Shown here: positions 1 through 33,881 of the stretch, in pieces | How positions within the stretch are numbered: position 1 is the first letter of the stretch | Layout of the letters: the number at the start of each line of letters is the position of its first letter | From: a virus | Strand: one strand, 5' to 3' | DNA length: 33,881 nt | IMG/VR virus record: IMGVR_UViG_3300042891_001818 | Coordinates: 1-33,881 of that record | Position numbers and translations under genes: made by a program | The notes under the pieces: model-generated | Database searches by the model: none | What the model was told of the DNA's origin: nothing | What the model saw: the letters and a program-made list of their open reading frames with translations, nothing else

Positions 1-13
1 GCTCTTCCGATCT
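1..13. other. Illumina adapter remnant at contig end
   Basis: The first 13 bases, GCTCTTCCGATCT, are identical to the 3' end of the standard Illumina TruSeq adapter. They are not phage sequence. They show that the left end is where assembly stopped, inside the gp6-like gene. Confidence 0.93.
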
Positions 14-990
14 CTAGTATATAAAAAATTTGCCGGGTCAATATCAATGTCTATAGCTCTACGTATATTAGCTAGACCATTTCCAACATTAGACGGGTTT
101 GGAACTATCTCTTCATCATTATTATCAGAAATTCCAGCACCAAATTGTAATTCCATTCTATTATCACTACGTAATTTTGTAACAAATCGTTTTGCAGTTT
201 TACGTAATTTTAATAAACTAGGCACTGAAGAGCGATATTGTGAAAGATCTGGATCATTTTCTATAATATTGGGTACAGATTCAAAAACGGTATCTTGTGC
301 TAAATATGGAACTTCATACCAACTATCACCATCCGTTTCAGTTACCGATACAATTTCTATAATATTTGTATCATTTAATAAAATTTTATCATATGGTACA
401 GGAGAACTAAAATCAAACGTTTGTGTTTTGATTTCTCCAGAAACAGCACGTACTTGTTTTTTTAATAAAAAATATGTTGGCGTTTTTGTTGCAGGGTCTA
501 CTTCATAAATTGTAACTTCTGTTGTATCATATGATGATGAATATCCAAAATTAACATTATCTAATGTACGAAATACTGAAGAATTGCCGGATGCAGGTTT
601 TACGCGCAATCCGGATTTTATAGAAAGTGCATAGTTATAATCAGGTATTACATTAATACCGCTACCAATTGATGGTACAACTTGAAATATATCTAATGTT
701 ACATATGCAGGCGCCGAAGTTTTAGGTTTATATCCTAAAGTTTTAGCTAAATCATATATATTTGCTTGTTCAACAGCTTGATCTAAAAATGATTCTCGTA
801 AATTACTGTCTGCATAAAAACTTAAAACATCGCCGACATATGAAGCTAATTCAATAAATAACATGCCCGGGGACGCATCATTGAAATCAGTATAAGTTGT
901 CGGAAAGTATTGTTTAGTAAAATCAATTAGATTTGTTCTAAATTGACTAAAATCTTTTCCAATGTATGATATATCTTTTTTAGTTTCCAT
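14..990 (-). CDS. Baseplate wedge protein, T4 gp6-like (3' end missing)
   Basis: The reading frame is open from ATG at 990 to the contig end, about 325 codons, so the C-terminus is missing. The N-terminus contains the signature of the gp6/baseplate-J family: residues around 36-75 read DFNDASPGMLFIELASYVGD, then VLSFYADSNLRESFLDQA. In T4, gp6 forms the ring joining baseplate wedges and is needed for sheath contraction. The gp25-like gene ends 5 bp upstream, the usual neighbour in T4-like phages. T4 gp6 is about 660 aa, so roughly half is present. Family assignment is firm; the exact role is by analogy. Confidence 0.87.
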
Positions 991-995
991 AATAA

Positions 996-1442
996 TTATC
1001 CAATTGTAATCACACCAGTTTCAGATGCATTAATTTCTATAGTTTGTTGTAATAAACTAGATTCAACATTAAATGTAATAAGTACTTTAATTGAATGATC
1101 TAATGTCGGATCATCTATAGCAGTTACAATATCAATTGATAATATATTGATAAATGGCACCCAAACTGATGCAGCATCTATAATTGTATCATTAATATCA
1201 ATTTTAATATCATCAGTTACTTGTTCAAAAAGTAGTGCTTTTAAATTGCAGCCAAAATTCATCCATTTGCCCGTACGTTCACCGGGAAATGTTAATAACA
1301 AATTTTTAAAACTTTCAAGGCCTTGCTCATCTTTTGAATATAAAACATTAAATACCCCGTTTTTACTAAATAATAAACCAATTCCATAAGCAGAATCAGA
1401 AGTAGAATTTATATTACTAGATGGTATTATTACGTATGACAT
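996..1442 (-). CDS. Baseplate wedge protein, T4 gp25-like
   Basis: This 148-aa protein belongs to the gp25/GpW family of baseplate wedge proteins, which sit at the sheath-baseplate junction and start sheath polymerisation. The family core is visible at about residues 48-72: LLTFPGERTGKWMNFGCNLK followed by ALLFEQ, matching the T4 pattern of G-x-R, F-G-C-x-L and L-F-E. Length is close to T4 gp25 (132 aa). Its ATG overlaps the stop of the upstream gene by 1 nt, so the two are probably translationally coupled. The gp6-like gene follows after 5 bp. Confidence 0.87.
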   Translation of the reverse strand: MSYVIIPSSNINSTSDSAYGIGLLFSKNGVFNVLYSKDEQGLESFKNLLLTFPGERTGKWMNFGCNLKALLFEQVTDDIKIDINDTIIDAASVWVPFINILSIDIVTAIDDPTLDHSIKVLITFNVESSLLQQTIEINASETGVITIG

Positions 1443-1927
1443 TATCTACCTTTCTTTTTGTCAATTGCTTTCATTAAAGCAGAATAATCTCTATTCATTG
1501 CTTTCGCAACAATTGGGTCTACTTCAAAAGTTTTACCGGTTTCTGGATCATTCATTACTTGCGGAGCGGCAGATTGTTGTCCCGAACGTAACATTCCAAA
1601 TCCTTGAGCGTCTGCAGATGAAAAACTTAAATCACGATAATTTTCATTCATCAGTTCAGAAAAACTAGAAACTGACGGACTACCTTCTTTCATTGAAGGA
1701 GTTTCATTTAAAATATCGGCAAAGCCCGTACGTTGAAATTGTACTTTGTTTTTTGCAGTTGCATGTTGCACTGATTTGCCTGTTGCCCGATTAACCGGCG
1801 TAGGAGATGTAGATTTCATCTCATTGATAGTAGATTGTAATCCTTCGCGAAGTATTTCAGTTAATTCTTCTTTAATAACATCACGTACGGCTATTTTTAG
1901 TGCTTTTATTAATGTTTTTGAATCCAT
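1442..1927 (-). CDS. Unknown virion-region protein, 161 aa
   Basis: Not recognised. The first 35 residues form a charged amphipathic helix (DVIKEELTEILREGL). The middle is polar and low in structure (Ser, Thr, Pro, Gln). The C-terminus is basic (MKAIDKKKGR). It lies inside the baseplate block, coupled by a 1-nt overlap to the gp25-like gene, so a structural or assembly role is likely from position only. The start has an AT-rich late-type motif 13 nt upstream. Confidence 0.65.
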   Translation of the reverse strand: MDSKTLIKALKIAVRDVIKEELTEILREGLQSTINEMKSTSPTPVNRATGKSVQHATAKNKVQFQRTGFADILNETPSMKEGSPSVSSFSELMNENYRDLSFSSADAQGFGMLRSGQQSAAPQVMNDPETGKTFEVDPIVAKAMNRDYSALMKAIDKKKGR

Positions 1928-1939
1928 ATGATAACTTTA

Positions 1940-1951
1940 TTAATAAATATG
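1940..1951 (-). promoter_or_regulatory. Late-type upstream motif
   Basis: On the sense strand this reads CATATTTATTAA, 13 nt before the ATG at 1927. It belongs to a class of ATATTTAT motifs found just upstream of many late genes here. Promoter function is inferred. Confidence 0.4.
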
Positions 1952-1968
1952 GATAAATGTAAATTTGA

Positions 1969-2784
1969 TTAGATTTCTATGCCAATACCCCAGCCAGAAT
2001 CAGTTTTTGGGCCATATATTATTTGAGAATCTACATCAACATAATAATCATCAATATCTCCTATAGAATCTGTTGGCGGTGTTATTCCTGACAAAATTTT
2101 GCTAGGTGCTTCTTTAAGATTTTGCAAAACATCAAGTTGATTTTGTAACAAAGTTCGTATAACATTAAACCGTCCCTGAATATCATCATCAGAAACATTT
2201 ATTTCTTGGTAAAATAAAGAAGGAAATCTATTAGATAATGAATCATCAGATAAATCATTTAATGCATTTTGAATATCTGAAGTGACATTAAATGTTTCTG
2301 TATTACAAATTGAAGATAATTTTGTGATTGCTTTTGCTAATAATTGATTGACTCTAGCAAAATTTCCATTAATGGATGATATCATACCTTGCAAGGAAGC
2401 AACGGATGATCTTGCATTTTTACCTAAATTATCGAATGTTGTTATTAATTTAGAAACCGGTCCTGTTGGAACACCTGGAACAGCAGGAATAGCTAATTGT
2501 ACAATCGACAATGTTGATGCAATCGTAGCTACTGAATTAATAACGGGAACTAGTTGATTGATTAAATTTAAACCTTGTTTAATTTGCTCAATTGACTCAT
2601 ATAACTGTTGTAATTTTTTTTTAGCTTCAACTATCCTAGGATCATTACATTTTGTAGATAACGGAATAGATTGAATCTGTTTTATAAAATCTTCAGAAGC
2701 AGTAGATAACGTTTCTACTTGTTTCATTAAAACAGGTATTATGCGTTTAATCAAATTTGCTGGTATAGTTGTTCCTAGTGCCAT
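1969..2784 (-). CDS. Unknown baseplate/tail-region protein, 271 aa
   Basis: Predominantly helical. Residues about 85-125 are hydrophobic, with VATIASTLSIVQLAIPAVPG, and resemble a short tape-measure-like or membrane-active stretch. The C-terminus contains YYVDVDSQIIYGPKTDSGWG, a motif seen at the ends of fibre and appendage proteins (pattern Y-x-D-x-x-x-x-x-x-Y-G-P-K-x-x-x-G-W-G). It sits between the spike-like gene (1-nt overlap) and the gp25 block, so it is probably a baseplate or tail component. I cannot name a family. Confidence 0.62.
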   Translation of the reverse strand: MALGTTIPANLIKRIIPVLMKQVETLSTASEDFIKQIQSIPLSTKCNDPRIVEAKKKLQQLYESIEQIKQGLNLINQLVPVINSVATIASTLSIVQLAIPAVPGVPTGPVSKLITTFDNLGKNARSSVASLQGMISSINGNFARVNQLLAKAITKLSSICNTETFNVTSDIQNALNDLSDDSLSNRFPSLFYQEINVSDDDIQGRFNVIRTLLQNQLDVLQNLKEAPSKILSGITPPTDSIGDIDDYYVDVDSQIIYGPKTDSGWGIGIEI

Positions 2785-3818
2785 TACGTATTTAAAGTAT
2801 TATTTTTATATGCATCTACTTGTATATTATCATTAGTTAATTCTTTAAACAACGTTTCTAGATCCGAATCTGGAAGGCTATCATATAATGGTGTACAAAC
2901 TACGCCACTAGAATCTTGAAAACCAATTTTTACGATTGCTACTAATTTTTGTAGTAATTTTACAACAGAATCTGAATGAAGTAATGGTTCTTTGTCAGTC
3001 GATGAACCTAAATATATCGTAGGCGCATTAATCTCAACACTTTGTTTTGCATCAATAATTACAGAATCAGTTTTCGATTTTAAAATAATTCTATCTGCAA
3101 CTCCAATAAGTTGTGAATTTGAAAAACTAGATATTGATATTGTATTCGGCGATACTGGATTATTTGTAGTTAAATTATTTATACGTTGATTGCTAGTTAA
3201 ATATAAAGAAGCATAATCAGAGTTAACATCTTCTGTAACGTAATCTGCAGTTGTTTTATTTCTATTAGATAATATAATAATAGGATGTCCTGGATCACCT
3301 AGATAATTTGGTAATGCGTCAACTTTTGCTTTCGATGTATCAATTGAACTTCCAAAACGAATACTATTACCCCATCGACCTTCAATTATAGTATCACCTT
3401 CATATGCTTGAAGCATAGAAATTTCTTTGTCAACAAATGTATCAGTAGTTATAGAAGAATTACTTAAACCAGTTAATGCATTAAAATTGATATTTGAATT
3501 TACTGATAATGTAGTTAAATAATACCAACTAGGTTGCGGAGAGTCAATGTTCGAATCCTCTCGATATCCTATAAATATTAAAACTTGTTCTCCTACTACA
3601 GGAATTTTTTTTGAATTTATGTCAGCTGGTTTGATATTACTAATAACCGGAGAATATGTATCCGGTGTTATAATTTTACAACTAATTTCATATGCATGAT
3701 GTAATTTAGTAGTTTCTATAGATTCGCGTTGCGTTTTTAACGTATATGTTTCATTGTCAAATGCTGAAACTACTTCGGCAATATAAAATGATATAGGATT
3801 GCCGTATTCGCTATTCAT
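2784..3818 (-). CDS. Baseplate hub/central spike protein, T4 gp5-like (no lysozyme domain)
   Basis: This 344-aa protein resembles the OB-fold and spike parts of gp5-type hub proteins. An N-terminal OB-like region (about 1-110) has VVGEQVLIFIGY. It is followed by the diagnostic EGRWGNSIRFGSS (about 146-158) and DPGHPIIILSNR (about 174-185), which open the spike. Residues 215-275 hold short beta repeats (DRIILKSKTDSVIIDAKQSV, then EINAPTIYLGSS) typical of the triple-beta spike. No lysozyme domain is inserted, unlike T4 gp5. It would form the membrane-piercing tip of the tail. Overlaps its upstream neighbour by 8 nt. Confidence 0.8.
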   Translation of the reverse strand: MNSEYGNPISFYIAEVVSAFDNETYTLKTQRESIETTKLHHAYEISCKIITPDTYSPVISNIKPADINSKKIPVVGEQVLIFIGYREDSNIDSPQPSWYYLTTLSVNSNINFNALTGLSNSSITTDTFVDKEISMLQAYEGDTIIEGRWGNSIRFGSSIDTSKAKVDALPNYLGDPGHPIIILSNRNKTTADYVTEDVNSDYASLYLTSNQRINNLTTNNPVSPNTISISSFSNSQLIGVADRIILKSKTDSVIIDAKQSVEINAPTIYLGSSTDKEPLLHSDSVVKLLQKLVAIVKIGFQDSSGVVCTPLYDSLPDSDLETLFKELTNDNIQVDAYKNNTLNT

Positions 3819-4251
3819 CTGCCCCCGATATTTTTTGTTTTGCTTGATCTATTTTTGATTGTAATGCTTGTTCTTGCGTATCCATTTTACGCAAATCTTC
3901 AATTTCATCAGTTAATTCTGTTTCTAGAGTTGATTCGGCAATTCGAATTAATTGCATTTTTTCCTCATCTGAAAGTAACGAATCAGCCCCAGCAATAGTT
4001 TGTTTGGTAGAAATATAGCGTTGAACAATGGCAGTTAATTTTACAAGATGATCATCATTTTTAACTGCTACATCTAAATATTCTTTGATTAAAGGCACAA
4101 TAATCGTAGCATCAGATGCATTTCGTATTAATGGTTGCAATTGTGCAATCAATTGAGAAATTTGTCGATCTTTCTTTTTGCTGTTATGGTAGACATCAGA
4201 CATTAAGTCTGCAAAAGTAGTGCCTTTAAATAGTTCTTCGTTTTTATCCAT
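3811..4251 (-). CDS. Unknown helical protein, 146 aa
   Basis: Not recognised. It is almost entirely predicted helix, with a coiled-coil-like C-terminal half (ETELTDEIEDLRKMDTQEQA). The FADLMSDVYHNSKKKDRQIS region near the N-terminus is the most distinctive part. It overlaps the spike-like gene by 8 nt, so it is co-translated with it and may be a baseplate assembly partner or chaperone. That role is inferred from position. Confidence 0.6.
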   Translation of the reverse strand: MDKNEELFKGTTFADLMSDVYHNSKKKDRQISQLIAQLQPLIRNASDATIIVPLIKEYLDVAVKNDDHLVKLTAIVQRYISTKQTIAGADSLLSDEEKMQLIRIAESTLETELTDEIEDLRKMDTQEQALQSKIDQAKQKISGADE

Positions 4252-4270
4252 TTTAATAACATTTATATTA

Positions 4271-4280
4271 TATAAATATT
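4271..4280 (-). promoter_or_regulatory. Late-type upstream motif
   Basis: Sense strand AATATTTATA, 20 nt upstream of the ATG at 4251, overlapping the stop codon of the late sigma gene. It would allow the baseplate genes to be transcribed separately from the sigma gene. Confidence 0.4.
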
Positions 4281-4980
4281 AAAACGGCAATTTTATGAAG
4301 TCTGTTTGTTCGTATTGTTTAAATTTAGTTTCGTAAATTTGTTTGAGTGTTTTAATAACTCTAGTAATATTTGTTGTTTCGAGTCCCGTACGTTCTCGGA
4401 TAAAAATATACAAAGCTTTTTTATTAAAATCTTCTATACTTTCGCGTGTTTCAAATATATGAAGAATTGAATCAGCAACGTGGATATCAGTTGTGTTAGA
4501 AAATAATGAATTTAGATTATCATAACAATACGTAATATATGCATCCATAAAATATTGAAGAGTTTCTCGCATTTCAGAATTATGAATTTCAGTCATAATG
4601 TTTCGTTGTTCGTCTATATCTAAAGTTTGCGTGTCTTGTTTTAATTTTGCATAGCCCTTTTGATTTTCTGCAATAAGATAATTAAATGAAGTTCTAGTAT
4701 AATATGAATACGCTTTTCCGGCATCTGGATTAAATTTATCTAATCGAGCAGTTAAAAATGTAACCAAATCGGTTTGTAGATCATGAAATGAAGAATCAAT
4801 ATAATCAGGTTTCATTTTGTTGATTAGATTTTCAGCTAATTTCATAAACGCCGGATAAATAAATCTTCTATAGATTCGTTCTCTGCGTACTGTGCTATCT
4901 GTTTTGTTGTATCCAATAATAGCAAGTTCTGTTATTTTTGTAAAATAAACATTACTTTTCTTCTTCGCTCGCTTCGCCAT
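4279..4980 (-). CDS. Late-transcription sigma factor, T4 gp55-like
   Basis: This 233-aa protein has the layout of T4-type late sigma factors. A region-2-like core (about 40-110) includes FMKLAENLINKMKPDY, then FLTARLDKFNPDAGKAYSYY and the aromatic patch YTRTSFNYLI, comparable with KFNFSGY and YKNPHAYITQACFNAF in T4 gp55. Such factors direct host RNA polymerase to late promoters together with the sliding clamp. The hydrophobic C-terminus (TDFIKLPF) could be a clamp-binding tail; that is inference. ATG at 4980 is preferred to the TTG just before it. The start overlaps the upstream gene by 29 nt. Confidence 0.72.
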   Translation of the reverse strand: MAKRAKKKSNVYFTKITELAIIGYNKTDSTVRRERIYRRFIYPAFMKLAENLINKMKPDYIDSSFHDLQTDLVTFLTARLDKFNPDAGKAYSYYTRTSFNYLIAENQKGYAKLKQDTQTLDIDEQRNIMTEIHNSEMRETLQYFMDAYITYCYDNLNSLFSNTTDIHVADSILHIFETRESIEDFNKKALYIFIRERTGLETTNITRVIKTLKQIYETKFKQYEQTDFIKLPF

Positions 4981-5254
4981 CAAATTCCGATTTAAGATTT
5001 GTAATTACTTCTTTCAACAAAGAAAATGTTGTTCCTGCTTCATCATCTTTTTCAAATGCACCAATGCGGTCTATTTCTTGCATTTTAGTGTATGCTTCTA
5101 AAATTTTAGAATACATATATGCATTTGTTTCTTCAACTGAAGCATGATAATCTTCACTGTCGACTACTAAACCAGCTAATACATATGCTCGGTGAGCAAA
5201 GTATATAAATGCTGCTAAAAATGCTAAGGTTGTTATTGATAAAAATATTGTCAT
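4952..5254 (-). CDS. Small membrane-anchored protein, 100 aa
   Basis: One N-terminal transmembrane segment covers residues about 3-30 (SITTLAFLAAFIYFAHRAYV). A soluble acidic helical domain follows, with EIDRIGAFEKDDEAGTTFSL, ending in an acidic tail. It lies between the HD phosphohydrolase (1-nt overlap) and the late sigma gene (29-nt overlap), so the three are co-translated. By gene order it could be a late-transcription helper, but nothing in the sequence proves it. Confidence 0.62.
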   Translation of the reverse strand: MTIFLSITTLAFLAAFIYFAHRAYVLAGLVVDSEDYHASVEETNAYMYSKILEAYTKMQEIDRIGAFEKDDEAGTTFSLLKEVITNLKSEFDGEASEEEK

Positions 5255-6024
5255 TATTGAAATGCTTTAAAAATGTCGTTTAATGATTGTTGCACATCTG
5301 GATTATTTTCTGCTAGATTTTTTAATCCGTTGCTTTTTTGTGTTTTGCTTTTTTCTGCAACTGGAGCCGGAGATGTTGTTTTTCCATTTCTCCAACGTTC
5401 ATATTCAATTTGAGCTGCCATGTGATCTGCATGATGCAAAACTATAGGTAGATTTGTTTTCAATTTGGCTTGTGCCGATCTAGCAATGTAATATGGTTTA
5501 TTTGCATCATCATACATTCCATCATGAATTTTGATTGCTTGGTATTCATTCCAAGACATTTTAACATCATATTCTTGTAGCAACCAAATTGAAAGATCTG
5601 GTACCATGGTGAATGGAATGTTTTCATTGTGACGATACATCTTGTTTTGGTTCTTGCGATGCCAATCCGATGTTTCAACTTGATACACTTCATTACCTTC
5701 GCCTGGAAATCCTACTTTACCTAAATCATGATGCATTGCTGCAAACATTAATTCTTCCATGGTATATCCAGACATATCTGCACCCGATGATTGCCATGTT
5801 GCATACAAGTTTCTAGTACATTCCATTACTCGTAGTACGTGATCTACATAACCTCCGGCAAATGCATTGTGAAAATGAGCAATGGATGATGCTGGCATCA
5901 TAACAATGCGATCTTCTAAATCATCGTACATTGCATGAAGTTTGCTATTGCGTGTAGGAAAGAATGTGTCAATTTCATCACGAAATCTTTCCCAATTTGA
6001 TTTTATTGTTTCTGCTTCTAACAT
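5254..6024 (-). CDS. HD-domain metal-dependent phosphohydrolase
   Basis: This 256-aa protein has an HD fold. Visible metal ligands are His62 (GGYVDHVLRV), His99-Asp100 (MHHDLGKVG) and the HHADH segment at about 197-201. The arrangement and the AFAGGYVDHVLRV segment resemble YhaM-type 3'-5' exoribonuclease HD domains, but without an OB domain. Substrate is therefore uncertain: nucleotide or RNA 3' end. The last 40 residues are a Lys/Asn-rich linker plus a short helix. It overlaps the next gene by 1 nt, which places it in the late sigma operon. Confidence 0.75.
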   Translation of the reverse strand: MLEAETIKSNWERFRDEIDTFFPTRNSKLHAMYDDLEDRIVMMPASSIAHFHNAFAGGYVDHVLRVMECTRNLYATWQSSGADMSGYTMEELMFAAMHHDLGKVGFPGEGNEVYQVETSDWHRKNQNKMYRHNENIPFTMVPDLSIWLLQEYDVKMSWNEYQAIKIHDGMYDDANKPYYIARSAQAKLKTNLPIVLHHADHMAAQIEYERWRNGKTTSPAPVAEKSKTQKSNGLKNLAENNPDVQQSLNDIFKAFQ

Positions 6025-6040
6025 AACTTATTATATGTAA

Positions 6041-6202
6041 TTATTTTCGAACTTCCAAGACTTGACCATTTACGAGCTTGGATGTGCATGTTGAACATGT
6101 TATGGCTGTTGCTTTTTCATCAACACGTTCGCAAATTTTATCGCAATATTTACATTGCAATTTTTTGAAGCCTTTCGGCATATAACTCTTTGAAACTTTC
6201 AT
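6041..6202 (-). CDS. Zinc-ribbon mini-protein, 53 aa
   Basis: Starts MKVSKSYMPKGFKKLQ and carries two CxxC knuckles, CKYC and CSTC, about 20 residues apart: a four-cysteine zinc ribbon. The basic N-terminus suggests nucleic-acid or RNA-polymerase binding, not demonstrated. Its ATG overlaps the stop of the upstream gene as TAATG, so the two are coupled. Such small zinc ribbons are common in T4-like phages. Confidence 0.7.
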   Translation of the reverse strand: MKVSKSYMPKGFKKLQCKYCDKICERVDEKATAITCSTCTSKLVNGQVLEVRK

Positions 6203-6381
6203 TATTCTCTATCAACGTAATATTTTGCTGAATCTAATTTTTTAAGTGCATTTGCCAAATTGTTAAGCGCAGAAGCTTTATCAATTTTGCCTTCTTGCAA
6301 CATTTTTCCTGTATTACGGATAATCTCTCTTGCATCTTCGATATCATCAGTAACTTTTGCTTTGTAACGGTATTGTGCCAT
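6202..6381 (-). CDS. Unknown small helical protein, 59 aa
   Basis: Begins MAQYRYKAKVTDDIEDAREI and is helical and charged throughout, with a repeated Lys/Leu heptad-like pattern. ATG at 6381 is preceded by AAAGG, a good ribosome-binding site, 6 nt upstream. It is the first gene of the operon running through the zinc-ribbon protein and HD protein to the late sigma factor. Function unknown. Confidence 0.66.
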   Translation of the reverse strand: MAQYRYKAKVTDDIEDAREIIRNTGKMLQEGKIDKASALNNLANALKKLDSAKYYVDRE

Positions 6382-6417
6382 TGTAAACCTTTATTATTTA
6401 TTATTAATTTATTTATA

Positions 6418-6427
6418 TATAAATATT
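6418..6427 (-). promoter_or_regulatory. Late-type upstream motif
   Basis: Sense strand AATATTTATA, followed by TATAAATA a few bases downstream, 37 nt before the ATG at 6381. Probable promoter for the 6381-4279 operon. Confidence 0.4.
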
Positions 6428-6430
6428 ATA

Positions 6431-7459
6431 TTATAAAATTATTGCTGTATTATTTTCTTGACAACATGTAACTCCAATTTGCAATAAAGCTAACTCTTTA
6501 GCCTTGGCCTCAACCTCGATGTCTAAAGACGGAACACCATATGTATTGGGTAGCTGTGTAATGAAGTCGGCATGAGCTTGCTCCTTGATCTTGGTAAACT
6601 CCTTGTATTGTTTGTGAAAGGTAGGCCATTGTGCAATATTTTCTAGTGAAATACCATGATGGTCAAACATACGCTCAATAAGAATCTGATTCTCGCGTCT
6701 ACGCGACTCGGAGTAATGTGTGCATTGAATGGCACCATGAATAGCCCAAGTGTCACGAGCCATAAAGAATGCTTCTTGTTCGCTGATGTCACCGGTATTG
6801 AAAGTGTGATGCCAATAGTCAAACGTAATAGGAATACGTGTCGGAACATGCAAATACTCATACAACTCACGCACCGAATACATAGAAGCCTTGTCATCAT
6901 TCTCGACAACTAAACGTGCACGACATGAGTCAGATAAACGCCGATAGTTATGCAACCAACGTGCAACGGTACCGGGCTTGTCATTGTATGTAGCACCAAT
7001 ATGAATATTGATAAGATTATCAAATGATGGTGCAAAGCCCATAAGGTCAAACATTTCGGAATGTCGTTCTAAACTAACAAGGGAATTATCAACAACCACA
7101 GCATCGGGACTACCTAAGATATGAAACGGACCTGGATGCGTTGTAAGACGATGACCATGCTGTTTTGCATAGTCACCTGCAGCACGAAGATGTTGTGTAA
7201 TTTCATCAATACCGGGCAAGTCACGTAACTCATAATGATTCCAACGTGGAAATAATTCTGAACCAATACGGAATAGGCGAATGCCTTGTTGCTCGTTCCA
7301 TTGCAGAATAGTTAATAAATCACGAGCATTGGCAAGTGCAATGTCGGAAGCTAATTGTAAACCGCCTAGTCGGAACTTGCGATCAATCATTGCACGACCG
7401 GTACGGATGCCGGCGTTAGAAAGCTGTGTATTGATACAGCAGTAACCTAGTCGAATCAT
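6431..7459 (-). CDS. uvsE: UV-damage endonuclease (UvsE/UVDE family)
   Basis: This 342-aa protein is a full-length UVDE-type TIM-barrel endonuclease, which nicks DNA 5' to UV photoproducts and abasic sites. Family motifs in order: MIRLGYCCIN at 1-10, RIGSELFPRWNHYEL at about 63-77, THPGPFHILGSPD at about 101-113, NIHIGATYNDKPG at about 150, ARLVVENDD at about 181, ITFDYWHHTFNTG at about 210 and IQCTHYSESRR near 241. The His, Glu and Asp metal ligands of the fold are present. Base composition is clearly less AT-rich than the flanking late genes, suggesting later acquisition. A weak TTG-N19-TATTAATA promoter lies upstream. Confidence 0.93.
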   Translation of the reverse strand: MIRLGYCCINTQLSNAGIRTGRAMIDRKFRLGGLQLASDIALANARDLLTILQWNEQQGIRLFRIGSELFPRWNHYELRDLPGIDEITQHLRAAGDYAKQHGHRLTTHPGPFHILGSPDAVVVDNSLVSLERHSEMFDLMGFAPSFDNLINIHIGATYNDKPGTVARWLHNYRRLSDSCRARLVVENDDKASMYSVRELYEYLHVPTRIPITFDYWHHTFNTGDISEQEAFFMARDTWAIHGAIQCTHYSESRRRENQILIERMFDHHGISLENIAQWPTFHKQYKEFTKIKEQAHADFITQLPNTYGVPSLDIEVEAKAKELALLQIGVTCCQENNTAIIL

Positions 7460-7478
7460 ATAAATAGATAAAGGATTA

Positions 7479-7508
7479 TATTAATAATATATGAAAAATT
7501 ATTGACAA
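7479..7508 (-). promoter_or_regulatory. Weak host-type promoter for uvsE
   Basis: TTG, 19-nt spacer, TATTAATA on the minus strand, 20-50 nt before the ATG at 7459. The fit to the TTNG-N20-TANNTTT class is partial. Confidence 0.33.
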
Positions 7509-7509
7509 T

Positions 7510-8157
7510 TCAAAGTTTATACTTACATTTATCCATATGTTGACGTTTAATTACAGACGCACTATGAGTTAAATTGCAATATGGACATGTTAAGTACCGT
7601 AAATTATATTTACCTCGTTTTTGTCCAGTACGTGAAGCAACTGATTTTTTTATTTGTTGTTGTATTCTAGGATCATCTTTCGTCAATCCCGCATTCCATC
7701 TAGTTGCATTAGCAATTTTTGCTACTCTAGGATCATCTTTCGTCAATCCATAACACCATGATGATTTTCCTCTACGGCCGCTATTCTGTTTCATTTTAGC
7801 TCGTATTTCATCAGTATGTTTTTTTCCATAATAATGATTTAATTTACCAGTATTACGCTTTGCAAATTCCGTACGTAAATAATCATATTCTCGTGCAGTT
7901 ATAGCAATATTTCTTTTATTTTGCTTTAACATAGCCATTGCATAATAACCTTTTAGAATTCCATGATGATTTGGATAGATTTCACAAAGAAGTTTATGTA
8001 TTAAAAAATGTTCTCGAGCGGTTAACTCGACTAAATTTTCTGCCGAATTATCGCCTCCCATACATTTCGGTATAATATGATGGCGTTCTTTATAATCTAT
8101 TAATGTTCTTGTTTTTGCTCGTTCAATTATAGCATCGTGTATTTTTTTGTAATCCAT
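7510..8157 (-). CDS. HNH homing endonuclease
   Basis: An HNH nuclease with KERHHIIPKCMGGDNSAENL and VELTAREHFLIHKLL in the N-terminal half: the first His pair, the Asn and the final His of the HNH fold. The middle has NUMOD-like DNA-binding repeats (HYYGKKHTDEIRAKM) and two copies of GLTKDDPR. The C-terminus is a C2HC-type finger (CPYCNLTHSASVIKRQHMDKC). ATG at 8157 is chosen because the related nuclease at 23534-24076 starts at the matching position; an upstream TTG at 8184 is possible. Free-standing, next to the switch to plus-strand genes. Likely a mobile gene. Confidence 0.87.
   Translation of the reverse strand: MDYKKIHDAIIERAKTRTLIDYKERHHIIPKCMGGDNSAENLVELTAREHFLIHKLLCEIYPNHHGILKGYYAMAMLKQNKRNIAITAREYDYLRTEFAKRNTGKLNHYYGKKHTDEIRAKMKQNSGRRGKSSWCYGLTKDDPRVAKIANATRWNAGLTKDDPRIQQQIKKSVASRTGQKRGKYNLRYLTCPYCNLTHSASVIKRQHMDKCKYKL
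7666..7749. repeat. Two-copy direct repeat inside the HNH gene
   Basis: A 24-nt sequence occurs at 7666-7689 and again at 7726-7749, exactly 60 nt apart. It encodes GLTKDDPR twice and marks an internal duplication of a DNA-binding repeat. Confidence 0.8.
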
Positions 8158-8167
8158 ATAAGTAAGT

Positions 8168-8188
8168 AACCTTGCATTTTTCAAGGTT
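8168..8188. repeat. Perfect hairpin between divergent genes
   Basis: AACCTTG and CAAGGTT are separated by 7 nt. The hairpin lies upstream of the HNH start at 8157; a further CAAGGTTT copy occurs at about 8207. It may hide or regulate HNH translation, or be the border of the mobile gene. Confidence 0.5.
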
Positions 8189-8287
8189 GCGGGCTTTACT
8201 CAATGCAAGGTTTCTTTATTAAATTTCTTCATGTAGCCGCAACTCTACATATATAAATATCAAAATTACTTTATTTTTTTTTTATGT

Positions 8288-8299
8288 AATATTTATATT
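8288..8299 (+). promoter_or_regulatory. Late-type upstream motif
   Basis: AATATTTATATT on the plus strand, 24-35 nt before the ATG at 8323, followed by AAAGTAACC and the ribosome site AAAGGAAG. The same arrangement precedes the gene at 10801. Confidence 0.45.
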
Positions 8300-8322
8300 A
8301 AAGTAACCGTAAAGGAAGAAAT

Positions 8323-8889
8323 ATGATTAAATTGAAATCATTGTTAATGGAAGCAGATCCAGGTGATCCATCGCAATCAACAGTTGATATATCATCAATT
8401 ATGTCTGAATTAAAATCTGCATGCAATACATTCAATACAGAGATTGCTAATAAAACTAAATTAAACCTAGGAAATAACGGTTTAACGACTCTAGTAACGC
8501 CGGAAGGAATGATTGCCGAAGGCCCATACATTGCTATAACATCGCCGTTCATACAAAACACTTATGGGACTAAAAACCCATATGGCTATATAGGTGTAGA
8601 ACTTTCAAAAGGGCGGTATCTTGGGAACAGTGCTAGTACACCTAGAGGAATTACTTTGCCGGCTTTTTTATTATACATGAATAGCTTTATAGATACTGCA
8701 ATAGGTGGTAAACCTGGTACTGACAAAGGTAATAAATTTATCTCTAAATTCAAAGATCAAATTAATGCTGCAGGAACAACATTATTCAATACTGTAGATC
8801 CGATATTTAAAAAATTATTAGCATATAAAGGATATAATTCAGCAACTACAGCTACTGACGGTAAAGTTACTATTAGTAAAACAGCTTAA
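8323..8889 (+). CDS. Probable packaged internal protein, paralog 1 (188 aa)
   Basis: Unknown family, first of a tandem pair. The N-terminus MIKLKSLLME|ADPGDPSQ has an L-x-E site directly before the segment that also starts the mature part of the next protein; this fits T4 gp21-type prohead cleavage. The body is rich in Gly, Thr, Asn and beta-type sequence, with ITSPFIQNTYGTKNPYGYIG and VDPIFKKLLAYKGYNSAT shared with the paralog. No catalytic motif is visible. It has a clear ribosome site AAGGAAG and a late-type motif upstream. Packaging into the capsid is inferred. Confidence 0.7.
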   Translation: MIKLKSLLMEADPGDPSQSTVDISSIMSELKSACNTFNTEIANKTKLNLGNNGLTTLVTPEGMIAEGPYIAITSPFIQNTYGTKNPYGYIGVELSKGRYLGNSASTPRGITLPAFLLYMNSFIDTAIGGKPGTDKGNKFISKFKDQINAAGTTLFNTVDPIFKKLLAYKGYNSATTATDGKVTISKTA

Positions 8890-8917
8890 TATATTAAAGT
8901 ATTCGTAAAGGAAATAA

Positions 8918-9553
8918 ATGAAAAATATTTTAGCAGAAAACATGCTTAGATTCGGTCCGCGTAATTTAACCGAATCAGAAAAAAGAAACCTACAAAGATT
9001 GACAGAAGCAGATCCAGGCGATCCATCACAAGCAACAGTTGATTTAACTGCTGATATGACAGCATTAAAATCAGCATGCACTGCATTTAATACAGAGATT
9101 GCTAATAAAACTAAATTAAAACTAGGAAATAACGGTTTAACAACTTTGGTTACTCCAGAAGGACAAACAACCGGTGGACCGTATATTACTATAACTTCTC
9201 CTTATTTTCAAAACATATCTGGAACTAAAAGACCATATGGTATGATAGGTGTAGAACTTTCAAAAGGGTATTATGGTGTACATAATTGGGGGGTGGCTGC
9301 AATAAACGAAGCTTCTTTACAAAGATTATTAATTTCTATAAAAAATCTTATAGGTCAAACTGTTATAGCTGGTGACAGAGGTAGTGACAAAGGTTCGAAG
9401 TTTAATGATAAATACCATGATCAAATTAGTGCAGCAACAACAACATTATTTAATACCGTAGATCCGATATTTAGAAAATTATTAACATATAAAGGATATA
9501 ATTCAGCTACAATATCACCAACTGGTGAAGTTACTATTAGTAAAACAGCTTAA
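8918..9553 (+). CDS. Probable packaged internal protein, paralog 2 (211 aa)
   Basis: Tandem duplicate of the preceding gene with a longer propeptide: MKNILAENMLRFGPRNLTES up to RLTE|ADPGDPSQ. Protein identity is highest at EIANKTKLKLGNNGLTTLVT, VDPIFRKLL, YKGYNSAT and the C-terminal VTISKTA. DNA at 9095-9145 differs from 8440-8490 at very few positions, so the duplication or gene conversion is recent. The 28-nt gap carries AAAGGAA. Function unknown. Confidence 0.7.
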   Translation: MKNILAENMLRFGPRNLTESEKRNLQRLTEADPGDPSQATVDLTADMTALKSACTAFNTEIANKTKLKLGNNGLTTLVTPEGQTTGGPYITITSPYFQNISGTKRPYGMIGVELSKGYYGVHNWGVAAINEASLQRLLISIKNLIGQTVIAGDRGSDKGSKFNDKYHDQISAATTTLFNTVDPIFRKLLTYKGYNSATISPTGEVTISKTA

Positions 9554-9582
9554 TATATTAAAGTATACAAAAAGGAAAACAA

Positions 9583-10233
9583 ATGATAAAATTAAAAAAT
9601 ATTTTAGCAGAAAATATGCTTAGATTTGGAACTAAAAATTTAAACGAATCAACTAAACAAAAATTAATAGAATCGGGGTCTACAGAACCTGGCGATCCAT
9701 CACAATCAACTGTCGATTTATCTGATGATTTTAGAAATGCTAATTCTGCACTACAAACATACGCAGATACGTATAATGCATTAACAAAACCAGAAAAACA
9801 AGATAAAAAACCTATAACATTATCATTGATAACAGATCCAACTGATCCAAATAATTTATTAATTACAGGAGCCGGACGTGCCACTGCGGGAGATGCAAAA
9901 GGTAAAGAAGCACAAAATTATATTTTTAAATACAATATGCCAACGCAAACATTAACAAGAAGACTTTACGTTAACAATCAATGGACAACTAAAACAATTG
10001 CATCGAATCCGCAAAATATAGGTTCAGGTCCAGATGGCATTTGGAGATATGGTGGCGCAACATCTGATAAAAACGTTCAAGCTGTTAAAAATGCAGCTGA
10101 TAAAGTAGGTAACGCAGTTATAACATTATTTTATAAGATAAGAGATACTGCACCAAAAGGATCTGTTGAAGTATCGCGCCATTGGGATGAGTTTAAATTA
10201 GGTACGCCGGAGCAACGAGCTCAGAACTATTAA
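9583..10233 (+). CDS. Probable packaged internal protein, third member (216 aa)
   Basis: Shares the propeptide (ILAENMLRFGTKNLNEST, candidate cleavage after KLIE) and the first mature residues EPGDPSQSTVDL with the two preceding genes. The rest of the protein is different, with ITLSLITDPTDPNNLLITGA and RRLYVNNQWTTK. So the packaging tag and mature start have been joined to a new body. The stop TAA overlaps by 4 nt the stop of the convergent secreted-protein gene. No known domain seen. Confidence 0.68.
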   Translation: MIKLKNILAENMLRFGTKNLNESTKQKLIESGSTEPGDPSQSTVDLSDDFRNANSALQTYADTYNALTKPEKQDKKPITLSLITDPTDPNNLLITGAGRATAGDAKGKEAQNYIFKYNMPTQTLTRRLYVNNQWTTKTIASNPQNIGSGPDGIWRYGGATSDKNVQAVKNAADKVGNAVITLFYKIRDTAPKGSVEVSRHWDEFKLGTPEQRAQNY

Positions 10234-10664
10234 TTTACAATAACTTTAAAATCGGTTTTAATTTCAACTTTAGTTACTCGTTGAATTTCATTAAACCAAT
10301 AATAAAATACAGAATTGGTATTCATATCAATGATAAAATTACTGCGTACTGGTAATCCATTAACATCATAATCTTCCATAACGAAATGCAATACATTGTC
10401 ATTGTTTTCAAATTTTACGATTGATACCGTATTAACATATACTCCATGATAATAATAACTACATGTACTATCCGTTAAATTTAATACATGACGAGTATCG
10501 GTATATGTAGTATCAACAATTTTATCCGGAAATTCGACGGCATCTAAGTATGAAACGTTGCCGTGCATAATATGCATTTTAACTTGAGAAACGGATACTG
10601 TATATGTTTGAGAAAATACGGAAGTGCTAATAATAATAGCAACAATTGAAAATATGCGTTTCAT
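10230..10664 (-). CDS. Secreted or periplasmic protein with signal peptide, 144 aa
   Basis: Begins with a typical Bacteroidota Sec signal peptide: MKRIFSIVAIIISTSVFS, with probable cleavage before QTYTVSVSQ. The mature part is beta-rich, with many Val, Tyr and Asp, and no known domain. It has its own host-type promoter (10693-10725), faces the surrounding plus-strand genes and overlaps one of them tail to tail by 4 nt. This is the pattern of a moron gene expressed from the host side, for example to alter the cell surface or block superinfection. That role is inferred. Confidence 0.72.
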   Translation of the reverse strand: MKRIFSIVAIIISTSVFSQTYTVSVSQVKMHIMHGNVSYLDAVEFPDKIVDTTYTDTRHVLNLTDSTCSYYYHGVYVNTVSIVKFENNDNVLHFVMEDYDVNGLPVRSNFIIDMNTNSVFYYWFNEIQRVTKVEIKTDFKVIVN

Positions 10665-10692
10665 GTTTTAATTTATTAATTGGTTAATTACT

Positions 10693-10725
10693 AGTATAAT
10701 ATGAAAATTATTTATATTTTCCAAC
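10693..10725 (-). promoter_or_regulatory. Host-type promoter of the secreted-protein gene
   Basis: TTG, 20-nt spacer, TATTATAC on the minus strand, about 30 nt before the ATG at 10664. Downstream, ACTAGTAATTAAC is shared with the rhomboid gene leader. Confidence 0.5.
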
Positions 10726-10758
10726 CATTACGTAAAATATGTTTTTTTTTTAGATGCG

Positions 10759-10770
10759 TATATTTATATT
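10759..10770 (+). promoter_or_regulatory. Late-type upstream motif
   Basis: TATATTTATATT followed by AAAG, 31 nt before the ATG at 10801, the same layout as at 8288. Confidence 0.45.
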
Positions 10771-10800
10771 AAAGAAAGTAACCAAAAAGGAATAAAACAA

Positions 10801-11409
10801 ATGAGCAAGAATTTATTATCAGAAAACATGCTTCGTTTTGGAACCAAAAATTTATCAGAAGGTGCCAAACGAAACTTAGTTTTAGAAAGCGTAATGCAAA
10901 CTATTAAAGAACATGGGTTGTATAACGAAGTTAAACGCAGATTGATGGAATTTGCCGGTGGAAAGACAGCAGAAGAAGTTGCTGACGGACTATGGAGTGC
11001 ATTTTCAATGGTAGGATCATCCGATCTATTAGGCGTAGTTAATAATTTACAATATATAAAAACCGGTGCAGATTATAATGCAGTTAACGAACTTTTGTTT
11101 AAAAATAAAGGTTTGAATATGGTTGGTGCAATGAAAAAATATCTTCCTGGTGAAGAATTAACAGAAGTTCCTGCAGGTAAAAAAACACATGCATTAGATG
11201 AATTGATGAGAATTAATTATCCTGGCCAATATAACGCGGCTGTAAAAGCCGGCCGGCTTGGTATTGACTGGGGTAGTGGCTCTCCATATGATTTAGATGG
11301 TACAATGTATGATGGAATAACAACAAGCAATACTACATGGCAAAAGACAAAGCGCCAAATGTCTTTTACAACAAACCGAGAATTACGAGGCGGCGGTGGT
11401 GGTGATTAA
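10801..11409 (+). CDS. Probable packaged internal protein, fourth member (202 aa)
   Basis: Begins with the same tag as the others: LLSENMLRFGTKNLSEGAKR. Candidate L-x-E cleavage sites are LVLE (about 30) and RLME (about 56); FAGGKTAEE would start the mature part after the second. The remaining body is helical with an Ala/Gly-rich middle and a Gly-rich C-terminus (LRGGGGGD). It is followed by a strong terminator at 11431. No enzymatic motif seen. Confidence 0.68.
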   Translation: MSKNLLSENMLRFGTKNLSEGAKRNLVLESVMQTIKEHGLYNEVKRRLMEFAGGKTAEEVADGLWSAFSMVGSSDLLGVVNNLQYIKTGADYNAVNELLFKNKGLNMVGAMKKYLPGEELTEVPAGKKTHALDELMRINYPGQYNAAVKAGRLGIDWGSGSPYDLDGTMYDGITTSNTTWQKTKRQMSFTTNRELRGGGGGD

Positions 11410-11430
11410 AAATTTCATAAATTTTAATAC

Positions 11431-11453
11431 AAAGGGGCAATGCCCCTTTTTTT
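11431..11453 (+). terminator. Rho-independent terminator
   Basis: AAAGGGGC, loop AAT, GCCCCTTT followed by a T run, just after the plus-strand gene ending at 11409. It separates convergent transcripts; in the other direction the T run is short. Confidence 0.85.
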
Positions 11454-12048
11454 ATGTTCTTACTTTAATGTTAAAGAATAATTTATCCGATATGCTAATA
11501 ACAAATCCAGATGCAATACCAATTAAATGTGGTACATATAAATAAAAATCACTGTTACTAAATTCCATTATATGAATACACTCATCAAATACAAATAAAA
11601 AACAAAACGTTTTTAATGCAAAACTCAAAGATGCATTTAATTGATTTTTAAGAATTATAAAAGCCGCTAATGATGCATAAACAATTGTTGATAACCCTGC
11701 AAAGTTATTTGATACATTGGATAGTAATTGAATTCCGATCACATTAACAATAATTGTTATTAAAATTAACCATAAAAATCTACGCTTTAAAATTCTTTCA
11801 CATTCGGCGCCGATTAATATAAAATACAAACAATTGTATAGCAAATGCGTTATCTTAACATCGTGACTAAAAGAAAAAGTTAAGATTTGAAATATGTTAA
11901 AATTTTCATTTGAAAATTGATATAAACCTACATACTTACTAAGATTGGTATCATTAATAAAAAAGATAACATTGATGACGTAAAATACTATAGATATAAT
12001 TAAAATAGATCTAGTAACGATAGGAATATCAAAAAATAATTTTTTCAT
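11452..12048 (-). CDS. Rhomboid-family intramembrane serine protease
   Basis: This 198-aa protein has about six hydrophobic segments and the rhomboid active-site pattern. It has ITHLLYNCLYFIL (His68 and Asn72, equal to HxxxN of GlpG TM2), FAGLSTIVYA (nucleophile Ser120; GlpG has GLSGVVYA) and PHLIGIASGF (catalytic His174; GlpG AHIAGLAIGL). The only change is Thr for the second Gly of GxSG. It would cleave membrane-protein helices in the host inner membrane. It has its own host-type promoter and is oriented against the packaged-protein genes, like a moron. Phage rhomboids are rare. Confidence 0.82.
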   Translation of the reverse strand: MKKLFFDIPIVTRSILIISIVFYVINVIFFINDTNLSKYVGLYQFSNENFNIFQILTFSFSHDVKITHLLYNCLYFILIGAECERILKRRFLWLILITIIVNVIGIQLLSNVSNNFAGLSTIVYASLAAFIILKNQLNASLSFALKTFCFLFVFDECIHIMEFSNSDFYLYVPHLIGIASGFVISISDKLFFNIKVRT

Positions 12049-12077
12049 GGCTTAATACTTTAATTAGTTAATTACTA

Positions 12078-12109
12078 GTAATATATAAAATAAGCTAGTA
12101 TTATCCAAT
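12078..12109 (-). promoter_or_regulatory. Host-type promoter of the rhomboid gene
   Basis: TTG, 20-nt spacer, TATATTAC on the minus strand, 30-60 nt upstream of the ATG at 12048. The stretch after the -7 box is nearly the same as before the secreted-protein gene. Confidence 0.5.
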
Positions 12110-12131
12110 CAAATATAAAATATTTTTGAAA

Positions 12132-12698
12132 TTAATCACGTTTTACAAAACCACTTAAAAAGTCTCGTTGCTTTTGGATTGCTTCATCGAGTTCAGAATT
12201 TTTTCGTTTTTTTGTATGTTGTCGCTGCACTCCATTATTGCTAGGCTTAACATCATTCTCCACCCTGGTTGATCGTTTGGTGTTTGATTTAATTTTTCGA
12301 TCAGTGGCACTAGAAGATTTTCGCTTGTTTGAATCACTGCTTCGGCTTTCATTATTTGGCCTTGGGGCGTCTCTAAAAATTTCTGAATCTGTATATGTTC
12401 TAGGCCCGGCGTCAATTCGTTTCTTAAGTTCATCAACTCCAATGGAATTTGTATCTTCGAAGAAGATGCATCCAATTTGGTAACTGGTTCTATATCCTTT
12501 GATTTGAATGCCGCACGGATACGTTGTGTTATTAGCACGTACGCTGTATTGAATACCCCAATTAGTTGTTTTATGATTTTTAACATAACCGTATTTTTTT
12601 GCCCCCAACCACGTAAATAAAACAGGCTCTCCTAGTTTAAAGAGAGCCTTGTTAAATTGTTTTTCTATGTTATCAGGAAGATGTTTATTTTTTGCCAT
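12132..12698 (-). CDS. Unknown protein with basic tail, 188 aa
   Basis: Not recognised. The N-terminal half (about 15-85) looks like a folded beta domain: LGEPVLFTWLGAKKYGYV, then NWGIQYSVRANNTTYPCGIQ. The second half is highly charged, Ser/Lys/Arg-rich and probably disordered, ending in a short helix (IQKQRDFLSGFVKRD). It could bind nucleic acid. A second open frame of 143 codons lies entirely inside it. A stem of about 11 bp (GGCTCTC paired with GAGAGCC) lies in codons near the start. Confidence 0.62.
   Translation of the reverse strand: MAKNKHLPDNIEKQFNKALFKLGEPVLFTWLGAKKYGYVKNHKTTNWGIQYSVRANNTTYPCGIQIKGYRTSYQIGCIFFEDTNSIGVDELKKRIDAGPRTYTDSEIFRDAPRPNNESRSSDSNKRKSSSATDRKIKSNTKRSTRVENDVKPSNNGVQRQHTKKRKNSELDEAIQKQRDFLSGFVKRD
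12155..12586 (-). CDS. Possible overprinted gene nested in another frame, 143 aa
   Basis: Same strand as 12132-12698, in another frame. It starts at ATG 12586 and has no stop for 143 codons. The product looks protein-like: hydrophobic N-terminus (MLKIIKQLIGVFNTAYVLIT), then a helical domain with MKAEAVIQTSENLLVPLIEK and MMLSLAIMECSDNIQKNEKI. No clear ribosome site precedes the ATG. It is either a true overlapping gene or a long chance frame; it partly covers the low-complexity tail of the other product. Confidence 0.4.
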   Translation of the reverse strand: MLKIIKQLIGVFNTAYVLITQRIRAAFKSKDIEPVTKLDASSSKIQIPLELMNLRNELTPGLEHIQIQKFLETPQGQIMKAEAVIQTSENLLVPLIEKLNQTPNDQPGWRMMLSLAIMECSDNIQKNEKILNSMKQSKSNETF

Positions 12699-12704
12699 TG
12701 ACCT

Positions 12705-13148
12705 TTAATTAAAACAGATACCGGTAATTTGATCTACAATGTAAAATATTCGCATATACTTAGTAACCTTATCTTTACGAAACATTTTTTCTTGTTCTAC
12801 ATCTCGTTGAAGAATGTATCCAGCTTCTATAAAACGATTTTTTACTAAACGCAATGCACGCAAACTATTTGCTTCAATCATGATAATTTCATCATCAATC
12901 ATTACATCGACTCTATCAAAGCTACGAGTCTCGTCAGCTTTTGTTGTGGTCTCTTGTTCTTTTTCTTTTTCTTCTAATTGCGTATGTATAGCACTAAAAA
13001 AATTAGAAAGATCAATTGCTTTGATTGTAGTAACTGCAGATGATTCATATAACCCGAACATGTAATTTAAACGTTCTTGCAAAGGCAATGTCTTAAAAAA
13101 TACATATTCTTGTTTAGAAATACTAATTTTTTCGAATCTTGTTTCCAT
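12705..13148 (-). CDS. Unknown protein, 147 aa
   Basis: Not recognised. It opens METRFEKISISKQEYVFF, has a coiled-coil acidic segment (LEEKEKEQETTTKADE) near the middle and a mixed alpha/beta C-terminus (VDVMIDDEIIMIEANSLRAL). It starts inside the end of the upstream small gene (26-nt overlap) and ends 6 nt before the next, so it is part of the 14858-12132 operon. Confidence 0.6.
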   Translation of the reverse strand: METRFEKISISKQEYVFFKTLPLQERLNYMFGLYESSAVTTIKAIDLSNFFSAIHTQLEEKEKEQETTTKADETRSFDRVDVMIDDEIIMIEANSLRALRLVKNRFIEAGYILQRDVEQEKMFRKDKVTKYMRIFYIVDQITGICFN

Positions 13149-13311
13149 GGTCGTCCTCTTTTTTTATTACAAATAATTCATCAATTGCAGCAATATTTAG
13201 TTGCTTAATTTTTGATATTTGTTCTCGTGCTTCGAACAAACCCGTTGCCTTTACACGACCAATTATTTCATGTTTAGAATCTGTTTTATATGCATATGTA
13301 TACGTATCCAT
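13123..13311 (-). CDS. Unknown small protein, 62 aa
   Basis: Begins MDTYTYAYKTDSKHEIIGRV. The pattern (short beta hairpin, then A-x-x-x-F-E-A-R-E-Q-I helix) is like small DUF4494-type or PcfM-type domains in which a beta strand is followed by 'A..L.EA...'. No firm family. Overlaps the next gene by 26 nt. Confidence 0.58.
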   Translation of the reverse strand: MDTYTYAYKTDSKHEIIGRVKATGLFEAREQISKIKQLNIAAIDELFVIKKEDDHGNKIRKN

Positions 13312-13316
13312 CTTAC

Positions 13317-13703
13317 TTATAAATATAAACCTAATTCATAAGCTCGCATACAAGATGTCAAAGAATCATGCAAAGTTTCTGATAAACGTTGTATTTCGTG
13401 TGGACGTAATGTCATTGTATAAGTTTTTACATCTACTGAAAATACAGAGTCTTTACCTGAATCTCGGGTTCTACCTGCTTGTTCTTGTACGGATTTTGAA
13501 TATGCAATCAAATCTTTATATTTCATTTTGATTATGCATCCTGCTACATATAATTGTCCAATAGTACAATTCATTGGATCTTCTTTAAATACTTCAGCTG
13601 ACATTTTGTCTTGAAATACAAAATCAATGTCTGCCCAAGTGTTACCGTTACGATTACGGATTTTGTCTGAAATACCCCAAGGGTGGTTTACGCTTTTTAT
13701 CAT
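13317..13703 (-). CDS. Unknown protein, 128 aa
   Basis: Not recognised. Distinctive segments are WGISDKIRNRNGNTWADIDF near the start and VDVKTYTMTLRPHEIQRLSE near the end. There are no membrane segments or cysteine clusters. It lies in the same-direction operon, 5 nt after the methyltransferase gene. Confidence 0.58.
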   Translation of the reverse strand: MIKSVNHPWGISDKIRNRNGNTWADIDFVFQDKMSAEVFKEDPMNCTIGQLYVAGCIIKMKYKDLIAYSKSVQEQAGRTRDSGKDSVFSVDVKTYTMTLRPHEIQRLSETLHDSLTSCMRAYELGLYL

Positions 13704-13708
13704 GGTTT

Positions 13709-14371
13709 TTAAAATTTATAAATGTTTACAGTATATACATCACGTGAATAATTGTTTCGTATGGTAACGTATTGATATTTTTCTATTAACATGTCCAACA
13801 TTAAGCCAGGATGAACATACAAGAAACCATCATGATGTGTTGTTTTGATTGGATTAAGCAAATTAAATGAAACTACTTGACGCGTCAAGTTATACATGAT
13901 ATCTACATCATCAAATAGTTTAGTTAAATCTTCATTTTCTGTTTGACAACGACGTTGAGTGAATACTCCTGATGCAACTACCCAATCGTGCACGTCAAAT
14001 TTAGCTGTTTCAAAGGCGCCTACGGTAATATCCGTTAACGCCCATTTTTCTTCGCCTAACTGCGTCATTATAGGATTATGGTCTATGGCATTATAGAATA
14101 CTATAGTATCATTTAACGCAGCCAATTCGCGTGCTACGGCGTATAAATCGCATCTACCACAGCCGATATCCAATAAACTACCTCCATTGAACCCTACTAG
14201 CAAGTTTTGCATTAAAAAACGTTGTTCAGCTGTGGTATTGTATCCGACGGGTAATGGACTATACATCATATAATCTTCATCTGTCGGAGTCAAAGCATCC
14301 CAACGTTCGTAATCTTCGGGTGAGTTTGTCAAATTTTGCAAAACTTTTTCAAATACTTCTTTAGTTTTCAT
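13709..14371 (-). CDS. SAM-dependent methyltransferase
   Basis: This 220-aa protein has a class I methyltransferase glycine motif, SLLDIGCGRCDLY at about 65-77, followed by an acidic residue after the next strand (YNAIDHNPIMTQ) for the ribose hydroxyls, and a FDVHDWVVASGVFTQ strand matching motif IV. No DPPY or NPPY DNA-methylase motif is present, so the substrate (DNA, small molecule or protein) cannot be told. It is in the small-gene operon with DUF4494, with a 1-nt overlap at its start. Confidence 0.75.
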   Translation of the reverse strand: MKTKEVFEKVLQNLTNSPEDYERWDALTPTDEDYMMYSPLPVGYNTTAEQRFLMQNLLVGFNGGSLLDIGCGRCDLYAVARELAALNDTIVFYNAIDHNPIMTQLGEEKWALTDITVGAFETAKFDVHDWVVASGVFTQRRCQTENEDLTKLFDDVDIMYNLTRQVVSFNLLNPIKTTHHDGFLYVHPGLMLDMLIEKYQYVTIRNNYSRDVYTVNIYKF

Positions 14372-14649
14372 TAGTCTGCTCTAACAATTGGTAATTGATC
14401 TGTTGCTAATAATTCTTTGTATGGTATAGTTGTCTGAATCATACCAGATTCGCACAATAAACCAGATAAATACTTGTTGATATATGTTCTACATGATGTA
14501 TTTGTATTAACCATAGTCATTGCACTTCGATTTTCAAACAAAACATCATACATAACACCTTTGTTAACAACAAATTTATCTAGGATCACTCCAACTCGGT
14601 TAGTACCCTCCTGGGTGATGATAACCGTTTCGCCAATTTTATATGACAT
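14371..14649 (-). CDS. Unknown small protein, possible SH3-like fold, 92 aa
   Basis: The N-terminal half, IGETVIITQEGTNRVGVILD and MYDVLFENRSAM, has the pattern of an SH3/KOW-like small barrel. The rest is helical. It overlaps both neighbours by 1 nt, so it is translationally coupled to DUF4494 upstream and the methyltransferase downstream. Confidence 0.58.
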   Translation of the reverse strand: MSYKIGETVIITQEGTNRVGVILDKFVVNKGVMYDVLFENRSAMTMVNTNTSCRTYINKYLSGLLCESGMIQTTIPYKELLATDQLPIVRAD

Positions 14650-14858
14650 TATTCGATAATTTTAATGATTTTACTTGATGTTACTGATTTTACTTCAAAA
14701 TCGAACATTACTCCTTTGAAATCTTGCACTACTTTGGCTTCTGCCTCAGTTACTGATAATGCTTCTACGAGATACGTTTCAGTAACTCTTTTTTCTTTTG
14801 TGCCTTTCGGCGTGTCAATTGTGTCAATTAGCTGTACTTTTGCTACGTAATAACCCAT
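14649..14858 (-). CDS. DUF4494-type protein, 69 aa
   Basis: Matches the small DUF4494 family found almost only in Bacteroidota and their phages. The first strand is YYVAKVQLIDTI, then KRVTETYLVEALSVTEAEAK (family pattern K-V-T-E-x-Y-L-V-x-A-L-S-x-T-E-A-E), and the last strand SSKIIKII. Function unknown. First gene of the 14858-12132 operon; a TTG-N20-TATAATTT promoter lies 36-68 nt upstream. It is one of the better host clues in the window. Confidence 0.74.
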   Translation of the reverse strand: MGYYVAKVQLIDTIDTPKGTKEKRVTETYLVEALSVTEAEAKVVQDFKGVMFDFEVKSVTSSKIIKIIE

Positions 14859-14893
14859 TTTTTAAAAATTTAATTAATAACTTATTTTATATA

Positions 14894-14926
14894 TAAATTA
14901 TATGAAAAAATATGATAAGTTCCAAT
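14894..14926 (-). promoter_or_regulatory. Host-type promoter of the DUF4494 operon
   Basis: TTGG, then TATAATTTATA after a 20-nt spacer counted from TTG, on the minus strand before the ATG at 14858. Confidence 0.5.
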
Positions 14927-15756
14927 TATTTTTTATCTAAAATTTTTTTTAATCGTTGTTGATCTCGATGCATTTCATATGATCGTTGTATTTGTTTTGG
15001 CGTTAAATCAAAATTTATCATCAAGTTATCTAAAATATCTGCAATCAAACGCTGCTTTTCAGTTACTGAATATTTTTTTCTTGAAAATATATCAATGATT
15101 GATATTAAGTGTTTAATATAAGTTTTAGGTAATTCTTTGACTATACGAGATTGTTTAGTATGTATAATATTATCATGTTTTTTTTCATTTAAAACCTTTC
15201 TAGTAGTTAAACTAGTCTCAGTTAGTAAATCACCATATCCCATAATCCATTCGGTTGGTGTACCACCCGGTGGTGGTGGAGGTGGAGTTTCCCCAGCTGG
15301 AGCACCTGCAGGCGGAGCTCCTCCCGCTGCACTACCTGCTTCTGCTTTTTCTTTATCGTCTGCACCAAATCCTTTAACATCATCTAAAGACAGTTGTAAT
15401 TCAATTGTATAATCTATATTACGTCCCCATCCTGTATATGGAACTATTTTAATTATTTTTAATTTTAATAGATTTAAAAGAATACTCGGTGTACAATTTA
15501 ATTCTTTGCCACTTCTACTAACAAATTCACGAACACCTATATCAGATATAGAATATAATATTCCTATATGTTGCGTACCATATGCATCAAATTTACCAAG
15601 AAATTTTTGTTCAGCTGGGGTAAATGCAGACCCGGGGTCTGAACTAGGCGCATTATCTGTTTCTAATTTTTTAGAACCGCCATCAGCTGGTTCTTCTTGT
15701 TCAGAAATCATTTCTCGTAATGTACGTAATATAATATGTTCGTTTAATTGTTTCAT
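14926..15756 (-). CDS. Unknown virion-region protein with Pro/Gly linker, 276 aa
   Basis: The N-terminus MKQLNEHIILRTLREMISE|QEE is an amphipathic helix ending in I-S-E, a possible prohead-protease site. A globular part (about 45-130) follows, with FGKFDAYG-like and ILYSISDIGVREFV segments resembling a winged-helix fold. Then comes an Ala/Pro/Gly linker (AGGAPPAGAPAGETPPPPPP) at about 142-165. The C-terminal 100 residues are basic and helical. Function unknown; probably virion-associated because of the N-terminus and neighbours. Confidence 0.62.
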   Translation of the reverse strand: MKQLNEHIILRTLREMISEQEEPADGGSKKLETDNAPSSDPGSAFTPAEQKFLGKFDAYGTQHIGILYSISDIGVREFVSRSGKELNCTPSILLNLLKLKIIKIVPYTGWGRNIDYTIELQLSLDDVKGFGADDKEKAEAGSAAGGAPPAGAPAGETPPPPPPGGTPTEWIMGYGDLLTETSLTTRKVLNEKKHDNIIHTKQSRIVKELPKTYIKHLISIIDIFSRKKYSVTEKQRLIADILDNLMINFDLTPKQIQRSYEMHRDQQRLKKILDKK

Positions 15757-15938
15757 ACAGATTTAGATTCGGCTAATTGAGTTGAACGATACTTGCTTGT
15801 CAATTTTTTTAATTCATTAATTGATTTACGTGCTCTAACTCCGGCAGCTTTTACTTGTTTATCTTGAAAGCGTTCATGATTTTCTTTGAATGATAACCAG
15901 TGCTGTTCCATTAAATCGAAAAGTTCTTGTGATGTCAT
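15753..15938 (-). CDS. Histone H1/Hc1-like DNA-binding protein, 61 aa
   Basis: The central segment VKAAGVRARKSINELKKLTS matches the Hc1-like histone family common in Bacteroidota and Chlamydiae (pattern K-A-A-G-x-R-A-R-K-x-x-x-E-L-K-K). These small basic proteins condense DNA. In a phage it could compact the genome during packaging or act on the host nucleoid. It has a good ribosome site (AAAGG) 7 nt before the ATG. It overlaps the following gene by 4 nt (ATGA). Confidence 0.76.
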   Translation of the reverse strand: MTSQELFDLMEQHWLSFKENHERFQDKQVKAAGVRARKSINELKKLTSKYRSTQLAESKSV

Positions 15939-15958
15939 ATTAACCTTTATTTTATTTA

Positions 15959-16144
15959 TTATAAATATAGTCGATCCATTAAAATGAATATATTTTTTTC
16001 CGATGTTTCTAGAGTTGTATATGCGTCTAATTCTATGTAAATTTTTGAATTAGCTTCGTATATTCTAATAATTTTATCAATGTTTATGAATTGGGTTTGT
16101 TCTTGCCCATTTATCATAACGCGAATTGATAAAAATTTTTTCAT
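15959..16144 (-). CDS. Unknown small beta protein, 61 aa
   Basis: Begins MKKFLSIRVMINGQEQTQFI and is strongly beta-patterned, with IDKIIRIYEANSKIYIELD. No family recognised. The ATG overlaps the stop of the upstream gene by 1 nt. It lies between a propeptide-bearing protein and the histone-like gene. Confidence 0.55.
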   Translation of the reverse strand: MKKFLSIRVMINGQEQTQFINIDKIIRIYEANSKIYIELDAYTTLETSEKNIFILMDRLYL

Positions 16145-16737
16145 TAATCACCTGTCCAATATCCGCCGGCACGATTTTTACTTGGAGCTCCTATACTGCC
16201 TCCTTGTTGAGAAGCCTGTATAACAGACCCCGTTAATGGCGTATCTGTTAATTGATTGAAATCAATAGAAGTTATATTTGTTACTGCCATTAAATGTGCT
16301 ACAATATCTTTTGTAATTGTTTTTGTAGATGTTAGCCCGGATTGTAATAATTTAACTATTTGATCTGTACGCAATTTAGGTCCGACGCTAGCTTGATACC
16401 AAGCGTCTTTTGGAAGTTTAGTTGCATTTGATTGAATAAAATCAGCTAATTTATACGGATTAATATTATCTGGAATATCAAAACGTCGTAAATCTAAACG
16501 ATTTGTAACCACATCAGGTAATTGCATCCAATCCGTATTCTCATATTCATCAGCAAAATCTGCACCCATATCGGCATCTACAGACATTAAAGCTGCTCTA
16601 CGTACATCTGTAGAAAGATTTTTCCATATTTCAGATTCATTGTATTCTCGTAAAATACGTTTAGCTCTCGTAATTTCTTCTTTGAATATTTGTCTAAACG
16701 TTTCGTTACTTTCTAAAAGTTTTTTAAATTTTTTCAT
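16144..16737 (-). CDS. Probable packaged or virion protein, 197 aa
   Basis: The N-terminus MKKFKKLLE|SNETFRQ fits the basic helix plus L-x-E tag. The body has IWKNLSTDVRRAALMSVDAD then MGADFADEYENTDWMQLPDV, a distinctive acidic helical region, and a Gly-rich C-terminus (KNRAGGYWTGD). No catalytic motif. It follows the cell-wall enzyme gene by 25 nt and has its own late-type motif. Confidence 0.62.
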   Translation of the reverse strand: MKKFKKLLESNETFRQIFKEEITRAKRILREYNESEIWKNLSTDVRRAALMSVDADMGADFADEYENTDWMQLPDVVTNRLDLRRFDIPDNINPYKLADFIQSNATKLPKDAWYQASVGPKLRTDQIVKLLQSGLTSTKTITKDIVAHLMAVTNITSIDFNQLTDTPLTGSVIQASQQGGSIGAPSKNRAGGYWTGD

Positions 16738-16754
16738 GATGTCTTTTATTTTTA

Positions 16755-16764
16755 TATAAATATT
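16755..16764 (-). promoter_or_regulatory. Late-type upstream motif
   Basis: Sense strand AATATTTATA, 18 nt before the ATG at 16737, overlapping the stop of the preceding gene. Confidence 0.42.
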
Positions 16765-18760
16765 AGCTTAAACGAGCTTTTATCTCTTTACCTATAGTAT
16801 TATATATATCAGTATATGCATGTGCATCTGTTTGATTGCCGATTGCGGTTGGAATAATAGTAACACCATTATTTGCAAAATATGAATAATATGTGTCTAC
16901 TGTTTTTTGACTTACCGTTGTTAATGGTTTTGACCATGTAGCTTTCGGACCATATGTTCCTTTAACGACTAATAGTTTCGCATTCGGAAATTTAGCACGA
17001 AGTTGTTTAATAAGTTCGGTTACTGTAGATGGAGATGTTTTATATATACCATTAGTACCGATACATATTACCACGTTTTTAACGGCAGGATCTACTCCTG
17101 TATATTGTTTAACGTGATTATTTAATAAACCTTCTATAGTAATTCCACTTTTCCATAAACCAGTTGCAGCTTGTATTCCTGCAGAACGAGCGACATTTGG
17201 TGTTAATGAATCTCCAATTGCAATACTTTTACCTAATTTATCAGGAGATGTTGTAGTTGTTGTAGCTGTTGAATCTTCAACTTTACCGCCTAATTCTAAA
17301 ATTCGCTTTTCCATGAATTTCATTAATTGGTCCATTGATTTTCCACCCTGACCATATACGTCTCCTGGAAATGATGCCCATATTTTATTAGCACCGATAA
17401 ATACCGTAGGCCAGTCGCCTGCATCTACTGCTGCTAATAATTTAGGACTAAGTAACATTAAAGCTCCTTTATCTTGACTCTCTCTAGAGAAATCTGAAAA
17501 TCCTAATCCCTTCCATGTAGTTGATAAAAATCCATATCTACCAGCTGCAGTAGAACACGTCATTTTTCCTTTAATTGGCGCACATATACTGATATTAGGA
17601 TGTTTTGCTAAACTATCAAATTGTTTACCGGTAAATAACGTATAATATCCATTGTTCGGATACTGTTCGGTACCTTCTGCATATGCAATTGCATCTAAAA
17701 ATGCTTTACGATTAATTGTTGACCCGCCGGAGATATGTTTATAATTTGTGTAATCTTGTGAAACTATGTCGACTGCTGAACTGAATATATCTTGTTTTTT
17801 ATCTTCTTTATTACCTAATATATTCTTCATAAAATCAGGCAATACTGAACTAAATATACTAGCCCAATTTGAAAATGAACGAGCATATGGTTTTAATATA
17901 GTTCTAGCAGTTGTTTCATCTATATATCCAGTAACCGGAAGTTCGTTTATTACTTGAAATGTACGTACTGCTTGATATGTTGTTTCACCAAATAAACCGT
18001 CTTCAATTTCGGAATCATTTATATCATATTCTAAACTTTTCAATTTACGTTGCAACAATGATAATTTTGATGATTTATCGCCTTTTTTAAATAATTTTGC
18101 TCCCGGTTCAATACCTTTTTGTTTTTTCTCTGCAGATTTTTTGTCTATGATATTGGAATCAATAGTTGAATCTATAGATGACAAATACGTAATCCAACGT
18201 TTTGCAATAATCGAATGCCCTTCTTTATTCAATAAAGTTTTATTTTTTTGAAACAAAGTTTTATTATTGGTTAAATTATATGCATCAATATTATAATCTG
18301 CAGATTGTTGAGAATTCATCCAATCTGCAATTTCTTTTGTTGATTTATATTTTACGTGACCATATGGTGCAAATTCTTTATTCGGTGGCGATATTGTAAT
18401 CAATTTAGCACCAGAATCTGTTACTAAATTATACATTATTTTTAAAATTTCAATAGCAGAAACATTATCATTAGGTACTATATTACTAAACATTAAAGAT
18501 ACAACATCATAATTCCCAGCAATATTGGTTTGAAGTAATGATAATACTTTAGTAATATCTCCTTCTACTGTAGAAACAACTTGACCGGTTACTACGCTTG
18601 TATTTAAAATATCATATGCATAACTAAAACGAGAATGAGTATCGCCATCGCCAATAAATAATACATTCATCTTATTCTGCGGGCTAGATGTAGAATCAGT
18701 AGTACGTTCTTTATCAAAGTCAGTGTCTTGTTCTAATAATAGGTTTTTAAGTTTCATCAT
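16763..18760 (-). CDS. Four-domain cell-wall enzyme: SGNH-like, PG-binding, GH104 lytic transglycosylase, SGNH esterase
   Basis: This is a 665-aa protein. Residues 1-10 (MMKLKNLLLE) form a possible packaging tag. About 32-195: SGNH-like domain whose Ser is replaced (FIGDGD in place of GDS) but with a C-terminal GHSIIAKRW block. About 225-290: PG_binding_1 fold, DGLFGETTYQAVRTFQ. About 352-495: lambda R-like GH104 transglycosylase with Glu362 in AYAEGT, AAGRYGFLSTTW, DFSRESQDKGAL and IWASFPGDVYGQGG. About 510-665: intact SGNH hydrolase, with GDS at 516-518, GTN at 568-570 and D645/H647. The esterase could remove O-acetyl groups that block the transglycosylase. Its ATG overlaps the upstream stop (ATGA). 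Confidence 0.87.
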   Translation of the reverse strand: MMKLKNLLLEQDTDFDKERTTDSTSSPQNKMNVLFIGDGDTHSRFSYAYDILNTSVVTGQVVSTVEGDITKVLSLLQTNIAGNYDVVSLMFSNIVPNDNVSAIEILKIMYNLVTDSGAKLITISPPNKEFAPYGHVKYKSTKEIADWMNSQQSADYNIDAYNLTNNKTLFQKNKTLLNKEGHSIIAKRWITYLSSIDSTIDSNIIDKKSAEKKQKGIEPGAKLFKKGDKSSKLSLLQRKLKSLEYDINDSEIEDGLFGETTYQAVRTFQVINELPVTGYIDETTARTILKPYARSFSNWASIFSSVLPDFMKNILGNKEDKKQDIFSSAVDIVSQDYTNYKHISGGSTINRKAFLDAIAYAEGTEQYPNNGYYTLFTGKQFDSLAKHPNISICAPIKGKMTCSTAAGRYGFLSTTWKGLGFSDFSRESQDKGALMLLSPKLLAAVDAGDWPTVFIGANKIWASFPGDVYGQGGKSMDQLMKFMEKRILELGGKVEDSTATTTTTSPDKLGKSIAIGDSLTPNVARSAGIQAATGLWKSGITIEGLLNNHVKQYTGVDPAVKNVVICIGTNGIYKTSPSTVTELIKQLRAKFPNAKLLVVKGTYGPKATWSKPLTTVSQKTVDTYYSYFANNGVTIIPTAIGNQTDAHAYTDIYNTIGKEIKARLS

Positions 18761-18906
18761 CTGCCTTGAGCTACATAAGGTTTAGCATAATTTTTACTAG
18801 TTTTATTTTTACTAGTTTTGCATTTAGCGTGCACGCCAGGACGTTTAACTTTAGGACGCTTGATATGCAATTTAACAGTGTTTTGTTTGGCTTTTGCAGC
18901 TGACAT
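18757..18906 (-). CDS. Small basic protein, 49 aa
   Basis: Very basic: KLHIKRPKVKRPGVHAKCK then two copies of KTSKN, ending PYVAQGR. It probably binds nucleic acid or a negatively charged virion part. It is translationally coupled to the large cell-wall enzyme through an ATGA overlap and follows the ferritin gene by 8 nt. A ribosome site AAGGAG lies before its ATG. No family recognised. Confidence 0.66.
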   Translation of the reverse strand: MSAAKAKQNTVKLHIKRPKVKRPGVHAKCKTSKNKTSKNYAKPYVAQGR

Positions 18907-18914
18907 AATACTCC

Positions 18915-19418
18915 TTAAAAATAGGTTTGTTCAAAATATAGTATTTCAAATTTATTGTCAGTATTAACAAGCTCCGCTGCATTTAACAGGTCTGAATATT
19001 CAATTACAGATTCTGTTTGTCCGGTTCTGTAAGTTGTTAAAAAATCAAACGTAGTTAAATCTGTATCAAATAATTGCTTAGAATCTCGGTTATAAGATTC
19101 AAATAGCGCATATTCTAATGCATACGCTTTGTTAATGATATCAATTAAATCTGAAAATGTTACGTTAGGTCTAATAGAAGGTAATAGTGGCATTACGTTC
19201 CAATCAACTAAATACTTTTGTAACCCTTTTGCATGATCCAATTCATTTTCTGCTTCTTGTGCAAAAAATGCCGCGGCTTTCAAATAACCTATACCTGCAC
19301 ACCAGTTAGTTGCATTGCGATAAAAATAATGAGCAGTGTATTCATCGCCCAATCTATCTGTTAAAATTTTAACTGATGCATCTGCTAATGTTTTTGGTGT
19401 TTTAATTGTTGTACTCAT
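18915..19418 (-). CDS. Ferritin (non-haem, FtnA-like)
   Basis: This 167-aa four-helix protein aligns along its length with bacterial ferritin. Ferroxidase residues are present: Glu26 (GDEYTAHYFY), Glu59 and His62 (AENELDHAKG; 33 residues from Glu26, the same spacing as Glu17-Glu50 in E. coli FtnA), a Glu in ALEYALFESY, and Gln/Glu in RTGQTESVIEY. It should oxidise and store iron. It is followed by the coupled basic protein and cell-wall enzyme, so it is expressed with late genes. Iron storage in a lytic phage is unusual; it could be a packaged or iron-protecting protein. Confidence 0.85.
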   Translation of the reverse strand: MSTTIKTPKTLADASVKILTDRLGDEYTAHYFYRNATNWCAGIGYLKAAAFFAQEAENELDHAKGLQKYLVDWNVMPLLPSIRPNVTFSDLIDIINKAYALEYALFESYNRDSKQLFDTDLTTFDFLTTYRTGQTESVIEYSDLLNAAELVNTDNKFEILYFEQTYF

Positions 19419-19434
19419 TCGATATCTTTTTTTA

Positions 19435-19444
19435 TATAAATATA
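19435..19444 (-). promoter_or_regulatory. Late-type upstream motif of the ferritin operon
   Basis: Sense strand TATATTTATA, 17 nt before the ATG at 19418, and just downstream of a terminator, so the ferritin operon must start here. Confidence 0.5.
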
Positions 19445-19451
19445 TGGACAG

Positions 19452-19477
19452 TAAAAAAGCCCCCGTTATAGGGGCTT
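19452..19477 (-). terminator. Rho-independent terminator
   Basis: On the minus strand: AAGCCCC, 7-nt loop, GGGGCTT, then a T run. It ends the transcript of the gene at 19498-19728 and isolates the ferritin operon. Confidence 0.88.
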
Positions 19478-19497
19478 ATAATTCAATTTAATTAAAA

Positions 19498-19728
19498 TTA
19501 ATCAAAAGCATTTTCCATGCGCTGTGTCATAGGGTTAACTTCTTGTTGAACATATTTAATTATGTTTTCGCTCTGAGTTACAATTGTCCCATGCTCTCCG
19601 TGAGTTACTACCCCGCCATTAGGACTTGTTTTCAATTTCAAAATGCCATTACCCAAATCGGTTACTTCTACTTTTTCAGATTCCAATTGGTGAGTGTTTG
19701 TACTCGGCTCTAAAACTACTTTTTGCAT
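19498..19728 (-). CDS. Unknown small protein, 76 aa
   Basis: Not recognised. Beta-rich in the middle (VEVTDLGNGILKLKTSPNGG) with a polar C-terminus. It stands alone between its own host-type promoter and a strong terminator, so it is a monocistronic early-type gene inside the late region. Confidence 0.58.
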   Translation of the reverse strand: MQKVVLEPSTNTHQLESEKVEVTDLGNGILKLKTSPNGGVVTHGEHGTIVTQSENIIKYVQQEVNPMTQRMENAFD

Positions 19729-19753
19729 ATACTATAAATTAAAGGTTACATAA

Positions 19754-19785
19754 TTATTATAAAAAAACTTTTGGTAAAATCCAAC
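19754..19785 (-). promoter_or_regulatory. Host-type promoter of the gene at 19728
   Basis: TTG, 20-nt spacer, TATAATAA on the minus strand, preceded by GGT, as in the early-region promoters. Confidence 0.52.
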
Positions 19786-19789
19786 CAAA

Positions 19790-20557
19790 TTAACTTTGGG
19801 CTGTCAACAATTCAAAATATTGATCTTTGCTTAAAGACACCATTTGTCCTCTAGGCTCAACGTCTTGTTTCAATTCAACCAACAAAATATCTCCTTGACG
19901 TTTCAATTCTTTGATAAAAGGAATCAAATTCTCATGCACAAAAAATGTACGGGCAATTGCTTCTAACGGGTCATCACTATATTGACGGTCAATCCAAAGC
20001 CAATGTTCATTATTTGTAGTTGTACACCAGCAACGCACTGCAAATATGTCATTTGTTAAATTCAATGCCCGGCCGGATACTTGATGTGTTTCAAATATAA
20101 CATCATATTCGTGATATCCTAAAAATTCTCCAGATTTAGAAAATTGTTTGTGACGAACTGGTCTACCTGCTGTTGCAATCCGGGTATGTCCTAATGCCTT
20201 AATCATATCAGATACTCGGATGCTACTAAATACAACCCCTTTCCAATAAGCCCACGGACATTCGAATGCTTCTTGGTATGAATAAGGCTCAACCATATCA
20301 TAATTGTCTTGGAAGAACTCTAACAAATTTGCAACCTCTACTGGCATTTGGTTTGCAAAAGCACGCGTAATCTCATTAATGAAATTTGTCTTGAAACGAG
20401 GCTTATTTGCATACTTATTCTTCAAAAATCGCAAAAATAAAAATTTACCTATTGTAACCGGTTTGCTACCAGACCAACGATCTGATGGAGCAATGATATC
20501 ATTCATTTCGGTATCGAAAACTAAATCAGGATAATTTCTAAAAAAGTATACTTTCAT
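19790..20557 (-). CDS. Unknown protein, 255 aa
   Basis: Not recognised. Opens MKVYFFRNYPDLVFDTEMND and is mixed alpha/beta, with two neighbouring cysteines in AVRCWCTTTNNEHWLWIDRQ and a His-rich HEYDVIFETHQ segment. Aromatic-rich and soluble. It follows the 75-aa gene by 11 nt and is read from the same early-type promoter. Confidence 0.6.
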   Translation of the reverse strand: MKVYFFRNYPDLVFDTEMNDIIAPSDRWSGSKPVTIGKFLFLRFLKNKYANKPRFKTNFINEITRAFANQMPVEVANLLEFFQDNYDMVEPYSYQEAFECPWAYWKGVVFSSIRVSDMIKALGHTRIATAGRPVRHKQFSKSGEFLGYHEYDVIFETHQVSGRALNLTNDIFAVRCWCTTTNNEHWLWIDRQYSDDPLEAIARTFFVHENLIPFIKELKRQGDILLVELKQDVEPRGQMVSLSKDQYFELLTAQS

Positions 20558-20568
20558 GGCTAAAAGGA

Positions 20569-20796
20569 TTAAAGGTTACAATAAACGTGAGTTTCATTTG
20601 ACTTACCGTCTTTACTTGTATAAGTCCAAATACTGTATTGCTCACCTGATACGAATGTACCTTTCCAAGCTAAACGGCCCGAAGGCCAAAATCCAGAAAA
20701 TTTACCGGTTTTTGCATTTGGTGAGTCAACGGCTCTCCCGGGCCATCCATACTCTAAAGCACGTTGCTGTGCTTGTCTTACTTCTAAATCCTTCAT
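20569..20796 (-). CDS. Unknown small protein, 75 aa
   Basis: ATG at 20796 is chosen because it directly follows the early leader AATAAGAGATAT. The product has a WPSGRLAWKGTF then YSIWTYTSKDGKS pattern of short beta strands, reminiscent of MORN-like or other strand-turn repeats. No firm family. Confidence 0.58.
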   Translation of the reverse strand: MKDLEVRQAQQRALEYGWPGRAVDSPNAKTGKFSGFWPSGRLAWKGTFVSGEQYSIWTYTSKDGKSNETHVYCNL

Positions 20797-20810
20797 ATAT
20801 CTCTTATTTT

Positions 20811-20870
20811 TTATATAATATAAAGATAAGAAATAAATCAATACGATCCAAGCATTTTAGCAAAAAAGTT
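20811..20870 (-). promoter_or_regulatory. Early promoter module (copy 1)
   Basis: TTG-GATCGTATTG-N10-TATCTTTA on the minus strand, spacer 20, then the A-rich leader of the gene at 20796. The only full module inside the late region. Confidence 0.7.
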
Positions 20871-20882
20871 TCATGAAACAGT

Positions 20883-20908
20883 AAAAAAGTGCAACATTGC
20901 TGCTGCAC
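20883..20908 (-). terminator. Rho-independent terminator with GCAA tetraloop
   Basis: On the minus strand: GTGCAGCA, GCAA, TGTTGCAC, then six T. Eight-base-pair stem with a GNRA loop, directly after the gene 20954-21364. Confidence 0.86.
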
Positions 20909-20953
20909 TCTATACGTTCACCTCAAAACGTATTGCCTAAGGTAGCAGGCATC

Positions 20954-21364
20954 TTAAAGTTCGTCTTGTAATGTATCAATTAAATCTGCGATTTTTACCA
21001 ATTGTTTTAGTATTATACTTTTTTCTGAAGTTGGCACATTGGAATTAGTAGAAAGATCTTGCATACATCGGTCAACGCAATCTTCAAGTTTCTCAACTAT
21101 CTCAGAAACATCACCATTGGATTCTCTAGAAGATTTACCACCGCCATACATTTGCGAACTACGATCAAATTCATCTTCGCCATATTCATTCAAATCTTCC
21201 GGCTCATACCACTTACCATCACCATCATTATCCTGCCATCTAGGCTCTTTTTTAGCCTTATTGGCTTCGTGTACTGCTATTGAATCCTTAAGGGTAGGCA
21301 AAGACCCATCTGCCTTACGTTCCCACGCATATCCTTCTAAAAGTGATTTTAATTTAAGCGCCAT
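20954..21364 (-). CDS. Probable packaged protein with one EF-hand loop, 136 aa
   Basis: The N-terminus MALKLKSLLE|GYAWERK fits the tag plus L-x-E cleavage. About residues 44-57 form a canonical calcium-binding loop, DNDGDGKWYEPE (acidic at 1, 3, 5 and 12, Gly at 6), as in EF-hands and dockerins. The C-terminus is helical and acidic, with two cysteines in LEDCVDRCMQDL. Calcium binding inside the virion is plausible but inferred. Single gene, flanked by a late-type motif and a terminator. Confidence 0.7.
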   Translation of the reverse strand: MALKLKSLLEGYAWERKADGSLPTLKDSIAVHEANKAKKEPRWQDNDGDGKWYEPEDLNEYGEDEFDRSSQMYGGGKSSRESNGDVSEIVEKLEDCVDRCMQDLSTNSNVPTSEKSIILKQLVKIADLIDTLQDEL

Positions 21365-21380
21365 TGTTATCCTAATTTAA

Positions 21381-21390
21381 AATAAATATT
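21381..21390 (-). promoter_or_regulatory. Late-type upstream motif
   Basis: Sense strand AATATTTATT, 17 nt before the ATG at 21364. Confidence 0.4.
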
Positions 21391-21452
21391 AGTACGTTTG
21401 TATTTCTTCTAGAACGTTAGTGCGACCTTCCAGGTCCGCACGAGTCCGCACA

Positions 21453-21983
21453 TTACTTGGTACCCGTTGCATCTGCGTTGCTACGTCGAACCAACCACAA
21501 TTGATCTCTACGCTGCATTGACATGTATCCCGCGGATGCTATACGCGCCCAATTGTCCTTGACAAATGCAGCATATAAACGAGTCTTTTGATACTCTTTG
21601 TCAGAATCCGAATCGGCTCCGGATATATTAACAGCTTCAGGTGCATGATTTGTGCAAAAGTCTAAGATGGCTTCTCCGGCAGTACGTATGAGTCGTAAAT
21701 AGTTGAGTTGACCGACAGCACCACTTTTTGTGTGTGATGTAGTGCGGCCGGCAGTTTGTGCATTAGCATTACGTGTAGGCATCGTAAATGCAAAATACCA
21801 TTCATTGTACATTGAATCATTGTTACCGCCATGTATCATGATGAATTCCATGTTTGTGGAATCGGCCGTAACGACACATTTCCATTGATCGGTTGATCCC
21901 ATGGGTTGCCATACGAATTGAGTGGCATAAGGTTGGACAGCGCCAAAGGTAATTTCCGTTAATATGTTGTGTAATTTAATCAT
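21453..21983 (-). CDS. Probable packaged protein, tandem paralog B (176 aa)
   Basis: Close relative of the gene just upstream. Tag MIKLHNILTE|ITFGAVQPYATQFVW; shared blocks are YLRLIRTAGEAILDFC, YQKTRLYAAF and the C-terminal LWLVRRSNADATG. Compact alpha/beta protein of unknown function. The ATG overlaps the stop of its paralog by 1 nt, and the two would be made together. Less AT-rich than most late genes. Confidence 0.67.
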   Translation of the reverse strand: MIKLHNILTEITFGAVQPYATQFVWQPMGSTDQWKCVVTADSTNMEFIMIHGGNNDSMYNEWYFAFTMPTRNANAQTAGRTTSHTKSGAVGQLNYLRLIRTAGEAILDFCTNHAPEAVNISGADSDSDKEYQKTRLYAAFVKDNWARIASAGYMSMQRRDQLWLVRRSNADATGTK

Positions 21984-22492
21984 TATTTTACGCCCGTTGC
22001 ATCTGCGTTGGATTTACGCACTAAATATAATTTTCCATTTTGATCTAGAATGGTGTACCCAGCACCTGCTATCTTACCCGCATTAGCATGAAGCAGGTTG
22101 CGGTATATGCGAGTCTTTTGAAGGTCTTTGCCGGCTTGGCTATCATACCCGGTAACATCCACTGCCGTTGGGGCATATTGGCCACAAAAGTCTAGTATTG
22201 CTTCCCCTGCTGTTTGCAACACCCGCAAATAAGACAATTTGCCAGCAACCGTACTATTTGAGTGGGTAACCGTGAATCCGTTTAACATGTATTGACCGGG
22301 CATCGCAATAGCAAAAGCATATTCTTCACCTTCTCTAGAAAACTGTGTACCCATTTCAAAAAGCACTGTTACGTCATCACACTGAACACGGGTTTCATAT
22401 CCTGCATCTACGGGACTCCACACAAACTGGGTCGCATATGGGGCAATGCTCCCCATGGTAATTTCGGCCAATAAGTCCCTCATTCGTATCAT
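21983..22492 (-). CDS. Probable packaged protein, tandem paralog A (169 aa)
   Basis: Begins MIRMRDLLAE|ITMGSIAPYATQFVW. The start at 22492 or at the in-frame ATG 22483 is preferred over a further upstream ATG, because the conserved tag begins here. Shared with its paralog: YLRVLQTAGEAILDFC, LQKTRIYRNL and LYLVRKSNADATG. Unknown function. A CATATTTATTAATATG palindrome covers the start region (22490-22505). Confidence 0.66.
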   Translation of the reverse strand: MIRMRDLLAEITMGSIAPYATQFVWSPVDAGYETRVQCDDVTVLFEMGTQFSREGEEYAFAIAMPGQYMLNGFTVTHSNSTVAGKLSYLRVLQTAGEAILDFCGQYAPTAVDVTGYDSQAGKDLQKTRIYRNLLHANAGKIAGAGYTILDQNGKLYLVRKSNADATGVK

Positions 22493-22656
22493 ATTAATAA
22501 ATATGCCTTGTGTGCAGTACTGTCCCGTAACGTGAGTAATAGCTCCGTATCCTACATGGGAGGATTGTATGACACCGTCATATTCAATAAAGAGCACCTA
22601 TATAGCAAAAATTTTACCCGCGCGGCAGAAACATGTGTCACCTCCCACTCCTAGAT

Positions 22657-22772
22657 GGGGGTCACTACCCCCTTAACTAAACCCTCCCCCACCCCCTTGT
22701 TTCCGGGGGGGCATCCCCCTTGTTTTTGGGGGGGCTATGGGGTAGTAAAATAGGGGGGCTATCTACCCCCCT
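22657..22772. repeat. Row of four G/C-run hairpins
   Basis: GGGGGT/ACCCCC (22657-22672), two tandem CCCCC-TTGTTT-NN-GGGGGGG units (22692-22711 and 22715-22734) and GGGGGG/CCCCCC (22753-22771). The last one reads as a terminator for the early genes on the minus strand (followed by TATTTTA). G runs could also form quadruplexes. No gene lies between 22493 and 22791. Confidence 0.75.
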
Positions 22773-22791
22773 TGTTCTTTATATATATGCC

Positions 22792-23079
22792 TTATGCCCT
22801 TACACGTTTTATTATGATTGCCGTGGCTTCTATATTGTCTGGCAATGTATTGTCTGGACGGATACCCATTACCGTCAATGCATCATTGACTCCGGCCCAA
22901 CGGGTTCTGTCTGATTCGGTAAAGCGACTGTCTTGTCCAAATGCTTCTTCTGTGTTCTTAAGCTTGAGGAATAAGTGGGCTTCTAACTTTTGGATTGCTA
23001 CAATCATTTCTGCTTTGGTTAATGGAGCCGTTCTCTTAACACTCACTCCTGCTACTCTTTCTTTTCTTTTTGCTTTCAT
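22792..23079 (-). CDS. Unknown basic early protein, 95 aa
   Basis: Opens MKAKRKERVAGVSVKRTAPL; basic N-terminus and helical body (MIVAIQKLEAHLFLKLKNTE). No family recognised. Own early promoter and leader (AATAAGAGC before ATG). Last gene of the early region before the G/C hairpins. Confidence 0.58.
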   Translation of the reverse strand: MKAKRKERVAGVSVKRTAPLTKAEMIVAIQKLEAHLFLKLKNTEEAFGQDSRFTESDRTRWAGVNDALTVMGIRPDNTLPDNIEATAIIIKRVRA

Positions 23080-23123
23080 TGCTCTTATTATTTTAAATTA
23101 TGCTTAGGGCCTTTCCCTAATTG

Positions 23124-23181
23124 CTATACATAAAGATAAGCATTTTTTTAATGCGAACCTAATCTTTTGGCAACTTTTTTT
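23124..23181 (-). promoter_or_regulatory. Early promoter module (copy 2)
   Basis: TTAG-GTTCGCATTA-N10-TATCTTTA, spacer 20, for the gene at 23079. Confidence 0.72.
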
Positions 23182-23404
23182 ACATTATTTTTTTAAAGAT
23201 TTCGAAGTATTCTTCTGCGTCAATTTCTGCTTCAATGTTTCCTTCGAAGTTTGCATGGCATCTGTCGTCTATATAGTCACATGCAAATTTACACATCATG
23301 GCCTTTTCCTCTGCTAATGCCAACGCTATTTCTTTGTCTGTTAATACAGGTGCAAAGCCGGGTTTATTTAAACGTGCTACTAATTTTTCTACTGGTGTCA
23401 TCAT
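23180..23404 (-). CDS. Unknown early protein, 74 aa
   Basis: Helical, acidic C-terminus (IEAEIDAEEYFEIFKKIM) and two cysteines (MCKFACDYIDDRCHA gives three with the last). Two adjacent ATG codons at 23404 and 23401. Own early promoter. Confidence 0.56.
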   Translation of the reverse strand: MMTPVEKLVARLNKPGFAPVLTDKEIALALAEEKAMMCKFACDYIDDRCHANFEGNIEAEIDAEEYFEIFKKIM

Positions 23405-23420
23405 ATCTCTTATTATTTAT

Positions 23421-23467
23421 TTATATAAAAATAAGCATTTTTTTGTTCGAATCCTAATCTTTTCTTA
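23421..23467 (-). promoter_or_regulatory. Early promoter module (copy 3)
   Basis: TTAG-GATTCGAACA-N10-TATTTTTA, spacer 20. Its -7 box TATTTTTA is the reverse complement of the TAAAAATA core found in the 31.2-31.9 kb array. Confidence 0.68.
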
Positions 23468-23533
23468 GAAATGTTTACTTTTTTTTACAGCAGAAATCCG
23501 ACACCTTTCGATGCCGGATCCTACCGAGATATA

Positions 23534-24076
23534 TTATTGAGAGATATGTTTACAATTTTCAAAATGCCATCGTTTCAATTGAGGCTCGCCTCCTTCTGTA
23601 CCACAGTGAGGGCAGATCGCTCTATTTCGTGGCACTCCTTTATACTTACTAGGTACGCCTTTGTTCCATGCTTTAAACCCGGGTTGATGCGTTGCGTGGT
23701 TTGCTAATTGCTCTTCGTTTAATTTAAGTCCTTTATTCCAAGCCGGCCTACCTTTATATGTTCTACTTAAATGTTCTCGAGCATATGCATATGATGATGC
23801 TGATGCAATGTGACGATCATGCCATTCATTACTAGGACGACACATATTCCAGAATGCAAATGCTATTCTTTTACTGGTAGGATATATCAATGTTAATAGC
23901 CGATGACATATGAAATGTTCTTTTGCAGTTAATAGTATAACATTATCCGGAGTATCCTTACCTTTCAAACAACGTGGAAGGATGTGATGCTTTTCATAAT
24001 AAACACCACATCCTTTTTTTCTATTTTCTTTTTTTGCTTTTTCTATAATAGCATTATATATTCTTTCAGCGTTCAT
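23534..24076 (-). CDS. HNH homing endonuclease, second copy
   Basis: This 180-aa protein is related to the nuclease at 7510-8157. It has YEKHHILPRCLKGKDTPDNV, then LLTAKEHFICHRLLTLIYP (HNH residues), and a middle with repeated AWNKG motifs (RPAWNKGLKL, KAWNKGVPSKYKGVP) of the NUMOD3 type. The C-terminal finger is CPHCGTEGGEPQLKRWHFENC. Starts at the same point (M-x-x-x-x-I-x-x-A-I-I-E-K-A). It lies downstream of the AAA ATPase gene without its own early promoter. Mobile gene. Confidence 0.87.
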   Translation of the reverse strand: MNAERIYNAIIEKAKKENRKKGCGVYYEKHHILPRCLKGKDTPDNVILLTAKEHFICHRLLTLIYPTSKRIAFAFWNMCRPSNEWHDRHIASASSYAYAREHLSRTYKGRPAWNKGLKLNEEQLANHATHQPGFKAWNKGVPSKYKGVPRNRAICPHCGTEGGEPQLKRWHFENCKHISQ

Positions 24077-24106
24077 ATTAATAAATATGATTGCAGAGCG
24101 AAAAAC

Positions 24107-25045
24107 TTAAACACTTAGGATCTGTTCTGCTATCATCATTTTTGGATTATCAAATCCCATTGCACATATCCTTGCCGCTTTGATAAAACTTCTGAGGTTA
24201 ATCTCTAAGCCTTCAAACTCTGCATCCAATTCCTTCATTAACTCTAATGCTTGGTGCTTAGCTGCTGCAGGAATGCGTGACTCCATTTTGTCAATCAATT
24301 GCTCCATTCTAGCAAACATTTGATCCGTTGTCAAATCCACATCTGCTACAAAGCTACGGCTTCGGATTGCCTCATCCAATTTGCTTTGGCTAATGTTGGA
24401 TATGAATATTATTCTGCCTGTGAATTCAAAATGACGAGGTACCTCGGATCCGAACTCATCCTTAAGCGCTTTGCTTGTTATGTAAGATATCTTTCGAGTG
24501 TCATAAGAGTCTAATGCTCCCTTAAGGATATTAACTGCATCATCGTCACGGAATACTGAATCACAGTCATCCAATACAATAATCTTGTCGGAGTTCTCAT
24601 ATAGCGTAATAAACAAGCCGGCTGCTGTGGCACGACCCTTGAAGTGAACAAAGTCATATGACTCTCTTAAGCCCATACCTTCTAAGGTACCTTTTACTAG
24701 GTGTGTCTTGCCCATTCCGGCACCTCCGGTAATTACTAGTGACGGTTGGATTCCTTTGCCTACCATTTTAGTCAAGCGCTCAATATTGTCAAACATTACC
24801 TGCGGATCCTGCTGCTGCTTAACTGACATAAATGACAGCTTCTGTGGTGCACTTGAAGCCGTTGACTGCGCTGCTGGCATACGTGTTACTCTGCCATTTA
24901 CTCCTACAAACAATACCTCATTGTTCTTCTCAGCATTTAATAACTGGATGTGGCGGATAACATCCTTTCCTGCAATCTCTCCGGTTGCAACATTCTTTCC
25001 GAATAACTTTCCTTTAATTCTAACTGGCTTAAAAACATTTGTCAT
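24107..25045 (-). CDS. AAA-family ATPase
   Basis: This 312-aa protein has a complete AAA core. Walker A GGAGMGKTH is at 107-115, Walker B IIVLDDCD at 155-162, sensor 1 in IIFISNIS at about 212-219 and candidate arginine fingers in AIRSRSF. The first 75 residues form a separate small domain with GVNGRVTRMP. The Walker B is DD rather than DE. Partner unknown; phage AAA proteins of this sort may load or remodel replication or transcription complexes. Own early promoter and leader. Confidence 0.82.
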   Translation of the reverse strand: MTNVFKPVRIKGKLFGKNVATGEIAGKDVIRHIQLLNAEKNNEVLFVGVNGRVTRMPAAQSTASSAPQKLSFMSVKQQQDPQVMFDNIERLTKMVGKGIQPSLVITGGAGMGKTHLVKGTLEGMGLRESYDFVHFKGRATAAGLFITLYENSDKIIVLDDCDSVFRDDDAVNILKGALDSYDTRKISYITSKALKDEFGSEVPRHFEFTGRIIFISNISQSKLDEAIRSRSFVADVDLTTDQMFARMEQLIDKMESRIPAAAKHQALELMKELDAEFEGLEINLRSFIKAARICAMGFDNPKMMIAEQILSV

Positions 25046-25084
25046 ACTCTCTCTTTTTTTTTAATTAATATATCTCTTAATTCC

Positions 25085-25141
25085 TATATATAAAGATAAG
25101 CATTTTTTCAATGCGAACCTAATCTTTTGGCAACTTTTTTT
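25085..25141 (-). promoter_or_regulatory. Early promoter module (copy 4), for the AAA ATPase
   Basis: TTAG-GTTCGCATTG-N10-TATCTTTATATA, spacer 20. Nearly identical over about 50 nt to copy 2. Confidence 0.75.
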
Positions 25142-25412
25142 AAACTTTTTTACTTGCTACTTCAGCACATAACTCTTCAAACTCAGCATCTGACATATCA
25201 TCTAGCACATAGTCTAATGATTCACAATCAGTATCACTGTCAGAGCAACAACCACATTCTGCTGTGAAGTAGTATGTATAACTAGCCCGATTGCTTGGAA
25301 CATTAATGTGGGTAATTATTTCTTTTGTATCACCGTAATCGTCGGATTTGTAAGCATCCACGTCTCCAACGAACTCCGGGAATTTTGTTTTGAAAATTTG
25401 TGACTTTGTCAT
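25140..25412 (-). CDS. Unknown acidic early protein, 90 aa
   Basis: ATG at 25412 directly follows the common leader. A Cys cluster (ECGCCSDSDTDCESLD) in the centre could bind metal; the C-terminus is acidic (MSDAEFEELCAEVASKK). Very acidic overall, as is typical of small host-takeover or DNA-mimic proteins; function not shown. Confidence 0.58.
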   Translation of the reverse strand: MTKSQIFKTKFPEFVGDVDAYKSDDYGDTKEIITHINVPSNRASYTYYFTAECGCCSDSDTDCESLDYVLDDMSDAEFEELCAEVASKKV

Positions 25413-25430
25413 ATATCTCTTATTTTTTAA

Positions 25431-25487
25431 TATACTTAAAGATAAGAAATAAATCAATGCGATCCAAGCATTTTGCAAACTTTTTTT
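25431..25487 (-). promoter_or_regulatory. Early promoter module (copy 5)
   Basis: CTTG-GATCGCATTG-N10-TATCTTTA, spacer 20, for the gene at 25412. Confidence 0.73.
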
Positions 25488-25632
25488 AATTTATTTGTTT
25501 GCAAAAGTATAACACATAATCTGCAAATGCCATTTCCAATTTGGTTGATTGAGTTGTGATTCTATTTATGAATACTAAAGGATATACTGCCAATAAGCCT
25601 AACCCCAATACTATTATTTTGATTATTTTCAT
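25486..25632 (-). CDS. Small membrane peptide, 48 aa
   Basis: Reads MKIIKIIVLGLGLLAVYPLV then a polar C-terminus: one N-terminal transmembrane helix. Leader AAAAGAGAGAC precedes the ATG. It follows the acidic 141-aa gene by 68 nt with no clear separate promoter. Confidence 0.55.
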   Translation of the reverse strand: MKIIKIIVLGLGLLAVYPLVFINRITTQSTKLEMAFADYVLYFCKQIN

Positions 25633-25700
25633 ATGTCTCTCTTTTACGTCCGCAAGGGCCAACATTGCTGCTGACCCGGGGACTATGTTGAGAGATATGT

Positions 25701-26126
25701 TTACTCTTCCGGTGAATCTTGCTCTGCTTCAATTTGTGTCTCTATCTGTGTTTCTGGATCCACATCGACGATAACACCTTCTTCGTCTTCTTCGTCTTCT
25801 TCCATTATAAATTCATCTAATGTTGCGGTAACATGATCCATAATATCCCGGACATTAACATCAGCACTTGTCAATGAAATCTCGTTCCTGTAACTAAGTT
25901 CAAACTCAGCTGAATCAAAATCAATTAAACTATTTGAATTGTAATCTAAGCATCTTTCAATTCTGTCAGCAATGTTTTCTGCCGTCTCTTCTGTTATGCC
26001 AAACACTTTCTCAACTCGCACTTCGGGTTCCAAACTTTGGATAAGTGCAATTACATTGTCGATTGATACTACTGAGGTTAGCGCCTTTGCTCCCTCTAAC
26101 TGCGCAATTAAATCTGCTTTTTTCAT
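25701..26126 (-). CDS. Unknown acidic early protein, 141 aa
   Basis: Not recognised. Opens MKKADLIAQLEGAKALTSVV, followed by a helical middle with GITEETAENIADRIERCLDY. The last 35 residues are almost all acidic or Gln (EEDEEDEEGVIVDVDPETQI). Own early promoter and leader (AATAAGAGAGT). Confidence 0.6.
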   Translation of the reverse strand: MKKADLIAQLEGAKALTSVVSIDNVIALIQSLEPEVRVEKVFGITEETAENIADRIERCLDYNSNSLIDFDSAEFELSYRNEISLTSADVNVRDIMDHVTATLDEFIMEEDEEDEEGVIVDVDPETQIETQIEAEQDSPEE

Positions 26127-26143
26127 ACTCTCTTATTTTTTAA

Positions 26144-26203
26144 TTATACTATAAATTTAAGGATTTTTTCAATGCGATCCAAGCATTTTGGTAACTTTTT
26201 TTA
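26144..26203 (-). promoter_or_regulatory. Early promoter module (copy 6)
   Basis: CTTG-GATCGCATTG-N10-TAAATTTA, spacer 20, for the gene at 26126. The -7 box is TAAATTTA rather than TATCTTTA. Confidence 0.72.
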
Positions 26204-26211
26204 AACTTTTT

Positions 26212-26298
26212 TTAGCTATATCTGCCGGAGTAAATTACTGCGTGCACTGCTAATGTTACCTGTGTAACCATGTTTTCGAATTCTTGTTGTGACATCAT
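26212..26298 (-). CDS. Very small peptide gene, 28 aa
   Basis: MMSQQEFENMVTQVTLAVHA and 8 more residues. Preceded by the early leader AAAAATAAGAGCA, which is the main reason to believe it. It is second in a two-gene unit with 26304-26393. Confidence 0.4.
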   Translation of the reverse strand: MMSQQEFENMVTQVTLAVHAVIYSGRYS

Positions 26299-26303
26299 TG
26301 CTC

Positions 26304-26393
26304 TTATTTTTTACGGGATAAACATTTAAGGATTAAAATTACATTAAGCATGAAGCTTAAATAAATCAAATTGCTTACAAATTCTGGTATCAT
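26304..26393 (-). CDS. Very small membrane peptide gene, 29 aa
   Basis: MIPEFVSNLIYLSFMLNVIL then ILKCLSRKK: one hydrophobic helix with a basic end. Preceded by the full leader AAAAAATAAGAGAT and an early promoter module. Confidence 0.45.
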   Translation of the reverse strand: MIPEFVSNLIYLSFMLNVILILKCLSRKK

Positions 26394-26408
26394 ATCTCTT
26401 ATTTTTTA

Positions 26409-26467
26409 ATATACTTAAAGATAAGAAAAAAAGTAATGCGATCCTAATCTTTTGCAAACTTTTTTTA
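26409..26467 (-). promoter_or_regulatory. Early promoter module (copy 7)
   Basis: TTAG-GATCGCATTA-N10-TATCTTTA, spacer 20, for the small genes at 26393 and 26298. Confidence 0.73.
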
Positions 26468-26475
26468 AACTTTTT

Positions 26476-27216
26476 TTACAAGTATTGTTCCAACAATTTA
26501 ATACCCGGTAAGCTTCTCAATGACTGCTCGCCTAATCTAACCAATTGTCGTGCACGCTCTCCTGTGATATTCAACTCCTCAGCAATTTGCTCCATTGGCT
26601 TAGCATACTCATAGCCGATCCCATAATTCATACACAATGCAATGCGTTGCTTCTCCGGGATCTGACTCAATGCTCTTTGCAAGTCAAACACAAAGTCTGC
26701 CTTATCTCTGCTTGATTTGGTTGCCTCAGCTTCTAAGAATCGATCTGCATATGTTTCCTTGTTCTCATCATCGCCTACCGGAGTGTGGATGCTCTTGATG
26801 CTTTGGGTTTCGGTTGCTGTCTTATGGGAAGGGATCCTAACAACGCGGGATAAATCATTCAATGCCTTTTGCAACTCGGCACGGATATACCACACTGCAA
26901 AGGTAATGAATTTGAAGTCTTTATTGGTATCGAATCGATCCACAGCCTCAAACAATCCTACATTGGCAAATGCAATTAAGTCCTCTAACTCTAATCCCAT
27001 TCCCTGATAACCTCGTGCTACCTGGATCGCAAATCGCAAATTTGCTTTGACGATCATGTCACGCGCTTGGATATCACCTGCCTGTGCTGCTATTAATAAT
27101 GCCTTCTCATCAGCCTTGCTTAAGGTTGGTGCTTTCTTTGTCTCTTTGACATACTGACGGATACTTGCTGTTTCTGTTACAATTGCTCCGTTACTTACAT
27201 TGATTCTTTTTGCCAT
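26476..27216 (-). CDS. RNA polymerase sigma factor, SigA/RpoD-like
   Basis: This 246-aa protein has region 1.2 (ASIRQYVKETKKAPTLSKAD), region 2 (VKANLRFAIQVARGYQGMGL, LEDLIAFANVGLFEAVDRFD, FKFITFAVWYIRAELQKAL) and region 4 (IPEKQRIALCMNYGIGYEYA, then a helix-turn-helix ITGERARQLVRLGEQSLRSL). Region 3 is shortened, and the protein is smaller than the usual 287-aa Bacteroidota SigA. It would redirect host polymerase, perhaps to middle promoters. It has its own early promoter. This is a second sigma factor besides the gp55-like one. Confidence 0.9.
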   Translation of the reverse strand: MAKRINVSNGAIVTETASIRQYVKETKKAPTLSKADEKALLIAAQAGDIQARDMIVKANLRFAIQVARGYQGMGLELEDLIAFANVGLFEAVDRFDTNKDFKFITFAVWYIRAELQKALNDLSRVVRIPSHKTATETQSIKSIHTPVGDDENKETYADRFLEAEATKSSRDKADFVFDLQRALSQIPEKQRIALCMNYGIGYEYAKPMEQIAEELNITGERARQLVRLGEQSLRSLPGIKLLEQYL

Positions 27217-27249
27217 TCTCTCTTTTTTTAAATTTATAACTCTTTTTAT

Positions 27250-27308
27250 TAATACTTAAAGATAAGCATTTTTTTGTTCGAAACCTAATTTTTTTGCAAC
27301 TTTTTTTA
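27250..27308 (-). promoter_or_regulatory. Early promoter module (copy 8), for the sigma factor
   Basis: TTAG-GTTTCGAACA-N10-TATCTTTA, spacer 20, about 35 nt before the ATG at 27216. Confidence 0.74.
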
Positions 27309-27330
27309 AACTTTTTTTTCGGAAAGGTTT

Positions 27331-27361
27331 CATGCAGATAGAGTCTAGAATATTCTGCATG
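27331..27361. repeat. Perfect 8-bp inverted repeat
   Basis: CATGCAGA and TCTGCATG with a 15-nt loop, between the tRNA-like gene and the sigma promoter. No T run follows, so it is not a standard terminator; it may be an operator or a processing site. Confidence 0.5.
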
Positions 27362-27464
27362 AGTCTTATTAATCGCCTCTCCTCCGATATACGTAAACAC
27401 TCAACTCCGGGAATTTCTCCTATGCATCTTTCAAAACATAGTTACGGTCGCTTACAATTTTTTG

Positions 27465-27568
27465 TAGTCAGGACAGGACTCGAACCTGTAAGCCTTTGCA
27501 CGTTACCCCACGTCTACCGGCTATTCAATTGGAGGTAATTTAGCGTATCCCAATTCCGCCACCTGACT
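27465..27568 (-). tRNA. tRNA-Leu-like gene with abnormal middle
   Basis: The acceptor stem is perfect (AGTCAGG with CCTGACT), discriminator A73, CCA not encoded. The D arm GGCGGAATTGGGATACGC is of Leu type, and the T arm ACAGG-TTCGAGT-CCTGT is perfect. Between D arm and T arm there are about 54 nt, some 20 more than a usual tRNA-Leu. AGCC and GGCT can form the variable stem around an extra ACGT hairpin. No standard 5-bp anticodon stem with a 7-nt loop is evident; TTACC and GGTAG can pair around a 15-nt loop. It may be a decayed, evolving or processed tRNA. Confidence 0.72.
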
Positions 27569-27579
27569 ATGTTCCCCGC

Positions 27580-27771
27580 TTATCTAATAAAGCGAGGATT
27601 CAATTTTGCCTTAGCCTCTTGCTCGGCTCTATATATTGCGTTTCGCTCTGCTTGTGCCATTGCGGCTTTAACTACTGCATTCACTTCCTGAGGCTTTCTT
27701 GCATCTGCACTCATTTTTGCCATTACTGCATCTTGCTTGTAAAATCCTGAATTCTTTGTTCCTTTTGCCAT
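27580..27771 (-). CDS. Unknown early protein, 63 aa
   Basis: Ala- and Lys-rich helical protein (VNAVVKAAMAQAERNAIYRA). Starts MAKGTKNSGFYKQDAVMAKM. It ends 11 nt before the tRNA-like gene, so both are read from the early promoter upstream. Confidence 0.57.
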   Translation of the reverse strand: MAKGTKNSGFYKQDAVMAKMSADARKPQEVNAVVKAAMAQAERNAIYRAEQEAKAKLNPRFIR

Positions 27772-27786
27772 TTCTCTTATTTTTTA

Positions 27787-27847
27787 ATTATACTATAAAT
27801 TTACCGATAATATCAATGCGATCCTAATCTTTTAGCAACTTTTTTTA
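27787..27847 (-). promoter_or_regulatory. Early promoter module (copy 9)
   Basis: TTAG-GATCGCATTG-N10-TAAATTTA, spacer 20, for the gene at 27771 and the tRNA-like gene. Confidence 0.72.
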
Positions 27848-27849
27848 AA

Positions 27850-28053
27850 TTATTTTAAAAAACTTTTTGCTTCAAAAATTGCTGCATCTGGATCCTCGTC
27901 ATATACGCCCTCCATCCAATTAGATACAAATGCTTGGAAGTCGGCTGATGTCTCGGTTGAAACTCTGCTAGCCTTTGCTGCTGCTAATTCTGCTTTTGAA
28001 AATGTTCCAAAGCTACTTAATTCTAAAAAAATGCCATTTAATGTTACTGTCAT
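27850..28053 (-). CDS. Unknown early protein, 67 aa
   Basis: Opens MTVTLNGIFLELSSFGTFSK; short beta hairpin, then acidic helices (VYDEDPDAAIFEAKSFLK). Own promoter and leader. No family recognised. Confidence 0.57.
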   Translation of the reverse strand: MTVTLNGIFLELSSFGTFSKAELAAAKASRVSTETSADFQAFVSNWMEGVYDEDPDAAIFEAKSFLK

Positions 28054-28068
28054 ATCTCTTATTTTTTA

Positions 28069-28128
28069 ATTATACATAAATTTAATGAATTAATCAATGC
28101 GATCCTAGCATTTAGCTAACTTTTTTTT
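28069..28128 (-). promoter_or_regulatory. Early promoter module (copy 10)
   Basis: CTAG-GATCGCATTG-N10-TAAATTTA, spacer 20, for the gene at 28053. Confidence 0.7.
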
Positions 28129-28279
28129 CCGCCTTTATGCTTGATTTAAAATAATAATGCAATAAGCGGTTATAGGTCCAAAAGCGTGTTGCGCTCTTAC
28201 AATAGTCAAAGCACTCTGCTCTTTCTCCAAATTCAGCAACCAATGCTGCGATAATGTCTCGTCGGGTTTCAAATGTCAT
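28112..28279 (-). CDS. Unknown early protein, 55 aa
   Basis: ATG at 28279 is chosen because it follows the leader AAAAAGAGAGAAT. Sequence begins MTFETRRDIIAALVAEFGER; one helical domain with two cysteines (ECFDYCKSATRFW). Its end overlaps the promoter module of the next gene. Confidence 0.55.
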   Translation of the reverse strand: MTFETRRDIIAALVAEFGERAECFDYCKSATRFWTYNRLLHYYFKSSIKAEKKVS

Positions 28280-28296
28280 ATTCTCTCTTTTTAAAT

Positions 28297-28354
28297 TAAT
28301 ACTTAAAGATAAGCATTTTATTTCAATTATCCTAATCTTTTTGGAACTTTTTTT
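28297..28354 (-). promoter_or_regulatory. Early promoter module (copy 11)
   Basis: TTAG-GATAATTGAA-N10-TATCTTTA, spacer 20. The conserved GATCG part is altered here. Confidence 0.65.
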
Positions 28355-28365
28355 AAAAAAGTTAT

Positions 28366-28554
28366 TCACAATTCATACAACTCATCAGAGTCATATAACT
28401 CAAATTCTCCCGGTGCATTGCTTTCGGTAAAGGATTCTTGAAACCCTTTGCCATCCTTAACCATGGCTAATGCTTCTTCTTCTGTCTCGGCTACTACTTC
28501 ATAATACTGTGTAATTACCGTTTTAATGCGCTCTTCAAATTTAAAAACTTTCAT
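28366..28554 (-). CDS. Unknown early protein, 62 aa
   Basis: Begins MKVFKFEERIKTVITQYYEV, then AETEEEALAMV. This strand-helix pattern (beta strand ending 'V-x-A-E-T-E-E-E-A') is that of DpnD/PcfM-like small domains. Acidic C-terminus. Translated after the gene at 28575-28730 in one unit, with its own AAAGAGAGAAA ribosome site. Confidence 0.58.
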   Translation of the reverse strand: MKVFKFEERIKTVITQYYEVVAETEEEALAMVKDGKGFQESFTESNAPGEFELYDSDELYEL

Positions 28555-28574
28555 TTTCTCTCTTTTTTTTAATA

Positions 28575-28730
28575 TTAATACTCTAACAAATCTGCAGCCA
28601 TTTCTCCGATCCCTTTGCCATTGCGGGTAATTTCATAATTCGGATCCATTCCGGAAATCATGATGTGGTCGATAAGGTCTCCTAACGTCGGAAACTCTGC
28701 TGTGAAATAAACACAATTTAAACTAAACAT
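28575..28730 (-). CDS. Unknown early protein, 51 aa
   Basis: MFSLNCVYFTAEFPTLGDLI, then ISGMDPNYEITRNGKGIGEM. Compact alpha/beta pattern; no family recognised. Follows leader AAAATAAGAGTT and a clear promoter module. Confidence 0.55.
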   Translation of the reverse strand: MFSLNCVYFTAEFPTLGDLIDHIMISGMDPNYEITRNGKGIGEMAADLLEY

Positions 28731-28748
28731 AACTCTTATTTTTTTAAT

Positions 28749-28804
28749 TAATATAAAGATAAGAAAAATAATGTTCGGATCCTAATCTTTTGCAAACTTT
28801 TTTT
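28749..28804 (-). promoter_or_regulatory. Early promoter module (copy 12)
   Basis: TTAG-GATCCGAACA-N10-TATCTTTATATT, spacer 20, for the genes at 28730 and 28554. Confidence 0.74.
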
Positions 28805-28813
28805 GGAAAATGT

Positions 28814-29053
28814 TTACCTTTTATCTACAAGGAAGAATCTTTCAAACTCCGTTGCTGTAAATTTAGTTGGCTTATCTTCCGGACGATCCCAATCAATATC
28901 AAACCGAACTACATAATTGCCCTTCTTGGTAATCTTAAGCAATGTGCCGAATAGGTCATTGCGATTAACAATATTGTCTCCAGGCTTCACGTTTCCTGAC
29001 TTAAGGTCGACTGCTTCCCAACCTCCTGCTAATAATCTTGCGGTTAAACTCAT
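28814..29053 (-). CDS. Unknown early protein, 79 aa
   Basis: Beta-rich, with LKSGNVKPGDNIVNRNDLFG and TLLKITKKGNYVVRFDIDW: an SH3-like barrel pattern. It is 11 nt downstream of the gene 29065-29259 and shares its promoter. Its leader lacks the AAGAGA motif. Confidence 0.58.
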   Translation of the reverse strand: MSLTARLLAGGWEAVDLKSGNVKPGDNIVNRNDLFGTLLKITKKGNYVVRFDIDWDRPEDKPTKFTATEFERFFLVDKR

Positions 29054-29064
29054 TGTTCTAAATA

Positions 29065-29259
29065 TTAAAAAGGTTCGTAAATTTCAAAATTAATTTGAGG
29101 GAACTTCCACTCTAACTCGCTCAATGAAAACGTGAACCCTTTCGGATCCGTTAGCGTTGTGTAGCCGTTAGGGAGTATCTTTACCTTGCCCAACATTACT
29201 CGATTGGATCCATTATTGACCCATACTCTTTGCTTGTTCTTTAAATCTGCTTTTGTCAT
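29065..29259 (-). CDS. Unknown early protein, 64 aa
   Basis: MTKADLKNKQRVWVNNGSNR, then VMLGKVKILPNGYTTL: small beta barrel pattern like the following gene, possibly an old duplication. Promoter module and leader AAAAAGAGAGC upstream. Confidence 0.58.
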   Translation of the reverse strand: MTKADLKNKQRVWVNNGSNRVMLGKVKILPNGYTTLTDPKGFTFSLSELEWKFPQINFEIYEPF

Positions 29260-29276
29260 GCTCTCTTTTTAATTTA

Positions 29277-29330
29277 TTCTAAATATAAGTAAAATATCAA
29301 TGCGATCCAACCGTTTTAGCAAAAAAGTTT
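29277..29330 (-). promoter_or_regulatory. Early promoter module (copy 13)
   Basis: GTTG-GATCGCATTG-N10-TATATTTA, spacer 20, for the gene at 29259. Confidence 0.7.
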
Positions 29331-29331
29331 A

Positions 29332-29484
29332 CTAAAAGTTAAACCATCTAAAACTCTCACTGCCACATCGGCATTTGAACTCCCTGGCCCATTTTTGCAA
29401 TGTAAAATTATAAGTTCTTAAACTTGCTTTGCCGCAATTATAACATTGGCAACGCTTCTTTTCGGTTTGATGATTTTTTGACAT
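29332..29484 (-). CDS. Zinc-binding early protein, 50 aa
   Basis: MSKNHQTEKKRCQCYNCGKA carries CQCYNC, and CRCG follows about 25 residues later, giving a four-cysteine zinc knuckle. Basic. Function unknown. Leader AAAAAGAGAGAAT precedes the ATG, but the promoter upstream is atypical. Confidence 0.62.
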   Translation of the reverse strand: MSKNHQTEKKRCQCYNCGKASLRTYNFTLQKWAREFKCRCGSESFRWFNF

Positions 29485-29501
29485 ATTCTCTCTTTTTATT
29501 T

Positions 29502-29554
29502 TATATTATAACCTAAAATTGCAAAAGGGTTACCCTTTTTGGGTAACTTTTTTT
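29502..29554 (-). promoter_or_regulatory. Variant early promoter with hairpin in place of the -33 box
   Basis: A TATAATAT box is present, but instead of TTNG the -33 area holds a perfect hairpin, GTTACCC-AAAAA-GGGTAAC on the minus strand (29529-29547). It could be a terminator for the upstream gene or an operator. Confidence 0.45.
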
Positions 29555-29747
29555 ATCCAACAATTACAAACATCGATCCCGTTGCTGCATCTACATCCTC
29601 CGCCGTTGACAATGCCTTATATTCTCCTGCGGCATTCACTGCAAATATAGCTGAGGTATATACGCCCATTCCATCAGCACGAAGGCCTTTTGCTTGTTGC
29701 TTCAATTCTGCTTTTGCTCTGCGAGCGCTAATTACATTTCCTTTCAT
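29553..29747 (-). CDS. Unknown early protein, 64 aa
   Basis: Basic N-terminal helix (MKGNVISARRAKAELKQQAK) followed by a beta region (MGVYTSAIFAVNAAGEYKAL). No family recognised. Own promoter. Confidence 0.57.
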   Translation of the reverse strand: MKGNVISARRAKAELKQQAKGLRADGMGVYTSAIFAVNAAGEYKALSTAEDVDAATGSMFVIVG

Positions 29748-29763
29748 ATTCTCTCTTTTTAAT

Positions 29764-29819
29764 TTATATAAAGATAAGCATTTTTTTGTTCGGATCCTAA
29801 TCTTTTAGCAACTTTTTTT
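29764..29819 (-). promoter_or_regulatory. Early promoter module (copy 14)
   Basis: TTAG-GATCCGAACA-N10-TATCTTTATATA, spacer 20, for the gene at 29747. Confidence 0.75.
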
Positions 29820-29843
29820 CTAAAAGTTATTCACAATTTAGAT

Positions 29844-30095
29844 TTATATAAATGAATATATACCATCTTCAATCTTTCTCATTTTGATAAATTTTAAATG
29901 ACCCTCTCCAAACCCATCATTTTTATTGCTACCAAATCCAACCATATAGCCGTTGCCATCCAATGCAATAATAATCTTTGCAGTACTAGTACCAAATAAT
30001 GCAGCGGCTGTCTCGGCATCGGCTTGGCTAAACCAATTTGTTAATTTGTCAAAATTAATTTTTTTAACTTTTGCGGGAACTTTAATTTTTTTCAT
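29844..30095 (-). CDS. Unknown early protein, 83 aa
   Basis: MKKIKVPAKVKKINFDKLTN, then FSQADAETAAALFGTSTAKI, a helix-turn-helix-like stretch, and a beta C-terminus (GHLKFIKMRKIEDGIYSFI). It may bind DNA; not certain. Own promoter. Confidence 0.57.
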   Translation of the reverse strand: MKKIKVPAKVKKINFDKLTNWFSQADAETAAALFGTSTAKIIIALDGNGYMVGFGSNKNDGFGEGHLKFIKMRKIEDGIYSFI

Positions 30096-30113
30096 ATCTC
30101 TTATTTTTTAATT

Positions 30114-30168
30114 TATATAAAGATAAGGACTTTTTTGTTCGGATCCTAATCTTTTAGCAACTTTTTTT
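30114..30168 (-). promoter_or_regulatory. Early promoter module (copy 15)
   Basis: TTAG-GATCCGAACA-N10-TATCTTTATATA, spacer 20, for the gene at 30095. Confidence 0.75.
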
Positions 30169-30307
30169 AAACATTTTTTAAGCGTGCAAATGCTTTATCC
30201 GTTGTAACAAATATTAATCGGCTAACTGGCACTATTAAATTGGTTGGACGAGCTCTTAATACTGCTTTGTCTCCGTTAATCTCTAAAACTCTAAATGGTA
30301 CTTGCAT
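30167..30307 (-). CDS. Unknown early protein, 46 aa
   Basis: MQVPFRVLEINGDKAVLRAR followed by PTNLIVPVSRLIFVTTDKAF. All-beta small protein. Leader AAAAAATAAGAGAT precedes the ATG, which supports it in spite of its size. Confidence 0.56.
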   Translation of the reverse strand: MQVPFRVLEINGDKAVLRARPTNLIVPVSRLIFVTTDKAFARLKNV

Positions 30308-30324
30308 ATCTCTTATTTTTTAAT

Positions 30325-30380
30325 TTATATAAAGATAAGGACTTTTTCAATGCGATCCAAGCAAATTGCAAACTTTTTTT
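30325..30380 (-). promoter_or_regulatory. Early promoter module (copy 16)
   Basis: CTTG-GATCGCATTG-N10-TATCTTTATATA, spacer 20, for the gene at 30307. Confidence 0.75.
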
Positions 30381-30400
30381 ACTTTTTTTTAAACTTTTTT

Positions 30401-30748
30401 TTAAAAGCCCCTGCGCAAATCTCCTTCTCTATATGTCTTAACGCCGTTTTGCATAGCTTTAAACTTTCTATAAAAATAGTCACTTAAGTCTTCGTATGCC
30501 TCCTTTGCTGCAGCATATGCATAATACTCCGGAGCTTTAGTAAAACCAAAATTAGCTTTTTCTTGCTCCGGGGTTCTCCATCTATACTTTACAGCCTCGC
30601 AATGCATTGTGTGCGCTAACTTTTGGAATAATGCTAATGCATCTGCTAAATCCTCCTGCGTAAAGCCTTTGCTTTGTTTTGCATTGTAAATTGCTTTGCC
30701 GGATCCGGTAACTCCTATTTGCGTTTTGACTGACTTAAACTTTTGCAT
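30401..30748 (-). CDS. Unknown early protein, 115 aa
   Basis: Helical protein with GVTGSGKAIYNAKQSKGFTQ near the start (the GSGK is too short and isolated for a P-loop) and aromatic helices (YYAYAAAKEAYEDLSDYFYR). Own promoter. No family recognised. Confidence 0.6.
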   Translation of the reverse strand: MQKFKSVKTQIGVTGSGKAIYNAKQSKGFTQEDLADALALFQKLAHTMHCEAVKYRWRTPEQEKANFGFTKAPEYYAYAAAKEAYEDLSDYFYRKFKAMQNGVKTYREGDLRRGF

Positions 30749-30765
30749 ATCTCTTATTTTTTAAT

Positions 30766-30820
30766 TTATATAAAGATAAGTAAAATAATAATGCGATCCT
30801 AGCAAATTGCAAAAAAAGTT
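30766..30820 (-). promoter_or_regulatory. Early promoter module (copy 17)
   Basis: CTAG-GATCGCATTA-N10-TATCTTTATATA, spacer 20, for the gene at 30748. Confidence 0.73.
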
Positions 30821-30859
30821 ACATAAAAGTTTTTTATGGATAATGCTGAATGCATAAAT

Positions 30860-30997
30860 AAAAAAAGCACCCGGGAATAAGAGAGAAACCCGAGTGCCGA
30901 GACGCGCCTGGAAATAAGAGAGAGAACCAGGTCACATAATGTGTCGTGGGATCAACTGTGTTCGGAGCGCAATTGCATCCTGTGGTCGTGATCCCAC
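30860..30997 (-). ncRNA. Structured RNA with leader-complementary loops and terminator
   Basis: Three consecutive hairpins on the minus strand. The first, 30997-30946, has a perfect 9-bp stem (GTGGGATCA/TGATCCCAC). The second, 30931-30907, is CCTGG/CCAGG with loop UUCUCUCUCUUAUUU. The third, 30897-30867, is GCACTCGGG/CCCGGGTGC with loop UUUCUCUCUUAUU and then seven T, a good terminator. Both loops are complementary to the AAUAAGAGA leader of the early genes. It would be the 3' part of the transcript starting near 31150, which also encodes a 29-aa peptide. Confidence 0.55.
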
Positions 30998-31045
30998 TAT
31001 ATGGTAGGTCGAGCACATAGGCTGCGATCCCTTGTTATTTTAATA

Positions 31046-31135
31046 TTAAATGCTCCAGGCAATTGCTACTGCTACCGCACCTAGCCATCCTGCAATGGAT
31101 AATATGATCAACGTCTTATCAAATACTTTATTCAT
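31046..31135 (-). CDS. Very small membrane peptide gene, 29 aa
   Basis: MNKVFDKTLIILSIAGWLGA then VAVAIAWSI: one transmembrane helix with a short basic N-terminus. Leader AAATAAGAAGATAG before the ATG. It lies at the 5' end of the transcript that ends in the structured RNA. Confidence 0.48.
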   Translation of the reverse strand: MNKVFDKTLIILSIAGWLGAVAVAIAWSI

Positions 31136-31150
31136 CTATCTTCTTATTTA

Positions 31151-31205
31151 CACTTATATTATAAGGAATCGATCCCGTACGTCCAACCAAAAACCAAAAA
31201 AAGTT
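31151..31205 (-). promoter_or_regulatory. Early-type promoter (variant, copy 18)
   Basis: GTTG-GACGTACGGG-N10-TATAATAT, spacer 20. It keeps the boxes and spacing but not the conserved GATCGCATTG. It would drive the 29-aa peptide and structured RNA. Confidence 0.58.
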
Positions 31206-31250
31206 TACTCTGTATAGCTAGTGATCTGAACTAAATATGCGTTTAAGGGG

Positions 31251-31397
31251 CTAAAAATAGGTATGGACTAAAAATAGGACTAAAAATAAGACCACTCCTT
31301 CTAAAAATAACAAGGGTATTTTTTCTAAAAATAGCCTGATTTCGTCTAAAAATAACCCGGGGAGGAGTGGATATCCCGGATATTGCTCTAAAAATAG
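31251..31397 (+). repeat. CTAAAAATA array, cluster A (7 copies)
   Basis: CTAAAAATA begins at 31251, 31268, 31280, 31301, 31325, 31346 and 31388, all on the plus strand. Spacing from 31280 is 21, 24, 21, 42. Four copies end in G (CTAAAAATAG, a partial palindrome) and three in A. No gene is seen from 31136 to 32080. Confidence 0.88.
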
Positions 31398-31465
31398 ACT
31401 ACGCATATACACGCTATACGTACATGATCAGCACTATACGCACTATATACATGATACCAGGTTAC

Positions 31466-31516
31466 TCTCTATATATACGAGAATGCATCTAAAAGCAAAT
31501 ATGCTATATATAGAGA
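31466..31516. repeat. 12-bp inverted repeat between array clusters
   Basis: TCTCTATATATA (31466-31477) and TATATATAGAGA (31505-31516) are perfect complements; an inner GCAT/ATGC pair extends the stem. It ends directly at the first repeat of cluster B. Confidence 0.72.
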
Positions 31517-31615
31517 CTAAAAATAGATCAGCAATTGGACTAAAAATAAGACCACTCCTTCTAAAAATAAAAACGCATATTGCCCTAAAAATAGGCGATA
31601 TTGGTCTAAAAATAG
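31517..31615 (+). repeat. CTAAAAATA array, cluster B (5 copies)
   Basis: Copies begin at 31517, 31540, 31561, 31585 and 31606. The last four repeat the exact 21-24-21 spacing of cluster A, while the spacer sequences differ. The stretch from 31538 to 31570 is almost identical to 31278-31310, with ACCACTCCTT in both. Confidence 0.88.
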
Positions 31616-31791
31616 CCTGTTCCCTTATCCGCGCCATACAGTTCGTTTAAGAACATCGAGGCACGTATTAGGCCAAGTATCCAACAGGAAAGGGATATAG
31701 AGACTATGCCCCGTAAGATTAAGTAGGACCGGTAGGGATATATATAACCTATCTTGCTGAATGCTACTAGACACTAAACACACAATTTCGT

Positions 31792-31915
31792 CTAAAAATA
31801 AGACTAGTACTTTTACTGTCATTCGGACTAAAAATAACACGGGGTGGGGAAGATACTAGACTCTGGGCTAAAAATAAGGTACCTAGTAACCTGGGTAATG
31901 AATACGTAAAAATAA
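31792..31915 (+). repeat. CTAAAAATA array, cluster C (3 copies plus a variant)
   Basis: Copies begin at 31792, 31828 and 31868, and GTAAAAATA at 31906: spacing 36, 40, 38. From 31916 to 32080 there is only T-rich sequence with many TACTT and ATTACTT repeats and no gene. Confidence 0.82.
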
Positions 31916-32080
31916 CACTATTATACTTGGTATTACTTATACGTGTACGTGCATTACTTGTACTATACTTATTACTTTATGTATGTGTATTGTCTTATGT
32001 GTTCTTCTTATTTGTCTTGATATACTTCTTCAGTATCCGTAACATACTACGGCTACTTCTTAGTTTGCGTGTTATTCTTG

Positions 32081-32341
32081 TTATTCTGATTTAAAATTTT
32101 TAAGTGCTTCCGATGTTTCTTGCCAAAATTCTACATATGTTTCAAATAACTCTGGATCGGGAAATACTTGTTGCATACTTGTGATTTCATCAACCATTTC
32201 CTGTACTGCAATCTCGGCACATTGTCTAGCTTCTTCCCAGCGAGACTTAACATTATTGATACCAGTAAAGCTACCATTGTTAGGCAATGAAAAATATATT
32301 CTTTCTGTTAAGTCTCGTGCTTTATCTTGCGGAGTCATCAT
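32081..32341 (-). CDS. Unknown phage protein, 86 aa
   Basis: Helical protein with KARDLTERIYFSL and ARQCAEIAVQEMVDEITSM. The pattern 'A-x-x-L ... A-x-x-C-A-x-I-A-V-x-E' is very common in Bacteroidota phages but has no known role. Two ATG codons, 32341 and 32338; 20-nt overlap with the upstream gene. Confidence 0.62.
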   Translation of the reverse strand: MMTPQDKARDLTERIYFSLPNNGSFTGINNVKSRWEEARQCAEIAVQEMVDEITSMQQVFPDPELFETYVEFWQETSEALKNFKSE

Positions 32342-32726
32342 ATAATCCTAAGGCTTCATCATTTTCCATCATTTCTTTTAAACGAGCTTCTCTGCGTATA
32401 CGGTCTTCTGCCATGGCATACACATCAAAGAAATCGGCACGCTCTTGCTTGTCTAAATTCAATACGCGTGGTCCTATGGTACGCATATCACAGCAACCTT
32501 CTTCATTATCATAATGCAATGTGGCAACTGTAAAGCAAGATTCTGGATTCTTAAAACATGATTCGCCAATACTTAAATTGTTCTTTCTATAGAAGCCATC
32601 TGATAATACATAGCCTTCTTCTAAAAGTTTAGCTTCAGTGCCGTAATAGGAGTTAGGATACCATTTAATGATTTCATAACGTCCTTGACTGTAACGGCAT
32701 TCAAATTGATTGATTCTTATTCTCAT
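32322..32726 (-). CDS. Unknown protein, 134 aa
   Basis: Opens MRIRINQFECRYSQGRYEII and is beta-rich. Cysteines occur in ESCFKNPESCF and EGCCDMRTIG, possibly metal binding. The C-terminus is helical (ADFFDVYAMAEDRIRREARL). First gene after an early-type promoter. Confidence 0.6.
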   Translation of the reverse strand: MRIRINQFECRYSQGRYEIIKWYPNSYYGTEAKLLEEGYVLSDGFYRKNNLSIGESCFKNPESCFTVATLHYDNEEGCCDMRTIGPRVLNLDKQERADFFDVYAMAEDRIRREARLKEMMENDEALGLYDDSAR

Positions 32727-32742
32727 TATTCTTATTTTCTAT

Positions 32743-32775
32743 TAATATAAGGAATAATGCATTAGGATCCAACCT
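32743..32775 (-). promoter_or_regulatory. Early-type promoter (variant, copy 19)
   Basis: GTTG-GATCCTAATG-N10-TATATTAA, spacer 20, for the gene at 32726. Confidence 0.52.
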
Positions 32776-33016
32776 ATACATCATCTAATCCATCCATTAA
32801 TGTTTCATCCCAATCCGATATGTCATCTCCGCCCCAATCTGCATCATCTTGTATTTCATGTGCAAATAATGCCCACTTCAAGTTTTCTATATCAAACTTG
32901 ATAGGTCCATATTCGCCATCAGAACAATCAAAGACAACTTGATTGCCTACTAGTTTCAAATAGGCAGGACGATGCCATTGTGCATCTCCTTGATATACTA
33001 TGGTTTCTTCATTCAT
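32774..33016 (-). CDS. Unknown acidic protein, 80 aa
   Basis: ATG at 33016 is chosen (a TTG nine bases upstream is also open) because it overlaps the stop of the upstream gene. Beta-rich (YLKLVGNQVVFDCSDGEYGP), then a strongly acidic end (DDADWGGDDISDWDETLMDG). Confidence 0.58.
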   Translation of the reverse strand: MNEETIVYQGDAQWHRPAYLKLVGNQVVFDCSDGEYGPIKFDIENLKWALFAHEIQDDADWGGDDISDWDETLMDGLDDV

Positions 33017-33176
33017 TGCGTTCAAATAAATAATAATACAAACGTTCTTTTACTGTATTCTTCCAGGTTGTAACACGAGCCTGAGAAAAGCTATCTTTCT
33101 TTTTAGGATCAATAAGTATCATGATGTTGCCTTCCAATTCAGCATCAATCAATGCAAGTATTTCTTCTTTACTCAT
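33009..33176 (-). CDS. Unknown small protein, 55 aa
   Basis: MSKEEILALIDAELEGNIMI followed by LIDPKKKDSFSQARVTTWKN. Helical. Overlaps both neighbours by 8 nt, which supports co-translation in the operon from 33881 to 32774. Confidence 0.58.
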   Translation of the reverse strand: MSKEEILALIDAELEGNIMILIDPKKKDSFSQARVTTWKNTVKERLYYYLFERNE

Positions 33177-33345
33177 AACTTTTTATTTTTTTCGTTGTTG
33201 TGTTAATCATATCTGGTAAATCTTTTCCATTACTGAACTCTAATAATTTAAAGTATTTCTCATCACCAATTATACCATCAACACTCCATTCTGTCTTCAC
33301 TCCGTTTTCGTGAATAGGTATTGAATATGTGTCTTCTTTATTCAT
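33169..33345 (-). CDS. Unknown small protein, 58 aa
   Basis: MNKEDTYSIPIHENGVKTEW then SVDGIIGDEKYFKLLEFSNG. Mixed strand/helix; no family recognised. Starts 1 nt after the upstream gene and overlaps the next by 8 nt. Confidence 0.56.
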   Translation of the reverse strand: MNKEDTYSIPIHENGVKTEWSVDGIIGDEKYFKLLEFSNGKDLPDMINTTTKKIKSYE

Positions 33346-33346
33346 A

Positions 33347-33658
33347 TTAACATTTTAGTCCGTTAAATTTTATTCTTTTAGAGTCATTCGATGAATTCGT
33401 AGTTATTGTAGTTGCGCTACAAACCGGAGTTGTCATTGGATCTGGTAAATTATTATTGTCATCACAAGTAATTGTATATGGTGTGATTCTAAAAGGCTCA
33501 TCACGTTGTATCATTGGCAAAGTCACTTCTGGAGTCTTCTTATCAAATACTAGTTTTAAATGATCTTTGATTTGTTGAGTTTGTATTACGTTCAACTCTT
33601 TTGGATCAGCCATTTCCATGAATCCTTGTAGCCAATAAGTAAACTGTTCTGGTGTCAT
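33347..33658 (-). CDS. Conserved phage protein of unknown function, 103 aa
   Basis: The first 45 residues, MTPEQFTYWLQGFMEMADPK and IQTQQIKDHLKLVFDKK, match a small helical domain found in very many tailed phages (M-x-P-E-Q-F-x-Y-W-L-Q-G), role unknown. The second half is polar and variable (CSATTITTNSSNDSKRIKF). Confidence 0.68.
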   Translation of the reverse strand: MTPEQFTYWLQGFMEMADPKELNVIQTQQIKDHLKLVFDKKTPEVTLPMIQRDEPFRITPYTITCDDNNNLPDPMTTPVCSATTITTNSSNDSKRIKFNGLKC

Positions 33659-33659
33659 A

Positions 33660-33881
33660 CTATTTTAATTGATTTATTGCGTTAATAATCAGTTCTCGCA
33701 TTTCAGCTACGGTAATTGCATCTAAGTGCTCAACATTGAAACATTCAAATTTTGCAGTATCAACGCGATTATCGACCATCGACAATACATGGTAATCATG
33801 CAATTGTGTCTGCAAGTCTTTATTTATTTGTGTTAACTTATCTGCACCCATCTCTTCTAAAGCTGATAATGGGATACGTAT
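33660..33881 (-). CDS. Unknown protein, 5' end outside the window
   Basis: An in-frame ATG occurs at 33851 (63 aa), but the frame stays open to the right edge and the extra residues, IRIPLSALEE, look coding. The true start is probably beyond the window. Helical, with VAEMRELIINAINQLK at the C-terminus. It ends 1 nt before the next gene. Confidence 0.55.
   Translation of the reverse strand: MRIPLSALEEMGADKLTQINKDLQTQLHDYHVLSMVDNRVDTAKFECFNVEHLDAITVAEMRELIINAINQLK

Follow-up and report, generated by a model that had tools for sequence, protein, structure and literature searches.

The window analyzed here, a 33,881-nucleotide stretch of the IMG/VR virus record IMGVR_UViG_3300042891_001818, derives from a T4-like phage, probably of Flavobacterium-type bacteria (Bacteroidota), and carries a series of genes whose products begin with a short N-terminal tag ending in [LI]-x-E. 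On the plus strand, the gene at 8323 opens with the decamer tag MIKLKSLLME (8323..8352), predicted to be cut before ADPGDPSQ, followed by a predicted mature cargo of no known family (8353..8889) that is a paralog of the 8918 body. The gene at 8918 encodes an extended tag, MKNILAENMLRFGPRNLTESEKRNLQRLTE (8918..9007), likewise with a predicted cut before ADPGDPSQ, and a body-only scan of IMG/VR recovered no relative of its predicted mature cargo (9008..9553). At 9583, an extended tag ending in KLIE, with an LxE at residue 10 as well (9583..9672), precedes the predicted mature cargo SGSTEPGDPSQ... (9673..10233), a distant relative of the 8918 body, while a 50-aa extended tag ending in RRLME (10801..10950) precedes the predicted mature cargo of the 10801 gene (10951..11409). 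On the minus strand are the propeptide of the 14926-15756 gene, ending in MISE (15700..15756), and four decamer tags: MMKLKNLLLE on the gene at 16763 (18731..18760), MALKLKSLLE on 20954 (21335..21364), MIKLHNILTE before ITFG on 21453 (21954..21983) and MIRMRDLLAE before ITMG on 21983 (22463..22492), the likely start of the last being the inner ATG at 22492. Glu thus stands at residue 10 in six proteins (8323, 9583, 16763, 20954, 21453 and, from the inner ATG, 21983), while the final residue of the longer tags is E30 in 8918 and 9583 and E50 in 10801, with E19 in 14926. The propeptides of T4 internal proteins are about 10-20 residues long, and some window tags are longer, at 30 and 50 residues.

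The N-termini of all ten proteins to which the initial annotation had ascribed a common [LI]-x-E tag are present in the window at their assigned positions. The ascription holds for nine of them, whose start is a decamer tag with its Glu at residue 10, a conserved propeptide ending in LxE, or a longer tag of the form MKNILAENMLRFGTKNLSE…LxE. The tenth, the minus-strand gene 16144-16737 with MKKFKKLLE at 16711..16737, was rejected as a member because the KKLLE propeptide is not conserved among its orthologs, KRLLE occurring in the nearest relative only and the others beginning like MKIFDIKNPKHVQILKEEL. In the remaining families examined, the site is retained: LxE is followed by Q or A in 14/14 orthologs of 14926, by [GA][YF]AWER in those of 20954 and by I[TA] in those of 21453/21983, and the orthologs of 16763 keep the decamer. 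Two pairwise observations made earlier proved exact, namely that tags of unequal length (10 and 30 residues) on 8323 and 8918 stop at the identical mature start ADPGDPSQ, and that both tags of 21453 and 21983 stop before IT(F/M)G. The description of the bodies as mostly unrelated has to be amended, since 8323/8918 and 21453/21983 are paralogs and 9583 is a distant relative of the former. The cell-wall enzyme said to be among them is the 665-aa protein of 16763, which combines PG_binding_1, a lambda-type lysozyme and a GDSL-like domain. The 21453 family gave a model of moderate quality (pLDDT 77), for which a PDB search at E<=0.001 returned no match.

A proteome-wide search, as the initial annotation had proposed, found the strict decamer rule matched by 5 of the 69 window genes and by 48 of 1,412 genes across 12 genomes, against a chance level of 0.33 on average (maximum 3) with shuffled N-termini and 0.10 at internal positions; the rule, like the signal-peptide rule used below, is a simple one of our own, drawn up after the window had been seen. 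The long tag is found on 95 distinct viral proteins, of which the 93 testable bodies fall into 70 unrelated clusters; because this set was gathered by searching for the tag itself, its size is uninformative on frequency. No match to the long tag was obtained in cultured phages, though a comparable short-query search recovered the own tag of Flavobacterium phage immuto, so that short queries can be found in this way. Megablast of positions 8000-23000 against cultured phages likewise gave no match, and a search of 84,980 bacterial and archaeal genomes for the long-tag pattern produced two matches that look like chance.

A common N-terminus could be a relic of common descent, the tagged proteins being paralogs whose bodies have diverged beyond recognition, and some bodies, such as those of 8323, 8918 and 9583, are indeed related. 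Against this stand different tags on similar bodies, as in 8323 and 8918 of the window and in L010 and G002 61647; similar bodies in G001 likewise bear a short tag at 123858 and a long tag at 125213/125918. Furthermore, the tagged bodies span unrelated families (SET, lysozyme, PG_binding and LysM), and similarity tends to end at the LxE, stopping within two residues of it in 37% of 2,272 pairs compared to 10% (maximum 21%) with shuffled tails, in a set where the pairs are not independent of one another. Descent with extreme divergence is very unlikely.

The conserved start could also act as a translation or mRNA leader rather than as a protein signal, since an upstream motif, ATATTTAT, is common to the cargo genes and is seen on the plus strand ahead of 8323 (8289..8296) and 10801 (10760..10767). 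The peptide, however, is conserved while third codon positions vary (mismatches of 0.43, compared to 0.12 at second positions), and the sequences upstream of the tags are only 42% identical, leaving a leader function scarcely credible.

The absence of a gp21-like protease had been named in advance as grounds for abandoning a T4-type interpretation. A PF03420 search of the window itself found none, as the window is a fragment, but of 14 contigs bearing the tag, 9 have a PF03420 match above the cut-off, among them one (G011) that is syntenic with the window and has orthologs of its short-tag genes. The copy in G002, the sole one aligned, matches T4 gp21 (5jbl), with His and Ser where the PDB chain has Ala. 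In these relatives, core head genes of the gp21 operon bear analogous LxE propeptides, and the major capsid protein has a conserved LxE near the position of the T4 gp23 cut. In T4 itself, L/I-X-E is the motif after which gp21 cleaves, and IPIII needs no more than its first 10 residues to be targeted to the head (PMC9026906); gp24 (MAKINELLRE) and IPII/III (MKTYQEFIAE) likewise have E at residue 10.

The tag might instead direct proteins to the virion tail or baseplate, with the LxE cut or left uncut for other reasons. Lysozymes and peptidoglycan-binding proteins, typical of tails, occur among the tagged bodies in several cases, and the lysozymes may just as well belong to the tail or serve in lysis. 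Yet LxE propeptides are common to the tagged proteins and the core genes of the gp21 operon, and the T4 gp21 substrates described are head proteins (PMC9026906), which makes a tail destination improbable. The T4-type capsid tag suggested initially is favored by the gp21-family protease (Peptidase S77) and LxE-bearing core genes of relatives and by a modular N-terminal propeptide with a conserved [LI]-x-E end on unrelated bodies. With a probability of roughly 85%, judged from sequence comparison, these N-termini would be capsid-targeting propeptides on otherwise unrelated cargo, cut by gp21, with the mature proteins staying in the head. Predicted head targeting is the well-supported part of this reading; loading, cleavage in the window phage, ejection, injection with the DNA and action in the host are steps that we infer. 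In this scheme, the tags would bring the otherwise unrelated cargo into the core of the prohead and would then be clipped off by gp21 behind [LI]-x-E; the mature proteins, retained in the head, would probably reach the host together with the DNA.

The long-tag genes of the window lie in a variable cargo island (7460..12131), flanked by a conserved endonuclease-like gene (6431-7459) and a conserved gene (12132-12698), and most long-tag genes of related phages occupy one such variable island at a conserved position. Most long-tag cargo genes there adjoin a gene on the opposite strand whose product is secreted (odds ratio 36). By the signal-peptide rule, signal-peptide genes make up 16 of 59 in islands, every one of them on the opposite strand, and 11 of 1,073 elsewhere (p 3e-15). 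In the window, the convergent exported partner at 10230..10664 (minus strand) has a Sec signal peptide (MKRIFSIVAIIISTSVFSQ) and a beta-barrel domain (AlphaFold2 pLDDT 96.8); its best PDB match, LolA, is not significant (E 5.8e-3), and a scan with it found one close relative only. The convergent neighbor of 10801 is a rhomboid-family membrane protein (11452..12048, minus strand; PF01694, E 5.5e-12). PADLOC gave weak single hits only. Upstream motifs differ between cargo and partner genes, the partner type being represented by TTGG...TATTATA...AACCAATTAA (10665..10724, minus strand). TAnnTTTG is a Bacteroidetes promoter element, and it was not seen upstream of the partners at the usual spacing from TTGG.

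The exported neighbors may be independent passengers gathered in the same hotspot and unrelated to the cargo, a competing account that concerns the partners only and that we consider a serious possibility, though short of even odds. Many partners have one promoter-like element in common, and their two main superfamilies, CAP and beta-barrel, occur beside many different cargoes. On the other hand, convergent partners track particular cargo families: of 22 pairs of homologous cargoes, 17 have homologous partners, compared to a mean of 0.72 and a maximum of 5 after shuffling; cargo and partner are thus co-inherited as cognates, as in an effector-immunity-like pair, although the pairs are not fully independent. 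Divergent neighbors are homologous in only 1 of 4 pairs, too few to weigh much.

Co-inheritance, in combination with the separate upstream motifs, suggests effectors carried in the head, each with its matching exported inhibitor. Tentatively, and outside the confidence placed in the capsid tag, an exported partner may neutralize its own cargo type, blocking that cargo when a related phage brings it in by superinfection and so excluding the competitor. T4-like phages of probable Bacteroidota hosts might then carry, in one island, swappable two-gene cassettes of a head-packaged, injected effector and an exported CAP or beta-barrel neutralizer, conferring cargo-specific superinfection exclusion, a proposal to which we give somewhat less than an even chance. 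If true, phage-phage competition would be organized like effector-immunity systems, and co-inherited exported partners would predict cargo-specific exclusion between competing phages. The tag, for its part, allows phage head cargo to be sought by sequence, with no recourse to proteomics (no virion proteomics of these phages was found) and marks nearly 100 mostly unknown proteins.

Among known systems, the closest are the T4 internal proteins IPI-IPIII and Alt, which also combine a short N-terminal tag, an L/I-x-E site, unrelated mature bodies and a gp21-type protease; Glu at residue 10 is shared with IPII, IPIII and gp24, and the relatives of the window have a T4-type head operon. In contrast, window-type tags differ in sequence from those of T4, the extended form has several LxE sites, and the tagged proteins are more numerous and more diverse in their bodies, occupy a fixed island and are linked to exported partners. 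The T4 internal-protein strategy would thus appear expanded, with a favored exchange site, in phages probably infecting another bacterial phylum. In phiKZ and SPN3US, a diverged gp21 (gp175/gp245) similarly trims propeptides from several head proteins, cutting behind Glu, but these propeptides are mostly much longer, the SPN3US site is A-x-E, and a short modular tag of the window kind is not described there (PMC10052503). P1 DarB and related antirestriction proteins packaged in the head likewise have a capsid targeting signal at the N-terminus. For the exported partners alone, T4 Spackle offers an analogy: this early protein of the phage resides in the periplasm and inhibits a virion enzyme on its entry, the gp5 lysozyme (PMC7677548); no homology was shown, and the target of Spackle is a tail lysozyme, whereas the targets here would be presumed head cargoes.

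All ten N-termini that the initial annotation had listed as propeptides ending in [LI]-x-E are present in the window (33,881 bases of a virus record, 34% G+C, with baseplate genes at the left end), where the tags take two forms. In the decamer form, exemplified by MIKLKSLLME, the glutamate is residue 10; the extended form adds further LxE steps to MKNILAENMLRFGTKNLSE and runs to residue 30 (genes 8918 and 9583) or 50 (10801). Residues 1-10 of 9583, MIKLKNILAE, by themselves form a decamer tag. Gene 14926 carries a longer propeptide that ends in MISE. In the 21453/21983 pair, an internal ATG at 22492 is the most likely start of the second gene.

The tag was sought with a strict decamer rule that was drawn up after the window had been seen and in whose drafting the relatives played no part. 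In the window, ten related virus contigs and Flavobacterium phage immuto, 48 of 1,412 genes match, compared with 0.33 on average (maximum 3 in 1,000) when residues 2-14 are shuffled and 0.10 expected from internal positions; the window contributes 5 of its 69 genes. Searching IMG/VR for the pattern NMLRFGTKN yielded 43 matches on 34 contig stretches, and in every case an ATG lies no more than 22 residues upstream. The same pattern occurs twice in 84,980 bacterial and archaeal genomes, and neither occurrence resembles the tag. No match to the long tag was found among 50,697 cultured phage records, nor did a search of the literature for parts of the tag sequence turn up anything.

For several of the tagged genes in the window, the LxE ends are retained among orthologs. 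Most orthologs of the 21453 family have the predicted mature start I[TA] after LTE, LAE or LSE, all 14 orthologs of 14926 have LxE followed by Q or A despite variable propeptide length, those of 20954 keep LxE ahead of [GA][YF]AWER, and the decamer of 16763 is likewise retained. Among the ten proteins first proposed, 16144 fails this comparison: its KKLLE is confined to the window and the nearest relative, which has it as KRLLE.

The tag behaves as a separable module. Of 95 distinct long-tag proteins, 93 have enough sequence past the tag for comparison, and their bodies fall into 70 blastp clusters. In 37% of 2,272 pairs with unrelated bodies, similarity stops within two residues of an LxE glutamate; with shuffled tails the mean is 10% and the maximum 21%. 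This is a strong trend rather than a calibrated probability because the pairs are not independent. Conservation acts on the tag peptide and not on the DNA: within the tag, the mismatch rate is 0.12 for second codon positions and 0.43 for third ones, and identity over the 30 upstream bases is 42%. Similar bodies also bear different tags, as in 8323 (decamer) and 8918 (long), which share the predicted mature start ADPGDPSQ noted earlier, in a body cluster of contig G001 (short-tag gene 123858, long-tag genes 125213 and 125918), and in the body common to L010 (long tag) and G002 61647 (short tag). Most cargo bodies belong to no recognised family; those recognised include lysozymes, peptidoglycan-binding and LysM proteins, and a SET-domain protein (L128:2480-2923, decamer-tagged, in the G011 island; PF00856, E 1.9e-9). 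A decamer-tagged product of about 180 residues (L127:2542-3087, with orthologs in seven other relatives) has no Pfam match, and its sequence is suggestive of a kinase N-lobe (IGGGDNGRVYEIDGEDKVFKIT).

In the window and most of the ten relatives, long-tag genes gather at one site, an island bordered by orthologs of window genes 6431-7459 and 12132-12698, with the cargo genes on the strand opposite to the flanking genes. Island content differs between genomes; that of G005 holds a short-tag gene only, and a few long-tag genes occur outside the island (for example G002 61342, G003 20229, G005 37658 and G004 82153). Window genes 7510-8184 and 23534-24076, one of them at the island edge, are homologous to the same three genes in relatives, and their products read like HNH-type homing endonucleases. 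The untagged gene 18915-19418, whose counterparts in two relatives are 81-87% identical, encodes what reads as a ferritin-like protein.

Interspersed among the island cargo genes, on the opposite strand, are genes whose products have Sec-type signal peptides that end in Q. They account for 16 of the 59 island genes and for 11 of 1,073 genes elsewhere (Fisher p 3e-15), and all 16 lie on the non-cargo strand. When the rule is relaxed somewhat, such a neighbour accompanies 67 of 103 long-tag genes, convergently in 57 cases, and in the 11 genomes the figures are 18 of 29 long-tag genes against 9 of 1,167 others. Where homologous cargoes on different contigs (mostly 22-42% identical) both have a convergent partner, the partners are homologous in 17 of 22 pairs, compared with a mean of 0.72 and a maximum of 5 after shuffling; divergent neighbours are homologous in one of four pairs, too few for a strong contrast. 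Cargo and partner genes are linked, the partners being co-inherited with cargo families. The partners fall into at least two superfamilies. The CAP domain (PF00188) is recognised in 15 of 60; another group, which includes the convergent partner of 9583 (10230-10664), is a predicted beta-barrel (pLDDT 96.8) with no significant PDB match. The convergent neighbour of 10801 (11452-12048) is a rhomboid-family membrane protein.

Upstream sequences differ between the two gene sets. ATATTTAT, mostly about 25-40 bases ahead of the start, precedes 74% of long-tag cargo genes and 13% of partners; across all genes the figure is 22%. TTGG[AT] stands ahead of 89% of the partners, against 19% of the cargoes, and 41% of the partners have AACCA[AG]TTA, which precedes no cargo gene. 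These motifs may reflect late expression of cargoes and early expression of partners. ATATTTAT precedes many genes in the window and relatives, and is possibly the late promoter of this phage group.

A gp21-like protease, of the kind that the initial annotation proposed to look for, is encoded by nine of 14 larger tag-bearing contigs (PF03420, above the curated cut-off); the window, a fragment, has no PF03420 match. The nine include G011, a contig syntenic with the window that holds orthologs of 14926, 16763, 20954, 21453 and 21983. One copy, from G002, was aligned with T4 gp21 (5jbl, E 2e-23). At two positions occupied by Ala in the 5jbl chain, which we take to be the mutated catalytic positions of T4 gp21, it carries His (in LDHPESS) and Ser (in GISSRGLGS). 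In relatives the protease gene is grouped with the major capsid protein gene and, judging from sequence reading and the annotation of homologous immuto genes, probably with terminase, portal, scaffold and PhoH genes. Core genes adjoining it carry LxE propeptides retained in most relatives (FFG[LI]xE; LKFILE or LKYILE). The major capsid protein has QLLE before N, again in most relatives, a site that, on extending the alignment, would lie roughly three residues away from where T4 gp23 is cut.

In the most likely mechanism, the tag would bind the prohead core and be cut off by gp21 after LxE, and the mature protein would stay in the head for delivery with the DNA. A secreted partner would have no contact with its own cargo in the cytoplasm of the producing cell, but could meet cargo arriving from outside. 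Because of this, and because T4 Spackle, a periplasmic protein, inhibits the gp5 lysozyme in a like manner (PMC7677548), exported partners may confer cargo-specific superinfection exclusion, a hypothesis to which we give about one chance in three.

Among named cultured phages immuto is the closest relative (capsid protein 56%, protease 54% identical), with a Microcystis phage about as close, and the host group is deduced from the relationship to immuto together with the signal peptides. Two immuto proteins (L138:25061-25456 and L140:11675-12139) share an N-terminus of their own, MKKQILSEQF-RMQ-LAGIITES, which may be a tag of this kind in a cultured phage. In T4, gp21 cleaves after L/I-X-E, residues 1-10 of IPIII suffice for incorporation, and Alt and many internal proteins are ejected (PMC9026906). 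T4 gp24 starts with MAKINELLRE and IPII and IPIII with MKTYQEFIAE, so that the glutamate is residue 10 in both, as in the decamer tag. The tag described here would work like the T4 capsid targeting sequence and shares those of its defining features that can be tested.

Follow-up and report, generated by a model that had tools for sequence, protein, structure and literature searches.

Can one RNA, encoded by a phage, address the translation initiation regions of a whole class of that phage's own genes? The question is raised by a locus in an IMG/VR virus contig, analyzed here as a window of 33,881 nucleotides (33.9 kb, 34% G+C), the genes of which lie mainly on the minus strand. The original prediction placed at this locus a minus-strand RNA ending in two hairpins, the loops of which would be antisense to a leader common to the early genes. 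Related phage contigs reach up to 160-173 kb, and the phages that carry the RNA are large and uncultured.

Early genes and their leader

The early genes occupy 22.8-30.7 kb of the window, with one or two beyond. They mostly follow one layout, in which a promoter-like TTATCTTTATATAAATTA is followed by AAAAATAAGAGAT or AAAAAGAGAGAAT and then directly by ATG; the leader is also written as AAUAAGAGAU, and no recognizable Shine-Dalgarno sequence is found in the leaders. Among these genes are an AAA-ATPase gene (24107-25045), a distant homolog of T4 nrdC.10 with about 29% identity, and near it a sigma factor gene (26476-27216) and an HNH endonuclease gene (23534-24076, minus strand). Since TATCTTTA with an upstream TTG resembles the Bacteroidota -7/-33 consensus, we infer a Bacteroidota-type host. 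Ribosomes of such hosts ignore Shine-Dalgarno sequences: Bacteroidia keep their anti-Shine-Dalgarno sequestered and choose start sites by upstream adenines and low structure (PMC9976891), a mode of initiation that an A/G leader would suit.

Architecture of the RNA locus

Everything that the original prediction described, from the promoter-like site to the two hairpins with their loop sequences and the tail of seven T, is present on the minus strand. The promoter-like element (31153..31186, minus) reads TTGGAC ... TATAATATAAG, with TGGACG-16-TATAAT at 31185 to 31158, and is kept in relatives as GTTGGAT-N18/19-TTNCATATNATATAAGTGTAA; the transcript is expected to start near 31150. The description of a hairpin-ended RNA stands, and to it must be added a small open reading frame in the 5' half (31046-31135, minus), which would encode a 29-aa small membrane peptide, MNKVFDKTLIILSIAGWLGAVAVAIAWSI, and has its own leader, AAATAAGAAGATAG. 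In this 5' part several relatives encode different short hydrophobic peptides, but in others an ORF is not evident, and a peptide cannot therefore be the function that the loci have in common.

The first of the antisense hairpins, hairpin A (30907-30931, minus), has the form CCTGG-TTCTCTCTCTTATTT-CCAGG with the loop UUCUCUCUCUUAUUU, which at 30912..30926 (minus) is the complement of AAATAAGAGAGAGAA; its uninterrupted stem is 5 bp in the window and 6-7 bp in some relatives. The second, hairpin T (30867-30897, minus; GCACTCGGG-TTTCTCTCTTATT-CCCGGGTGC), is at the same time an intrinsic terminator with its seven-T tail at 30860-30866 (minus), and its loop, UUUCUCUCUUAUU, is the exact complement of AATAAGAGAGAAA. 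The 3' 150 nt of the RNA are predicted to fold as exactly hairpins A and T. When the full 289 nt are folded, the minimum free energy structure keeps the terminator hairpin only, and the whole-RNA z-score is -1.8.

Between the ORF and the hairpins lies a structured domain (30946-30997, minus) with an outer stem, GTGGGATC/GATCCCAC, and an internal loop containing invariant ACCACA and AACAC. The outer stem covaries, with double changes in six of its seven pairs, and the internal loop within this covarying stem is common to ten RNAs. The domain corresponds to no Rfam family; it may serve as a protein-binding site or stabilize the folded RNA. It is seen in relatives at L038 5182, L041 2881, L043 2035, L047 4402 and L049 5219. 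Another conserved domain of the same transcript, GGGTCCGGGATC...GTGCTCGAAAGACAC..CCCGGCGGATC, is apparently a GAAA-capped stem; it is degenerate in the window and is carried by L003, L004, L007-L009, L033, L038, L041, L043 and L047 (in L047 at about 4480-4540).

Complementarity between loops and leaders

In the window, about 18 early genes and almost no late ones are preceded by the loop complement, AAUAAGAGA or AAAGAGAGA. An example is the leader AAAAATAAGAGAT at 30749..30761 (minus), which abuts the ATG of ORF 30401-30748, the early gene that comes first after the RNA. The word AATAAGAGA occurs 12 times in the window, against 0.7 expected from shuffles: ten copies are on the minus strand, nearly all of them at gene starts and directly 5' of ATG, and the two plus-strand copies are the complements of the two loops. 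All seven copies of AAAGAGAGA in the window are likewise on the minus strand. The loop UCUCUCUCUUAUU unites the complements of the two leader classes, AAUAAGAGA and AAAGAGAGA, so that a single loop can recognize either type. The stretches of loop and leader that can pair are AU-rich and 7-11 nt long, and the candidate targets lie across about 10 kb, apart from the RNA locus, as is required of a trans-acting small RNA. A further 62 early ORFs carry the leader motif although no promoter is recognized at them, which argues that it works in the message and not only as promoter DNA.

Perfect loop complementarity of at least 8 nt was found for 17 of 30 early minus-strand ORFs and for one of 36 late ones, which bears out the antisense relationship originally proposed for some 20 messages. 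The case against chance, which had been made from two like loops in different stems, rests instead on conservation in relatives. Of 1000 trials with base-shuffled loops, 28 (2.8%) do equally well, the mean being 5.7, and since loops and leaders are both of low complexity, one genome is insufficient; within it, the complementarity is only moderately significant.

Conservation of the loops and covariation of the stems

Relatives were gathered as 41 IMG/VR contigs from two protein searches, each encoding a close relative of the ATPase, with the distant L058 left out; L059, of the same phage group, was added by a separate pattern search. In the relatives the antisense hairpin or a variant of it lies on the same strand, 4.0-7.7 kb upstream of the AAA-ATPase gene, and of the contigs that extend 6.4 kb or more upstream of the gene, all have it but L010, L050, L052 and L057. 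The same hairpins were found in L002-L005, L007-L009, L014, L015, L033, L034, L038 and L041-L043, and further in L046-L048, L055, L056 and L059; variants occur in L036, L045, L049 and L053. At the equivalent place in the four divergent relatives the RNA is absent, and a weaker leader is retained there, which suggests that the leader has a role of its own.

Loops that vary freely under constant leaders in related phages would have spoken against the original prediction. The opposite was seen. The 8-nt loop core, CUCUCUUA, is invariant in 17 of 17 aligned hairpins and the GG/CC closing pairs are conserved too, whereas the stems are wholly different among relatives (CACTCGGG/CCCGGGTG, GGTGCTGG/CCAGCACC, GCATTAGG/CCTAGTGC, GGGTTGG/CCAACCC and others). 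The covariation that the original prediction called for is present in the form of compensatory stem changes around a loop sequence that is kept. Among 19 hairpins and seven pairs, 125 of 133 cells are paired in register and 21 standard pair types occur, whereas moving the partner by one leaves 81 and 72 cells paired; as the sequences are related, the cells do not represent independent events. Distance from the loop was used to assign the pairs, as MAFFT misaligned the stems of hairpins with unequal loop lengths, which differ among phages by whole CU repeats. G-U cells outnumber A-C cells in the stems by 12 to 0, which indicates that it is the early-gene strand that has been selected to fold.

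The distribution of the loop sequence is equally restricted. In the 140-170 kb relatives with the RNA, UCUCUCUUA, and likewise TCTCTCTTA, is confined on the early-gene strand to the RNA, and the opposite-strand copies of both fall in the early block as leader complements. The 19-nt loop with its closing GG/CC pairs occurs in nine of 2.9 million IMG/VR contigs, all of this phage group. The conserved element in relatives appears to be a distinct, terminated and structured RNA, as had been proposed from the window. Being conserved in relatives, and not drawn from a single genome, the observation is certain: the architecture, strand, conservation, complementarity and position of the RNA are established here.

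Two variants carry the antisense property in other forms. L045 has a 12-bp hairpin of unrelated architecture with a 29-nt loop, UUUCAUAUCUCUCUCUUAUCAUAUCUCUU, that is complementary to the leader plus AUG twice, and L053 has CAUAUCUCUCUCU beside a terminator, with a pairing site that takes in the AUG. Judged from these sequences, unrelated architectures converge on the antisense property, and it is this property, not one sequence, that is kept. The hairpin loop and CAUAUCUCUC, which matches the leader plus AUG, occur together in the RNAs of L038, L041-L043 and L046. In L041, a partial second antisense loop with one stem arm (ATCTCTCTTATTTCCAGCACCC) lies at 3517-3560, about 460 nt downstream of the hairpin, and is apparently a decayed duplicate.

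One clade gives a hint that loop and leader change together. In L042 and L046, the loops of which end in UUAUCU, GATAAGAG leaders account for 6 of 19, against 4 of 77 (Fisher p 0.004, from two related genomes and uncorrected for kinship), which is suggestive only. Duplex energies computed across genomes gave no strong preference of loops for the leaders of their own genome; this matrix of own and foreign loops is confounded by loop length, and the leaders share one core.

Antisense elements after stop codons

A second kind of antisense element is found within the early block. TAAACATATCTCTC, the complement of GAGAGATATG (leader plus AUG), stands directly after a stop codon at 25683..25703 (minus). 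The element at 25630-25703 is predicted to fold over the leader and start of the next gene (25630-25644), around a nested hairpin, with a predicted energy of -30 kcal/mol for 81 nt, and in this model it looks like a translational-coupling switch. Another copy of TAAACATATCTCTC lies at 23531..23552 (minus), at the stop of the HNH endonuclease gene, and in relatives it follows the AAA-ATPase gene.

The form TAAA-CATATCTCTC, likewise a complement of GAGAGATATG, is present at both of these window sites and is conserved across the group directly 3' of the stop codons of particular early genes (L003 9378; L006 1830 and 3132; L014 6425 and 7595; L043 8727 and 10951; and others). In relatives a CATATCTCTC element is directly 3' of the ATPase gene; in the window the HNH homing endonuclease gene sits between the two, as though it had been inserted there with the element staying in place downstream.

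Proposed function and alternatives

We consider it likely that the locus encodes a multi-target antisense RNA of about 280 nt that represses translation initiation of the phage's own early genes. Such an RNA would be transcribed in the early-gene direction from the promoter near 31150 and ended by the last hairpin. Its two hairpin loops, with a further CAUAUCUCUC in several relatives, would contact the purine-rich leaders of some 15-20 early messages, the AUG included in some phages. The pairing would cover the initiation region and so, most likely, block ribosome loading and/or lead to message decay, and the RNA would act as a timer, closing the period of early protein synthesis by feedback. 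That the RNA is transcribed, that it pairs in the cell, that the outcome is repression and when this happens are all four what we infer. Repression is favored because a loop covering the leader should block initiation, as RNAIII loops do at Shine-Dalgarno sites (PMC2837412), and because T4 acts at the same step with proteins, of which RegA was not found in five long relatives.

Pairing with the leaders might also protect or activate the messages, for example by shielding their 5' ends, or might give immunity against superinfecting relatives. This is unlikely, though the leader is common to the whole group, so that the RNA would recognize a relative's messages, and though its gene heads the early block. 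The pairing site lies over the initiation region, in L045 and L053 also over the AUG, and in described cases such pairing usually represses (RNAIII, PMC2837412).

A different possibility is that a phage or host protein binds the invariant pyrimidine loops, and that the complementarity is a by-product of purine-rich leaders. Shuffled pyrimidine loops do frequently match purine leaders, and the closing GG/CC pairs and the ACCACA/AACAC domain are conserved along with the loops. A protein site would not account, however, for different registers of antisense, complement of the AUG included, in the unrelated hairpins of L045 and L053, for an invariant core that matches the leader core exactly or for loops that change in length by whole CU repeats, and we regard it as improbable.

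It is very improbable that the hairpins do no more than terminate a short mRNA for the membrane peptide, as ordinary terminators without a role in trans. The last hairpin is a textbook terminator with a small ORF 5' of it, but several relatives keep the RNA without an evident ORF, the second hairpin is not a terminator, and the keeping of loops and not of stems is the reverse of what a terminator needs. A plus-strand decoy RNA, in which AAUAAGAGAGA loops would titrate a leader-binding factor, is scarcely credible and was rejected, for although the leader motif does lie within the same hairpins on the plus strand, it is the minus strand that has the conserved promoter, the terminator and its T tail, and that the 12:0 ratio of G-U to A-C cells favors.

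Should the antisense reading hold, a single RNA would turn off a whole temporal gene class through a common antisense address, a logic of whole-class shut-off for which phages are otherwise known to use proteins (RegA, RegB). For phages of Bacteroidota-type hosts, as this one's host probably is, it would explain in a testable way how early messages are marked and controlled, and would offer a natural template for multi-gene RNA switches.

Comparison with known systems

In the best reading, the RNA works like the Staphylococcus RNAIII loops or T4 RegA, and is homologous to neither. S. aureus RNAIII uses conserved hairpin loops to pair with ribosome-binding sites and repress several messages, and it encodes a short peptide (PMC2837412). 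Like RNAIII, the UCCC-loop Rsa RNAs and E. coli CyaR, the RNA described here is structured, with conserved loops (at least two) complementary to several initiation regions. Those RNAs, however, are bacterial and have C-rich loops directed at Shine-Dalgarno sequences, whereas this one is phage-encoded, with CU-rich loops directed at a phage purine leader. For a peptide like that of RNAIII, the candidates are the putatively coding 29-aa ORF of the window and, in some relatives but not in others, short ORFs of hydrophobic character. Membership in RNAIII is not indicated, as the loops are CU-rich and no Rfam RNAIII match was found in the window or the relatives searched.

T4 RegA and RegB turn off many early messages at translation initiation regions (PMC3014915); they act at the same step but are proteins, whereas here the factor would be RNA. 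RegA (PF01818) was found in none of five long relatives, several of them possibly fragments (T4 positive control, E 2.3e-75). RegB (PF10715) gave no match in the relatives in a search run without a positive control, and its absence is not claimed. Whether repeated antisense loops and post-stop elements together form a lineage-wide RNA-RNA regulon, controlling the early class in place of RegA-like proteins and probably in hosts independent of Shine-Dalgarno sequences, seems to us evenly balanced.

Phage RNAs that block phage messages by pairing include P22 sar, lambda OOP, P1 c4 and PAK_P4as15, and phage-encoded trans-acting RNAs include PreS (LPR1), VpdS, DicF, AgvB and AsxR (PMC12197685). The former are each described with one locally encoded target, in contrast to the shared leader of many dispersed genes; the latter, several of them Hfq-dependent, act mainly against host messages or small RNAs, whereas the targets here would be the phage's own early genes. 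The original prediction knew of no such phage RNA, and a literature search of partial coverage agreed, with no described phage RNA addressing a leader that many phage genes have in common. The CsrB/RsmZ sponge RNAs, which titrate a protein, also repeat a hairpin with one and the same loop; their loops mimic the ribosome-binding site (GGA), whereas here the loops are its complement. Trans-acting RNAs directed against ribosome-binding sites are already known, and what appears to be new is that a phage encodes such an anti-initiation RNA and directs it at a leader regulon of its own making.

Rfam 15 gave no match in the window at the gathering threshold (a permissive threshold gave sub-threshold noise only) and nothing but tRNAs in eight relatives, and near and distant BLAST searches against 50,697 phage records left the RNA unmatched. 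The loop pattern had three matches in bacterial genomes, without hairpin context and about the number expected by chance. A double-loop pattern run over IMG/VR found the hairpin pair confined to contigs of the group, and its other matches were discarded as chance occurrences in other contexts.

Sequences upstream of the RNA promoter

Fifteen copies of TATTTTTAG lie on one strand ahead of this promoter (31259-31876, minus), with one more elsewhere in the window. A count of antisense 9-mers with reversed and complemented controls was unusable, being dominated by AT-rich words such as CTTATTTTT in these repeats. In relatives, arrays of TATTTTTAG that include TACTTTTAG variants likewise stand ahead of the early block, even in L010, L050 and L057, which are without the RNA. 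Finally, the word CTAGCTATACGGAGTAA is conserved across the phage group 50-100 nt upstream of the RNA promoter and is sometimes repeated; it is found near 31220 (minus) in the window and at L002 659, L003 4699, L005 4926 and 5173, L010 7048 and L047 4153.
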